64,000 bases of DNA from Hemicentrotus pulcherrimus (taxonomy: Eukaryota; Echinodermata; Echinoidea; Camarodonta; Strongylocentrotidae), in NCBI GenBank assembly GCA_003118195.1, contig BEXV01000630.1, positions 57,212 to 121,211 on the forward strand, given 5' to 3'. The stretch's first letter is position 1. Each line of letters opens with the position of its first letter. Shown in pieces: positions 1 through 64,000 of this stretch. The notes below the pieces were generated by a model. It saw only the letters and a program-made list of their open reading frames with translations. It was not told the DNA's origin and searched no databases. A program made the position numbers and the translations under genes.

Positions 1-803
1 CCCCCCGCGTACGTGCCTGCGGTATCTAGGTTAGGGGGCGATTGTCGAGTGGCCCATGCATTCATCATCAAATTTCCCCAACATAATTTCTGTTTCGGCC
101 AGCCCATCCCTGCTCAGCTCGTCTCAGGACGTCCCCGATCGAATATAATTATGCACAATAATGAGTATGCAAATTAAAGCGATGGTTGTTTATCAAAATG
201 TCGAATGCGACGAGAACGGATGCGACCGAAGTGGAAGCCAGGTCGTCGTTTGTTCATAAGTATACTACATTTTCTTGAAGTTATCAGTTAAGGTACCGGG
301 TATAAACGGCCAGTGTAAAGCATAGCTGATGTAGTGTAATACTGGTTGTAAAAGTAGAGGTGATCACATTTCAAGGACAAAACACGATACAAAAAGTACA
401 AAGTTTGATGGTGGACACAGCTCTCGATCAAAGTAGGCTAGCGTGACTGCGTGGGTGCACTGCCGCAGCGGTGGAGGCGGCAGTGGGGGTAGGTTCATGG
501 CTAACTCCGGGAAGCTCCAACACGGTACACCGGTGCCGGTGTTCGAGCTTCCCGGAGTTAGTTCATGGTAAGAGTTCCCTGGTTACATCCACATCATCTG
601 CACGTGTCTAGTACTAATAGTAGTAGGTGTAGTCGTGGTAGTTGTCTGATTGTACTTCATCTGTGTGTTTCATTGAGCGTCATATGTCTTCACTGCAACT
701 GGCGACTCATGGGCTTGGTTGAACATGCTCCTCCTTTCCTGTATAGATCTATTCTCAAGAATAAAGATATATTGAACAAGTTTCTGTATTTTGTTTCAAA
801 CAG
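1..803. other. Stretch without a recognised exon
   Basis: No EGF-like or signal-peptide exon is visible here. It holds the hairpin at 501-561 and a donor-like GTAAGA at 568. The phase-1 frame leading into that donor is open back to about 447 but lacks an ATG and resembles nothing I know. The real 5' exons must lie here unrecognised or before the window. Confidence 0.5.
494..568. repeat. Foldback element flanked by TTCATGG
   Basis: Bases 501-517 and 545-561 are a perfect 17-base inverted repeat (CTAACTCCGGGAAGCTC), and the 27-base centre is itself nearly palindromic. The element is bracketed by direct repeats TTCATGG at 494-500 and 562-568, as expected of a target-site duplication around a small miniature transposon. 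Confidence 0.7.
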
Positions 804-923
804 TTCAACAAGTTGATCCATGTGAGTCCAGTCCCTGTCAAAATGGAGCTACTTGCAGTCTGGATGGTGTACAATACCAATGTGTTTGTGCTCTAGGATT
901 TACAGGCACTAATTGTGAGCTCG
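804..923 (+). CDS. E1: one EGF-like domain
   Basis: First recognisable exon, 40 codons. The six cysteines read [18 protein letters not shown] and GFTGTNC. It carries an O-glucose consensus (C-x-S-x-P-C), an O-fucose consensus (C-x4-T-C) and the GFTG O-GlcNAc pattern. Acceptor is CAAACAG and donor is GTAAGT. No acidic residue precedes Cys1, so calcium binding is not predicted. Confidence 0.9.
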
Positions 924-1557
924 GTAAGTACAAGTTTTACATCATTATTATTAATAATAGATCTATTATCAGTCCATAACTTAGTTTAATATCCTGTGTT
1001 TAACATTTTTTCTGTAACTTTTCTTTCTATTGCGATATAAATGGGGCAGTAGTCAGTGCCTGTACCTTAAAGAGGGTGTAGCATGGCAATATGCTGCTTA
1101 GACTTAGAGGCAATATGCAATTTGTGGTATAGAAATTAGTTATCTTATTATCATTACTATTATTAAATACTGGTTAACGCCATCTACGACTTCTATTGGA
1201 CAAATATATGTAAACGAATGAATGTGATTAACGGTCAACGTGCACTAGCTTTCGCGAAACAGACCGAAGTTCTCCTCACGCCTCGGTTTCGCATCTGTTG
1301 CAAGCATGTGAATTCTGCTGTCGCGTCGTCTGTATTCGTACCCAATTGACCCGAGTCAGGCCATGTGAAAGACATGTGATCTTTTTAATATGTATGAGTC
1401 AGGTTTTGTTTTGTTAAAAGGATAATTTGTCTCCTCTTAACATAAGGGATTTTTGATGCATTCTTAAAGTTTCGAATATTAATCGTATGCTTAATTATTA
1501 AGGGGAAAAAACAATCCTTTCGGACATTGAAATCTCACTTTCTACATCTATCAACAG
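924..1557. other. Intron E1-E2
   Basis: Mostly A+T-rich. A richer block at about 1170-1380 contains several CG dinucleotides and looks unlike the surrounding intron. It may be an old repeat, but I cannot name it. Confidence 0.4.
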
Positions 1558-1668
1558 ATATAACTGATTGCTCAGGAGATCCGTGCCAGAATGCTGCTAT
1601 ATGTCTTGATCTACCAAATGGCTTTGTTTGTATGTGTGAATCTCAGTTTGCTGGACAATTCTGCCAAG
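1558..1668 (+). CDS. E2: one short EGF-like domain
   Basis: 37 codons, one of the shortest modules in the window. Cysteine pattern CSGDPC, QNAAIC, GFVCMC, FAGQFC. It has neither the O-glucose nor the O-fucose consensus, so it is divergent from its neighbours. Donor GTATGT. Confidence 0.85.
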
Positions 1669-2027
1669 GTATGTTGTTACAATCACAAATTGCACAACAT
1701 ATTTTTTTCATTTTTGAAATAATTGTATTTTCTCATTGATATTCTTAATTTCCTTGCACCATGATAACTTAAAATTCACTCAAATTAATGATACGGTATA
1801 TGAATTTGCTGAAGTTTGAGTATACTACCACTTTTATTTTGTCATTTGTTTCTTTTGTAAAAATCAATCTCTCATGATCATTATATGATATACATATACA
1901 TTATGTCTATTATGTATATTATTTTACGTTATATATATTTGATTTTAATTGGTATATACTGATATCAGATTAACATTCTATTTCAACTCAAGTGCACGTT
2001 CTTTATTTTATGTCTACTTATTGTCAG

Positions 2028-2147
2028 TTCTAACACCGTGCAATGCAGACCCATGCCTAAATGGAGCCACATGCTTTCAACAAGATAATTCAGGAAATTA
2101 TCTATGTGTCTGCCCAATTGGAGTAACTGGGACAAACTGTGAATCAA
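2028..2147 (+). CDS. E3: one EGF-like domain
   Basis: 40 codons: [25 protein letters not shown]. It has the O-fucose and O-GlcNAc patterns but no O-glucose site. The exon ends in A before GTAAGT, so the split codon at the next junction begins with A rather than the usual G. Confidence 0.88.
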
Positions 2148-2506
2148 GTAAGTAAATTTTCCTTATAGATGAAAGGAATTCAATCAAACCAGTTAACAGT
2201 ATTAGGAATTTTGGATGGACTGTTATACTAAAATAGAACTAATTTTAGTTTTGACACAAAAGGAAAGTGGTAATAGTGGTGGTTATTTTACCTGACAGCT
2301 AAGAAAGCAATAAATGCATCATTGTCGTCTGCACGTAGTCAAAAATCCATCTAGTCGTCTCTTTAATGGTTGTTATCCCATGATTACAAAAAAAATATCA
2401 ATGTACATTTTGGTCAAATATATGTAGAGAGGCATGGGTTGAATCTTTGCTATACATGACTAATGTTCATCAACTCATCTTTCATCTTGTACACTTTGTC
2501 TTTCAG

Positions 2507-2740
2507 GTATACCAGCAGCTTGTACGAGTAACCCTTGCCATAATGAAGGTGTCTGCTTTGAGTCCCAGAGCAGTGGGTACTTCTGTTCCTGCTCCATGGG
2601 CTGGGAAGGGACCAAATGTGAGGTGCCCTCTGACCTTTGTGACTCGGCCCCCTGTCAGAATGGCGCAGTCTGTATCAACATGCAGACATCTTACATGTGC
2701 CAATGTGCTGCTGGATTCGGAGGGGACAACTGTGAAACTG
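2507..2740 (+). CDS. E4: two EGF-like domains
   Basis: 78 codons, the first two-domain exon. Domain 1 reads CTSNPC, HNEGVC, GYFCSC, GWEGTKC. Domain 2 reads [25 protein letters not shown]. The second domain is of the shorter 38-residue kind with INMQTSY between Cys3 and Cys4. The same two-domain design recurs in E6, E7, E8, E9, E11 and E12. Confidence 0.92.
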
Positions 2741-3745
2741 GTAAGAGACAACAATTTCCTTTTCGTAGGCACAGTTGTAAATTTAGATAGCATCGGTAGT
2801 AGCATAATAATAATAATAATAATAACATTAAGTTCTTGAATAGCCCATATCACATTATACAATTTAAAACGTCTCTATGTTCTTCCGAAGAGCTTTTGAA
2901 ATTATTATCCTTGCTTTAGTATGTCAGCCATTATGGCGCTCTAGCATTTCAACGAATTTATTCTTCCCATTTACCCCACCTGGGTCGAATGTGGCAAATT
3001 TAATATTTACTGTAAACCTAAATTTGCCACTTCTTTGATAAAATATAGTACAATATGTATGGGTTTAGTTAGAACAAGGTGTGTTTCCATTTAATGATTC
3101 ATATTAAAATCATCATTTGTTTGGAGGAAGGAGCATATACACACAATGAAAATGAATAATAAACGTCCAAATTTTGATCTACTCACAGGAGAGGTTAAGA
3201 GGTATTTTGACCAAGAGAGGTTCATCTTTATAAAAGTGTGATAAATTTGATATGAAATGTGGATTGTATTTGGATTATTTATGCAATAGCCTTCACCTGT
3301 GCTTCTTTATATTTTGTATATTTACTTGAATATTTGTTCTGTGTAAAACTGATGTATTGATATTGCAAATTGATATGAAACGAATAAAAGTTCTATTTTT
3401 TTACCTCTAGAAAAAGAAGAAGAAAAAAAAAATGAAGAAAAAATTAATAATATGAGTTGACATCCTTCTTGTTCCATACAGATGGCATGTAAATTTGTTT
3501 GGTGTTGAGAAATCAATTTCATAAAAGCATTCATATTGAAAAATCATTTGAATTTGTAATTTTCTCCATGCATGTTTACAGTGTGCAATACAATTTTAAG
3601 AAAAGCTTTTGTGGATTAAACTTGGCTACTATTTAGTCAGTAGTTACATGCATACAAGCTTTTATTATTTGAAATTAAATTATATAGATTCATCTTTAAC
3701 CAAATGCACTTTTATCATTTTATACTTATTTTTTTCTTATTACAG
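2741..3745. other. Intron E4-E5, about 1 kb
   Basis: It contains the dispersed repeat at about 2805-3010 (own entry). The remainder is A+T-rich, with a purine-rich AAGAAGAAG stretch near 3410-3450, and no exon is visible. Confidence 0.5.
2805..3010. repeat. Dispersed repeat, (AAT)n-headed family
   Basis: An (AAT)n run at about 2806-2825 is followed by ATTAAGTTCTTGAATAGC, then CCGAAGAGCTTTTGAAATTATTA and CCCACCTGGGTCGA. The same order of motifs recurs at about 60880-61015, so this is a multi-copy element, probably a SINE or SINE-like tail. Confidence 0.6.
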
Positions 3746-3862
3746 TTCTTCAAGCCTGTGCTAGCAGCCCATGCCAGAATGATGCTATTTGCTTTGATGG
3801 TTTGAACGGTGGATATGTATGTCGGTGTCTCGTTGGATATGAAGGAGCTAACTGTGAGACAG
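3746..3862 (+). CDS. E5: one EGF-like domain
   Basis: 39 codons: [25 protein letters not shown]. The O-glucose site is present, the O-fucose site is lost (Ile before Cys3). Strong splice sites TTACAG and GTAAGA. Confidence 0.9.
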
Positions 3863-4209
3863 GTAAGACCGTTGCCATATTGGTAGGGCAACAACAGATC
3901 AGTATTGCCATTTGTGTCAGTTGGAGAGAAGCTCTATCAATTTTGAAGGGTTTTGATTAGTTAAAGGCCATCATCGCAGACCTTAGTAAAGAATTGAGTG
4001 CATGTCAAACCATTAACAAATCAACAACATTGGCCATTTAAAATTTCCTATATAATGTGATAATTCATGTGGTTCTAAAGAGTTGAAATCAGGAATCATG
4101 CTCTCTAGTGTTGTTGATATTTTGATATACTCACTTTTTTTTTACTCATTGTTATCTTAACCTGCTCCATTTTACTCTATAAATCATTACAATGTCTTCC
4201 TTTTTACAG

Positions 4210-4443
4210 AAATCGATGCCTGTAACAAAAGTCCCTGTCAGAATGGAGCTATCTGCTTTGAAGGTGCCTATGTGAATGAGTTTGTCTGTATATGTCATGT
4301 TGGATGGGAAGGGACCGTCTGTGATACACCTGTGGACCTCTGTGACCCCTCACCATGCCAGAATGGAGCTATCTGTACCAACATGCAGACGTCATATACC
4401 TGTGAATGCCCTGCAGGATTTACAGGACAGAATTGTGAAGATG
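4210..4443 (+). CDS. E6: two EGF-like domains
   Basis: 78 codons. Domain 1 reads CNKSPC, QNGAIC, EFVCIC, GWEGTVC; domain 2 reads CDPSPC, QNGAIC, SYTCEC, GFTGQNC. Domain 2 shares the NMQTSY motif with the second domain of E4, and both link the domains through a PVDLCD or PSDLCD segment, so E4 and E6 look like duplicates. Confidence 0.93.
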
Positions 4444-4780
4444 GTAGGTTGAAGTGCTGTTTACTCCAAATTGCCATGAAATCATGATCTTAATTAATTG
4501 CCATTTCTGACAAGATACAAATATGAACATCACATTTTGCTCGCACAAAAATGTAGCAACCTTGAAAGGGTTGACTTTATGCATGTAGTACACATTTCAT
4601 ATATTAATTATGTGTAAGCCTACAATTTTAAGTACATGTTAAAGTATCCATGCAGTATGTACATTAATATACTTCTTTATATCTCCATGAAGTTGAGAAT
4701 AAATTATTTCATGCAAATTTAATTTTTTGACCATTTTGATAACATAATGATAATTCTGCTGTATCTCTATTTAACTGTAG

Positions 4781-5014
4781 TGGAATCGCCATGCACTGCT
4801 GAGCCGTGTCAAAATGGTGCTGCTTGTTTTGTCAGCGCTGAATCTACATCATACCTGTGTCTCTGTATGCCTGGCTGGGAAGGTGATGACTGCGAAATGG
4901 CTATAGATGCTTGTGATCCAAACCCATGTTTCAATGGTGCTACCTGTAACGACCTTCAGTCATCCTTTACATGTACATGCCCTGATGGATTTGGAGGGGC
5001 AAGTTGTCAAACAG
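4781..5014 (+). CDS. E7: two EGF-like domains
   Basis: 78 codons. Domain 1: [25 protein letters not shown]. Domain 2: CDPNPC, FNGATC, SFTCTC, GFGGASC. The linker AIDAC is shared with E8. Only domain 2 keeps the O-fucose consensus. Confidence 0.92.
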
Positions 5015-5096
5015 GTATGAGTTCTTATGAGTAATAGGTCACAACTTGATGTTTTTATCTGCTAAAAAGATCATTGTGTGTCATTATATTTTGTAA

Positions 5097-5201
5097 AATT
5101 CGTCCTTGTTTTCACGAAGTGACGGTAGTGAGGAAAATCGTAATGCAAAGTGAATGCAATTTTTTTTCACTACCGTCACTTCGTGAAAACAGCGACGAAT
5201 T
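5097..5201. repeat. Foldback hairpin element
   Basis: Arms 5097-5131 and 5167-5201 are inverted copies: a perfect 24-base core (GTTTTCACGAAGTGACGGTA continuing to TGA) extended outwards by AATTCGTC with two mismatches. The 35-base spacer is A+T-rich. It sits inside the E7-E8 intron and resembles a miniature inverted-repeat transposon; no clear target duplication is visible. Confidence 0.75.
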
Positions 5202-5562
5202 GTTCTATACAAGGAAAGTTTCTTATTTTTTATCTTCAAATGTTTATTTCATTGGTTTCTTTTGCTATTTGTTAGATGGGGACGGGGGATAGTCCTTTCT
5301 ATATCAATGTTTTGTATTGAATTTATCCAAATATGGGTAACTGAAGAGTGAAAACAATGTTAATTGATATCATGTATTTATATTATTACTAAGATGAACA
5401 ATACATTGAACCTAAATATGTTATAAAAATCTCATTTTAAACAAAAAGTAAGAAAACAAGGATAACAATTTTGCACTGCAATGGTATGTATGCTATAATG
5501 AAAGGCAGTAGCGTTTTCAAAATTAATGATTTATTACACTTTGTCTCTCTTTTCCTGCATAG

Positions 5563-5799
5563 TCCTGATAGCATGTGCAGCCAACCCATGTGAGAATGGT
5601 GCAACCTGCTTTGAGAATGGCCAGTCTAATGGAGGTTTCTTCTGTCTATGTGAAGCCGGATGGGAAGGATCTATGTGTGAAGTAGCCATAGATGCATGTG
5701 CATCCTCCCCATGTATGAATGGAGCTCCATGTAATAACCTTCAGACATCATACGACTGCTTGTGTGCTGATGGATTTGAAGGAATGATGTGTGAAACAG
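5563..5799 (+). CDS. E8: two EGF-like domains
   Basis: 79 codons. Domain 1: CAANPC, ENGATC, GFFCLC, GWEGSMC. Domain 2: CASSPC, MNGAPC, SYDCLC, GFEGMMC. Domain 2 keeps the LQTSY motif and the O-glucose site. Donor GTGAGA. Confidence 0.92.
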
Positions 5800-6178
5800 G
5801 TGAGAGGTCTTTTCGTTAGTTTTCATTTGTGGTATCATGCTTTTGCAATATTTATCTTAAATCTGGTTCAACCCTCGTGGAGAGTGGAGTGTGACATGAC
5901 AGTTATGATGATATTCATTTTGCTTTAATAATCTCAATGATGTAACAATAGATTTTCCTGGACCATGTCTGGTAAATATGACTTATGCATGACTGTCACC
6001 TTGAAAAATGAAAAAATATTGATTTCAACACTGTTAGGGTCAATACGAACTTGTTATCCAGATAGTTATATCCACAGCACACACAATGATAAATATAACA
6101 ATGTTATATCAATAATACTACCGTATTTAACCAGTAATTTTAATCTAAGTACTTGATTAATCTTGGCTATCCCTGTAG

Positions 6179-6418
6179 AAATAAGTGGATGCACGAACAA
6201 CCCATGCCAGAATGAAGCCACTTGCTTTGTGTCAGGCAGTGGTAGTCAAGCTTACATATGCCTCTGCGAAACGGGATGGGAAGGAGTGGATTGTAGTCAG
6301 GCTTCTAACCCATGTCAACCTACAAACCCATGTATAAACGGAGCTACCTGTGTCAACCAACAGTCTTCATTCTCCTGTCAGTGTCAAGAGGGCTTTACTG
6401 GATCAATGTGTGAAACAG
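6179..6418 (+). CDS. E9: two EGF-like domains
   Basis: 80 codons, the longest two-domain exon. Domain 1: CTNNPC, QNEATC, AYICLC, GWEGVDC. Domain 2 begins SNPCQPTNPC, with one extra residue between Cys1 and Cys2, then INGATC, SFSCQC, GFTGSMC. Confidence 0.9.
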
Positions 6419-6666
6419 GTGAGACAAATTAAATTATCCACGGAGTGTAATTTGGTCACCATGCAGTATTTGAATATTGACATTTAGGTCAGAATTCCAT
6501 TAAACTGGGCATTAAGTAGTACTTGAAATTACATATTGATTTTTTTTTTCTTCTCCAGAATGTACTGTTTATCTTGAAAAGATTGCAGAAGTGTATGTTG
6601 AGTGTGGAAACATTTATGAATATTCAATCAATATGTTCTCTTTCTTCTGTTTTCTCCCATTTACAG

Positions 6667-6786
6667 TACTGGAGTCCTGTTCCAGCATGCCATGTGAGAA
6701 TGGAGCAGTCTGTTTTGAGGCATCTAACAACAATGGCTATTTCTGTCAGTGTCCAACTGGATTTACTGGAACTAACTGTGAAAATG
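6667..6786 (+). CDS. E10: one EGF-like domain
   Basis: 40 codons: [26 protein letters not shown]-glucose and O-GlcNAc patterns are present and the O-fucose site is absent. Acceptor TTTACAG, donor GTAAGA. Confidence 0.92.
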
Positions 6787-7053
6787 GTAAGATGTGATTA
6801 CTGCTGGGCATGTTGTTGTTGTGGTCTATATTCCTTACTCCAATCCACCAACTAATTAATTTTTAAACAATAGAATTTTGCCTAATGTTGAGCACAAAGG
6901 CAAATTGAAGAAACTTGTTGTAATTCTTTACCTCTAAGTGCTAGCAAGTCCATCATTTTATGCTGGCAGTGATCATTTACAAGAAAGAAAGAAAACAAAA
7001 ATTAATGAATTCTACTTTGATTTCATTCCATTTCTCTTCACTTGCTCTTCCAG

Positions 7054-7290
7054 TCCAAATGGCCTGTGACCTCCAACCCTGTCAGAATGGAGCCGATTGT
7101 TTCCAGCAGGAGGCAAATGAGTCTGGGTATTACTGCCTCTGTGCTGATGGATTCCAAGGAGATAACTGTGAGGTTGCTCTAACACCATGCAATCCTGATC
7201 CCTGTCGTAATGGTGCTGCCTGTGTGGAAGATGGGACACAGTTCATGTGTCTCTGCCGCTTAGGCTTCTCTGGAGATCTGTGTGAAAACG
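7054..7290 (+). CDS. E11: two EGF-like domains
   Basis: 79 codons. Domain 1: CDLQPC, QNGADC, GYYCLC, GFQGDNC. Domain 2: CNPDPC, RNGAAC, QFMCLC, GFSGDLC. Neither domain has the O-glucose or O-fucose consensus, making this the least Notch-like exon of the first block. Confidence 0.92.
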
Positions 7291-7652
7291 GTAATAATAC
7301 TTTCATGTATAATAATGCTTTGATCGAAATATATATGGGCAATTCCAAGCAAGTTTGTCCCAAATATTACCAACCTTGTGTAAGATTATATTGTGTCCGA
7401 TCATTGTATTACGTTTATAGCCCTACTAGAGCTTTGGAAGTCAGGTCATGTTCATAACTCCACAATTCTTGGTATTGTAAGGAAGAAAAAATTTACCAAG
7501 TACCTTAGACTTGCCCATACTTCAAAATTGAATTGCGTATCTCAAGGAAGTGAATATACTTCACACATATTCTATTTTAAAAATAAAAAAAAACATATTA
7601 AGGTAACTTTTCTCCAGAATCTAAAGATTTGTGAATGTTCTCTTGATTGTAG

Positions 7653-7889
7653 TTATTGGAGCCTGCATGAGCGAGCCCTGTCTGAATGGAGCTGTTTGCT
7701 TTGAGGATGTCAACGGTGAAAACTTCTTCTGTAGCTGTACAGCTGATTGGCAAGGGCTTACCTGTGCTGAACCTCTGCAGAATAATTGTGATCCTAACCC
7801 CTGCATGAATGGAGGATTTTGTACCAGCCATCTGAATACATTCCAGTGTGATTGTCCAGAGGGATTTGCTGGTGCTCTATGTCAGCTAG
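7653..7889 (+). CDS. E12: two EGF-like domains
   Basis: 79 codons. Domain 1: CMSEPC, LNGAVC, NFFCSC, DWQGLTC, with the usual Gly after Cys5 replaced by Asp. Domain 2: CDPNPC, MNGGFC, TFQCDC, GFAGALC. Last of the run of two-domain exons. Confidence 0.92.
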
Positions 7890-8250
7890 GTAAATATATG
7901 CTTTTATTCTTTGTATTGCTCGCATTATAAGGTAAGAGTTGCACTCAGACCTTAGAAATCGAAGTACCAAAGGTAATGAATGCTATTTTAAAGAAATTAA
8001 GTTGGGTAGTTTGGATAGCAAGTCAAGAATTCTTAAGCTTTTCTTAATGAAATTGATCATGTTCATATCGTGAAATTAATGTGTATTGATTGCTCGAGTG
8101 ATCACAAAGAAAGATATTTGATTCTTCTAGTGTCTTTTTCTTAACAAAGTAGAATAAGTACACAGTTTGAAAGCTTTTCATCAAGCCATATTTCACCCCT
8201 AATTATCTACCCCTACTTAACATGCACTGATGACTGCTTTTATCTACTAG

Positions 8251-8376
8251 TTACCACCACTGGATGTACTGTTGACCCATGCTTGAATGGAGGTATATGC
8301 TTTGCAGGCGAAGATGACTTTACAAGCTATTTCTGTCAATGTCAAATAGGTTTCACAGGAGATCGTTGCCAAACAG
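8251..8376 (+). CDS. E13: one EGF-like domain
   Basis: 42 codons, long because of an extended Cys3-Cys4 loop (FAGEDDFTSYF). CTVDPC, LNGGIC, YFCQC, GFTGDRC. It marks the change from two-domain to single-domain exons. Confidence 0.88.
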
Positions 8377-9000
8377 GTATTTGACTTCATATTGTGCCTG
8401 AAATCTTTCATTGCTTACCATCTTGTACACATTTGATTAACACAGATTTTCTATGTCAAGCTTTAGTAGAAAAGCCTTTAAATTACTATTTATGTAGTAT
8501 ATAAATCATACAATGTATATAATATTAGTAAAAAACCTTTATGTGGCAAGATAAAATATTGCCCCTCCTACTACATTAACATTTGAAGTTTCAAAAAAGT
8601 AATATTCTTGGCTTTGTGAATGTAGTGAAAGTTTTGACATGAATTTTTGTTTTGTTTTTTATCATTCCAAGCAAACTCTTTTTTATTTATATTGTCATTA
8701 TGTGTTTTTTGTTGAAGTGTCATGCATTTTGCTGTGAAGGCTCAATGAATTGATGTGATTTTATTAAGGTTTGCTGTGGTTGTGCTTTAGCAGTTATCCG
8801 TTTCACAAAGGTTTAACAAAAAAAAACGAATTAAAAAATTTCAGCATTTCTGTTCACATCCAGCCGTCCATCCTTTATTTGTGTAGGATAGATCAACTTC
8901 CAATTTTCGGGGGAAGATTCTTTGTCCTTTAAAGTGCCAGAATTTATAATTTGCTTCACCACACTATTCAACTCGCTTCATATATTTTTTCAATCATTAG
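8377..9000. other. Intron E13-E14
   Basis: A+T-rich with homopolymer runs; no exon, repeat or RNA signal recognised. Confidence 0.4.
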
Positions 9001-9120
9001 AACTTTTCCCATGTTATAGTGGCCCATGCCAGAATGGAGGTACATGTTTTGAACAACTGAGCCGCGACAATTATGTGTGTCTATGTGCATCAGGTTATGA
9101 TGGCACAAATTGTGAAAATG
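9001..9120 (+). CDS. E14: one EGF-like domain
   Basis: 40 codons: [25 protein letters not shown]. First of the long run of single 40-residue modules; it has both O-glucose and O-fucose consensus sites. Donor GTACAT, a GTAC-type donor common in this block. Confidence 0.92.
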
Positions 9121-9662
9121 GTACATTCTATATTATCTTATCATGATTGCCTTGACTTTGGTGATGAGATATCATTTAGTTTTAAGAATTAATTTTTCTC
9201 TCTTATCTTTAATAGCATCATGACCATCTGGTAATGGGAAATCGTATACCTGTTTTAATTTATTATTTCTATTGGTGTTCAGATTTATGCTTTAATTCTC
9301 CTACATGTACGTCTTGTATTGTATGTGGAATAGAAATCTATACTTTAGATGGTGAAATGATTTTAGATCATACGTCTGGTGATAGATGCCCTATTACTTG
9401 CAGCCTAGTTCATTTTTATTTATTTTTTAATTCTTGGAAATCATCACGAAACAATGTGAGAATACTTGCCTAACAAATTTTCAGATCCAATTTTAATGAC
9501 CTAACAATATTCTTTTCCTCACCTCATTTAAAAAACCTGCAATTGTAAGGCTCAGAAATTGGTGCCATTCCTTTAATGTTTTAGTAAATTCTCTCCATTA
9601 TCATTTGGACAATATTCATGTATGCCCTTGTGTATCATTCATACTCTATTCCTCATATGTAG
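9121..9662. other. Intron E14-E15
   Basis: A+T-rich; nothing recognised. Confidence 0.4.
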
Positions 9663-9782
9663 AAGTCTTTCCCTGTGCTAGCAACCCTTGTATGAATGGA
9701 GCAAGCTGTTATGAGCATTCAACTGGAAGCAGTTTTGTTTGCCAGTGCCTACCTGGTTTTGAGGGCTTACGCTGTGAAAATG
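9663..9782 (+). CDS. E15: one EGF-like domain
   Basis: 40 codons: CASNPC, MNGASC, SFVCQC, GFEGLRC. The C-terminal loop now has GFEG, which removes the O-GlcNAc consensus and is typical of the 9-27 kb block. Confidence 0.92.
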
Positions 9783-10359
9783 GTACTTTCAATTCCTCAT
9801 TGGTGATCAATCACACATGTATTCAATCGGTTATCTAATCTAATCTATGATAAAGTAATTAGATAATGTGCATATATATTCATATCATTAAAAAAATCAT
9901 ATATTACATTGAGATCTATAGAATATTTTAATTTGAATTCATCATTGTGCAATTCAAATTAACAGATGCAAGCGAGTTAACAAGTTCAAACAAATCAGTG
10001 ATTGATAAAATGCCTCTGTGATATTCATGTGGTTTACAACATATATATTAAACTGCAAACTAAATGTAAACGGAAGCTATTTCTTTGTTAATGTGTAAGA
10101 TAAAAAATTGAAAGTAATGTTAATCTATTTTCATAAATCCCAACTTCATGATATCTTATGGATCCAATTAGATTACCTTTTAGTTAACCCCATTATTGGT
10201 TTCATTGCACATACATGTAGTGTTCAATTTACATTGGTATTTATGAGAGGGACATATTATGAGAAAAGATGTTTGCAGAATGGTATTGATGACAACGTTG
10301 GTCATATATTGCTGTTTTAGGAAAAATATGAAATATAATTCCGCTGTTTATTTAAATAG

Positions 10360-10479
10360 AAATCCTACCTTGTGCCAGCAATCCTTGTCAGAATGGAGCT
10401 ACATGCTTCGAGCATGCCAATGGTGGTACCTATGTTTGTCTGTGTGTAGCAGGATTTGAAGGAACCAATTGTGAAAGTG
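10360..10479 (+). CDS. E16: one EGF-like domain
   Basis: 40 codons beginning [10 protein letters not shown], then QNGATC, TYVCLC, GFEGTNC. O-glucose and O-fucose sites present. Acceptor AAATAG has a weak pyrimidine tract. Confidence 0.9.
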
Positions 10480-11299
10480 GTAAGTATTGTTAATCAAATT
10501 TTATATTCAATTCACATTAACATGGCAAAAGATAAAAATCAAAATGAAATCATACAAATACGGAGATTGCTAAAAATAAGTTAAAAACAAGCAACCCCAA
10601 ACATAGAAATATACGGATACAATAGAATACGATAAAATGCGATACGATGCAATACTGATAATGTTGCGTACTAACAATACATATGAATCAATTGTGTATT
10701 TCAATAAATGAATAAGTGGCAAATATTGTTATTGTTAGTTTAAGTTAAAATGCATTGTGGTTCTTAACACCCTTTAAATGACTTAACACAGAGTTCTATT
10801 TATGAGGACCTTGATATCTAATTGATTTATTTTGCAAAAATCAGTTAGTGAATTTTGGTAGATAGAAGTCATTCTTTTTTCTTGTTTTAAATGAGTGGAC
10901 ATTCGAGTTCAAACGAAAAATGTCATAAAATGTTACTGAAAACATAATCATTAGATTTTCATTTATTTTTATAATACATGCATACTATTTCAAAGTAGAT
11001 TAACATTAACCTCACACTCAAAACGAATTGTGAGTATAAGAAATATTGAATCTATTTAAAGTCTCAAAGCTATATATAATTTTTGTGAAATTATGCAAAA
11101 ATTTGTGCTACCACTACCAGTTGCAGATAGATATCTTTGTGAACAAACGATTTGTTTAATAACAATATAACTCTATAAGATAATGGATTATATTTATGAC
11201 TTTAACTGCTCACACAATGATGAGATTACTTTTATTTCTCACCTACATTCTTAATTTTTAAGTGAAACATATATTATTAATATTTTTACATGACTGCAG
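10480..11299. other. Intron E16-E17
   Basis: About 820 bases, very A+T-rich. Around 10605-10660 a degenerate ATACGATA-like motif repeats several times. Nothing else recognised. Confidence 0.4.
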
Positions 11300-11419
11300 A
11301 AATCATCTCGTGTGCAAGTGATCCATGCCACAATGGAGCAACATGTTTAGAACTAAGCAATGGTGAAGGTCATATCTGTATTTGTGTACCTGGCTTTGAG
11401 GGTGTGACTTGTGCATCAG
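11300..11419 (+). CDS. E17: one EGF-like domain
   Basis: 40 codons: EIISCASDPC, HNGATC, HICIC, GFEGVTC. Both Notch-type O-glycan consensus sites are kept. Acceptor CTGCAG. Confidence 0.92.
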
Positions 11420-11852
11420 GTAATTTGATCGTGTTTATTCTTATAATATTGTCTTCAATTTCATTTTTTGAATGATGAATCTCATGTGGATATCCTCATA
11501 AAAAATGGAAATATACTAGTACCATGTAATACAATAAGCAGCAATATAAATTGACCTATATTTCCTCAACTTAAAGGATACAGTTCTGGGCCAACATTCA
11601 TAATATTTGACTAAGCTATTTGTCAACTAACTACATGTATGTACTTATCCTTTGTAATTGTTGCAACTAACCTAGTAAGGTTTCATAAATATGATCCATG
11701 TCATCTAGAATAAGGAATACATATAATGTTGTTGAAGTCAATTCAATCCTATTTTAATATCATGAGTGATACTTTTAATGCTGATCTAACAATCTTGAAC
11801 ATATTGTAACGGCTAATGTACAAACTTCATTCTTATTTTTTTTTTTCCATAG

Positions 11853-11972
11853 AAACACCTGCATGTTCCAGCAGTCCATGTCAGAACGGAGCTACATGTT
11901 TTGATCAAAACAGTGGCAATGGTTATGCCTGCCTTTGTGCTGCTGGTTTTGAGGGAACAAACTGTGAACAGG
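11853..11972 (+). CDS. E18: one EGF-like domain
   Basis: 40 codons: [25 protein letters not shown]. The Cys3-Cys4 loop FDQNSGNGY is the ancestor-like form of the FDSNGGSSY loop found in later copies. Confidence 0.92.
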
Positions 11973-12143
11973 GTATGTCTATTACACATGTGTTAAAGTG
12001 CCGATTATCGGAATGTCTAAGCAGCTTCTGATTCATAAATAAGATAGTGATAGCACTGTAGAAAATTGGTAATCTATGTAGGAGAGATATGTATTTGCAA
12101 TGCAGTATGTCCTTGCTTTGCATGTGTGTTTGTGTGTGAGTGT

Positions 12144-12289
12144 GGGGGGGGGGGGNNNNNNNNNNNNNNNNNNNNNNNNNNNNNNNNNNNNNNNNNNNNN
12201 NNNNNNNNNNNNNNNNNNNNNNNNNNNNNNNNNNNNNNNNNNNNNNNNNNNNNNNNNNNNNNNNNNNNNNNNNNNNNNNNNNNNNNNNN
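12144..12289. other. G-run and assembly gap
   Basis: Twelve G residues at 12144-12155 run directly into 134 N at 12156-12289. A GT-rich then G-rich tract probably stopped sequencing. The gap lies in the E18-E19 intron, so an extra exon of usual size (120 bases) could just fit in it if the gap size is real. Confidence 0.9.
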
Positions 12290-12470
12290 GGTAGATTGTG
12301 TAAGACACATAGAGGTACAACAATTATAGTAAAGTTTAAAAAGTATTTTTAGTTTTACAATGAAACTGCAATTTTTCTGTGTGAAGAGATCATGTTTTCT
12401 ACACTGAAATGAAACTTTTCTCTAATTAATTTGATTAATGAGCTATCGACAATTTTCTTCCTTGCATTAG

Positions 12471-12590
12471 AAATTATGGGATGTAACAGTAACCCATGTC
12501 AGAATGGAGCAACCTGTTATGACCAAAATGGTGGTGGCAATTACATCTGTCTTTGTGCTGACGGATTTGCAGGCACAAATTGTGCAAATG
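12471..12590 (+). CDS. E19: one EGF-like domain
   Basis: 40 codons: [29 protein letters not shown]. Both O-glucose and O-fucose consensus sites. Donor GTATGA. Confidence 0.92.
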
Positions 12591-12832
12591 GTATGAATTT
12601 TGGATTGATGTACTTTTTTTTCTGTCTTTTATCCTTAATTGGTCATTTGTCTTGTTTTCTTTTTAAATCAAGTTTAACAAAGAGGAGTGTCTGTCAGCCT
12701 GTCAATTCTTTGGAAAAAGCAATACACAGACATAACAATATGTATTATTGAAAATACATATATTTGATTTGATATATTAATGTCAAATTTCTGAATTTTA
12801 TATATTTTTTTTTTTATCATTTAAAATTATAG

Positions 12833-12952
12833 AAATCCTTGGATGTGGTAGCAATCCATGTATGAACGGTGCATCCTGCTTTGACCTCAGTGATGGCAGT
12901 GGTTATGCCTGTGTCTGTACTAACGGATTTGATGGAACAAACTGCGAAAATG
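12833..12952 (+). CDS. E20: one EGF-like domain
   Basis: 40 codons: EILGCGSNPC, MNGASC, GYACVC, GFDGTNC. Serine replaces threonine in the O-fucose consensus. Confidence 0.92.
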
Positions 12953-13147
12953 GTAAAACATTCAAATCAAATTATTACTAAATTTAGTTCAGTTTGGTCA
13001 TGGTTTTGTTTTCGTACTTCCTCACCACAAATAGAGATTTCATATTTCAGAAATTCCTCTAAATTATATGTTTTGTTTTCATTTACAGAAAAAATGATAC
13101 AAAAATAGTCCTAACACATTATCTTACATGTACAATTAATATTTCAG

Positions 13148-13267
13148 AAATCCTTGCCTGTGCTAGCAATCCTTGTCTGAATGGAGCAACCTGTTTTGAT
13201 AGCAACGGTGGCAGTAGTTATGCGTGTCTCTGTCCTGCTGGCTTTGAAGGAACCAACTGTGAAAATG
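13148..13267 (+). CDS. E21: one EGF-like domain (amplified subtype)
   Basis: First exon of the amplified subtype [37 protein letters not shown]21-E26, E29, E30 and E36-E41 are close copies of it. 40 codons, donor GTACAC. Confidence 0.94.
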
Positions 13268-13503
13268 GTACACTTAATTTTTCAGCTTGATATCATTTAT
13301 TGTTAACTCCTGCCCTTGCATTTATTCTTTATAATCCCAACCATTATTACTCACAAAGCTATAAAATGGCTACTCATTTGTTTTAGAGCTATCACATTTT
13401 TAAAAGCATCATTTATATCGTACTGTATCATTTTATACTTACCGGTATGTAGTGCATGCACTGCCATTCATTTCTCTCTCTTGTTTAACCACTCCAATTT
13501 CAG

Positions 13504-13623
13504 AGATCCTTGCCTGTGCTAGCAATCCTTGTCTGAATGGAGCAACCTGTTTTGATAGCAATGGTGGGAGCAGTTACGCCTGTCTCTGTCCTGCTGGCTT
13601 TGGAGGAACAAACTGCGGAAATG
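13504..13623 (+). CDS. E22: one EGF-like domain (amplified subtype)
   Basis: Near copy of E21 only about 240 bases downstream. Differences include GFGGTNC and a glycine after Cys6 (NCGNG). Acceptor TTTCAG. Confidence 0.94.
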
Positions 13624-14063
13624 GTAATTTTTCTCAGTTGCCTTTTTGCTGTTTTTGATTTGACATTTCTTATTGACATATCATATATTAGCATAAAGGC
13701 ATGTTCTTATAAATTGTGTTCCCTATACTCATTTCCATTCATTATCATTTTCTGCTACTTTTTTTAATTTCCTCTATGACATGCTGTATATTTCAATTCA
13801 ATTCAAATCATTCAATTGAAATCATTTTATTCTTGAACATCAAATAAAACATCAAATTGTACATTCGTAAATAATTACATTCGAACAAGAAAAGGAGGAC
13901 AAAAAAATATACACTTGAAAACAGGAAGCCTCCAGATTATTACATTTTTGCTTTTTGCTCTATCTGATATCTTGCAATTATATAGGAGGAGCCTTTTATA
14001 GGCTCCATACGGCTGTGAGGTTCAAGTTTCTGACTTCCTTCCCTCTTCTGACAATTATATAAG

Positions 14064-14177
14064 AAATCTGTGCGTGTTCCATCAATCTCTGTATTAATGT
14101 AGCAACCTGTTTTAATCACAGTAGTGGCGTTGGTTATATCTGCCTCTATCATACTGGCTATACTGGCATATTGCCCT
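14064..14177 (+). pseudogene. Relic EGF exon 1
   Basis: Starts like a normal exon after AAG and aligns with E21 (TGTTTTAATCACAGTAGTGG, then GTTATATCTGCCTC), but the Cys5 codon has become TAT, the Cys6 segment is missing, and the frame runs into TAG near 14175. There is no GT donor at the expected place. A dead copy of the amplified exon. Confidence 0.75.
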
Positions 14178-14365
14178 AGCCCTTATTTTTTTTTACAAAG
14201 CTATTAAATGGGTACTCGCTTGTTTTAGAGCTACCCCAATCTTTAAAAGCGTTGTGTATTGTTCTTTTATTTTCCTACTTTTGAAGTTCATGCAGTGCTA
14301 TTCTTTTCTCCCTCTTTACTTCTGAAATTTTCAACTTGATTACCACATTGCATTTCTCTCCACAG

Positions 14366-14485
14366 AAATCCTAGCCTGTGCCAGCAATCCTTGTCTGAAT
14401 GGAGCAACCTGTTTTGATAAAAATGGAGGCAGTGGTTATGCCTGTCTCTGTCCTGCTGGCTTTGAAGGCACACGATGTGATAACG
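14366..14485 (+). CDS. E23: one EGF-like domain (amplified subtype)
   Basis: 40 codons: [39 protein letters not shown]. Lies directly after relic 1. Donor GTGCTT is weak. Confidence 0.92.
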
Positions 14486-14819
14486 GTGCTTTGACTTTCC
14501 TTACATCCTTATACTTGACTTTTTGATGCAGTGAAGCTTTTCACTTTACTAATTATTTTATCCTTTGTAATCCATGATTATCTTTGCAATTAGAATTATT
14601 TCATCTTGTAAACAGGTTCATGTATTCTTAGTGTAATCCTGTTAAGCTAGTTAACAGTCTCTATTTAGTTTTTCTGGCAATTAAATAGCTCTTTCTTACA
14701 ATAGTCTTTTTTAATTCTATTTTTTTATTTGCCTATACATTCTATCGAAACACGTGAAAGGTACCTATATGGCTAGATATTTAGTTCTACCCACATCTCA
14801 CTACTTTATTCTCAGAAAG

Positions 14820-14872
14820 TTTTTAATGAATGTGGTACCTGTTTTGAGCAGTCTCTGTCTTTGAATGCTTTC
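14820..14872 (+). pseudogene. Relic EGF exon 2 (fragment)
   Basis: Short fragment with AATGAATGTGGTACCTGTTTTGA followed by TCTCTGTCTTTGAATG, matching the start and end of the amplified exon with the middle deleted. No usable splice sites. Confidence 0.55.
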
Positions 14873-14988
14873 TCCCTACTTCTTGCTTTTTTTACTCTGA
14901 AGTACATTACATTGCTATGTAGTACATGCCTGACTAAAGGTTTCAATAGCCATACTGAAGACTGGTTTCTCTCTGTGTCATACATCAG

Positions 14989-15108
14989 AAATCCTAGCCT
15001 GTGCCAGCGATCCTTGTCTGAATGGAGCAACCTGTTTTGATAGCAATGGAGGCAGTAGCTATGCCTGTCTCTGTCCTGCTGGCTTTGAAGGAACAGAATG
15101 TGAAAATG
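14989..15108 (+). CDS. E24: one EGF-like domain (amplified subtype)
   Basis: 40 codons: [29 protein letters not shown]. With the next intron and E25 it forms a two-exon cassette repeated at E29-E30 and E38-E39. Confidence 0.94.
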
Positions 15109-15293
15109 GTAAACTATGCTTTTATGCTCTATTGATATCTGTATTGTTAGATTAACGTGAACTATTTTTGTTCTTTGTGTGAATATAATATATTACATAC
15201 TGCTTGTATAGATGGAAAGAAAAAAATTAAACTTGCCACCGTTTTGCCTATACATGTATATAAACTTGTCTGTCCTCTTTTTTTTTACTGTAG

Positions 15294-15413
15294 AAATCCT
15301 AGCCTGTGCCAGCAGTCCTTGTCTGAATGGCGCAACCTGTTTTGATAGCAATGGTGGCAGTAGCTATGCCTGTCTATGTCCTGCTGGCTTTGAAGGATCA
15401 AACTGTGAAAATG
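15294..15413 (+). CDS. E25: one EGF-like domain (amplified subtype)
   Basis: 40 codons: [29 protein letters not shown]. The preceding intron is only 185 bases and closely matches the introns before E30 and E39. Confidence 0.94.
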
Positions 15414-15613
15414 GTACTTATTCCTTCTCTCCTTAGATATCTGAATGACACAATTGATTACTTGAGAAAACTATTACTGTTTCTTGTTCTTACCACGGTC
15501 TATTTATTTGCTTTAAATCAGATGATTTTGTTTATTTTAAGTTTGAAAACCTTTTTTTGACTTTCTAATGTTGTATGTTTATTGTTACATCTATTTAAAA
15601 ACCTTATTTCTTT

Positions 15614-15720
15614 AATGCATGTGGAGATGGAACAACCTGATTTACAAAGATAGATGTGATTAATGTAATGTCCGTCTTAACTTTCTGGTCTTGATGGCAC
15701 AACTATGAAAATGTTACTTC
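15614..15720 (+). pseudogene. Relic EGF exon 3
   Basis: Decayed copy: AATGCATGTGGAGATGGAAC is followed by AACCTGATTTACAAAGATAG and by ACAACTATGAAAATG before TTACTTC. The Cys3 codon region reads TGA, cysteine codons are scrambled, and the donor GT has become TT (ATGTTACTTC against ATGGTACTTA in E25). Confidence 0.7.
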
Positions 15721-15747
15721 ACTACCCTATTGCGTTTCTCTCTGCAG

Positions 15748-15867
15748 AAATTCTAGCATGTGCCTGCAATCCCTGCATGAATGGAGCAACCTGTTTTGAT
15801 AGCAATGGTGGCAGCAGCTATGCCTGCCTCTGTCCTGCTGGCTTTGAAGGAACAAACTGCGAAAATG
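15748..15867 (+). CDS. E26: one EGF-like domain with a seventh cysteine
   Basis: 40 codons: [29 protein letters not shown]. The serine of the O-glucose site is replaced by cysteine, giving seven cysteines and removing that glycan site. The odd cysteine could stay free or pair with another chain. Otherwise intact, with CTGCAG acceptor and GTACTT donor. Confidence 0.92.
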
Positions 15868-16072
15868 GTACTTATCTTGAAGAGGAAAAAAACCCCTATA
15901 AAATCCTCTTTTTTGTTGGTGCTCACTATCACCCCTGGTAGTAGTGTATTCCACCTTGCATGTCAATACTCTATATTTTTATACTCTCATATGTTTTTAT
16001 ACCCCATCTACCTTTAATTACTCTTTACTGTATCATGTTCGATCAGAAATTGCCAGTTTAAAACAATTTTTC

Positions 16073-16155
16073 GTCAGACGTGCTTTTGCCATCAATCCTT
16101 GTGTGAATGGTTAAACCTGTTTTGATAGCAATGGTGGCACTAGCTGGCTTTGAAA
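16073..16155 (+). pseudogene. Relic EGF exon 4
   Basis: Reads like the amplified exon from ATCAATCCTTGTGTGAATGG to GATAGCAATGGTGGCACTAG, but GGAGCA has become TTAA-containing sequence (in-frame TAA) and a deletion joins the FDSNGG part directly to GGCTTTGAA. No donor. Confidence 0.75.
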
Positions 16156-16407
16156 TTTTACTCATTTCTTTTTGCCTTACTCAAATATGTCATTTTCATT
16201 TTTCAGGCTGATATCATTTCTGCTTGCCCTTGCCCTTGCCTTTTAGTCTTTACAATATTGACCATTATTATTCACAAAGCTAGTAAATGACATCCAGTAC
16301 TCATTTGTTTTAGAGCTTGCCCAATCATTTATCATTGCTTCATTTTCCAAATTCTGTAGTAAATGCAGTGTCATTCTTTTTTCTTTTAGTTTTTACTCAA
16401 CTATCGG

Positions 16408-16462
16408 AGATCCTTGCTTGTGCCAGCAATCCTTGTCTGAAAGGAGCAACCTGTTTTGCACA
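16408..16462 (+). pseudogene. Relic EGF exon 5 (truncated)
   Basis: AGATCCTTGCTTGTGCCAGC runs on through CTGAAAGGAGCAACCTGTTTTG, then identity stops abruptly. The expected acceptor CAG reads CGG, and Cys4-Cys6 are absent. A truncated copy interrupted by unrelated sequence. Confidence 0.75.
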
Positions 16463-16621
16463 CTTTGACAGTTGGTGGAAGATTTTATTTTACTCTTTCC
16501 AATTACCAGAACTGAATGTTACCTTCAAAAGTGCAACGTCCTGTCCATTGTTATTCCTTATGTTTACACAATATACATGTACAAACATATGTGTAATCTT
16601 GACATTCATTTTCTACTGCAG

Positions 16622-16741
16622 ATGCTGCAGCATGTGCTAGCAATCCGTGTTTAGAAGGAGCAACGTGTGTGGAGAATACAGGAGACAATACATACTCCTG
16701 CATATGTCCCGATGGATTCCAAGGAACAAACTGTGAATCAG
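16622..16741 (+). CDS. E27: one EGF-like domain
   Basis: 40 codons: [29 protein letters not shown]. Clearly more divergent than the neighbouring amplified copies, so it is probably an older resident of the array. O-glucose and O-fucose sites are intact. Confidence 0.92.
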
Positions 16742-17024
16742 GTATTTGATCTACAAATAATCTTTTACCTTAATTAATTTCATCAATGATATATTCAATT
16801 TTGGGTATATAGATGATCAGTTGCATAACTGTTAAAGATTCATTTTGATTAATTTTCATAAATACAAAGCTACACTCTTTTCAGCAATGTGCTCTAACAT
16901 CTTTATTTTTTTTACAGCTCATAGAAGAGCTATATACCTGTTAACATCTTACCTTGTACGTTTACTCTCTTTGAAATAGAGATATCTATCTACATATATT
17001 TTTGTTCTTCTTCACTACTCCTAG

Positions 17025-17147
17025 AACTCATCCCTGCATGTAGAAGTGACCCTTGTCAAAATGGAGCAACCTGTTTTGATCATTCAATTGGTGCTTCTTA
17101 TGCCTGCCTCTGTGCAGCTGGATATGAGGGAACAAACTGTGAAAATG
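17025..17147 (+). CDS. E28: one EGF-like domain
   Basis: 41 codons because the leader is one residue longer (ELIPACRSDPC). Then QNGATC, SYACLC, GYEGTNC. Confidence 0.9.
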
Positions 17148-17363
17148 GTACATGTAGAAATAAATCTCATTTCATCTTCAAAGTGCTTTAATATGTTTTT
17201 ACATCTTTCGAAATATTTTGTTTTTATAAAAACTGCTATTATAACTTATTTCTCTTTTTTTCTTCATTTCTGCAATATGATTTTTTTTCAAAAAAATACT
17301 TTTCCATTGCATGACATCCATCGTTTTTATATTTCTTATTTCATATTGCATGAATTTCTACAG

Positions 17364-17483
17364 AGATCCTTGCCTGTGCCAGCAGTCCTTGTCTGAATGG
17401 AGCAACCTGTTTCGATAGCAATGGTGGCAGTAGCTATGCCTGTCTCTGTCCTGCTGGCTTTGAAGGAACAGACTGTGAAAATG
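17364..17483 (+). CDS. E29: one EGF-like domain (amplified subtype)
   Basis: 40 codons: [29 protein letters not shown]. First half of the second copy of the E24-E25 cassette. Confidence 0.94.
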
Positions 17484-17583
17484 GTAAACTACGCTTTTAT
17501 GCTCTTTTAATTCTGTGATGTTAGATTAACGTAATCTATTTTTGTTCTTTGTGTGAATATAATATATTACATACCACTTGTAA

Positions 17584-17817
<234 letters not shown>

Positions 17818-18035
17818 TAAATCCTGTCAGGCCTTAGAATATAATTAGGTAGGAAAATATGTTCAATTCCCTGTATGTATACATGCACCATTGATAACTT
17901 TTTATCTGCTAGTCTCTGTGGCTGTTTAATAAATGTCTATAAGCTAGGCATTTAGATTATTATCTCCCTATGCCTTTTAACATATATATAACATCCTGCC
18001 TCATCAAATCATCTCTCAACGTTTCTTAATTACAG

Positions 18036-18155
18036 AGATGCAGCCGTGTGAAAGCAATCCTTGTCTGAATGGAGCAACATGCTTCACTCAGTCTATGGGT
18101 ACCGGTTACTCGTGTCTATGTCCAATGGAATTCGAAGGAACCAACTGTGAAATTG
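18036..18155 (+). CDS. E31: one EGF-like domain
   Basis: 40 codons: [22 protein letters not shown], then PMEFEGTNC. Glutamate replaces the conserved glycine after Cys5, as arginine does in E32. Confidence 0.92.
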
Positions 18156-18631
18156 GTATGCATCTCATTTAGCAAGGCTCTTTCTGAAATTGTTCTGTGT
18201 ATCTGCAAATTTGAATGCATTTCTAATTGATTGTATGACATTTCCATATACCTTTTTTTAACTTAAATAAGATTTTTTTTATCATCTATTCAATTCAGTT
18301 CAATCAATTTTGGTTTTATTGTTAAAAACAATTTTTGTAAGTCTGGTGACTAATATTTTCATATTTACAGTAACTTGCAGTAATTTACTGTAGTAAAACC
18401 TTGGATGTGGATAGTAATATATAGCTTGGAAAGCCCAGTTATAAACATTTTTATATGGGTAATTCCATAAATTAGTAACCCACTTTATGACATTTTTGAT
18501 GTCCCTGTTACACAGTGGATCCACATTATTTGTGGCAAAGACTTAAATAGTGGTGTATGATCGTTAACTGACTCTAGTTATAAAGATGCAATATTATGCT
18601 TGGAAATCACTTTACTCTTCCTATTTCATAG

Positions 18632-18751
18632 AAATCCAACCATGTGCCAGCAATCCATGTCAAAATGGTGCAACATGCTTCACACAATCTAGTGGATCTA
18701 CCTATACCTGTCTCTGTCCTGCTAGATTTGAAGGACTAAACTGTGAAACAG
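18632..18751 (+). CDS. E32: one EGF-like domain
   Basis: 40 codons: [22 protein letters not shown], then PARFEGLNC (Gly to Arg). The FTQS loop is shared with E31, so the two are sister copies. Confidence 0.92.
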
Positions 18752-19252
18752 GTACATTGACACTCTGTCGTTTTTCCATAATGATTTATCTTTTGACTCT
18801 CTTGCTCAGTCATCATGTAAAGCAGGTTTGCTTCTGAAATCCTTATAGACAGCTTTTGTGTAAATGTTGTGTAATTCTTGGCTTATCATTTTCATCAGTG
18901 GCCTGATCATTTTATCAAGTTGTGTTTTAAATGAACTCATCATATTATGTGCTATGACCTTTAAAATTCCTCACCCTTGTGATATTTCAACTCTACGCTA
19001 GCTACCTTGTCCAAAGAATTATGAATTGAGGGTGCAAACTTTGAAACGGCAATAAACTTATTTCAATGTTTCAGTGTTATTTGCTCTTGCTGCATTTGAA
19101 AAATCTTGTTACCTTTAGACTTGATCTAAATAGTATTCTTACTACTCTAATCAACATTTGAATTGCGCCACAACAAAACTAATTCAGATTTAATAATAAC
19201 TGTGTGTGTTTGTAATTGATTATATATATGCATATGTCATTTTTTCATGCAG

Positions 19253-19369
19253 AGATCCAACCATGTATAAGCAATCCTTGTTTGAATGGAGCTACTTGCT
19301 TTGAATCAGGTGGGGCGATTTTTACTTGTCTCTGTCCTGCTGGTTTTGAAGGAACAAACTGTGAAATTG
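19253..19369 (+). CDS. E33: one EGF-like domain
   Basis: 39 codons: [29 protein letters not shown]. The Cys3-Cys4 loop is one residue shorter than in E32. Confidence 0.92.
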
Positions 19370-19785
19370 GTAAGTGTAGTTTTTTTTATTTTACAGGTTC
19401 ATTAGCCCTTTTCTTATTAAAATGTAATCCCCCCCCCCCAGAAAAAAAATGAAATAAAGAGAATGTAGTACCTTAAAATGCAAAAATATGAAATAAATTT
19501 ACATATATATCTCGCAATGATATCTGTATACTCCTTTTGTAGGAACATTTGAGTAATACAAGACTTGAAGGTACAGTGAGGAAAGAAAAAGTTTAAAGTT
19601 GGTCTAAATGAGGAGAATATTCAAGACAAGAAGAAGAGGAGGGAGGGCGTGTCATCAAGGCGTGAAAGTCAATAACCCCTCATACCTCATAAGAGGGAAA
19701 ATGCTGACTTTAATAAATGATGATGTCATTAGATGTGGTATTTTATGATGTACTGCTATCAATGTTTACCATCTTCATCCTATAG
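19370..19785. other. Intron E33-E34
   Basis: Contains a poly-C run at 19429-19439 and a purine-rich AGAAGAAGAGGAGGGAGGG stretch near 19630. No exon recognised. Confidence 0.45.
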
Positions 19786-19911
19786 AGCTTTCAGCCTGTG
19801 ACAGCAGCCCATGTATCAACAATGGTATATGCTTTACACTGAGCAATGGAGAGGCTTATATGTGTGTTTGCCCAACTGGATTTGAAGGAAAGAACTGTCA
19901 AAACATTTCAG
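19786..19911 (+). CDS. E34: one EGF-like domain
   Basis: 42 codons: ELSACDSSPC, INNGIC, AYMCVC, GFEGKNC, with an unusual tail QNIS after Cys6 that gives a possible N-glycosylation sequon. Confidence 0.9.
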
Positions 19912-19967
19912 GTAAATGGCATGGTGAATATTCAATGTTGATATTAAAGCTGTTTTATACATATAAC

Positions 19968-19991
19968 TATATATATATATATATATATATA
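19968..19991. repeat. (AT)n microsatellite
   Basis: Uninterrupted AT dinucleotides of about 23 bases in the E34-E35 intron. Confidence 0.9.
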
Positions 19992-20359
19992 CTGTAAGCA
20001 TTCAAAAGCATGAATGTGATGTATCATACTACTAGTTTAATATTGAGAATTCATAAGTTACATGTATTTTGGGTGGTAGGAAGTACAGACATTATAATCC
20101 TGCAATATGGGTCATATCAATCTGGCTGTATTGTAAAAAAAATTAAAACACCCAACCAAGTTGTGTGTTCTTACTAATTGTGTTTTACAAATTAAAATTA
20201 CTCTTTGTATTTTTTGTATTATACATTAAGCGTTATTTCAAAAAGCATTGTATAAGTGTAGCCAAGGGCCAAATACTGTTGTTCAGAATCCACATACAGG
20301 AATGTTAGTTTCATACACTTGATTTTCATACATTTTTGTCTTCATTATTGGTAATATAG

Positions 20360-20479
20360 CAATGCCTGCTTGTGACAGCAACCCTTGTCTGAATGGAGCT
20401 ACCTGCATGGATCGTGAAGAATTCTCTGCTTACGTCTGTCTTTGTCCAGCTGGCTATGAAGGCACAAACTGTCAAAATG
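20360..20479 (+). CDS. E35: one EGF-like domain
   Basis: 40 codons: [29 protein letters not shown]. The split codon begins with C at the acceptor (AG|CA). Confidence 0.9.
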
Positions 20480-21305
20480 GTAATGTCAGTTATTTCTATA
20501 ATATGTACATCAAAACAAATAAAAATCTCACATTAAATGTTTCCATGGTTAAAATTAATATGTATCGGTGTTAAAAGGGTTGTCATGGAGCCAATCAACA
20601 CTGAACATGGGTAATTTTGTAAATGTATTGTGTTGCACACAGTGATCCTGCCCACTGTTTTGTGCGAATTCACACTTGTGGCATATGAGTGACTGTGCAG
20701 AGAGGTAAAGAAAGCATCTAAAGTGTTAAAATCACTGTTCTAAGGTCTATTGAAAGACAATACCATATTTATAAGATATTTACTCTCGTAACATATTTAA
20801 TGATAGAAATTGCCTGTGTTTGGATCCAACTAATTTTGCATTTGTTTGATATATAACTAAATGCATGCATAATTGATAGGGTTTTTGAAAGTTTTGTATA
20901 TGGTAAGCTGTTTATTGACTGTAGATCAGCCTTTGCATTGATGTCACTAATTTGGGGGTGCTAAAAAAAAACTTTGTATTTATATTTTCATTGGTGGTAC
21001 ATGATGCTCTTTTTACCTACAGTCATGTGCTTTTTTGTTCTCTCTAATTTATATCCTATCACCCCAAAATAGTGTTTTCTACTACTTCATCACTCTATAT
21101 TCACTATTAAGTTCTATTCAGTAGACTAGGTCTGTTTTATTGTGTAATTCCATGAGACAAATCAGCTCATCCTTTATCCTTACGAATTTTCAACTACGTG
21201 TATATCTTATGATCTCAGTATTTTCACTTTCATCTTTATTGTTTTAGTAAATGCAGTACCATTCTTTACTCTTCTATTTTTACTTATGTACCACTCCACT
21301 ATTAG

Positions 21306-21425
21306 AAATCCTAGCATGTGCCAGCAATCCTTGTCTGAATGGAGCATCCTGTTTCGATAGCAATGGTGGCAGTAGCTACGTCTGTCTCTGCCCTGCTGGC
21401 TTTGAAGGAACAAACTGTGAAAATG
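21306..21425 (+). CDS. E36: one EGF-like domain (amplified subtype)
   Basis: 40 codons: [35 protein letters not shown], with serine, also marks E37 and E38. Confidence 0.94.
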
Positions 21426-21749
21426 GTAGACGATGCTCTTTCTACCTTCAGTCTTATGCTGTTCATTTGTAATCATCTCATTAATGTATATCCTTTCCCC
21501 CAAAAATAGTTTTTTCCTACTAAAATGTACTTCATCGATCTTAATCATTATTAAGTTTCATTCAGTAAGCCAGGTCTGTTTGAATGTGTATTTTCATGAG
21601 ACAAATCAGCTCATCCTTTATCCTTACATATTTTCAACTACGTGTATTTCTTATGATCTCAGTATTTTCACTTTCATCTTTATGGTTTTAGTAAATGCAG
21701 TACCATTCTTTACTCTTCTATTTTTTCGTATGTACCACTCCACTATTAG

Positions 21750-21869
21750 AAATCCTAGCCTGTGCCAGCAATCCTTGTCTGAATGGAGCATCCTGTTTCG
21801 ATAGCAACGGAGGCAGTAGCTATGCCTGTCTCTGCCCTCCTGGCTTTGAAGGAACGAACTGTGAAAATG
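21750..21869 (+). CDS. E37: one EGF-like domain (amplified subtype)
   Basis: Tandem copy of E36 with SYACLC and PPGFEGTNC. 40 codons, donor GTACTT. Confidence 0.94.
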
Positions 21870-22138
21870 GTACTTTGCCTTCTTGCAAATTATTATTCCC
21901 TACTAGACTGTTTGTGCCCTTTCCTTTTATAATGGGCCTCACTCATTTTGAACCATATTGCAATTTTGTTGCGTCTATAACAATACATTCTATGTGTTAC
22001 AAATGCCACAATATAAATAATGTGGTATTTGTTAAAATACTTTTGTATTATTTTTGTGCGTCAATAACGAGAGATATTGGCTCTTTTCCTATATTTATAT
22101 GTCATGACTATTTTGCTTCTCAATATTTTATCCTTCAG

Positions 22139-22258
22139 AAACTCTTTCATGTGCCAGCAATCCTTGTCTGAATGGAGCATCCTGTTTCGATAGCAACGGT
22201 GGCAGTAGCTATGTCTGTCTCTGCCCTGCTGGCTTTGAAGGAACAAACTGCGAAAATG
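22139..22258 (+). CDS. E38: one EGF-like domain (amplified subtype)
   Basis: 40 codons: [29 protein letters not shown]. First half of the third copy of the two-exon cassette. Confidence 0.94.
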
Positions 22259-22453
22259 GTACAGGATGCTTCTTCTATACTCTTTTGATACTATACTATA
22301 TTTTTTGAATTTCAGATTAAAATAATGTCTTTTTATTTTTGTGTGAATATAATTTATTACACACCTCATTTATAGGTTGAAAATACATATATTCTTTGCC
22401 ACCATTTTGCCTACTCATGTATTAACACTTTTCTGTCCTCTTCTTTACTGTAG

Positions 22454-22573
22454 AAATCCTAGTCTGTGCCAGCAATCCTTGTCTGAATGGAGCAACCTGT
22501 TTCGATAGCAATGGAGGCAGTAGCTATACCTGTCTCTGTCCTGCCGGCTTTGAAGGAACAAACTGTGAAAATG
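22454..22573 (+). CDS. E39: one EGF-like domain (amplified subtype)
   Basis: 40 codons: [29 protein letters not shown]. The intron before it shares TTTGTGTGAATATAAT and TTGCCACC with the introns before E25 and E30. Confidence 0.94.
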
Positions 22574-22730
22574 GTAAATGAAACATCTGTTCTCTTTTTC
22601 TCTATTACACTTTATCCTATTAAACAATTGTTTACATTGAATCATATATATGTAGATGACATTGATTTCTTATATAGATGTAGGTGAAATAAATTAAACT
22701 TTATTATCGCTTGATTTATTTCTTTTTTTA

Positions 22731-22806
22731 GAAATTATTATCTATGCTAGATTAGATCCACCAGAAGAAGAAGTTTTGTCTGACTCTCTCCTGCTGGCTA
22801 TCAAAT
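22731..22806 (+). pseudogene. Relic EGF exon 6
   Basis: A good acceptor (TTTTTTTAG) is followed by AAATTATTATCTATGCTAGA, resembling the AAATCCTAGCCTGTGCTAGC exon start, and later by TGACTCTCTCCTGCTGGCTA. The middle is replaced by CCAGAAGAAGAAG. Cysteines are gone and there is no donor. Confidence 0.6.
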
Positions 22807-22940
22807 ACAAATATCAAAGTGTTTTATATAAGTTACAGCTAGAGTAAAACAAACTTTATGATATCTCATTGTATTTTGATTTCATGTGTACATTTGTGGT
22901 TAGCTTCAAAGTATTTATTTGCTAAACTCTCCCTCTCCAG

Positions 22941-23060
22941 TAATGCTTGCATGTGCGAGCAATCCTTGTCTGAATGGAGCAACTTGTTTTGATAGCAACG
23001 GTGGCAGTAGCTATGTCTGTCTCTGTCCTGCTGGCTTTGAAGGAACGAACTGTGAAAATG
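22941..23060 (+). CDS. E40: one EGF-like domain (amplified subtype)
   Basis: 40 codons with a changed leader, [10 protein letters not shown], then LNGATC, SYVCLC, GFEGTNC. The acceptor TCTCCAG is followed by TA, so the split codon encodes Val if joined after G. Confidence 0.93.
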
Positions 23061-23255
23061 GTATGTGACGTTCTCAACCTTGGCTTTGATATATTATTTA
23101 CATGTATTTATTCAAAAAGTAACTGTGTATCCTACCAACCCAAACCTATCAACTGTTCTTTTATTTTTTCCAGTCAATATAAACATATATATTTACTTTT
23201 AAATATTATTCAATATTTTATGAAATCATTACAATTCTAATACTTTGTTGTGATT

Positions 23256-23256
23256 N
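23256..23256. other. Single undetermined base
   Basis: One N within the E40-E41 intron. Confidence 1.
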
Positions 23257-23432
23257 ACCTAAATTTCAACCATGTTTCGTTATTATATTATAAAAGACTC
23301 CAAATCCAATTTAATAAAGTTACTGAATATTTCATTTCATCATCATAGATATCATCATAGATTTCAAACTTCTCTTTCACTCAATCTTTCTTCTCACCTG
23401 GTTACTTGTCTTTTTATATTTCACTTCTATAG

Positions 23433-23552
23433 AGATACTCTCCTGCAGCAGTATCCCTTGTCTGAATGGAGCAACCTGTTTTGATAGAAATGGTGGCAGT
23501 GGTTATGTCTGTCTTTGTCCTGCTGGCTTTGAAGGAACAAATTGCGAAAATG
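23433..23552 (+). CDS. E41: one EGF-like domain (amplified subtype)
   Basis: 40 codons: [36 protein letters not shown]. Last clear member of the amplified subtype. Confidence 0.94.
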
Positions 23553-23974
23553 GTAATTCTTACATGATTGGCATTTTCTAGTGTGAAATGATTTGATATG
23601 CATATTGAAAAATGTCCCTTTTGTAGATCATGATCGAGTGTAACAACTTGTAGGATATTAAATGTGTAAGTATGTAAAATTAATTTGAACAAGTGGAAAT
23701 TTCCCCCAAAAATATTAGACATGATAGTAGCTTCAATATTCCATGTAATACATCACCTGGGGGATCAATTGTTTTTCAGAAAAAAGTTGTTGCATATTGT
23801 GTTTATAGTGTTTATTTTCATGTATTGCAAGCATTTGATTTTCATATCTTATTAGTAATTTCCCTCAGGCATGTGTTTCCTGATTGACGCTACACATCAT
23901 ATTTAGATAGGCAGGTAACAAATATTACAATATAAGATATTATGCTTATCTCCCAACTTCCATTTTTGAAACAG

Positions 23975-24094
23975 AAATTCTTGGCTGCTTTAGCAGTCCT
24001 TGCCAAAATGGAGCAACCTGTTTCGATCAAAATGGAAGTGGGAGCTACGTTTGTATCTGTCCGGCTGGCTTTGAAGGAACAAACTGTGAAACTG
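23975..24094 (+). CDS. E42: one EGF-like domain
   Basis: 40 codons: [32 protein letters not shown]. Both O-glycan consensus sites are intact. Confidence 0.93.
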
Positions 24095-24590
24095 GTAATA
24101 TTCTTTTTTCATTTCCCAAAAGATTGTTTCTTTCATTCTATTTTCGTTTTTGCAATTTATATTTCTATGGTTTAAAAATAGATCTAAAACAAAAACATGT
24201 GCAGCTCTTCTGCAATTAGAAATTTATATACACAGATTATGGCCACAGTCAAAAGAGCCTAAATGTATTTGAAATTAGCCCTTATTTGGGAATAAAATAC
24301 ATTTTGATGGTCACTTTATTGAAATGAAATCCTTAGGATCAAAGAATGTTCTTTTTGTGTACCATATAGCCATATTTTCATTTGATTATTCCATTCTCAT
24401 CCTATTGTTATGTCCATATTAATTATGATTGTAATATATACATAGATGGTTATATACATATATATTTGGGTGTATTTTATTCATATGTAAACAAGTATAT
24501 ACCTAAGCCGGTGGTTTCATTTTGTTTTCGTGGCAAGCAAACTATCCTATCCCAAACTTATTTTCCTTTCTTTAATACAATCCCATTTAG

Positions 24591-24710
24591 AGAGCCTTGC
24601 CTGTACTGACAATCCATGTGTGAATGGTGCAACCTGTTTTGAGCAAAATGGCGACTTGGGCTATTTATGCCTTTGTCCAGCAGGCTATGAAGGCACTAAT
24701 TGTGAAACTG
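24591..24710 (+). CDS. E43: one EGF-like domain
   Basis: 40 codons: [29 protein letters not shown]. Aspartate in place of the O-glucose serine. Confidence 0.92.
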
Positions 24711-25559
24711 GTACTTGTAATATTTCTCGCATACTTGAAAAGTTACAATGGAAATTGATTAAAAAAGTTATGGTTTGTTGGACATTCATCAAAATGAATG
24801 TACAATTGTTTCATACATGTCTTTGGATGAAAGAACTTACATGTTAATTCCACAGATGGCACACTTTCACTAAAATGGAAAGTGTGCAATGTTAACCCAT
24901 TGAATCCTGAATGGTATAGGTCCCATAGGCTTAGCAAAGGACCACCGGGTTCCCGTTAGCAAAGGGTTAATACATTGACAGTATTCATTTGATGTACTGT
25001 ACAAGATCACAACCTTCCCCACCTCTCATTTTCACTTCTGTGATACACATATCTACCTAAAAGTATAAAGGGTGTAACATACTACATGTATATCAGCAGT
25101 AATTATGACTGTCTATATTGTCTTTTCAGTGGTGAGCCTGAATGATTGTAACAAAAATCTCCTTACATCCATTTTCTTAAAAGTTATGATCTGCATGTGA
25201 TAAACTTTTGCGTGATATTATGTCTCATTTTAATCGCATTCATATTATGTCGTCTCTATGTGTATATGGATTTGATATGCATGTTATATAATGCACTAAT
25301 GGATGCAAATAGGACATATCCATAATCCTCTCCTAACAGTAGTAATTTAGGAGTTGTATCACCTTTAAGTCATGTTTAAGTGTACTGGAATATTTCTCTC
25401 CCCCTCTCCCCCCTCCCCCCCAAAAAAAAGCTACTGCTTTGTCTATAATACAACCTAACACTTTTCTCTTGTTTGATGTGGCATTATGATTGAACTTTGA
25501 AGTGAAAAACTTGGCACAGGCTGACTGGATTTGCAGTTTTAATTCTAACTGAAATGAGA

Positions 25560-25736
25560 TCACTACAAAATAATGGGATCTGTGAGGATGTAGAGGATTG
25601 TCAGTGTCCTCTAGGATGTGCTGGAGCACACTGTGAGACTGAAATAACTAATCCTGCACTGGATCCCTGTCTTAACGGGGCAACATGTGTGGATGTCTGT
25701 GTAGTTTCCAGTTTTCTGGCGTTTACTGTAAAACTG
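25560..25736 (+). pseudogene. Relic multi-EGF exon 7a
   Basis: Open stretch reading NNGICEDVEDCQCPLGCAGA then HCETEI, followed by [12 protein letters not shown]; so the end of one EGF and start of another, with TGG of GW changed to TGT. A deletion then shifts frame, and the end TGTAAAACTG before GTATTC matches a Cys6-x-T-G|GT exon end. No acceptor is visible. This is a dead copy of a multi-domain exon of the E48 kind. Confidence 0.65.
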
Positions 25737-25771
25737 GTATTCCTAACAATACTGATTTTGAAAAAACAAAT

Positions 25772-25896
25772 ATTTGCACCCGTTCATTGGGCATGCAGGA
25801 ATTTGGTGTACATCTTTAACATCATACTGGTGCAGGAGGTTATTTTGGTATATTAGACATGGCTATGGCCAGGGGATGCATTGCAAAATATCTGAA
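25772..25896 (+). pseudogene. Relic EGF module 7b
   Basis: TTGCACCCGTTCATTGGGCATGCAGGAAT, then GGTGTACATC, resembles the TGCACC..CCATGCAGGAATGG..ACATG start of an EGF exon. GGCTATGGCCAGGGG then TGCATTGCAAAAT resembles the Cys5-Cys6 end. It contains stop codons and shifted frames. Weaker than the other relics. Confidence 0.4.
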
Positions 25897-26253
25897 ACAA
25901 GATGTGTCTTTAAAATAAATTGAATGCATTAAAATCCACATAATAATTTCAGCCCATTTTTGTTCCCACAAACTAATTCCATGGTGTGTCTTTTAGCTTG
26001 GCGTAAATGTAGATTATAGATTTACCTGTTTTTTATGTAGATTTAGTCATATCCTGTTTGACTAACGATTAATCATTACCACCCCATTCTCCATGCTTTT
26101 TATTGCTCAAGTGGTGAACTGTATGTAATCTTATCAATAGCATACACTGACAAGCAAAAAGAAAAAAGGGAAAGTAACGGTTGAGTATAAGCTATGCTTA
26201 TGATGGAGCAGTGCAACATTGTAACCTTGTCATAACTATTTTTGTTATTGTAG

Positions 26254-26370
26254 TGATATCTGCATGTGAGAGCAACCCCTGTCTGAATGGAGCTACATGC
26301 TTCAATGGAGAACAAGAGGGTTACATGTGTGCCTGTGCTATGGGTTTTGAAGGAGATGATTGTGAATCAG
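26254..26370 (+). CDS. E44: one EGF-like domain
   Basis: 39 codons: [35 protein letters not shown]. First of four 39-residue modules; the relic at 29040-29141 is a copy of this exon. Confidence 0.93.
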
Positions 26371-26580
26371 GTAATGCTAGTCTAATACTTGACATTATTA
26401 CAGGATTACAATTTCCTTTCTAATGTTATTAGTAATGTGTATTTTCTGAATATTTTACAGCTTCATTCATCTACACAGTCAAAGATTTTGTATGATTTGA
26501 ATAATTTTCATGAAGTTACATGACATGTAACTACTGAAGATGTATTTATGCCTCCATGATATCATTATTGGTCACTCTAG

Positions 26581-26697
26581 AAATGCCAGTCTGCGATAGC
26601 AATCCCTGTCAGAATGGAGCCACTTGCTTTGAGGGAGCGCAAGGGAAATACTTTTGCTTCTGCCCAGCAGGATTTGAAGGACTCAATTGTGAATTAG
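26581..26697 (+). CDS. E45: one EGF-like domain
   Basis: 39 codons: [29 protein letters not shown]. The intron before it is only 210 bases. Confidence 0.93.
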   Translation, partial: KCQSAIAIPVRMEPLALRERKGNTFASAQQDLKDSIVN

Positions 26698-26915
26698 GTA
26701 ATGCATGTGCTTTATATTGTCTTTTTTTGTATTTAGTACTTCTTTTTATTCGCTTTGCAAAATACTAAATCCTGTCTTACACAAGTTACTTAGATGTATT
26801 TAATTGTACATATGTGTCATCCTTTGAATGGTGAAGCATTGCAAATTGTATTATCATATGATGAAATCACAATTTTCATATATGCCATTGATATTTATTG
26901 ATGAATTTCTTTTAG

Positions 26916-27032
26916 GACTTGGTCCATGTCAGAGTAATCCTTGCCAAAATGGAGCTACGTGTTTCAATGGAGCTTCAAGAGGATATGTTTGCCTTTGTGC
27001 AGATGGATTTGAAGGTGTAGATTGTGAGACAG
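26916..27032 (+). CDS. E46: one EGF-like domain
   Basis: 39 codons: [29 protein letters not shown]. The split codon gives Gly instead of Glu or Asp. Confidence 0.92.
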
Positions 27033-27382
27033 GTAAGAAAATGATTTTAAATATTATGTTACATGCTCCTTATATTAAGTGCATGGATCACTGTTCCTAT
27101 TGCTCTTTATAATAACAGTGGTCATTAGATTCTAATTTTACATGTTACTTAACAGTACACATTGTGATATTATAGTACATCTGTTTACCCAAAATGCATT
27201 GAATATTATTACCCTGACTTTAATAATGCTGTGTTTATCAATACTAGAATCTATATTGACTTTTTTTAAATTTGCTTTCCAGAATGGTATATGCTATCAA
27301 AGATAAGACGTTTACATGTAAAAGCATTCTACTTAGTGAAATATATCACGTAATCATTTATTTTCTATTTATATCTCTACAG

Positions 27383-27499
27383 AAACTGATGCCTGTGCCA
27401 GTACTCCATGTCGGAATAATGCTGTATGCTTCAATACTGCATCAGGAGGCTACATATGCATATGTGCAGATGGATATGAAGGAATTAACTGTGAAACAG
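27383..27499 (+). CDS. E47: one EGF-like domain
   Basis: 39 codons: ETDACASTPC, RNNAVC, GYICIC, GYEGINC. O-fucose consensus lost (Val before Cys3). Confidence 0.92.
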
Positions 27500-27899
27500 G
27501 TATGTTAAAAAGTTATTCGTGTTAATCAGTAACAGTGTGGAGATCTGTAATGACAAACTATGCAGACTCATGTAATGACAAGTGCAAAGACTTAGGTACC
27601 ATGAAAAGAAAGTGGACACCAGTACAGCAATGGTAATGTAGATGGGTAATAAGACATGCCTATCAATATTTGCCTACTTTTGCAAACTTTTACATGAACA
27701 TGTATGATACTGCAAATATATGTGATAATGCAGTAGAAATGTAGGCAAATTCATTTGGACAAATGCAATGTGACATACATGTAAATAATAGATGATTTAA
27801 TTGCATTGGGTATTTCAATGTTGAGTCATTTGAAGAATCAAAGAAATATGTTACCGTTGTATTTTTAAAATTTTGGGACTCTTATTTCATTCATATTAG

Positions 27900-28811
27900 A
27901 AATCATTCTATGCGCTAGTAGCCCATGCCTCAGTGGAAGCACCTGTATAGAGGGGGCTGGACAATATGTCTGCCTCTGTGCACATGGTTACGAAGGTACC
28001 AACTGTGAAACTGAAATCCAAGAGTGCTTCTCAAACCCTTGTCAAAATGGAGCAACATGCTTTGACTTGATTGATGGCTATGAGTGCAGTTGTGCACCTG
28101 GTTGGATTGGAAATGACTGTGACATTGAGATACAAGAATGCTCAAGTAATCCATGCTTGAATGGAGCAATATGCGCAGAAATGGTGGATGGCTATCGCTG
28201 TATCTGCTTTGTTGGGTGGATAGGGGAGGACTGCGGAACTGAAGTCCTAGAATGCCTCAGTGATCCTTGCATGAATGGAGGAGCATGCATGGAGAAAGTG
28301 AATGGGTACCAGTGCAGGTGTGCTCCTGGATGGACAGGTACCCACTGTGAGACTGATATCATGGAGTGTCTGAGCATACCGTGCCTGAACAGTGGGACAT
28401 GTACAGACCTCATCAATGGGTTCACATGTCAATGTGCCAGTGGTTGGACTGGTCCCACCTGTAATGAGGACATAGAAGAATGTGCTAGTAACCCATGTGC
28501 TAATGGTGCTACTTGCCTCGACCTGACTAACGAATACAGCTGCCAGTGTGGCCCAGGATGGACTGGAACTTTATGTGAGATTGAAATCCAAGAATGTTCA
28601 AGCCAGCCATGCCAAAACGATGGAACCTGTATTGACCTGATCAATGCCTATGTGTGCATTTGAGCTCCTGGCTGGACGGGGAACGTATGCAAGAATGACA
28701 TCTTCGAATGCTCCAGTGACCCATGCTTGAATGGAGCAAATTGTATAGAGCTCATTGATGGCTACCAATGCGAGTGTACAGCACAATTTGAAGGAGTCAA
28801 CTGCGAATCGG
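27900..28811 (+). CDS. E48: eight EGF-like domains, in-frame TGA in domain 7
   Basis: 304 codons, exactly 8 x 38. The leaders run EIILC, EIQEC, EIQEC, EVLEC, DIMEC, DIEEC, EIQEC and DIFEC, the first appearance of the acidic pre-Cys1 motif expected of calcium-binding EGFs. Domains end in GW(I/T)G. In domain 7 the Cys5 codon is TGA at 28661-28663 (ICI then stop, where a Cys codon would give the usual C-x-C before APGW). Frame, cysteines and splice sites are otherwise perfect on both sides, so I keep it as coding. Either the allele or assembly is defective here, or the TGA is read through. Confidence 0.8.
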
Positions 28812-28814
28812 GTA

Positions 28815-29582
28815 CCTTGTGTGATCTTTCTTTGATGATATGCACATTGTGTTGAAGCTAATGCATTTCTGCACTTCATACTTTTTCTGCATTTTACTTT
28901 GTTGCACACTAAATGACTTTTTTTTTACTAGCTTGACGTGTGTTGGATGATTCAATAGTGCAATTTGCATTTTCTGTTTTCATGTTTGAATAGTTTTCCT
29001 GTATCTCCCTCTTTTCTGATTGAATTGAATCTTTAACAATAAGCAAACTTGTTTGAATGGAGCTACCTGCTTCAATGGAGCACAATAGGGCTACACATGT
29101 GCCTGTGCTATGGGATTCGAAGGAGATAATTGTGATTCAGGTCATGTTGGTCTAATTTAATCGGGAATGTGTAAGTTTTTCTGCTCTTTCATTTGCTGCA
29201 CAATAAATGACTTTCCTATTTGCTTGATGTTTTGCACATGTGTTGGATTATTTCAATAGTGCAATTTACATTTTTATTTTCATGTTTGAAAAGTTATCCT
29301 TTATCTCCCTCTTTTCTGATTGAATCTACTAAAGAATAGGGTAATGCAAGTCTAATTTTAACTGGAATGTGTAACTTTAAGTGTAATCTTTCTTTGAAGA
29401 TATGCACATTATGTTGAAGCTAATGCATTTATGCACTTCATAATTTTTCTGCATTTTCCTTTGCTGCACAGTAAATAACTTTCCTATTTGCCTGATGTTT
29501 TCCACCTTTTTTAGATTATTTCAATGGTATTTTTATATTCATGTTTGACCACTTTTCTGATTGAATCTCTAACAATAAGCAA
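28815..29582 (+). repeat. Intronic segment in about three imperfect copies
   Basis: The run ATGCACATT..GTTGAAGCTAATGCATTT..GCACTTCATA..TTTCTGCATTTT..TTGC(T)GCACA..AAATGACTTT is seen from 28838, partly from 29170 and again from 29398. Each copy ends with TTTTCTGATTGAATC. The first copy is followed by relic exon 8. Confidence 0.75.
29040..29141 (+). pseudogene. Relic EGF exon 8 (copy of E44)
   Basis: Matches E44 closely: TTGAATGGAGCTACCTGCTT, ATGGAGCACAATAGGGCTAC, GCTATGGGATTCGAAGGAGA, ending GATTCAG before GTCATG. CAA-GAG has become CAA-TAG (stop) and the 5' part with Cys1 is missing. The donor GTAATG has become GTCATG. Confidence 0.8.
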
Positions 29583-29651
29583 TGTTACTAAAGAGATTGC
29601 TTGTACTACAAAAATGATTGCTGGTTGATACTTCTATGGAACTAAAAGAAA

Positions 29652-29701
29652 CAAAATTGCACGAAAACAAAAATTGCACGAAAACAAAAATTGCACGAAA
29701 G
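29652..29701. repeat. 17-base minisatellite, three copies
   Basis: Three consecutive copies of the unit AAAAATTGCACGAAAAC, the first and last slightly changed. Confidence 0.85.
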
Positions 29702-30615
29702 ATAATAGGTACAGGTACAGTGCTAGTTTTCTATTAAAAAAAAAGAATTAATGCACTTTTTCCTGTACTTTGAGATCATATTGTCAAATTTCGGCTTTCT
29801 GTTTATTTTTACGGTTTAATCTGATGAGTGTGTCGTTATTCACTGCCATTCTTTGATTAGCAATGCGAAATAATAAAGATAATCTAGACTTTCATTCAGA
29901 ATCCGAATTTATCTTTATAACATCAAATGTTTGCACTACTAGATGTGATTGATTTCTGTCTTACACTGGCACTATCAGTCTTTTCGCAAAAAAATAGCTT
30001 TTTTTAAAAGTTGTATTTTTTCTGCACTTCTATCACTGAATGCATTGTGACTCTTATTCTTTTGCCAATGCTTTGAGCCTCTTATTCACAATAATGCATC
30101 TGATTTAATTCTTGAATCTCTGCACCATATTCAAAGTGTTTTAAATGTAACTTGTATTTAAATTATATTTAGAATATATGTAGAAAGAGCAAAAAAAGAA
30201 ATCAATTTTTTTTTTCCCTCAAATATGTACATTGAAGGAATAAAGTGTTGCAAAAATGTTGAATCTATTACAGTTATTCACATGTATTGCATAAGACTTT
30301 ATGTATCATGTTAACAATGAAAGCTAATATTTAATTTTTGATATTAGCCAACAGTGTACAGATATAATGATAATTCAATGTCTTCAGAAATGGTAATACC
30401 ACATGATAAATCAGTACCACATTACAGAAATGGATAAACATGGGGAAGACTATGTGGAACATTTATAAACCGTTGATTACTTTCAGTGTAATATATTCAT
30501 TAGAAATATAAAGCAATTCTGTGTGGTCATAAAAACTGCACAATATACATGACTTAGATTTAATTAAGGGGTAAGTTTTTGTCTAAAGTGATGTTTTTGT
30601 TTGTTTGTTTTTTAG

Positions 30616-30735
30616 CAATTCTTTCCTGTGAGAGCAATCCTTGCCAGAATGAAGCAACATGCTTTGAACATATTTCAGAAAATAGATATTTCTGTGTGTG
30701 TCCAGAAGGATTTACAGGGACAGACTGTGAATTGG
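30616..30735 (+). CDS. E49: one EGF-like domain
   Basis: 40 codons: AILSCESNPC, QNEATC, RYFCVC, GFTGTDC. Back to the 40-residue class; all three O-glycan consensus patterns are present. Confidence 0.92.
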
Positions 30736-31173
30736 GTAAGAAAGCAAAATACACTTTAGACTTGCTCCTGCTTGATATTTTTCATTTACCTCATTTAATC
30801 TCATCTATATGTTTTTCAAAAGTACAGGTCAATTTGTATGTTTACTAGAGTTTTATAATAAATTCATGTGATGGAAACATTTAGATTTTTTGATGTCACA
30901 TTTGACATATGTAATTAACCTAAAATTTCATTCTGTGTTCCTATTGCATATTTTTTTTAGGAAGAAATGTAATTTTTGTTTACCTTTTAAGGAAAAATGT
31001 ACCAAGAGTAATTTTCTGAATTAACAATTATGTCTTTGAATAATTTTCTGCTTCATTCAAAAGGTAAGAGGACTTATCTTAAACTTGTTAACTGACTTTG
31101 TTATGACATGTATTTGATTAGATGTACCGGAAATCAAAATGCTAATGTTTCTCTTTTGACACTGCATCCACAG

Positions 31174-31293
31174 ATATTATGTCATGCACCAGCCAACCAT
31201 GCCTCAACAATGGAACCTGCCAGGAGCAAAATGACGGCAATGATTTTTTGTGTCTCTGTACTCCTGGATTTACTGGCAGGCAATGTGAAATAG
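31174..31293 (+). CDS. E50: one EGF-like domain
   Basis: 40 codons: [29 protein letters not shown]. Donor GTCAGA is weaker than usual. Confidence 0.9.
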
Positions 31294-32303
31294 GTCAGAT
31301 AACTTTCATGTGCTTTTTGTTTATCCTATTCAATGTTTTTTTAACACAAGTAACAGTCTCGTTGTAATGTTGCTTGCCTGTTGTCTGTATATACTTGTAG
31401 GTAATGTATACATGTGTGCGGAATTCAATGTTGGTAGTCTGGTGTCAAATATACATGGTTCAACCAAATGACACAATGTGATTGTCATTAGTCAGTTTAT
31501 ATAATCTAATATTTTAATAACAACAGTTAAAATATATTGAAGAAACCATTTGAGAGGGGAAAAATGTGTATACTGACATCATACATCTACTGGAAGCACA
31601 CATTCCTAATGTGCAGCACACATATACAATACGTTTGGATAGTTCAGAATATTACTGATGCAAATACAAATCTCCCCTATATATGGAGTGTCATAGTGCC
31701 CACTCTGAATTGTCAATGAAACAGAAGATTGCTTACAAGTGATAAACACATTTACAGAAAAATCCAACTTTATGAAACACTTATCAGAAAAGAAAACAGA
31801 AACATCAGTATAATTATGGAAGTTTGAATAAAATCGGACAAGAAATAAGAAAGTTGAAAACTATGTACATGACATATGGGCACTTTAAATTGGTTTTATC
31901 GGTAATGACACAGTGACGTAGTGTAGTAAAACTTTCCCATTTGTTTCTACACACTAAATAAAACATAAATTTAGTGGTATATTTCAAACTTTCGCCATTC
32001 TGTTTCTCTTATTTTTCTGCTTTCATACAAATACACATAATTACAAAGGTCGGAAAGCCCCTTTGTACATGTTTATATTATCCTTGTACTAGAGCTAATG
32101 GCTGTTTTCATTAACTTTGTATTTCGTTTGATATGTATTAGAATGTGCATGACATTGTATTAGTCCTAATCTTAGGGCAAATATAGCAATAAGTTGATGT
32201 TTTGTTCATGTAAAAAACAGCTGTATTTCTGTTCAACATTTGTGTCTGTAATCATATGTAACCATTTGTTTTGTTTTGTACATAACATCTAACATTTTAA
32301 CAG
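31294..32303. other. Intron E50-E51, about 1 kb
   Basis: A+T-rich; no exon, repeat or RNA gene recognised. Confidence 0.4.
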
Positions 32304-32423
32304 ACCTGAGAACTTGCTTTACAAGTCCATGTCTAAACAATGCAACATGCTTCGAAGGATTCCAGGAGGGAACTTATTTTTGCTTTTGTGTGGACGGCTA
32401 TAGTGGAACCATCTGTGAAACAG
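32304..32423 (+). CDS. E51: one EGF-like domain
   Basis: 40 codons: DLRTCFTSPC, LNNATC, TYFCFC, GYSGTIC. Last EGF before the HYR block. NNAT is also an N-glycosylation sequon. Donor GTTAAT is weak. Confidence 0.9.
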
Positions 32424-32855
32424 GTTAATAGTCATAGTCAAATATATAAAAGATATCAATGTTGTATTTGAACTATACATACTATGATTTCAGTGGTTAG
32501 ATGATGATGTTGGTGTTCAGATTGGTGCATTTTTACAAGGAGTTGGTGATTTCTGGTAGAAGTTGATGTACATATAATGAATTTAATGAATGGTATGACC
32601 TTGGGCACAAACTGAAATACACATATGACTTATTATGCAAATCAGGTGCTGTCATTTTTTTTTTGAGAGAGATTAGGTACTCTGATTGCTTTTGATTGAA
32701 TAAAGCTATTGAATACAAATAATTGCATTAGACAATAATTAGAAAGTCTCAGTTGAGAATATAGGATTTTGGGATGAAATTATAGTAGAACATTCTTCGA
32801 ATACATTACAAAATATAATGTAAATACAACATAATTCTCTATTGTATAAATCTAG

Positions 32856-33098
32856 ACATCGCCGTACCTGCAATCTTTGGATGTCCTCCAAACATCACAA
32901 CTAACAATAACCCTGGCTCCCCTTCTGCTATTGTCTCTTGGTCGGAACCCACCTCATCGGACAACTCTGGGTCTGTGACACTCTCAACGGATGCCATCAA
33001 TAATGCATTATATCCCATCGGGGTAACTGAGGTCACCTATGTTGCAACTGATGATGCAGGCAACGAGGCATTCTGCACATTCTATATTACTGTTCAAG
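32856..33098 (+). CDS. E52: HYR domain 1
   Basis: 81 codons forming one complete HYR (hyalin repeat) domain, an immunoglobulin-like fold used in extracellular adhesion proteins. Visible signature: IFGCPPNIT near the start, VSWSEPTSSDNSG in the middle, YPIGVTEVTYVATDDAGN and then CTFYITV at the end. The two cysteines of the family are both present. It is a separate phase 1-1 exon, so it is as freely shuffled as the EGF exons. Confidence 0.93.
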
Positions 33099-33335
33099 GT
33101 AGGAGCAACCAAATGTTTTTGATTTGTGTAATTTTTTTATCACAATGTCCCACAATTTACTAGGATTGCATTTGAAATATTAATGCATTGTGCCATGTTG
33201 AAAGAATTCATTCCGCATATTCCAAATGAAGCCTGTTTTTGTAGATGATAAAGATACATACATGTATGCTAGTATAATTAAATGAATTGACTGTTCTTTA
33301 CATATCTGTGTCCTGTATTTCCTTTATCATTACAG

Positions 33336-33578
33336 ATCTCATGCCTCCTTTAATCATTGGATGCCCAACCAATATAACCCTCAATACTGAGGCTGGATCT
33401 GCATTTGCCACTGCTACCTGGCCAGAGCCTACCATATCGGATAACTCTGGAGTAGTGAACCTAGTGTCTGCTCCTGTGAATGGGGACCTGTATCCCATAG
33501 GAGTGTCCACAGTGACATACATAGCCCAGGATTTAGCCAACAATGCAGCCACATGCACCTTCAGCATTACTGTAATAG
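33336..33578 (+). CDS. E53: HYR domain 2
   Basis: 81 codons: IIGCPTNIT, ATWPEPTISDNSG, YPIGVSTVTYIAQD, NNAATCTFSITV. Glycine of the usual D-A-G-N turn is replaced (DLANN). Closest to HYR domain 1. Confidence 0.93.
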
Positions 33579-33899
33579 GTATGTATCTTGCTTCTAGTTA
33601 TAGGTATAAACGAAAGAGGCTGTATAATAATAATGCTTTTTCGCTTTTCTATAGTTTAATACATCAATGATGTCTCTAAGCGCTTTACAAATATATCCAT
33701 TTTCTTAACTATATGTATTACATTTGAATGGATTATTATTTTCTTAACATCAAATTATTTTGAAACTGTACAACTGGCTATTATTTACTCTTTAAAATAC
33801 TTAATCTTAATATTCTCATTTTGACTGAAGAAGTTGCAATTAATAGGACATGAACTTGATATCAATTTCTGAATTAATCATATTTTGTTTTATCTCCAG

Positions 33900-34145
33900 A
33901 CAATGAGAGTCCATCCTTCGTCATGTGTCCTGGAAACATCATCACCAACACAGACCCGAGACTTCCCACTGCTACAGTGGCTTGGTCAACACCTATTGCT
34001 GAGGACAATTCTGGCACTCCTGTTAGCATCAGCACCAATTCTACCAGTGGTTCGTCGTATGACATTGGAGAGTCAACAGTAGTTTATCTTGCTGTAGACC
34101 AAGCAGGCAACATGGCCGAGTGTACTTTCTCTGTTACAGTCATCG
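33900..34145 (+). CDS. E54: HYR domain 3
   Basis: 82 codons: SFVMCPGNI, VAWSTPIAEDNSG, YDIGESTVVYLAVDQAGN, ECTFSVTV. All HYR landmarks are intact, with several NST/NSG sequon-like sites. Confidence 0.93.
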
Positions 34146-34781
34146 GTAAGATCATTCTTGTCCACTATTATTACTTGTATATTATTCGATAATTAAATCT
34201 GATGCTATTAAACATCTTCTGTAAATTCCATGAAAAATGTTGGCTCACCATTCCTTTTCAAAAAATTATGACATTGAGTGATTGATTTTAATATTTCCCA
34301 ACAGCAATACAGTAATGCATTTCATGCAATGATGTTACACATACACGAAGAGAAACTATTGGTGGTAAAGGGGGTCAGATAATTGCTAATAAATGCTAGT
34401 CAAGCCTAACTCCTTAAACAGCTTAAACAAAGTATTTTGGTACAAATCAATTTAGAAAACGTAACAAAACAAAAATAATGAATTTACTATTACCATCGGT
34501 ACTTTAGAAAATATGAATACTTGAAAATGTTTACAATATACAAACTGATCATGTAAAATGTAATTTTTGTACATATGCAGACTGATATTTCATTCATGAT
34601 TTGCTCAACAAATGATTTTAAACAGAATTTTGAAACCTATTTCTAGAACTTGTTAATCTGACATGTGTACCTTCATAACATAATAACTCTGTAGGAAACC
34701 TTGTCAATGCCATTTTAATCATCTGGAAAGCAAGGTGAGACTAAAACTGAATGATAGTCATTGACCATTGTTAATCTACAG
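34146..34781. other. Intron E54-E55
   Basis: About 640 bases, A+T-rich, nothing recognised. Confidence 0.4.
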
Positions 34782-35030
34782 ATACTGAGGAACCAGTCTT
34801 TGCTATGTGCCCTACCGATGTTACTGTACAGACTACACCAGGTAGTGTTTCAGCCATTGCCCTGTGGACTCCACCATCCTCAACAGACAACAGTGGAAGT
34901 GTCACCGTGCAGCAGACAGCTGGTCCTACTCCAGGATCTGACTTTCCTATAGGTTCAACCGGAATTGTTTATGTTGCAAGAGACGAAGCAGGGAATGACA
35001 TGTCCTGTGCCTTAGCAGTCATTGTAATTG
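34782..35030 (+). CDS. E55: HYR domain 4
   Basis: 83 codons: VFAMCPTDVT, ALWTPPSSTDNSG, FPIGSTGIVYVARDEAGN, SCALAVIV. The final strand lacks the aromatic seen in the other three. Last HYR exon; EGF exons resume 325 bases downstream. Confidence 0.92.
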
Positions 35031-35355
35031 GTAAGAAAATAGATTGTACATGCAATTAAAAATATAGCTTTGGCAATTCTTCATGTTAAGATAAACTCCT
35101 GCTTATATTGTATGTTGAGTTAATTACGTAATAGTTTGTTTTCTTATTTTTCCAGGACGCTCTAACATGCAGTATTTCAAAAATTGTGCTCAAGTGGTTA
35201 GATTATTTTTTAGAGAATCAGTGTGTGTCTTAGCAAAATTTTATTGATATAAATAAGAACAGCATATACATCCTTAAGACAATAATTTAATACAATAACA
35301 CATGAATTACATGACCGTGTTGAAAAATTTATATTGCATCCTTTATTTCATTCAG

Positions 35356-35475
35356 GTACCTTCGATCCATGTGAATCCAATGTTTGTCAAAATAATGCTA
35401 CCTGTCGTGTAATCAATGGTACTGCCTACACCTGTGTCTGTCTACCTGGTTACACTGGAGAATTCTGTGAAATTG
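35356..35475 (+). CDS. E56: one EGF-like domain
   Basis: 40 codons: [30 protein letters not shown]. First EGF after the HYR domains and the last 40-residue one; the O-glucose site is lost (Val before Cys2). Confidence 0.92.
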
Positions 35476-35658
35476 GTAAGATAAAATATGTTTATTGTTA
35501 TTTAATCCAAATGATAAGATTTCTGTACAAAAAAAGCATTATTTCATTTTGTAATATTCAAATTATTCAATGATTGTGCACACAACACTTTACATTACAT
35601 TGTGCTTTTCTCTTGTTGTACATCTTATCCCTAATTTGTTCTACTGTTCTCTTTTTAG

Positions 35659-35772
35659 AAATCAACTTGTGTGATTCTGACCCATGTCAGAATAATGCAA
35701 GCTGTACCAACTACAGGACTTCTTACTCCTGCGATTGCCCTATGGGAATCATGGGCCAGAACTGTGAACAAG
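35659..35772 (+). CDS. E57: one EGF-like domain
   Basis: 38 codons: EINLCDSDPC, QNNASC, SYSCDC, GIMGQNC. From here on essentially all modules are 38 residues, with five residues between Cys3+1 and the aromatic before Cys4. Confidence 0.92.
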
Positions 35773-35932
35773 GTAACATACAAACTTAATCATCTCTTAG
35801 CCATCATTTCATGATTGAATGCTTGCCCAAAATTCTATATATTTCAATAAGAAAGTCGAAATTAGCTATGAATCCATATTATACTGTGAGAGATAAAAGT
35901 CGGCAAAAGTTTATTCCTCTCTATCTAGAATG

Positions 35933-35960
35933 TTTTCAAGTGGTAATTACCACCTGAAAA
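35933..35960. repeat. 28-base near-perfect palindrome
   Basis: TTTTCAAGTGGTAATTACCA followed by CCTGAAAA; the two halves differ at one base pair. Unexplained; may be the remnant of a foldback element or a protein-binding site. Confidence 0.7.
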
Positions 35961-36208
35961 AAAAATCATCCTTTATCATACATTTAAAATACTCGCTCAT
36001 TGTTTTGGTGTCATTCAGAAAGCATACATAATATGGTAAACATGTCAATAACATATCTGTATTAAAAAATCTCCTTCTTTTAGTGTAATTCTGCCTACCG
36101 TTATTGCTTTCAAAGGGGCTATAGTTTAGCACTGTTTTGAAAGAGGTTTATCAATCCTGCCAGGCAATCTTGTATCACTCTTACTGTAAAACATGTTTAT
36201 AATTCCAG

Positions 36209-36322
36209 ATATCGATGAGTGTGCCATGGACATTTGTCAGAACAATGCTACTTGCACAAACACATTTGGAGACTTCGTTTGTGAATGCCCTAATGGGTAT
36301 AGAGGATTGAGATGTCAAATTC
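36209..36322 (+). CDS. E58: one calcium-binding EGF domain
   Basis: 38 codons: DIDECAMDIC, QNNATC, TNTFGDFVCEC, GYRGLRC. The DIDEC start and C-x-N-x4-F-x-C-x-C match the calcium-binding and beta-hydroxylation consensus. Exon ends in C rather than G before GTAAGT. Confidence 0.92.
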
Positions 36323-36958
36323 GTAAGTTAATCATCTATTTAGTCTTTGATGAATGGTGAATGTCAATGAGAGAATGTAGTAATAACACATTTCATTGTT
36401 GACTTAACGACAGGGTCATAGTAGAATTGTAACGGTTGTACAATTGTTAACTAGAATAGCGTACTGATATGTAGCCAAGAGTAATATTGTCGTCTATAGA
36501 ATAATACAAATTGTTATACTTACAATCCTTCGGAATGATATTTCAAGCTGAAGCCACATCTCTCACAATTACACCACTTTACAAAAAAAACATTTAATTT
36601 TCTTGTAATCATTTATACTGTCCCCAACCATTCCCATTTCATATTAATGTAGACCTGTGCACATGTTTTTAGCTCTTAGACTACTATATAGTTCTCCCAT
36701 GTTCCATAAATAATGTTACATCCTCAGGCAGGGAGAGAGAAATCGATGGAAGACAAAAGATGCTTTCCTTTAACTGCATGAAAGCACATACTTAACATAT
36801 TTGAGGTCATACATGTTTACCTGTACCGAATATGTGTAGTTAATTAAAGGACATCCATTTTCCTCCAAATATGGCCATCTTCCTGACTGTACATGGTTTT
36901 CATAACCAATTAATTACCATTCCATCCAACACTCATTGTCATTCCACTCATGTTATAG
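36323..36958. other. Intron E58-E59
   Basis: About 640 bases, A+T-rich, nothing recognised. Confidence 0.4.
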
Positions 36959-37072
36959 CATTCAGTGCATGTGACTCAGATCCTTGATACAATGGAGGGT
37001 TGTGCAGTGGAAATTCAACCCACTTTGAATGCCAGTGTCCAATAGCCTGGACAGGCTTTGATTGCAGAACAG
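36959..37072 (+). CDS. E59: one EGF-like domain with TGA at Cys2
   Basis: 38 codons: AFSACDSDP, then TGA at 36985-36987 in place of Cys2, then YNGGLC, HFECQC, AWTGFDC. Five other cysteines, frame and both splice sites are intact. The next exon also has a stop, so skipping both would keep the frame; alternatively this pair is degrading. Confidence 0.7.
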
Positions 37073-37402
37073 GTAATCTTTGAAGATCGTTTCATCATGT
37101 TGTAAAATTTGTGAAGATGTCAAATAGTTTTGAAATCAGTGAATTCATTATTCCTCAATTTTGTTTTACTCCATAAATTTTTAAACGCATGTCTATGTTA
37201 TCATCTGTTCATAAAGGGACAAAAAAATACTAGTAAATACATTTAGTTTAGATTTTATGCATGTTATGTCTGGCGAATTAAACTATTTTAGCTAGAGACC
37301 TTGAAAGTTCAGCTACATGTACGTGCCAACTTAGCCATATACTATTGTATGGTCAAGAATTTGTATTGATAAACTTTATTTTCCTTACTGTGAATCAAAC
37401 AG

Positions 37403-37516
37403 AAAAGGATGCTTGTATTGGAGACCCCTGTCGTAATGGAGCAACCTGTTCAAACCAGTTTGACTCTGTGGTATGTACCTGCTAGCCAGGATGGACAGGA
37501 GACATATGTCATATCG
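37403..37516 (+). CDS. E60: one EGF-like domain with in-frame TAG
   Basis: 38 codons: EKDACIGDPC, RNGATC, VVCTC, then TAG at 37483-37485, then PGWTGDIC. The stop lies just after Cys5, where residues such as Q, A or P usually stand, so CAG to TAG is the simplest origin. All six cysteines are present. Donor GTCAGT. Confidence 0.7.
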
Positions 37517-37876
37517 GTCAGTATTAATGATTTATGTTATTCCGCATGCTTTAAACAAGCATTAAATGATGGGCTTTACTTTACCGATAAAATGAAATAC
37601 TTTGTTTTTTAATAACTTCGCAAACAACTTCCAACAAAATTTGCATTTATTATTCCTTGATATATTGCTTGATAATTATTTTTTGAAGATGTTGAATACT
37701 TCTTTTTACTCTGGTTATGCTGAAGAAAACAATGCCTTAACATTCTGATATGCAGTGCTCAATCATCAGAAAATTAACAATTAAAATTCTGATATATTAA
37801 GCAGTAAAAAGATTTTTGTGGAAATTTTTGATATATTCCAGCCCTTCCTTGTAAATAGTATACAAATATACACTGC

Positions 37877-38004
37877 CTTGAGAGGATCTGGTTAAAACGA
37901 TGCGCAAGAGGTGACTCCCATAGTACTATTTGCTGAGGGGCGCAGCCCCGAAGCAAATGGTACTTTTGGAGTCATCGAGGCCCATGGTTTAACCAGTACC
38001 TCGA
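37877..38004. repeat. Nested palindrome / foldback element
   Basis: An inner imperfect hairpin at 37913-37973 pairs GACTCCCATAGTACTATTTG with CAAATGGTACTTTTGGAGTC around GGGGCGCAGCCCC. Outer arms pair GGATCTGGTTAAAACGATG with CATGGTTTAACCAGTACC. Together a foldback structure of about 128 bases, unusually G+C-rich for this intron. Confidence 0.7.
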
Positions 38005-38329
38005 ATAGAAGGCATGGTATATTTGTTTTATACCCTGCATCAAAAATGTATTATTTTTTTTTTTAAACAACGACAACATGGGGAAAAAAAATTAGAACAA
38101 AAAAAATGTCAATTTTTATGTAAAAAGATTTAAAATATTTTGTTTTCATTTAATTAAGATTTGAAGAAAAAAAATTGATTCAATTCCAAAAAAAAATCAC
38201 ATTTTTTTTCCAACTCCCAAATAGTAAACCAAAATAGTACTCTCATATAGTACTTTCTAAAAATAGGTCAAGTATTTCTGGTCATGTGACGAGCTCTCAA
38301 CCAATCAAAAGCCAACAAATTTTTGATGC

Positions 38330-38455
38330 TGGATATAAATACATTTATTCAAAATCTATATTTAACGTATCGATAGCATCGGGAGGGCCGGGAGGGTCAA
38401 ATCTGACTGACATGAGCGCTATACAAGAACCCATTATTATTATTATTATCATCTC
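38330..38455. repeat. SINE-like 3' tail with (ATT)n
   Basis: GGATATAAATACATTTATTC, later GACATGAGCGCTATACAAGA and (ATT)n. Ends of this shape also occur at 39267-39330 (GCGCTATATAAATATTAATA). Confidence 0.5.
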
Positions 38456-38498
38456 ATTGACAATGATTTTGATATTTTGTTGCCTGTTTACCTTCCAG

Positions 38499-38612
38499 AT
38501 ATCAATGAATGTGAAAGCAACCCTTGCTTGAATAATGGCACCTGTGTGAACCAACTCAATGGCTTTGCTTGCAATTGTTTTGGTGGATGGACAGGCGATA
38601 TCTGTGAAATGG
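38499..38612 (+). CDS. E61: one calcium-binding EGF domain
   Basis: 38 codons: [34 protein letters not shown]. It has calcium, hydroxylation, O-glucose, O-fucose and O-GlcNAc consensus patterns together, a fully Notch-like module. Confidence 0.93.
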
Positions 38613-39016
38613 GTCAGTAAAATTCTTTCCATTGCAACCTTATAAGATCTGACATCTCAAAATTATGTATGTATCTATGAATAGCATAAACTGTGTTATA
38701 TAAGTCACATGTTTTTCTACATTGTGTACATTTTAAAAACTTGAAACCAGTCTACTAGTCACCTGATTATTTCTGGATGATTGTATAAAGGATCTTAATT
38801 ATTATTGACAAATCCACATATGATTTCTTTACTGGTATTTAAAAAATAGAGATTGTTTTCCCAAAATATGAAACACCTAAAATTTTAGAAGCTTCTATAT
38901 GTGAATTTGGCAATGTAATTGTAAAAGAGAAGAAGCACGAACGACATCCAACTTCATGTGTATATAAAGTGCTTGCCTACAATGATGAAGACTATGTTTC
39001 TGTTTTCTTATTCTAG

Positions 39017-39130
39017 ACATCAATGAATGTGAAAGCAATCCATGTTCTGCAAATGCAACCTGCCAGAACCTGCTTGGATCATACAACTGCTTGTGCCCTA
39101 CTGGTTACACAGGAGATATCTGCAATATTG
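39017..39130 (+). CDS. E62: one calcium-binding EGF domain
   Basis: 38 codons: [34 protein letters not shown]. Same full set of consensus sites as E61. Donor GTAGGT. Confidence 0.93.
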
Positions 39131-39663
39131 GTAGGTTAATTTAAATCTGTTTATCTGAAATGAATTGTGAAGGCTTGAAGTTTGTCTCATCTAGCCCGTG
39201 TGTAACTTACTTTGCTGCATGGTACATGTCCTATGACCCTTACACAATTAACTATCAATTCAAACTTTACTAAGCGCTTTGAGCATGATTATGTAAAGGC
39301 GCTATATAAATATTAATATGTATGTATGTATTGGTTCTTAACAAAACAATACAGTACTAGAAAAGACAAATAACACTCATGACAGCCTGTACACATTAAG
39401 TTCCAGTACTTTACCAGTTATGTACATTTATTCATGAACTGGTGTTTTGTTGAAGTTTAAAAACCACAGATTCTATTCAAGAAAAAAGAATAAAAAGAAA
39501 GAAATATGAAACATTTAACATCTTCAGTACTTTTGCATTGCCTGCTTTTTCGTTTTTAGCCTTCTAACTTTCACTATCAAGGTGAAAATCAAGTTTATTA
39601 TGATGTTATTCAGTCATTTACATATGTAGTCCATGTATTTGCATATTTATTTGTATGTGTTAG
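39131..39663. other. Intron E62-E63
   Basis: A fragment at about 39267-39330 (TAAGCGCTTTGAGCATGATT then GGCGCTATATAAATATTAAT) looks like a SINE or transposon tail. Otherwise nothing recognised. Confidence 0.45.
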
Positions 39664-39777
39664 AAACTGATGAATGCAACCCGAACCCCTGTCAGAATGG
39701 GGCCACTTGTACTGATCTTGGTGGGACCTACCAGTGTACATGCCCTCTCGGCTTCAGTGGAACCAACTGCGACAATG
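39664..39777 (+). CDS. E63: one calcium-binding-type EGF domain
   Basis: 38 codons: [35 protein letters not shown]-x-D-x4-Y-x-C-x-C is the hydroxylation consensus. Confidence 0.93.
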
Positions 39778-40403
39778 GTAAACACAGATATGTTTTTATG
39801 AAAGAGTTTCATCAGGATGGTTGTAATAATGGTTCGAAAGCTCTTGTATCACAGCCTACAGTAAAAATTATCTGTAACAGTTTCGATGTCTAGAGTTCTC
39901 ACATCTTCCTCAGACGCAAATTGGCAGACGGAAGTAATCCGCCAATTTTTCTGATTGCCAGTGCTTGTCGTTTTGACGATTACTGGGTCGTGTTTGTTTT
40001 ATTCTCTCTATATTTTAGTGTATATGATAGTATTCTCTCTGTATTGTTTTCTATATGTTTATGTGATTGTAAATGGTCAAACTTCTTCATTCAGATATTT
40101 TCCTGTCACTGTTTTGGCATTTCTGGTATCTACATGCAGTTTCAGCGAAGTTTAAAATATATGATGGAGAAAAATATGCATCTTTAGAAACAAAACTACA
40201 TGACCTTTCATCATCTTTAAATTTCAATTAATTGCATAAGAATGTGAGCATGTTACAATCATCATTTGAAATGTTTGTACTGTACATTCATACAAAACTA
40301 CCAAACTAAAAGTTAGCGAGTGCTGTGGAAAGAGAAAAGAAAAGAAATATTTACACAAGAATCATTCATTATATCATTCAAATGCATTTTATTTTGTTTC
40401 CAG
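39778..40403. other. Intron E63-E64
   Basis: A small hairpin at about 39916-39946 pairs AAATTGGC and CGGA with TCCGCCAATTT. The rest is unremarkable. Confidence 0.45.
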
Positions 40404-40517
40404 ATATTGAGGATTGTGTTGGAAACCTGTGCATGAATGGAGCAACATGTATTGATATGCTCAACGGTTACCGATGTGAATGCCCTATTTCACATGCTGG
40501 CAACTTCTGTGAGATCG
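40404..40517 (+). CDS. E64: one EGF-like domain
   Basis: 38 codons: DIEDCVGNLC, MNGATC, IDMLNGYRCEC, then PISHAGNFC, where the usual G-W is replaced by S-H. Confidence 0.92.
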
Positions 40518-40782
40518 GTAAGTATTTGGCTCTTACATATGTTCATGGAAAAAAATTGAAATGAACAGATCATTTAAGAATATAAACTATTTTGTTCCAT
40601 GTAAATGTTTGAAAAAAGTTTGCTATGTTCTTTTCAAGATGCCATTATTGTCAAGTGTATACTCAAAAGAGAATAGAAATTTTTCAATTTATTACGGTAT
40701 AGCAATTTTTTCATCATGATCATTAAAAAAATCCATAGACACAGTTGAAAATTTATTGTATCTCTTCTCTCATCTCTTCTAG

Positions 40783-40896
40783 CTCTAAATCCTTGCGAGT
40801 CGGATCCTTGTGCATTTAACAGTACTTGCAGCAACTTGTTTACCTCTTACATTTGCATCTGTTCTGATGGGTACTCTGGTATCAACTGCGAACAAG
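40783..40896 (+). CDS. E65: one EGF-like domain
   Basis: 38 codons: ALNPCESDPC, AFNSTC, SYICIC, GYSGINC. No acidic pre-Cys1 motif. Donor GTTTGT is weak. Confidence 0.9.
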
Positions 40897-41254
40897 GTTT
40901 GTAATGTCAAGGGGGGTAGTTATGTATGTGTACTTTTTCTGAGAGGATGGTGTATAGTCAAAGGGTTGCTTTCAGTATTTATACATTCATATGTACAACA
41001 AAATAGACACTTGTTAAAGTATGCCAAAATGCTTGTTTGATTCACAGAAGATTTACTGAATATGCTGTTACAGTTGAATTAGCTATTTTCCTAGCATTAA
41101 TGATAGATTTTGTATTAATTTCCATATGTATATGAACGTGTTTAAATTAGTATCGAGAATACAGTGTATGTCTCCATCTTTCTGCATGGATATCTTCAAT
41201 TGAATTCTGATGACACGATATGTATATTGTTTGTTTCTTTAATCATGTTTACAG

Positions 41255-41368
41255 AGGTGCTTGAATGTTCCAGTAACCCATGTATGAATGGAGGAATATG
41301 CATAGACCTGATTGGGGAGTTCTCATGCTTCTGCGATTCTGGATGGACAGGAGAGTTCTGCGAGATAA
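41255..41368 (+). CDS. E66: one EGF-like domain
   Basis: 38 codons: [34 protein letters not shown]. Ends in A before GTAAGA. The leader xxLEC, recurring from here on, resembles that of E48 domain 4. Confidence 0.92.
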
Positions 41369-41715
41369 GTAAGAAATATGAAATTTCTTGTTTTAAGCAA
41401 TTACAGTTTCAGTGATAATTTTAAGGTGCCTAGCTTTTCTATTTTTTACATGCAAGACGTTGGGAATTTGACGTCTGTGATTGGTCACTGATAAACTGTT
41501 CATGTATTACTTCAGTAGTATTATGTATTATTACTATATCTTTATTAAAGTACATAATATTCTCGAATAAAAAGTCTTACAAGAAATGTTTCATGTAAAT
41601 TAACAGTGCCTTCCTGCTTTTAAGTAACTGAAGTCGGACTAGATCATTTGACAATATATTTAGCCTACATTGTGTTTTAAAATAATAGATACATTTTAAT
41701 ATTCTTATATTACAG

Positions 41716-41829
41716 ATATTGATGAGTGTGCAAGTGATCCTTGTCTTAATGGTGCAACCTGTATCGACATTGTAGATGGGTACACCTGTGATTGTGCCCT
41801 TGGCTATGAAGGCACTCTCTGTGAAACAG
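41716..41829 (+). CDS. E67: one calcium-binding EGF domain, GC donor
   Basis: 38 codons: [34 protein letters not shown]. The following intron begins GCAAGT instead of GT (41830-41835); with otherwise perfect consensus this is a GC-AG intron, a known minor class of U2 introns. Confidence 0.92.
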
Positions 41830-42352
41830 GCAAGTACATTAACCAAACATGATATTGATTACAACCCTTTTGTTTATACTTCATCTATAAAATCCTGAAT
41901 GGTTTATAGGTCTTGTTTAATTCCAAAGTGTCTGTAGCAGGCTTATATTTCTTAAAGTAATTCATGGAAATCATTTTTACACTTGTGATTAGAAGTTTTC
42001 ACTGTTATATTCACGATGTAACCCTCCCTCTCTTGCTCATGGATTTGATCCACATTTCCTACCATAGTGCAGCAGCCCTTCTAAATCTCCTCTGAATTGA
42101 ATTAGGGTAGCAAAACCATGTTGTGCTTACAAATTGAGTGAGCTATTTTCGTGTCTATTCTCTACCCACTGTGCCATCTTTTTAATACTGTTTTAGAGGC
42201 TATACCACTTTCTTGTGTGCCCTACAGTCACGAACAGTGGCATTCATAGTCTTGTTTTCTGTCATTTTCACTGACACCATGGTTTATTCTACTCAAATGG
42301 AGAGCTAACCATGGATACAAATTTTGTTCTTGAATTCATTCGACTCTAACAG

Positions 42353-42466
42353 ATATTCTGGAGTGCGCTAGCAATCCATGCTTCAACGAAGCTACATGTG
42401 TTGATAACATTGGTTTCTATGAATGCCTTTGTCCATCTGGATGGACTGGTGTACACTGTGAAACAG
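42353..42466 (+). CDS. E68: one EGF-like domain
   Basis: 38 codons: [34 protein letters not shown]. All Notch-type O-glycan consensus sites are kept. Confidence 0.93.
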
Positions 42467-43093
42467 GTAAGCTACATTATCCTTCCCGTCAGATACATTG
42501 ATATCTGTTATTGTTATTCCTTACTTAATGATTATACTGAAGGATTGGTGGTGCCAGATGGCATTCTCTTGATACATGTATTCAATGCGCTCTCAGATTC
42601 TGTAGATTATTTTTTCTTAAAGATTTTAAGAGATTTCGCAAGAGGATTTGTACGCCATTGTAAGAAAACTAATTCCTATGAAATGTATTGATTGTTACAT
42701 TGAAAGCATGCTACTCATAACACCATCCACATGCATGTTTAATCATATATTTTATGGATGCCTATCAATGTAGTATTTTCCTTTCCTCTCTGCACTTTTT
42801 GTTGCCTACACTCGATTGAAATCCCTAAAATTCACCTATTGGACTTATTTCTATTCTGCCTCTCTCTTGTTGCTATCAACTTCATATTTTCCCTTCAACA
42901 TTCTGTCTTCCTCTCATCTATGCTAATGTGGTATTCTATTTATTTGGTCTTTTGTGTTCCTGTTATTTCGGTCGTATACACTGGAACACCTCAACTACTC
43001 CTCTACATTCACAACTGTTCATTACTTTATATAACCCCATCACTTATGCACCCACTGTCCTTGTCCCCCATTATCCTTTCTTTCCCACATCAG
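42467..43093. other. Intron E68-E69
   Basis: About 630 bases with a long pyrimidine-rich part before the acceptor; nothing recognised. Confidence 0.4.
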
Positions 43094-43207
43094 AAATCAA
43101 TGAGTGCAACAGTATGCCATGTCAGAACGGAGGACAGTGTTTTGATGAAATCGACGGCTTCCGCTGTCTCTGTGAAACTGGATGGACAGGGGTGACTTGT
43201 GAGACGG
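43094..43207 (+). CDS. E69: one calcium-binding EGF domain
   Basis: 38 codons: [35 protein letters not shown]-fucose site lost (Gln before Cys3). Confidence 0.93.
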
Positions 43208-43484
43208 GTAAGTTCAGAGCAAGTGTTAATGAAAGTACTTAACTCATTAAAATGTGAGCTGTTTTGTTTTTTATCAAATTTTGTTTTCTGTACATCGGAC
43301 AAAATATGTGTTTTCCATGTAATAATTAGGGACAATAGAGCTTGATGTCCAGTATATTTGCATGTTTATATGTTTTTTTAGCAGTTTTGTTTTGAGATTT
43401 TGAGTTTACAATGTTTTCTTTCTACCGGAAAGTATTCTTTTGTGTGTCACTTTTAAAACTGTTTATTCTCTCCCTACTTTAAAG

Positions 43485-43598
43485 ACATTGGTGAATGTGG
43501 AAGTGATCCTTGCCAGAATGGTGCTAATTGCATAGACTTTGTGAATGGATTCTTCTGTCAATGTAAAGCAGGATGGGAAGGAGACTTCTGTGAAATTG
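43485..43598 (+). CDS. E70: one EGF-like domain
   Basis: 38 codons: [34 protein letters not shown]. Acceptor AAAG is unusual in lacking C or T at -3. Confidence 0.9.
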
Positions 43599-44110
43599 GT
43601 AAGTGTAGAATGACATTGGTATAAATCTATAGGGGTTGTATAGGTAAATAGGGAGAACTGCACACATACATTTGCATTTTAAATGGTTGCCTCAAGAGAA
43701 ATACATGTAGGAATTATAAATAGGTTTAAGACTTTGCATAAAGTGTCTTTGTCACTATACTTTTAAAAGGTGATAAATATTTTTTAAAAACATTATCCTA
43801 TTATCATATGGCAACCGTATTCATACATTAATTTCCAATTTTGCTATTTGATATCGCTATGATGTTTGTAGTTGAAAAAATGTATTATGGTTGGAAGAAT
43901 GTTCACAGAATGAGCTGCAGTCAAGAATTTACTTGTCAAATGGATTAATTTTTTCATTTCAATATGACATACATGCATATGTCGTATTGATAATCTGATA
44001 ACGAGAAACCAAAGTCATTCAATATTTCGTTATTAATAGCAATGATGATCAGTGACACACAGGGTATAAATATAAAACAATAATATTTTATTTTGTGCTT
44101 TTTTCCACAG

Positions 44111-44224
44111 ACATCAATGAATGTGAGAGAGATGTTTGTTTGAATGGAGCAACATGTGTAGATCTACTGGCTCAATTCCAGTGCCTCTGTCCTCAAGGCT
44201 TTGCTGGTGTCCTCTGTGAAACTG
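44111..44224 (+). CDS. E71: one calcium-binding EGF domain
   Basis: 38 codons: [34 protein letters not shown]. Strong acceptor TTTTTCCACAG. Confidence 0.93.
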
Positions 44225-44540
44225 GTAAAAATTTGTGTTCTAGAGTGTGGTGTTTACATTTTAAAATGTATAAAAGCTTTACAATTTTTACTTGATAATG
44301 TGCTGGAACGTTTGTAATATCATCACTTTGATTTGTTTTTGTAATTGATGGAATTGCTATGCTTTCCAATGAATATTCACAATGATAGATAAACTATTCG
44401 TGTCTTTTCCTCTTCTCTTAAGACATCTCATTTATGTTATTCAGCAATGGTTTTCAACCAAGTATTTAATCATGAGGCTTTCGAACTGCGAAATGTAAGA
44501 TGCAATGAACCCATTTGGTTTTGTTATTTTCATATTACAG

Positions 44541-44654
44541 ACCTTGACGAATGTTTGGTCGACCCTTGTGTCAATGGAGCAACATGTCTTAACAACCCAG
44601 GTTTCTACGAGTGTGTCTGCTTGGCAGGATATGAAGGAATAAACTGTGAATCTG
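44541..44654 (+). CDS. E72: one calcium-binding EGF domain
   Basis: 38 codons: [34 protein letters not shown]. Confidence 0.93.
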
Positions 44655-44925
44655 GTAAGAAATGTGACCTTGCAATGTATTCAGCAAGCCAATATGAGTA
44701 ATAACAATATTAACTCTTTTTTTCTGCATGCGGAATTATAGCACCTAAATATTGAAAACGATTCATCGCATCCACAAATTTGTTTTAATTGTGGTTGTGT
44801 AGGTTCAGAGAGGTAAATTAGATACAAAATGAGAACAGGTGGGATTTGACAGAAATTGGGCCCCAACTAGCAAGCAAAGTTGACTATTTTTATTGATCTT
44901 ATTTCTTACATTTTTTTTTCCACAG

Positions 44926-45039
44926 ACATCCAAGAATGTGCCAGCAATCCTTGTCTTAATGGTGCAACTTGTTTAGATAATCTACTTGGCTATGAATGCA
45001 TATGTGCTCCAGGATGGAATGGAACTAACTGTGAACAAG
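44926..45039 (+). CDS. E73: one EGF-like domain
   Basis: 38 codons: [34 protein letters not shown]. First GWNGTNC ending; NGT adds an N-glycosylation sequon between Cys5 and Cys6, a feature of many later modules. Confidence 0.94.
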
Positions 45040-45714
45040 GTAAATACTTGTTATCTTTTCAGTTACCTATATTTCATTGATTTGTAGTTGTGAGGTATAC
45101 ATTTATCGTCCCTCATATTTGTGGCCTTTTATAAATCTGGGTGTCATCTTTCAAGGCCCACTACACTACTTGTAGATATGTGCACCCTCTCTATATTAAA
45201 CAATACATAATTGGTGACCATTGGTCCCCAATGATCCTCTTTTTCTTATGTTAACTTAGAGTGACCTTGCAGGGCGGTCTAATCTCTCCCGTAAACTAAT
45301 ACTGATAAGCTTTAAGAGTATCTTCTTTGGTAGATGTTCCTTAATGTTCCTTAATTCGCAGTTTCCTAGATGTAATTCTGAACTTCTGTTTCTTAATTCT
45401 TAGAATTAAAACTGCTTTGTATTAATAATTATGATTATTTCTCAATTTACTTTTCCAAATTAAGCTTTGCACTAGATGGTATCTTTCCTTTGCTTGTTAT
45501 TTAACTCTTCCATTTCAAATACTAAAATGATTATTTCAGTCATAGCTTTTTATGAAATAACATGTTGAAAAAGCTTGGTCTAGTTTTTATATCATACCTC
45601 CTAATACACTGTTCTGTGCTCTGGAACTCTTATATGCTGTTACTCTCTGCGTCTTACAACTCCCTGCAACATTTCTTTTTCATTTGCCTCCACCTTCCTC
45701 CCTTCCCTTGGTAG
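45040..45714. other. Intron E73-E74
   Basis: About 675 bases; nothing recognised. Confidence 0.4.
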
Positions 45715-45828
45715 AAATGAGATTCTGCACCAATGCAACTTGTCTAAATGGTGCAACCTGTGTAGATGTGTTTCCAGGCTTTCAATGTGTTTGTGCAGAT
45801 GGATGGACAGGCGAGAATTGTGAAAGTG
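45715..45828 (+). CDS. E74: one EGF-like domain, atypical start
   Basis: 38 codons: EMRFCTNATC, LNGATC, VDVFPGFQCVC, GWTGENC. The usual N/D-P before Cys2 is A-T, and the pre-Cys1 acidic residue is missing; NAT is an N-glycosylation sequon. Confidence 0.9.
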
Positions 45829-46147
45829 GTATGCATTTATTTCCTGCAGTCTAAAAGAAGTTAAATTTCTAGATTCATGACTTGAATTGTTGAGTTTAGT
45901 TTCTAAATTCAGTATGGGTGTCATAATTCACAGAATTAATGAGATATGCATTATAGTTTAATGTCATAAAAAGTTACTAATGTTATTTCTGTGATAAGTA
46001 ATATTAGCTGATAAGGTACATGAAAAAAGATTTTTTAATTCATGTGAATTAGATTCGCTGTATACAATTTTGCCTAAAAACTGATATTTACAGCAACTAC
46101 AGCAAGGATGTTCTTAAATGTAAATTTTCTTGTTTCTAATATTTCAG

Positions 46148-46945
46148 ATATTCTGGAATGTGAGAGCAACCCATGTCAGAATAGCGCCACGTGTCTGGAG
46201 CTTACAGATGGCTATGAATGTCAGTGCCCCACTGGATGGACTGGCACAGACTGTGAATTTGACATCGATGAATGCGCTGATGACGTCTGTCTTAACAGCG
46301 CAACCTGTATCAACCAAGATGGTGGATATGAGTGCATGTGCCCACCTGGCTGGACTGGAACGAACTGTGAACTTGACACTCCAGAATGTGTTAGCGACCC
46401 CTGCCTGAACGGAGCTAACTGCACTGAACTTACAAATGGATATGAGTGTGTCTGTGTCAAAGGATACAATGGCACACATTGTGAGTTAGACATAGACGAG
46501 TGTGCCAGCAGTCCCTGTCAGAATGGCGCAACATGTGTTGAGTTCATTGGAGGGTATCAGTGCCAATGACCTGTTGGTTATGAAGGCATCAACTGTGAAT
46601 TGGAGAGTCTTGAATGCATGAGCAATCCATGTCTCAATGGTGCTACCTGCTTGGACTTGATTGGAATGTATGAATGTCGCTGCCCTTCTGGATGGTCCGG
46701 TACCAACTGTGAGATAGAGATTGACGAGTGTGATTCCTCTCCGTGTCTTTTTAATTCAACCTGCGTCAATTTATTTGATGGATATGAATGCAACTGCACT
46801 GAAGACTACCGAGGTAGAAACTGTGAGAATGAAATCATAGTCTGTAGTGATGAACCCTGTCAGAATGGAGCCACCTGTGTGGATCTCGATGATGACTATC
46901 AATGCACATGTCCAGGAGGGTGGACAGGCAGAAATTGTGAACTAG
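46148..46945 (+). CDS. E75: seven EGF-like domains, in-frame TGA in domain 4
   Basis: 266 codons, exactly 7 x 38. Leaders are DILEC, DIDEC, DTPEC, DIDEC, ESLEC, EIDEC and EIIVC. Domains 2, 4 and 6 are clear calcium-binding types. In domain 4 the Cys5 codon is TGA (46567-46569; GYQCQ, stop, PVGYEG), immediately followed by C, the base that most favours readthrough. Everything else is intact: no frameshift, all other cysteines present, strong splice sites. Four of the seven domains keep the T before Cys3 needed for O-fucose in a GATC context; the others read SATC, GANC or NSTC. Confidence 0.8.
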
Positions 46946-47262
46946 GTATGTGTTAATCACATTCACACTTACTCAGTTAACCTGTACTTTTCATTTATGT
47001 CACAGGAATTGTGGATAATAAGGACAGAATTTACTTGTTATTTTGTTACATCTATATAGTTGGCATGTGGATGATATCTCAGGTGCATAATAAATGGAAT
47101 CAAAGTTTTATTAAGATCACCTTTTATTTGAAATATGATTTAGAGTTAACAAATTATAAATTACAGGTTTTTGCAGAGGAATCATTGATACAATGCCTAA
47201 ATCATGTATTTCCACAAATGCATACCTATTATGTTTAAATGTTTTTATCTATTACCGTTCAG

Positions 47263-47376
47263 AAACCAATGAGTGTGAAAGCAATCCTTGCCTGAATGGT
47301 GCTACCTGCATCGACTTCTTCTCTGGGTTCCTCTGCCAATGTCCACCAGGATTTGGGGGAACATTTTGTGAACAAG
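47263..47376 (+). CDS. E76: one EGF-like domain
   Basis: 38 codons: [34 protein letters not shown]. Its IDFF loop is shared with E92 and E97. Confidence 0.93.
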
Positions 47377-47829
47377 GTAAGACTTTTCTAAGAGAAGTTC
47401 TCTTTAATTCCTCGTACACACATTGTGAAAACATTATCTGTGGTTGAATCTTCATCTGACTTTGTGTTAGTAGTAGTAGTAATGGCTCTATACAGAGCGA
47501 ATTTATTTTCCATTTCTTTTCACATAATATAAACAATAACAAACAATAATAAATGTAATGATATAACAGAAATGAGCATTGAATATCTTTGACATTCTTT
47601 TTTAGTCATTGTTAGATAAAAGGCATGATTTATAAAGTTTTTGATCAGTCAAAGTATGTGGAATATCACGATAAAATATTTAAAACAAATTATTTGGTAA
47701 CATTAAAATCAAGATGTTTCGGTTAGGATCCCTTAATTTCAACATATGATAATCCTGTGTCTTTTTAGATATGCCTTCATGTTAGCATTACCTCATAACA
47801 AATGTTTGTAACTCTTGATTTATGTTCAG

Positions 47830-47943
47830 ATGTGAACGAGTGTGACCCAAATCCTTGTCAGAATGGCGCAACCTGCGTCCAGGGAGAAGCCAGCTTTGAA
47901 TGTGTCTGTGCCTCAGGATGGCAGGGTGCTCTATGTGAAGAAG
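47830..47943 (+). CDS. E77: one calcium-binding-type EGF domain
   Basis: 38 codons: [34 protein letters not shown]. Donor GTACGA. Confidence 0.93.
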
Positions 47944-48287
47944 GTACGATGTGCTTCATAGTGTATCATGCACAATTGTGTGTACAATCAAGAAAACACA
48001 TGATTAAGATTTAACAAAAATAATATTAGTACTAATTGATTTGGTTAATATGCCACTTACTTTATTAGAATGACAGTTATAATTGTCTATAATGTCAGAA
48101 AAGAACTTAAGTTGGTTTTAAGTTTTTTACTTTCTGGTAGTAGATCTCATTAATAATCAACTATAGCTATTTACATGTTTTTATAAATTCTTTAACACCT
48201 TAACATCTCAATTATATACAGAATTACATTATCACTGAAGTATATTCATTCTGTGTGATGTTTTAAAATCTTTTCCCCCAAATATAG

Positions 48288-48401
48288 ACGTACTGGAATG
48301 TTCAAGTGTTCCTTGCCAGAATGGAGGTACGTGCATGGAGCAAGTCAATGGTTATAGCTGCCTATGTGCACCAGGATGGACTGGTCCAAACTGTCAAGAT
48401 G
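48288..48401 (+). CDS. E78: one EGF-like domain
   Basis: 38 codons: [34 protein letters not shown]. Confidence 0.93.
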
Positions 48402-48867
48402 GTATGTAATGCAAGCAATTCTGTTTATGGTTTAACAAATTTTGTTAAAAATTCTACAAATAAGTCTAGTATATCCTTAGATGCCAAAATATAATTGTGC
48501 AATCTGACATTCCCAATATAAACAACAACATCAATATGCAGATTAGGGGATGTAGTGTTTCAAGTAATTGTTGTCATTAAAAAAAGGAGTCTTCTCTTTC
48601 CTGCACGGACCAGGGCATCATTTCAAATTCACTGACATCCTGTTTAAGCATGTGTTAGATTTTATGTACCCGTTTCAATGGGCTGAACGGTTTCATGAAT
48701 GCTGCCCAGGTACAAATAATTCATATGTACAGAAAATTATGCAAACTATCAAATTTTGTAAGACTTCTTAATGACTGCTCAAAATAGAGATCCCTGATAA
48801 TGAAATATGTTGATACATTTTGTAGAAGAAAAAGATTATTCATTATGATGTCATTTTCTTTTGAAAG
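48402..48867. other. Intron E78-E79
   Basis: An open stretch of about 200 bases at 48568-48771 has no EGF pattern or splice signals; I consider it chance. Nothing else recognised. Confidence 0.4.
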
Positions 48868-48981
48868 AAATCATGGAGTGCATGAGCAACCCGTGCCAGA
48901 ATGGTGCTACTTGTGTTGATCTCCTGCCAGGGTATGAATGTAGATGTCCAGAAGGATGGAATGGTACAAATTGCGAGTTGG
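48868..48981 (+). CDS. E79: one EGF-like domain
   Basis: 38 codons: [34 protein letters not shown]. The acceptor GAAAG lacks a good pyrimidine at -3. Confidence 0.92.
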
Positions 48982-49025
48982 GTAAGTCAGCACACTTGTA
49001 CTTAGGGTACGAGTGCTACATACGT

Positions 49026-49164
49026 GTACAGTCAAACCTGCTTTAGTGACCATATGTCAACAAAGACCACCTGTCCACAAAGACCACATGCTAAAGGAAC
49101 CTGTCTACATAGACAACTTTTTGTCTTTCCCTTGGGATGTCGCTATAGACAGGTTTGACTGTAC
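49026..49164. repeat. Miniature inverted-repeat transposon (139 bases)
   Basis: Perfect 15-base terminal inverted repeats GTACAGTCAAACCTG (49026-49040) and its complement (49150-49164). Inside, the motif ACAAAGACCACCTGTCC recurs in tandem. Elements with ACAGTCAAACCTG ends are common non-autonomous DNA transposons in marine invertebrate genomes. Confidence 0.85.
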
Positions 49165-49765
49165 TTGCTGTTTATGAGCTAATATTTTTCTTGAGCTGCA
49201 CTTATGCTTTCTAATCTTCTCAATGCATGAGGCCTTCTTGAAAAAAAATGTATGATGCAAAATTACTGCATGATTTATTTTCCAGTTATTCTGCATTACT
49301 CCGACAGCGTATGTATATTTTGCTCTGATATGAACTTCATATTTATATGGAAACTACTATGTATGATAACCAAAAGGAAGCATGCTGCTTACATGTATTT
49401 ATTACATGGTTTGCAAATTTATATTTCTTTTATTTCTGCCTTTTGGTATAATCAAGAGCTATATCTATTTCGCATGCTTTTGGGTGCTATCCTTTTTCAA
49501 AGCATTAAACAAAAATTACTCCTTATCTTTGCCTTCGTAGAAAATGCTAACTTTGCCTTCAGTTGATTCTGGTTAAGATGTAAATATTGATCTTGTTCTT
49601 TTACGTATTAAATTTATAGTTAATTGCTTAACTTCTTGAGTACAGGAAGCCTTTCACCCTTTCCTCTAAGTCTAAACCTTTATATTCACATAACTCCACC
49701 TCTGCCAACCCTTTCCTGTCATTTACATGACTAAATCCTATGCACTGTTTGCTGTGCTGCTTTAG
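49165..49765. other. Rest of intron E79-E80
   Basis: A+T-rich, with a chance open frame at 49252-49566; no EGF pattern. Nothing recognised. Confidence 0.4.
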
Positions 49766-49879
49766 ACATCTTGGAGTGTGCTAGTAATCCCTGCCTGAAT
49801 GGAGCTACCTGTCAAGATCTCACACTTGGCTTTGAATGTCAGTGTTCCCAAGGATGGAATGGCACAGTTTGTGAAAATG
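49766..49879 (+). CDS. E80: one EGF-like domain
   Basis: 38 codons: [34 protein letters not shown]. Confidence 0.93.
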
Positions 49880-50340
49880 GTATGCCTTCAAAGTTATCTA
49901 TATGTACTCTTTTTTCTTATGAAACTATTTCGTGTGATAGGTAGTTCACACAAGAGCAGTTCACATTGATAAAGAAGAGAAAATGCAAAATACCCACTTC
50001 ACTTTTCATTGATTGTCTATTTTGCTTTTGCACAGATTCTATTGAGTTTCACTGTCTCACTTTTCTATTTTAGAGTGCAACAACTCCTTATTAACTTCAA
50101 TTGATTTCAATCCTTTCTATTTAAAACTGCTTAACAACACATAGACAAGAGTTTGAAGATACTTTTTTTAATTTAGGATTCGTTGATAAGTGTTGAAATA
50201 TTTTTCCAAATCCAGGGTTTTAGAGAGTTACTGGTAATTTCCCCAAGAAAGTAGTTTATTTATGCAAGTCTTATAATGTACATTGTAAATACGAGGTTAC
50301 ATCACTATGTAATAAATGTCATGCTTGTATACCTAATCAG
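49880..50340. other. Intron E80-E81
   Basis: Nothing recognised. Confidence 0.4.
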
Positions 50341-50454
50341 AGGTTCTTGAGTGTAGCAGTGACCCCTGCCAAAATGGAGCAACATGCGTGGAGCTGGTTG
50401 GGGGATATGAATGCCTGTGTGCTGAAGGCTGGAATGGTACCAACTGTGAGATTG
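50341..50454 (+). CDS. E81: one EGF-like domain
   Basis: 38 codons: [34 protein letters not shown]. The hydroxylation Asp is replaced by Glu. Donor GTGAGT. Confidence 0.93.
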
Positions 50455-50861
50455 GTGAGTCACAGAAAAGAATTGATTTCTACAATGTCTCCTCAATAAA
50501 AAAAAGTATTTCATGTGTAAAAGAATGATGTCTTACACTCAATCATGATTAAAATTTATTTGGTATTAACATTGATAGAAGACTTATTTTGTTGCTGCAA
50601 TCGTAAATGAATGCATACTTTCTCTCCTGTTTTCATGTAGTCAGAAAAACTATCCAGGACATTTGCGTTGATCTGTAGTTAGCTTGGACATGTGTCCTCA
50701 GTCCAATTGATTCTTTGATGATTGAATTACTTGATCATGTGAAAATTAAGGGATGATTCAAGCATGTGTTAAAGTGATTGAATTTGTTTTACAAGATGTA
50801 TTGCTGGCAGACACACAAGGGTAAATGAAAGCTTTGTTAATGTATTATTCTTCAACACCAG

Positions 50862-50975
50862 AATCAAACGAATGCTTAAGCAATCCCTGCCTGAATGGAG
50901 CGGCCTGCAAAACAATCTTCAATGGTTTTCTGTGTGTCTGTGAACCTGGCTTCAATGGCTCACTTTGTGAAATAG
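50862..50975 (+). CDS. E82: one EGF-like domain
   Basis: 38 codons: [35 protein letters not shown]-fucose consensus lost. Confidence 0.93.
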
Positions 50976-51222
50976 GTAATACCATTAATTATAATCAATA
51001 TCACATTTTTCATGTCTTGTCACGTTCCTGTAGAGAAAAAAGTAAATAATGCACAGCAAAGAATGATATAATAACAATTTTGTTGAAAATAAGTTCTACG
51101 GAAATATATGTATCCTACTTCTTTGCTGTAATCTAGGACAGTTTATTAGCACGATAGCCACTAGACCTAGTCTACATATTGTGATAATAATGACAAACTT
51201 TATGTATATCCATTGATTTTAG

Positions 51223-51336
51223 ATATTGATGAGTGCAATCTTGACCCTTGTCAGAATGGAGCAACTTGTACAGAAGGTACTGCAAGTTTCTTATGCACAT
51301 GTGTTCCAGGATGGACTGGAACAACATGTGAGGAAG
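51223..51336 (+). CDS. E83: one calcium-binding-type EGF domain
   Basis: 38 codons: [34 protein letters not shown]. Confidence 0.93.
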
Positions 51337-51604
51337 GTAATGGAATCTTGTATACATTGTAAATTTTCTTCATTTTTCTCTTTCTTACTGTATGTTGTAT
51401 GGGGCTCAAATGGCACCCTTGCGATAGTGCGCCTTGAGCATTTGATATCAAGTGTATTTGGTGCCATGCAACTCTTATTCACTATTGTTATCAACGGAGA
51501 CAAGGATCATCTCCTTTGGTACCTCGATCCTTCGAAGGATGTAATTGTAATGGTCAATTGTGCTTTTGTTGAATGTTACAAGTAAAATCATACTTCATTT
51601 TTAA

Positions 51605-51778
<174 letters not shown>

Positions 51779-51969
51779 TAATTTCTGATAATGAAATGAT
51801 ATTCTAGCAATGTGGTCCCTTGATATCAATTTTTAATGTCGTTCTGATGATACAAAGTTTGCTCCAATGTCTTTGTAAAGAGAGAGCATTGTGTGCACTT
51901 TGTTTTCAAGTGATTTTCTTTGTAACCATTTGATTCATTTATTGATTGTTGTCATATTCATATCTACAG

Positions 51970-52308
51970 AATCTAGAGAATGCATTCTTAACCCTTGCCT
52001 CAATGGAGCCACATGCTACAACTACACTGATGGTTTACTATGCGAGTGCGCTATGGGTTTCAACGGACTAAACTGTGAATTTGCAATCAGCTGTGATCAG
52101 AACCCTTGATTGAATGGTGCATCGTGTGTCAATGGCAGTGATGGATACCAGTGTATCTGTGACTTTGGCTGGAGAGGCATGAACTGTGAGACAGAAATTG
52201 ATGAATGTGAACGGATGAACTGCATGAATGGAGCCACATGCTTTGATCTGGTTGCTGGCTTTGTCTGCTTCTGTCAACCTGGATTCGAAGGCATCTTTTG
52301 TGAAACAA
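51970..52308 (+). CDS. E85: three EGF-like domains, in-frame TGA in domain 2
   Basis: 113 codons. Domain 1: [24 protein letters not shown]. Domain 2: SCDQNP, then TGA at 52107-52109 in place of Cys2, then LNGASC, GYQCIC, GWRGMNC. Domain 3, calcium-binding start EIDEC: CERMNC, MNGATC, GFVCFC, GFEGIFC. Frame and splice sites are intact. Confidence 0.78.
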
Positions 52309-52643
52309 GTACATATATATATATTTTTTTTAGTTATATAACTGTCTTCCTTCTTTAAATGATTTTTTGATAAATTAACTAAATTCTTTAATGCTTGCCA
52401 ATCTTGTAAGTTCTTTGTTTCCATTTAAAAGTTGTCTAATGTCTTGAAACTATGTGCAATTTTACCACAAAATAATTTTAAAATCCGTTTATAGTGCACT
52501 GGAGTATTTAAGAAACCATGGCGGAATTCCAAATGGGCAATGACCATATTACAAACATATATCTGTTTAATATGTAGAGCATTATACAAGTTCACTTGTC
52601 ATTTAATGTGCAATGAAAATGTTATTTCTTTTGCATCTATTAG

Positions 52644-52757
52644 ATATACTTGAATGCAGTAGTGATCCCTGTCAGAACGGTGCGACATGCGTGGATGAAG
52701 TAGATGGTTATCAATGTGTATGTCTGCAGGGATGGACAGGCACGCACTGTGAGACTG
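52644..52757 (+). CDS. E86: one EGF-like domain
   Basis: 38 codons: [34 protein letters not shown]. All hydroxylation and O-glycan consensus sites present. Confidence 0.93.
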
Positions 52758-53175
52758 GTAAGAAACTCAATTTCCGTCTGTTTCAACATGAAGCAGTAAA
52801 CATGAGAGGCTAGTCTACATGTTATCTAAATAATCTATTAGTTATTACAAGAAATGTTTAAAGTTTTTTTAATAAATGAATGAAATATTATTATATTATT
52901 ATACATGTAATTAACTATGTATCCTCTGGAAGTAGAGATTTAGTGGTGTACAAATCAATCCAGAGTTATGGTCTTTAAAAGTATTACAGCAAGAACTGTT
53001 TATTTTTCTGCTTTCTAGTAATGCCTTAATGACAAATATAATCCAAGTTTAATGTACAGTCATCAATGATTTCTGCCTGACTGATAATGTTTTTAGGAAA
53101 ATCAGCTCATAAACATGTACAGATGTATATATATATATATATATATAACTGTATGTCGTAATCATTTATATGCAG
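52758..53175. other. Intron E86-E87
   Basis: Contains a (TA)n run at 53126-53147. Nothing else recognised. Confidence 0.5.
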
Positions 53176-53289
53176 ATATCCCAGAATGTGAAAGTGATCC
53201 CTGCATGAACGGGGCAACCTGCACTGAACTCACCAATGGCTATCAGTGTATATGTATTCCAGGATGGACAGGAACACTCTGTGAATCAG
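53176..53289 (+). CDS. E87: one EGF-like domain
   Basis: 38 codons: [34 protein letters not shown]. Donor GTCAGT. Confidence 0.93.
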
Positions 53290-53361
53290 GTCAGTTTCTG
53301 GTTCATAGATTTATTTCAAAACGGAATATATTCATGCACATTTATAACAATAATGTTCTGT

Positions 53362-53510
53362 GTTTATTTAGCGCTCAATACATCGATCCAACGATGAGCC
53401 TATAAGCGCTTTACAGATATATTATTACCCCGGTCATCAGATTCAGGCTCACGCACACACAATGTATGCACATTTTCCACTCCCTTAGGAGCATTCCCAA
53501 AATGTATTCT
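53362..53510. repeat. Dispersed repeat, AGCGC-type family
   Basis: TTTATTTAGCGCTCAATACA, then TAAGCGCTTTACAGATATAT, then ATTACCCCGGTCATCAGATT. A shorter relative stands at about 33626-33705 (TTTAATACATCAATGATG, CTCTAAGCGCTTTACAAATA). Probably a tail of a SINE-like element. Confidence 0.6.
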
Positions 53511-53883
53511 TAATTTGAACGAATTTGAAAAAGTAAAACACAGTTCTTCAAGGTTTTACTCTTAGCTTTTCTTCTTATTTTTTTTTGCCCTCTGCTAAAC
53601 ACAAAAGAGAATTTATCTTAATAAGACTGTTTGGTATTTAGTATATTGTCTCTTTCAAGAAAGAAAAGTGGATTTTGTTTGGAATGTTAATGATATGTAA
53701 AAAGAGATGAACACAAAATAAAAGGTAAATTATTGTGATGATGCATTCATTCTATTTTCAAAGGGGAATAGGTCTTTTGCTAGGAGTGATAAAGTTTTAA
53801 GTAAAGAGATATTGGAAATGCTGGTTTGAAATTGTCCCAAAGCATGTTTTCATTCCATACTCTTCTGTATTGTCATACTTCAG

Positions 53884-53997
53884 AAATCATGGAGTGTGAA
53901 AGCATCCCTTGTCAGAATGGTGGTACATGTATTGATCTGATCGGATCCTATGAATGCAGATGTCCTGCTGGCTGGACTGGAATCAACTGTGAATCAG
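53884..53997 (+). CDS. E88: one EGF-like domain
   Basis: 38 codons: [34 protein letters not shown]. Confidence 0.93.
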
Positions 53998-54023
53998 GTA
54001 ACCTGGCGTTCAGTGCTTTGTTA

Positions 54024-54620
54024 ATATCGTCAGTGGGGTGACAAAACCTCGTATCTCAAAAATCATGAATTTTCAGGAGAGCGAAAAAACTTTCCTGTCT
54101 CAACAAATTTAGTGCTGTGACACTGTCCTTTCTTTTTAAAACTGGAATATTTATACAATTTTGAATGTCATTGTTGAAATACAGTAAAATAATTGTTTTT
54201 AGATTTGAATGTGAGTTACAAGGTTTTTGCTTTAATCTACATTGAGATACAAGTTTTTAGATGTTATTCAAATTGAGATACAAGTTCTTACTTTCAACTC
54301 TGAATGAGCTATGAGGTTTTGGTTGAATAAGTTACGAGGATTTGAATACACTAACTTCGATAGTGTTAGACCGTGTATGAGTTACGAGGAAAATGAGTTA
54401 CGTATCTCATGTTACGAGGTTTTGTCAGTTCAGCTTCAAAGGGGGTTAAAGTTACGAGGTTTAGTTTAAGGGTGTTTGTGTGGATTTGTAAAAAACCGAG
54501 ACAGGAGGCGTTCCATGGATTTATCAGGTGGTGTCGTAAGCCATTAGCTACACAATTATGCAAAAAAATCAAAATCTCAAAAAATTGAGATACAAGGTTT
54601 TGTCACCCCTCCGACGATAT
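54024..54620. mobile_element. Non-autonomous DNA transposon-like element, about 597 bases
   Basis: Terminal inverted repeats of about 36 bases at 54024-54059 and 54585-54620: ATATCGTCAGTGGGGTGACA against the complement ATATCGTCGGAGGGGTGACA, continuing as AAACCTCGTATCTCAA. The interior has no open frame but repeats a motif of the form GAG(T/A)TAC(G/A)AGGTTTT about eight times, for example near 54250, 54280, 54330, 54380 and 54410. It lies in the E88-E89 intron. Confidence 0.75.
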
Positions 54621-54927
54621 ATATATGAATATTGCATTCTTTTCGTTACTTTGTTCATATTCTTTTTAACATGACTTTTTTTTTATAGTTTACTCCAAGA
54701 TTTGTCATGTTTGCTTTGTTGATTACATTACTTGACTTTGATGCAAATTAATTCTTTGTAGTGTAAGTAGGTAAAAAGGTATGTGTAAAGTTAAGACAAT
54801 CCATAAATCATCATTTACAATCACAAAGTTGATCAAGGTTCCTTTTCAATACGGAAAGGCCAATATGAAATTTGTGTAGGGGTGAATTAAAGCATTGCTA
54901 TCATTTCTTTATAAATGTTCTCTGAAG

Positions 54928-55041
54928 ATATTCTGGAGTGCTCAAGTGATCCCTGTTTGAATGGTGCTACCTGTGAGGAGCTAACCGATGGTTATCTATG
55001 TGTCTGTGTACCAGGCTTCAGTGGCACAGCATGTCAAGAAG
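54928..55041 (+). CDS. E89: one EGF-like domain
   Basis: 38 codons: [37 protein letters not shown]. Followed by the longest intron of the window, but with a perfect GTAAGT donor, so it is not a terminal exon. Confidence 0.92.
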
Positions 55042-55911
55042 GTAAGTTTGATATTTTGTGGATTTGCTTAACATCGACACACACAATAGGAGACATCACC
55101 TTTATCAATAATTTTTCACAAACGCTTCAATAACTTTCTAATGAAGTTTTCATGCTTTTGTTTGATTTATTTGTACAACCTAAGTTCACAGTGTAAGTTG
55201 TGACTGTTTTTGCCAAATATTTTTGTGTTCACTTTAGTGTGGTGGTGGTTTGAACACTTTTGATATAGTTCAACTGTAAATTTGAAGTGCCATATTCGAT
55301 CTTGTATTTATTAACAATTTTATGACATCTTAATCAAATTATGATATGTGTTTTTCATATATTTGTAGTAGATTGAGTACAAATGACTGTAAAATTTGTT
55401 CATGTGTAACATGGCACTGATATCATTTTATGTTTGCATGTTGTATGAACTTTGTTTAAATTTTCTGAACATGTATTTGTTGCTCAATAAATTTCACTCT
55501 CCTACTGATGCTGTGTTTTTAGTAATATCTGTTGCAAGTGTATTTGTTTGAATATTTACCATTTCCCACTTAAATATACTATACTACCACACTACTCCAT
55601 TTTTGCCTTCTATTATGCCTTTTTTAATTAAGACCTACTATATTATGTTACGCAGCAAGGCAGCCTATTCACAATACAAGCTATGCTTTTTATTTAGGCT
55701 CCCCACATTTAACATTGTATTACCTTGCCTGTCATATCTATCTAGTTTGAAACTTCGTACCTATTTTCCTTACATTATACTTGATTTGAAATTTTTATAT
55801 TATTTTGTAATCCACGATTATACGCTTGTAAAAAGGTTTTTTTTAAACAAAATTGTTGTTTATGTAAATAGGAAACAAATAAACTTCAAACTTTAAACAA
55901 TGCCTGTAACT

Positions 55912-56165
55912 AAAACGTTTTAGTAGAGCGTCCGCCTCAAAACCGGGAGGTCGTGGGTTCGAACCCCAGCCGCGTCATACCAAAAGACGTTAAAAGATGG
56001 GAGTTGTTGCTATCTTGTTTGGCGTTCAACAATAAGGGATAGAGCAACGTCGATCTGGCGCTGCATAGTGGCTGCCGGGCTCACGATCAATTAGGCAAAA
56101 ATAATTTCCGTTTCGGTTTAATAAAATTTGAAGTGGACTATTAGGCTAACATTATTATTATTATT
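55912..56165 (+). mobile_element. tRNA-derived SINE
   Basis: The head has tRNA promoter-like boxes: A box around TTAGTAGAGCGTCCGCC (55919-55935) and a perfect B box GGTTCGAACCC at 55956-55966. An unrelated body (GGCGCTGCATAGTGGCTGCC and so on) is followed by an (ATT)n tail at about 56150-56165. No folded acceptor stem, so not a working tRNA gene. Confidence 0.8.
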
Positions 56166-57065
56166 ATCATAACTATATTTCTGCTTGATAATAAGACAAA
56201 AGAAAAATGTTTGATTTACTGCAACATGTGGATGATAGAATGATTAAGATAGCCTTGTTTGGTAAAATATTTGTGATAACAAGAATTTTTAAAATCCTGC
56301 GGGAACTGGCCTATGAGGCATGCCTGCCTTTTATATATAAAACCATCTTATCAGCAAGAGCCCAATTTATGAATAGTTGTTATGTCTGATATTTTTTCTT
56401 TCACTTATATTTTTTAAATTTGGAAAGGATTTGATAACAACAACAATCATAACCATTTATTTTATACAAACTTATCGATGCATTGTTTGTCTATGTCATT
56501 TAACCCTGTAGTGCCATTCCACTTTGATAATCAATAATTTACCAACTTACTTGCATGATAATAGATAATAGTTGCATGGAATATGGTTGGCAGGAAAAAA
56601 GGTGCACTATTTAATAATTATTTACACTAATATGAACACAAAACCCTTTAATTTGTGATATTAAAGTGCATGATGCTATATGCCTCCAGCGGGTACATAC
56701 CCTTATTAGTGAAGACACAACATCGTTGAGGTAAATTTGATTTAAAAGTTTTCTTCCTTTATAATTGCTACTATTTCGTCTTGCCTAAAAAACAAATGTA
56801 TTTTTGCATTGTATCTATATTCCTTGCAGCCTTAAAAAGCCAATGCATTGTTACTTATCTGCCGTAATCCTTTCATATGTTATTAACAAATGACAATATA
56901 GAACCTATCACTGCTCGTAAATAATGCCCTTGTACTTTATTGTGTGCACAACCTCTAACAACTGATGGATGGTAACAAAGCATGCATTGTCGATTAAAAG
57001 CATGTTTTTAATCACCTGCGAATGTACGATAAAATGCATGTAAGTACCCAGTATGATTTATGCAC

Positions 57066-57523
57066 TTAAAGACCATATCTGACCTGAAAAATGAAATGGA
57101 TGAAATTTTATGAACAGAAAGCTTATATGCTATAATGTTCGATAATATCAATTATATGCCATTTTAGGGTCTGTCAGAGGTATATCAGCATTCTGAAAAC
57201 TCAAAATCTAAAGCTTTTAAAATCGGAAGTTGTCAACCAAAAAACTTGCTATTGGCTTGATGACATTATTTTGATTAAGTAAGGCTCATCTCTTCAGCTA
57301 TATATGTGAACCAATGAGGTCCACATGTTATATCCTCACTGTAACTTTGGCAAATTTGACCCCTGTTGACCCATAATTAGGAGGGTTGTGAAAAATGAGG
57401 TTTTAATTTGTTTTTGTGCCATAATGAAAGGGTAGATACTTTTTATTTCTTTATATTTGTATACTACATTCATTCATTTTTCCATTTATATAAAGTTGTA
57501 TTTTGATCGGATGGGGTCTTTAA
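57066..57523. mobile_element. Candidate TTAA-flanked miniature element, 458 bases
   Basis: Starts TTAAAGACCATATCTGACC and ends GATCGGATGGGGTCTTTAA. The ends are inverted: TTAAAGACC is perfect, the next ten bases match about six of ten. TTAA at both outer edges would fit piggyBac-like or Kolobok-like target duplication. No coding capacity. Confidence 0.5.
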
Positions 57524-57998
57524 CAAACCTTAGTGTGTGTTCAACCTACTTGTTTCAAAGTCACATTTTATATTAATGCACATGTATGATTTGATCTAAT
57601 CAACCTGATCGATCATGTCATCATTAAAACAAAAATAGTTTTAGCTTAGCCATCTCCTAATTCTTAAAAAAATTCACCTATTTGAAAAATAACAATTTGA
57701 ACAAGTTATAATTAGATTTAACTTTTCAACTAGATTTAGCCTTTTAGCAATATTTATAACTTATATCCATTTTTGTTGAAACGTACTGAGAGAAGTTTTG
57801 GTAGAATCGAATCTTCCCTTAATCAAACCATTTAAAGAATATATATCTGTTCTTCCCATTAGTTATGGAATTAAAAAATGCACTTTTTAAGAAAGATATA
57901 GTTTCATTAATTTCCATTTTCTATGGCATATTCTATTCAGTCGAACCTTTTTAAGGAGAATGCTCTGTATCAAAATCAAATACTTGTTTTGTTTACAG

Positions 57999-58568
57999 AA
58001 ATTATTGAGTGTGCCAGCAATCCCTGTCAGAATGGTGCCACTTGCAGTGATCTTGTTAACAGCTATGAGTGCATCTGTGCAGCAGGATGGAATGGAACCT
58101 TCTGTGAGATTGAGATCAATGAATGTGTCAGTAATCCATGCCTGAATGGGGCTACTTGCAATGATCTCATAGCGGAATATGAGTGTCTTTGCTCCCCTGG
58201 ATGGAATGGAACACACTGCGAAATAAATATAGATGACTGCGTTAGTCACATGTGCCTCAATGGTGCTACCTGCATTGATGAAATAGATGGTTACAGTTGC
58301 CAGTGTCCTGAAGGTTGGGTTGGTCGATTCTGTGGTATTGAGATCTTAGAATGTCTGAGCAACCCCTGACTCAATGGAGGAAACTGTATAGACCTGATTC
58401 CAGGATATCAATGTGAATGCATTACTGGATGGACAGGAACACACTGTGAAACTGAGATCTTGGAATGTTCTTCTGATCCTTGCCAGAACGGAGCTACATG
58501 CACTGATCTGATTGGTTCATATGCGTGTCGATGTGCTCCAGGCTGGAATGGCACTAACTGTGAAATCG
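57999..58568 (+). CDS. E90: five EGF-like domains, in-frame TGA in domain 4
   Basis: 190 codons, 5 x 38. Leaders: EIIEC, EINEC, NIDDC, EILEC, EILEC. In domain 4, Cys2 is TGA at 58367-58369 (CLSNP, stop, LNGGNC) followed by C. The tandem paralogue in E95 domain 9 has TGC at exactly the matching place (62224-62226), so the ancestral codon was Cys. Domains 3-5 match domains 8-10 of E95. Domain 3 has FC-GIEILEC in place of the usual ETEILEC linker, also shared with E95. Confidence 0.82.
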
Positions 58569-58824
58569 GTGAGTATTTGTAAATTTGTTTATCCTTTTTA
58601 TTCTTCATCATTAAATCGAAAAGAAGAACAAGTGTACTGTTGAATAAGTTGCGAAAGGATTTCTTTCATGAAAGTACACTAGACTAAGGTATCTGATTTA
58701 AGAAAACGCATTTAGTACACCCCATTATATCTTTCTTCATTATTCATATTTTTCAATACATCATAAATAAATGACTATGAGATGTCCCATGAAGTTTTAC
58801 TTAGGAAATGTTGTTTTTTACCAG

Positions 58825-59280
58825 AAATTCTTGAATGTGCTGGAGATCCCTGCATGAATGGAGCTACCTGTGTAGACCTGATTGCCATGTATGAATGCAT
58901 CTGTGCTTCGGGATGGAATGGTAGCAACTGTGAAGTAGACATCCAGGAATGTGCCAGCAATACATGTCAAAATGGTGCAACATGCATAGATGAAATAGGA
59001 TTGTTCACCTGTCAATGTCCTCTTGGCTTCACTGGTGTATTATGTGAGGCCGACATAGAGGAATGTTCCAGCAATCCTTGTATGAATGGAGCAACATGTG
59101 TAGATATGATTGGAGGGTACCAATGTGAATGTACTATAGGCTGGGAGGGCATCCACTGTGAATTAGAGGACCAGGAATGTACCAGTGATCCTTGTCAGAA
59201 TGGCGCTACTTGTCTTGAATTAGTTGGAAGTTATGAATGTCAGTGTACTATAGGATGGAATGGAACAAACTGTGAAATAG
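58825..59280 (+). CDS. E91: four EGF-like domains
   Basis: 152 codons, 4 x 38. Leaders EILEC, DIQEC, DIEEC, EDQEC. Endings GWNGSNC, GFTGVLC, GWEGIHC, GWNGTNC. Differs from E96 at only about seven residues (for example NTC/NPC, M/L twice, I/L twice, E/D). No stop codon. Donor GTGAGA. Confidence 0.95.
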
Positions 59281-59475
59281 GTGAGAATATCATGATTTTT
59301 GTGCGAATAAAAGGATTGCAATATACATCTTAAGTATGGTATGAACGTTAAAATGCTCTTAAATCAAATTAAAAGTGTTTATTGGTATCCAAAGTAACTC
59401 TTCAGTTGTCCATTTTTCTCTTCATCATTACATTCTAAATCTAATACATTCTCTACATTTTGATTGTCATTCCAG

Positions 59476-59589
59476 AATCTGATGAGTGTTTGAGTAATCC
59501 TTGTCTGAATGGAGCTACTTGTATAGATTTCTTTAATGGGTTCCAATGTCGATGTGCCCCTGGATGGGAAGGAGACTTGTGTGCAATGG
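59476..59589 (+). CDS. E92: one EGF-like domain
   Basis: 38 codons: [37 protein letters not shown]. Paralogue of E97, with Ala in place of Thr after Cys6. Confidence 0.94.
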
Positions 59590-60213
59590 GTGAGTATATC
59601 ATGTACATTAATAATTGAGAGATAGAATAGCCAATGGGAATATACAAGTTTTGAATTTAGCTGTCAAATGTTTGGCCAAAAAAAATGTATGGAGATATCT
59701 ATAAGAACCATTAAGTTGACTTTCTCAGTGAATTATATTTGTGTTTTGCGAAATTTTTGTCGTGAAACCTTCCAGAAACATGTTTCATGGGACACCACTT
59801 TACACTCACTTAATCTTGATCATGAAAGTCTTGGCTAGGACGTTAATTGAAGGCTCTGTGTAGAGGAAATTACCACCTTTCCACTGCACTATTTGTATAG
59901 TTCAGTGGTCAAAATGTACACCCCCAATCAGTTTTACCTGGAGGAAAGACCCAAGGGTTACAGTGATCGAGTTTGCTTTTCACATCCCCAGCAAAGGTGC
60001 CGCCAAATACTTAATAATGATAATAACAGTAGTGTCGGGTAAGTCATATTTTGATGGAAGAGCTAAATTAAAATGATTTCTGATTCCCTTGTTTAGCTAA
60101 TGAGCCTTCAATGATGCAACTGATACTAAGTCTACTAATAAGGGTACTGTATCTCTTAAATTCAGCATATTTTTAACTTTGTGTGCTTTGTCTCTCTTTT
60201 TGCATTAAAATAG
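59590..60213. other. Intron E92-E93
   Basis: The first 300 bases are duplicated at 63704-64000. The rest is unremarkable. Confidence 0.6.
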
Positions 60214-60327
60214 AAATATTTGAGTGTGCCATCATGCCCTGTCAAAACGGTGCAACATGCGTGGATAGATTAGCAAGTTTTGAGTGCATTTGTACTCCAG
60301 GATGGCAAGGCGTGATTTGTACAGAAG
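60214..60327 (+). CDS. E93: one EGF-like domain
   Basis: 38 codons: [38 protein letters not shown]-glucose site lost. Donor GTTAGA is weak. Confidence 0.92.
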
Positions 60328-60594
60328 GTTAGAATATTCAAAGTATCATAATTTTATATAGATAATGACTTGGAAATGAAACTCTTAACTAGTGTATTTA
60401 TATCAGATGAAAAGCAGTTTTACTACTCCCATAGTTGTGTAGAGTGATGTTTCTCATATTATAGTAAAAATTAACAAACGTGCCTTTTAACAATGCTGCT
60501 TCTAGTAATTGCCTCATTTGATTTGCATCGGTTGTTGTTAAGTACCTGGACATAAATGAATATATCATTCCGTATGAATCTTTCTTCTGTATAG

Positions 60595-60708
60595 ATATTC
60601 TAGAGTGTGCCAGCAATCCCTGTCAGAATGGTGCAACTTGCTCAGACCTGGAGAACGGATTTGAATGTGTGTGTCCGTTCGGATACAGGGGAGCACTTTG
60701 TGAAGAAG
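60595..60708 (+). CDS. E94: one EGF-like domain
   Basis: 38 codons: [37 protein letters not shown]. Both O-glucose and O-fucose consensus sites. Confidence 0.94.
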
Positions 60709-61285
60709 GTAAGACGCTTGAGACTTCTGGTAGTGTTGTTATGTTGATTCATCAATAGAAATACATGTCGGAGAAGGCAATCTGTAACCTGATTGTAAAA
60801 ATAATGTAATTGTTAAAGAAGTACATACACCATGATATTACAATCCAAATACACAGAATCTCAGCATAAAATTCCCATTCTATCATAATTATAATAATAA
60901 TATTAAGTTTTTGTATAGCGCATAATATGTTATAAAGTAACATCTCTTTGCGTTTCCAAAGAACTTTGAAAATTGGAAATTATTACCCTAGCTTAAGCTA
61001 TATTTCACTCTTTATATTTGATTCGACAGTGCCACAATACCATCATTCTGCAAGGTTATGTACGAAGATACACTCACCAATCCAATAAAAATATTGTATA
61101 CCATATGCTCACATAACATACATGTCCCCATTGAAGGTATTTTACTGCAGATTTAGGGCAGTTCAGGCATTATTTGGCAACAAATTCAATATGAAATGTT
61201 CAAACATTCTGTGTGAATGGAGATAAGTGGCAATACATTAATTGTTTTAAGCTTAAAATTACAATGATTTCCTTTGTTCTTTCAG
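60709..61285. other. Intron E94-E95 with dispersed repeat
   Basis: Bases about 60880-61015 repeat the family seen at 2805-3010: (AAT)n, ATTAAGTTTTTGTATAGCGC, AAAGAACTTTGAAAATTGGA, ATTATTACCCTAGCTTAAGC. Nothing else recognised. Confidence 0.55.
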
Positions 61286-62425
61286 AAATTGTTGAATGTG
61301 CTGGCAATCCATGCATGAACGATGCAACCTGTGTGGATCTGATTGCCGGATATGTGTGTCTATGTAGTACAGGATGGCAAGGGATTCACTGTGAAAATGA
61401 CATCTTAGAATGTGCAAGCAACCCATGTCAAAATGACGCAACCTGCATCGATCTGCTTGATTCTTATGAATGCCAGTGCCCTCCTGGCTGGAATGGAACT
61501 CACTGCGAGATAGACATTATAGAATGTGCCAGTAATCCTTGTCTGAATGGTGCTACTTGTCTTGAAGAAATCAATGGATATGACTGTCAATGTCCAGAGG
61601 GTTGGACTGGGGTACACTGTGAAGAGGAAATTCAAGAGTGTACCAGTAACCCTTGTCAAAATAATGGAAACTGTGTCGACCTCATAGGTGCCTTTAACTG
61701 TGTCTGTGCACCAGGATGGACTGGAACCCTATGCGAGATTGAGATTGATGAGTGCGACAGCACTCCATGTCAAAATGGTGCGGTCTGTGTTGATATTATT
61801 GGCAGTTATGAATGTCGGTGTCTACCAGGCTGGCAAGGAGTAAACTGTGAATCTGAGATCCTTGAATGCAGTAGTAATCCATGTCAGAATGGAGCTGCAT
61901 GTTTTGACATGATCAATGCATACCAATGTATTTGTGATCCTGGTTTCAATGGTACCAACTGTGAAGTTGATATTGATGAGTGTGCCAGTGACCCATGCCA
62001 AAATGGTGCAACATGCCTTGAATCCATTGATTTCTATGAATGCCAATGTTTGCCTGGTTGGAATGGATCCAATTGTGAAGTCAACATTGATGATTGTGAT
62101 GGGAATCTTTGCATCAATGGTGCTACCTGCATTGATGAGGTAGATGGTTACATTTGCCAGTGTCCTGAAGGATGGGTTGGCCAATTCTGTGGTATTGAGA
62201 TCTTAGAATGTCTGAGCAACCCCTGCCTCAATGGAGCAAACTGTATAGACCTGATTCCAGGATATCAATGTGAATGCACTACTGAATGGATAGGAACACA
62301 CTGTGAAACTGAGATCTTGGAATGTTCTTCTGATCCTTGCCAGAACGGAGCTACATGCACTGATCTGATTGGTTCATATGAATGTCAATGTGCTCCGGGT
62401 TGGAATGGCACTAACTGTGATATAG
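61286..62425 (+). CDS. E95: ten EGF-like domains
   Basis: 380 codons, exactly 10 x 38, the longest exon of the window and free of stops. Leaders: EIVEC, DILEC, DIIEC, EIQEC, EIDEC, EILEC, DIDEC, NIDDC, EILEC, EILEC. Domains 5, 7 and 8 start with the calcium-binding ExDEC, DIDEC or NIDDC pattern. Domain 9 has lost the conserved Gly of the Cys5 loop (CTTEW). Domain 8 has LC at Cys2 (CDGNLC). The last three domains are duplicated in E90. The even 38-residue period argues for growth by unequal crossing-over inside the exon. Donor GTTAGT. Confidence 0.96.
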
Positions 62426-62938
62426 GTTAGTGATCAATTATGTTTCTTTATCGTTAAAAACGGGAAAAATATCAAAATGAAGATATTGCTATTCTGTCAG
62501 TATGTATAACAAGAAATTACCTTACTTCCTATACTTCACTTCTATCTTCCGAGTGCTTATTTTTATACAATATATTGAAAAGGTATTGTCCGTTCAATGT
62601 GCATCAGTCTGAATCTGGTTAATTGACATATTTGCTCTGAAGTTTTGTATTGAATGAGGTACAAACCTAAATATTCGTTTGTGATCTATGAGAATTAGGA
62701 TTCATGAAACTAAGCATAGTTTACTGTTGAAGTAGTTGCCAAAGGATTTGGCAACATTGGGCTGAGGTATCTGATTTTAGAAAAATACATTTAGGACACC
62801 CCCTGATATCTTCATTAATCATAGAGATAATTCATTAGCATTCAATGAATCATAGTTGAATGACTATTTTAGGTTCAAAAGAAATTCAGAGTGTCCCAGG
62901 ATGTTGTAATATTAAAGGAAATGTTGTTTTTCTTCCAG
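62426..62938. other. Intron E95-E96
   Basis: 513 bases. The 3' part (GAGGTATCTGATTT.., GACACCCCCTGATATC) matches the shorter E90-E91 intron; the first half has no counterpart there and is either an insertion or a deletion in copy 1. Confidence 0.6.
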
Positions 62939-63394
62939 AAATTCTTGAATGTGCTGGAGATCCCTGCATGAATGGAGCTACCTGTGTGGACCTGATTGCA
63001 ATGTATGAATGCATCTGTGCTCCAGGATGGAATGGTAGCAACTGTGAAGTAGACATCCAGGAATGTGCCAGCAATCCATGTCAAAATGGTGCAACATGCA
63101 TAGATGAAATAGGATTGTTCACCTGTCAATGTCCTCTTGGCTTCACTGGTGTACTATGTGAGGCCGACATAGAGGAATGTTCCAGCAATCCTTGTTTGAA
63201 TGGAGCAACATGTGTCGATCTGATTGGAGGGTACCAATGTGAATGTACTTTAGGCTGGGAGGGCATCCACTGTGAATTAGAGGACCAGGAATGTACCAGT
63301 GATCCTTGTCAGAATGGCGCTACTTGTCTTGATTTAGTTGGAAGTTATGAATGTCAGTGTACTCTAGGATGGAATGGAACAAACTGTGAAATAG
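62939..63394 (+). CDS. E96: four EGF-like domains
   Basis: 152 codons, near copy of E91. Starts [16 protein letters not shown]; domain ends GWNGSNC, GFTGVLC, GWEGIHC, GWNGTNC. Here the second domain has the ordinary ASNPC where E91 has ASNTC. No stop. Confidence 0.96.
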
Positions 63395-63589
63395 GTGAGA
63401 ATATCATGATTTTTGTGTGAATAAAAGGATGGCAATATACATCTCAAGTACGGTATGAAGGTTAAAATGCTTTAAAATCAAATTAAAAATGTTTAATGGT
63501 ATCCAAAGTAATTCTTCAGTTGTCCATTTTTCTCTTCATCATTACATTCTAAATCTAATACATTCTCTACATTTTGATTGTCATTCCAG

Positions 63590-63703
63590 AATCTGATGAG
63601 TGTTTGAGCAATCCCTGTCTGAATGGAGCTACCTGTATTGATTTCTTTAATGGGTTCCAATGTCGATGTGCCCCTGGATGGGAAGGAGACTTGTGTACAA
63701 TGG
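63590..63703 (+). CDS. E97: one EGF-like domain, last exon in window
   Basis: 38 codons: [37 protein letters not shown]. Copy of E92. Its GTGAGT donor shows that the gene continues beyond the window. Confidence 0.94.
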
Positions 63704-64000
63704 GTGAGTATATAATGTACATTAATAAACGAAAGATGGAGTAGCCAATGGGAATATATAAGTTTGTGAATTTATCTGTCAAACGTTTGGCTAAAATCAT
63801 GTATGGAGATATCTATAAGAACCATTAAGTTGACTTTCTCAGTGAATTATATTTGTGTTTTGGGAAGTTTTTGTCATGAAACCTTCCAGAAGCATTTTTC
63901 ATGGGACACCACTTTAACACTCACTTAATCTTGATCATGAAAGTCTTGGCTAGGACATTAATTAAAGGCTCTGTGTAGAGGAAATTACCACCTTTCCACT

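What the first reader, a model, noticed from the sequence alone, without database searches (positions are those of the whole stretch)
28661..58369. In-frame TGA codons replace essential EGF cysteines five times, with no frameshift anywhere
Seen: TGA at 28661 (E48 domain 7, Cys5), 36985 (E59, Cys2), 46567 (E75 domain 4, Cys5), 52107 (E85 domain 2, Cys2) and 58367 (E90 domain 4, Cys2). All 97 exons keep length divisible by three and usable splice sites, and in all other domains I checked every cysteine is present, so cysteine is lost only as TGA and never by missense. Plain decay should give frameshifts and Cys missense changes too. Inference: either UGA is decoded (selenocysteine, or near-cognate tRNA-Cys readthrough), or these are null alleles or sequence errors. 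Two of the five are followed by C, a leaky context.
Basis: partly seen in the sequence, partly recalled or inferred. Interest (0 to 1): 0.85.

Follow-up and report, generated by a model that had tools for sequence, protein, structure and literature searches.

The report
UGA stops at EGF cysteines
In an unnamed animal genome, a giant gene built of some 240 EGF modules carries stop codons that fall mostly where a cysteine belongs, while no intact module was seen with that cysteine replaced by another amino acid, which hints that the cell reads some UGA codons as cysteine, though this is unproven.

Summary
The five TGA codons are real, in frame, and each sits at an invariant EGF cysteine. The gene fills much of contig C630 (177 kb): Reeler domain, then about 240 EGF domains, running off the 3' end. 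Four more TGA-at-Cys lie outside the window; 223 six-Cys domains use TGT 969, TGC 360, TGA 9 at Cys, with no Cys missense in an intact exon. Other giant EGF genes of this genome show 8 further TGA, all at Cys (one uncertain), and 4 TAA/TAG elsewhere. Relics aside, 17 of 23 stops inside EGF domains are at Cys (expected 27-40%; P 4e-6 to 1e-3). Plain decay is excluded. Genome-wide, a Cys2 motif occurs 609 times with TGY, 4 with TGA (all in this gene), 0 with Arg/Ser/Gly codons. Best reading: stops are partly tolerated here, UGA at Cys most of all, because readthrough can insert Cys. Selenocysteine is untested (no 3' UTR held; no tRNA-Sec above cut-off). Null alleles or exon skipping remain the main rival.

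The parts
27900..28811 (+). 8-EGF exon; TGA at 28661 replaces Cys5 of domain 7
36959..37072 (+). 1-EGF exon; TGA at 36985 replaces Cys2
   Evidence: motif match
37403..37516 (+). 1-EGF exon, otherwise intact; TAG at 37483 at a non-Cys column (after Cys5)
46148..46945 (+). 7-EGF exon; TGA at 46567 replaces Cys5 of domain 4
51970..52308 (+). 3-EGF exon; TGA at 52107 replaces Cys2 of domain 2
57999..58568 (+). 5-EGF exon; TGA at 58367 replaces Cys2 of domain 4; three tandem copies have TGC, TGC, TGT there
61286..62425 (+). 10-EGF exon, intact tandem copy used as comparison (copy B)
14063..14170 (+). decayed EGF exon relic, Cys missense, no donor
16094..16135 (+). EGF exon fragment with TAA at 16112
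16407..16472 (+). truncated EGF exon relic
25656..25694 (+). EGF exon fragment
29041..29133 (+). EGF exon relic with TAG at 29086 and Cys1 missing

Best explanation
The window lies in a living, very large Reeler-plus-EGF gene of an unnamed animal, one of several giant EGF genes in that genome in which in-frame stop codons are partly tolerated. Shown: stops sit in otherwise intact, spliceable EGF modules of a constrained gene, mostly as TGA exactly at Cys. Inferred: ribosomes read through a share of these stops; at UGA the near-cognate tRNA-Cys (besides Trp and Arg tRNAs) restores the right residue, so TGY-to-TGA at a Cys is only mildly harmful, while stops elsewhere and Cys missense changes are removed faster. 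TGA stays rare (9 of 1338 Cys codons on the contig), so it is tolerated, not a normal Cys codon.
For: On C630: 9 TGA and 0 missense at 1338 Cys positions of 223 domains. Stops inside EGF domains, relics aside, all loci read: 17 TGA all at Cys, 6 TAA/TAG elsewhere, 0 TGA elsewhere; 17/23 at Cys against 0.27-0.40 expected from the codons of this gene, P 4e-6 to 1e-3; leaving out the window, 12/17, P 2e-4 to 1e-2. Genome-wide Cys2 motif: TGY 609, TGA 4, Arg/Ser/Gly codons 0. On C66 two TGA, both at Cys1, join open frames of 1084, 1443 and 512 residues, about 9 kb of EGF reading frame, where skipping one small exon cannot help. Tandem copy C with TAA and TGA has Ka/Ks 0.24 against copy B. TGA domains are not clearly degraded (rank test P 0.10). 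Published readthrough work under drugs: UGA is filled by Cys in 27-44% (earlier studies) or 65-70%, else Trp or Arg (PMC11079177, passages).
Against: TAA/TAG also occur (6, plus two in relic exons and one TAG seen on C117), so stops are not tolerated only at Cys. The excess on other contigs alone is modest (8/12, P 5e-3 to 6e-2), and one of the 8 (C105) is uncertain. Cys2-TGA with the motif occurs in this gene only (4/140 against 0/473, Fisher P 0.003), against a uniform genome-wide rule. No enrichment of the leaky +4 C. In copy C six altered codons, the two stops among them, cluster at codons 241-288. Two of nine TGA domains score in the lowest 2%. Trp-to-TGA should be tolerated too and was not seen. 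No RNA, protein or second individual; no non-EGF gene was tested; Tyr/Ser/Phe and Trp at Cys2 were counted on C630 only.
Confidence: 0.42

Rival explanations
1. Ordinary nonsense alleles: each stop is a harmful or mild null variant, or its symmetric exon is skipped, in a modular, redundant gene; Cys missense is removed faster because a misfolded EGF module is dominant-negative.
For: TAA/TAG stops and five relic exons exist; single-EGF exons are phase 1-1 and can be lost without a frameshift; the two lowest-scoring TGA exons (36959, contig 153292) look weakened; changes cluster near the stops in copy C.
Against: 17/23 stops at Cys where 27-40% are expected; no frameshift and no Cys missense seen in the stop-bearing exons; 11 stops on one contig together with Ka/Ks 0.24 between two of its copies; two TGA in about 9 kb of continuous EGF frame on C66.
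Confidence: 0.38
2. Selenocysteine: the mRNA carries a SECIS element and UGA at Cys positions inserts Sec.
For: Sec is the natural stand-in for Cys (recalled); the 17 TGA found all sit at Cys; multi-Sec proteins such as SelP are known (PMC3473315, passages).
Against: Several different genes would each need a SECIS; no tRNA-Sec match above the cut-off (3 sub-threshold matches, 53 of 10,459 candidates scored); no Rfam hit in the window or in 96 kb of flank, but the 3' UTR is not on the contig, so this is no test; TAA/TAG unexplained.
Confidence: 0.08
3. Decaying pseudogene.
For: Stops and some relic exons.
Against: No frameshift seen in intact exons, 0 Cys missense against 9 Cys stops where 8-19% stops are expected among non-silent Cys changes; Ka/Ks 0.24.
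Confidence: 0.03
4. Sequencing or assembly errors.
For: Single assembly, no reads seen; N gaps in the contig.
Against: Random errors would also give frameshifts and Cys missense; none seen in 223 domains nor at Cys2 with Arg/Ser/Gly genome-wide.
Confidence: 0.04

Closest known systems
Near-cognate readthrough of UGA (CFTR nonsense codons)
   Same: UGA can be filled by Cys, Trp or Arg (PMC11079177, passages)
   Different: There single stops under a readthrough drug; here many internal UGAs at one kind of residue, with no readthrough shown
Selenoprotein P and other multi-Sec proteins
   Same: Several in-frame UGAs at Cys-like positions in one secreted protein
   Different: SECIS not seen (3' end missing); the word EGF does not occur in the main text of one survey of metazoan selenoproteins (PMC3473315)
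Euplotes nuclear code, UGA = Cys (NCBI table 10; recalled)
   Same: UGA at Cys positions
   Different: There UGA is a standing Cys codon; here it is 9 of 1338 Cys codons on the contig and TAA/TAG also interrupt frames
Fibropellin-like and Reeler+EGF proteins (e.g. P0326, Apostichopus japonicus)
   Same: Reeler domain and tandem EGF domains
   Different: P0326 has 1742 residues and also an HYR domain; this gene has some 240 EGF domains and in-frame stops

Membership tests
Selenoproteins | In-frame UGA at a Cys-equivalent site | tested here: met
   9 of 9 TGA in intact exons of C630 at Cys columns
[quoted passage not shown]
   gene runs off the contig end; no Rfam match in what is held
Selenoproteins | tRNA-Sec in the genome | tested here: inconclusive
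   0 matches above cut-off, 3 below (40.7-42.7 bits, cut-off 47), only 53 of 10,459 candidates scored
UGA = Cys genetic code | UGA used freely as Cys codon in all genes | tested here: not met
   Cys2 motif: 0 TGA against 473 TGY outside C630; TGA 0.67% of Cys codons on C630, 0.42% in the other loci read, which were partly chosen for stops
Programmed stop readthrough | leaky context such as UGA followed by C | tested here: not met
   +4 C in 4 of 9, expected 4.6
Programmed stop readthrough | protein made past the stop | not testable with these tools
   no RNA or protein data
Pseudogene | unconstrained decay: frameshifts, missense at essential sites | tested here: not met
   met only by the five relic exons
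Reeler+EGF (fibropellin-like) extracellular protein | Reeler domain plus tandem EGF domains in one gene | tested here: inconclusive
   PF02014 E 5e-13 upstream on the same strand, PF00008 in the repeats; that they form one gene is inferred from order and strand, and an N gap lies between the first EGF exons and the window

The most novel reading that the evidence does not exclude
In this animal, UGA is physiologically decoded as cysteine (by tRNA-Cys or the Sec machinery) at a small share of the disulfide cysteines of several giant EGF proteins, an incipient, residue-specific relaxation of the genetic code.
Probability: 0.22. Interest if true: 0.88.

Novelty: new variant of a known kind. Interest (0 to 1): 0.55.

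Why it matters
If UGA at Cys codons is read as Cys in living animal genes, annotation pipelines cut or drop real proteins, and the genome would show how a stop codon starts to change meaning through a residue that near-cognate readthrough can insert. If instead these are nulls or skipped exons, they show how modular EGF genes survive nonsense changes better than missense ones. Both are directly testable.

Tried and rejected
Rejected: whole-gene pseudogene and random error (no frameshift or Cys missense seen in intact exons). Leaky +4 C context as cause. UGA as a free Cys codon genome-wide. UAA/UAG as Gln codons: the six sites fit no single residue. Led nowhere: naming the organism through protein searches (best identity among the listed hits 54%); Rfam for SECIS; tRNA scan of contig pieces; C955 pieces as a control gene (4 intact domains only, one piece all N). 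Not obtained: genome-wide PF00008 survey, genome-wide Cys2 Tyr/Ser/Phe count, Cys3 and neighbour-codon patterns (the tool was busy at each try).
Full report
What is there. The window is G000:C630:57212-121211 of a 414 Mb genome. Its + strand encodes a long row of EGF-like domains; an HMM built from clear window domains finds 139 hits on the + strand, relics included, and none on the - strand, in 98 exon clusters, nearly all with AG/GT borders in phase 1 and length divisible by three. I read the whole 177,269-base contig: 240 + strand hits, weak ones included; 238 of them at 12 bits or more form 172 clusters, 166 with both splice sites (one of these is the truncated relic at 16407, and donor choice was off for a few exons). 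A Reeler domain lies upstream (PF02014) and the row of EGF exons runs off the 3' end. No 3' UTR is held. Several stretches read N, among them 48868-57211, between the first EGF exons and the window.

The five TGAs. All are present and in frame at Cys5, Cys2, Cys5, Cys2, Cys2. Outside the window there are four more: contig 123430 (Cys1), 153337 (Cys3), 160534 (Cys2) and 171579 (Cys2). In the 223 domains that could be read with six Cys/TGA positions, the Cys codons are TGT 969, TGC 360, TGA 9. Five of nine at Cys2 is itself uneven (P 0.009 before correcting for six positions).

Exon 37403-37516 is intact but for TAG at 37483; outside the window, the 10-EGF exon at contig 122620-123760 has TAA at 123367 besides its TGA. 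Five relics or fragments in the window (14063, 16094, 16407, 25656, 29041) show ordinary decay, with a Cys-to-Tyr change, a TAA and a TAG. So stops are not limited to Cys or to TGA; but in intact exons I saw no Cys lost by missense.

Is it more than chance? From the codons of the gene (8606 codons), Cys codons should take 27-40% of nonsense changes, depending on transition bias and A+T bias. On C630 it is 9 of 11 intact-exon stops (P 3e-4 to 5.5e-3). For Cys changes, stops should be 8-19% of non-silent ones; 9 stops and 0 missense is 1e-9 to 3e-7 for shares of 0.10 to 0.19, so something removes Cys missense but not Cys-to-TGA.

Other genes. A search of the genome with a window exon gave 143 EGF matches, 108 of 1276 candidates scored. 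I read the 20 loci that came with it and short stretches at the other matches flagged with stops. I set aside, by reading rather than with a splice model, stops that lie outside domains or in introns at exon edges (C66 at 303082; L045 at 1088; flagged stops in L047, L048, L049, L051, L052, L053, L054, and a TAG before a domain in L057). What remains inside EGF domains: TGA at Cys on C66 (4), C320 (1), C2325 (2), C105 (1, less certain), and TAA/TAG elsewhere on C66 (1), C356 (1), C270 (2). Total with C630: 17 TGA, all at Cys, and 6 TAA/TAG; the TAA and TAG of two relic exons are left out. 17/23 has P 4e-6 to 1e-3; 12/17 without the window 2e-4 to 1e-2; 8/12 for other contigs alone 5e-3 to 6e-2; 17/24 with a TAG seen after Cys2 on C117 1e-5 to 2e-3 (expected share from this gene's codons). 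TGA never fell at a non-Cys site (17/17, P 7e-4 if 65% is expected). Among 318 near-complete domains of those loci I saw no Cys column with another amino acid; the 11 listed with fewer than six Cys seem to end at exon borders or, once, at a TGA (for the one on C475 at 195185 the exon end is my reading, without proof). These loci were chosen partly for their stops, so rates there are not unbiased.

A genome-wide check without that choice: the motif [ND]P-Cys2-xNG[GA]xC. With TGY 609 matches (425 + 184), with TGA 4, all on C630, with Arg/Ser/Gly codons 0. On C630 it is 136 TGY, 4 TGA, 0 Trp, 0 other missense. So Cys2-TGA is concentrated in this gene (4/140 against 0/473, Fisher P 0.003). The Tyr/Ser/Phe count for the genome did not complete and Trp was not asked.

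Constraint. The end of the window and the next 8 kb hold tandem copies (A 115209, B 118496, C 122620, D 127358). Copy A's TGA is derived: the others have TGC, TGC, TGT. Copy C has two stops yet Ka/Ks to B, stop codons left out, is 0.24; its own changes are 11 silent to 9 altering, B's 7 to 10. Against this, six altered codons of C, the two stops among them, gather at codons 241-288. TGA domains as a group do not score worse than intact domains with one Cys masked (P 0.10), but two of nine are in the lowest 2%.

Mechanism. A haplotype with 11 stops in a constrained gene needs some way to live with stops. Exon skipping could serve the small phase 1-1 exons, but predicts frameshifts and Cys missense in the same exons, which I did not see, and hardly serves C66, where two TGA join open frames of 1084, 1443 and 512 residues. 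Readthrough serves both, and explains the Cys bias because UGA is filled by Cys, Trp or Arg tRNAs, with Cys 27-44% in earlier studies and 65-70% in one, under readthrough drugs (PMC11079177, passages seen). That step is inferred. Selenocysteine would need a SECIS in each gene; tRNA-Sec had no match above cut-off, but only 53 of 10,459 candidates were scored.

In print. Searches of the open library for selenocysteine with EGF, UGA readthrough with EGF or fibropellin, nuclear UGA reassignment in metazoans, Reeler with EGF, and multi-Sec proteins showed, in the titles and abstract openings listed (8 to 20 papers a search, none), nothing describing UGA at EGF cysteines; I saw passages of PMC3473315 and PMC11079177 only. 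Euplotes UGA-Cys, NCBI table 10 and the dominant-negative effect of EGF Cys missense are recalled.

Verdict. Real, non-random pattern; mechanism open between tolerated readthrough at Cys and tolerated nulls.

Noticed in passing
window 57999-63703 and contig C630 122620-128977: About 4.1-4.7 kb tandem duplication in at least four copies (multi-EGF exon, 4-EGF exon, three single-EGF exons).
   Followed up: yes
L013:5547-5837 (contig C630 about 45.5 kb): Reeler domain (PF02014) upstream on the same strand; with about 240 EGF domains this would be a very large EGF protein; a Reeler+HYR+EGF protein exists in a sea cucumber (P0326).
   Followed up: partly
G000:C66:252375-262289 and G000:C356:226490-234805: Very long EGF reading frames: on C66 open frames of 1084, 1443 and 512 residues parted only by two TGA (both Cys1); on C356 889 and 1624 residues parted by one TAA.
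   Followed up: partly
G000:C117:88154-88180: TAG directly after Cys2 in an EGF motif of another EGF gene.
   Followed up: no
window 12833-24710: Many near-identical single-EGF exons ([22 protein letters not shown]), with relics between them: recent birth and death of exons.
   Followed up: no
contig C630 48868-57211, 128983-139331, 161774-164817; L022: Long N stretches, gaps or withheld sequence, so the exon count is a lower bound.
   Followed up: no
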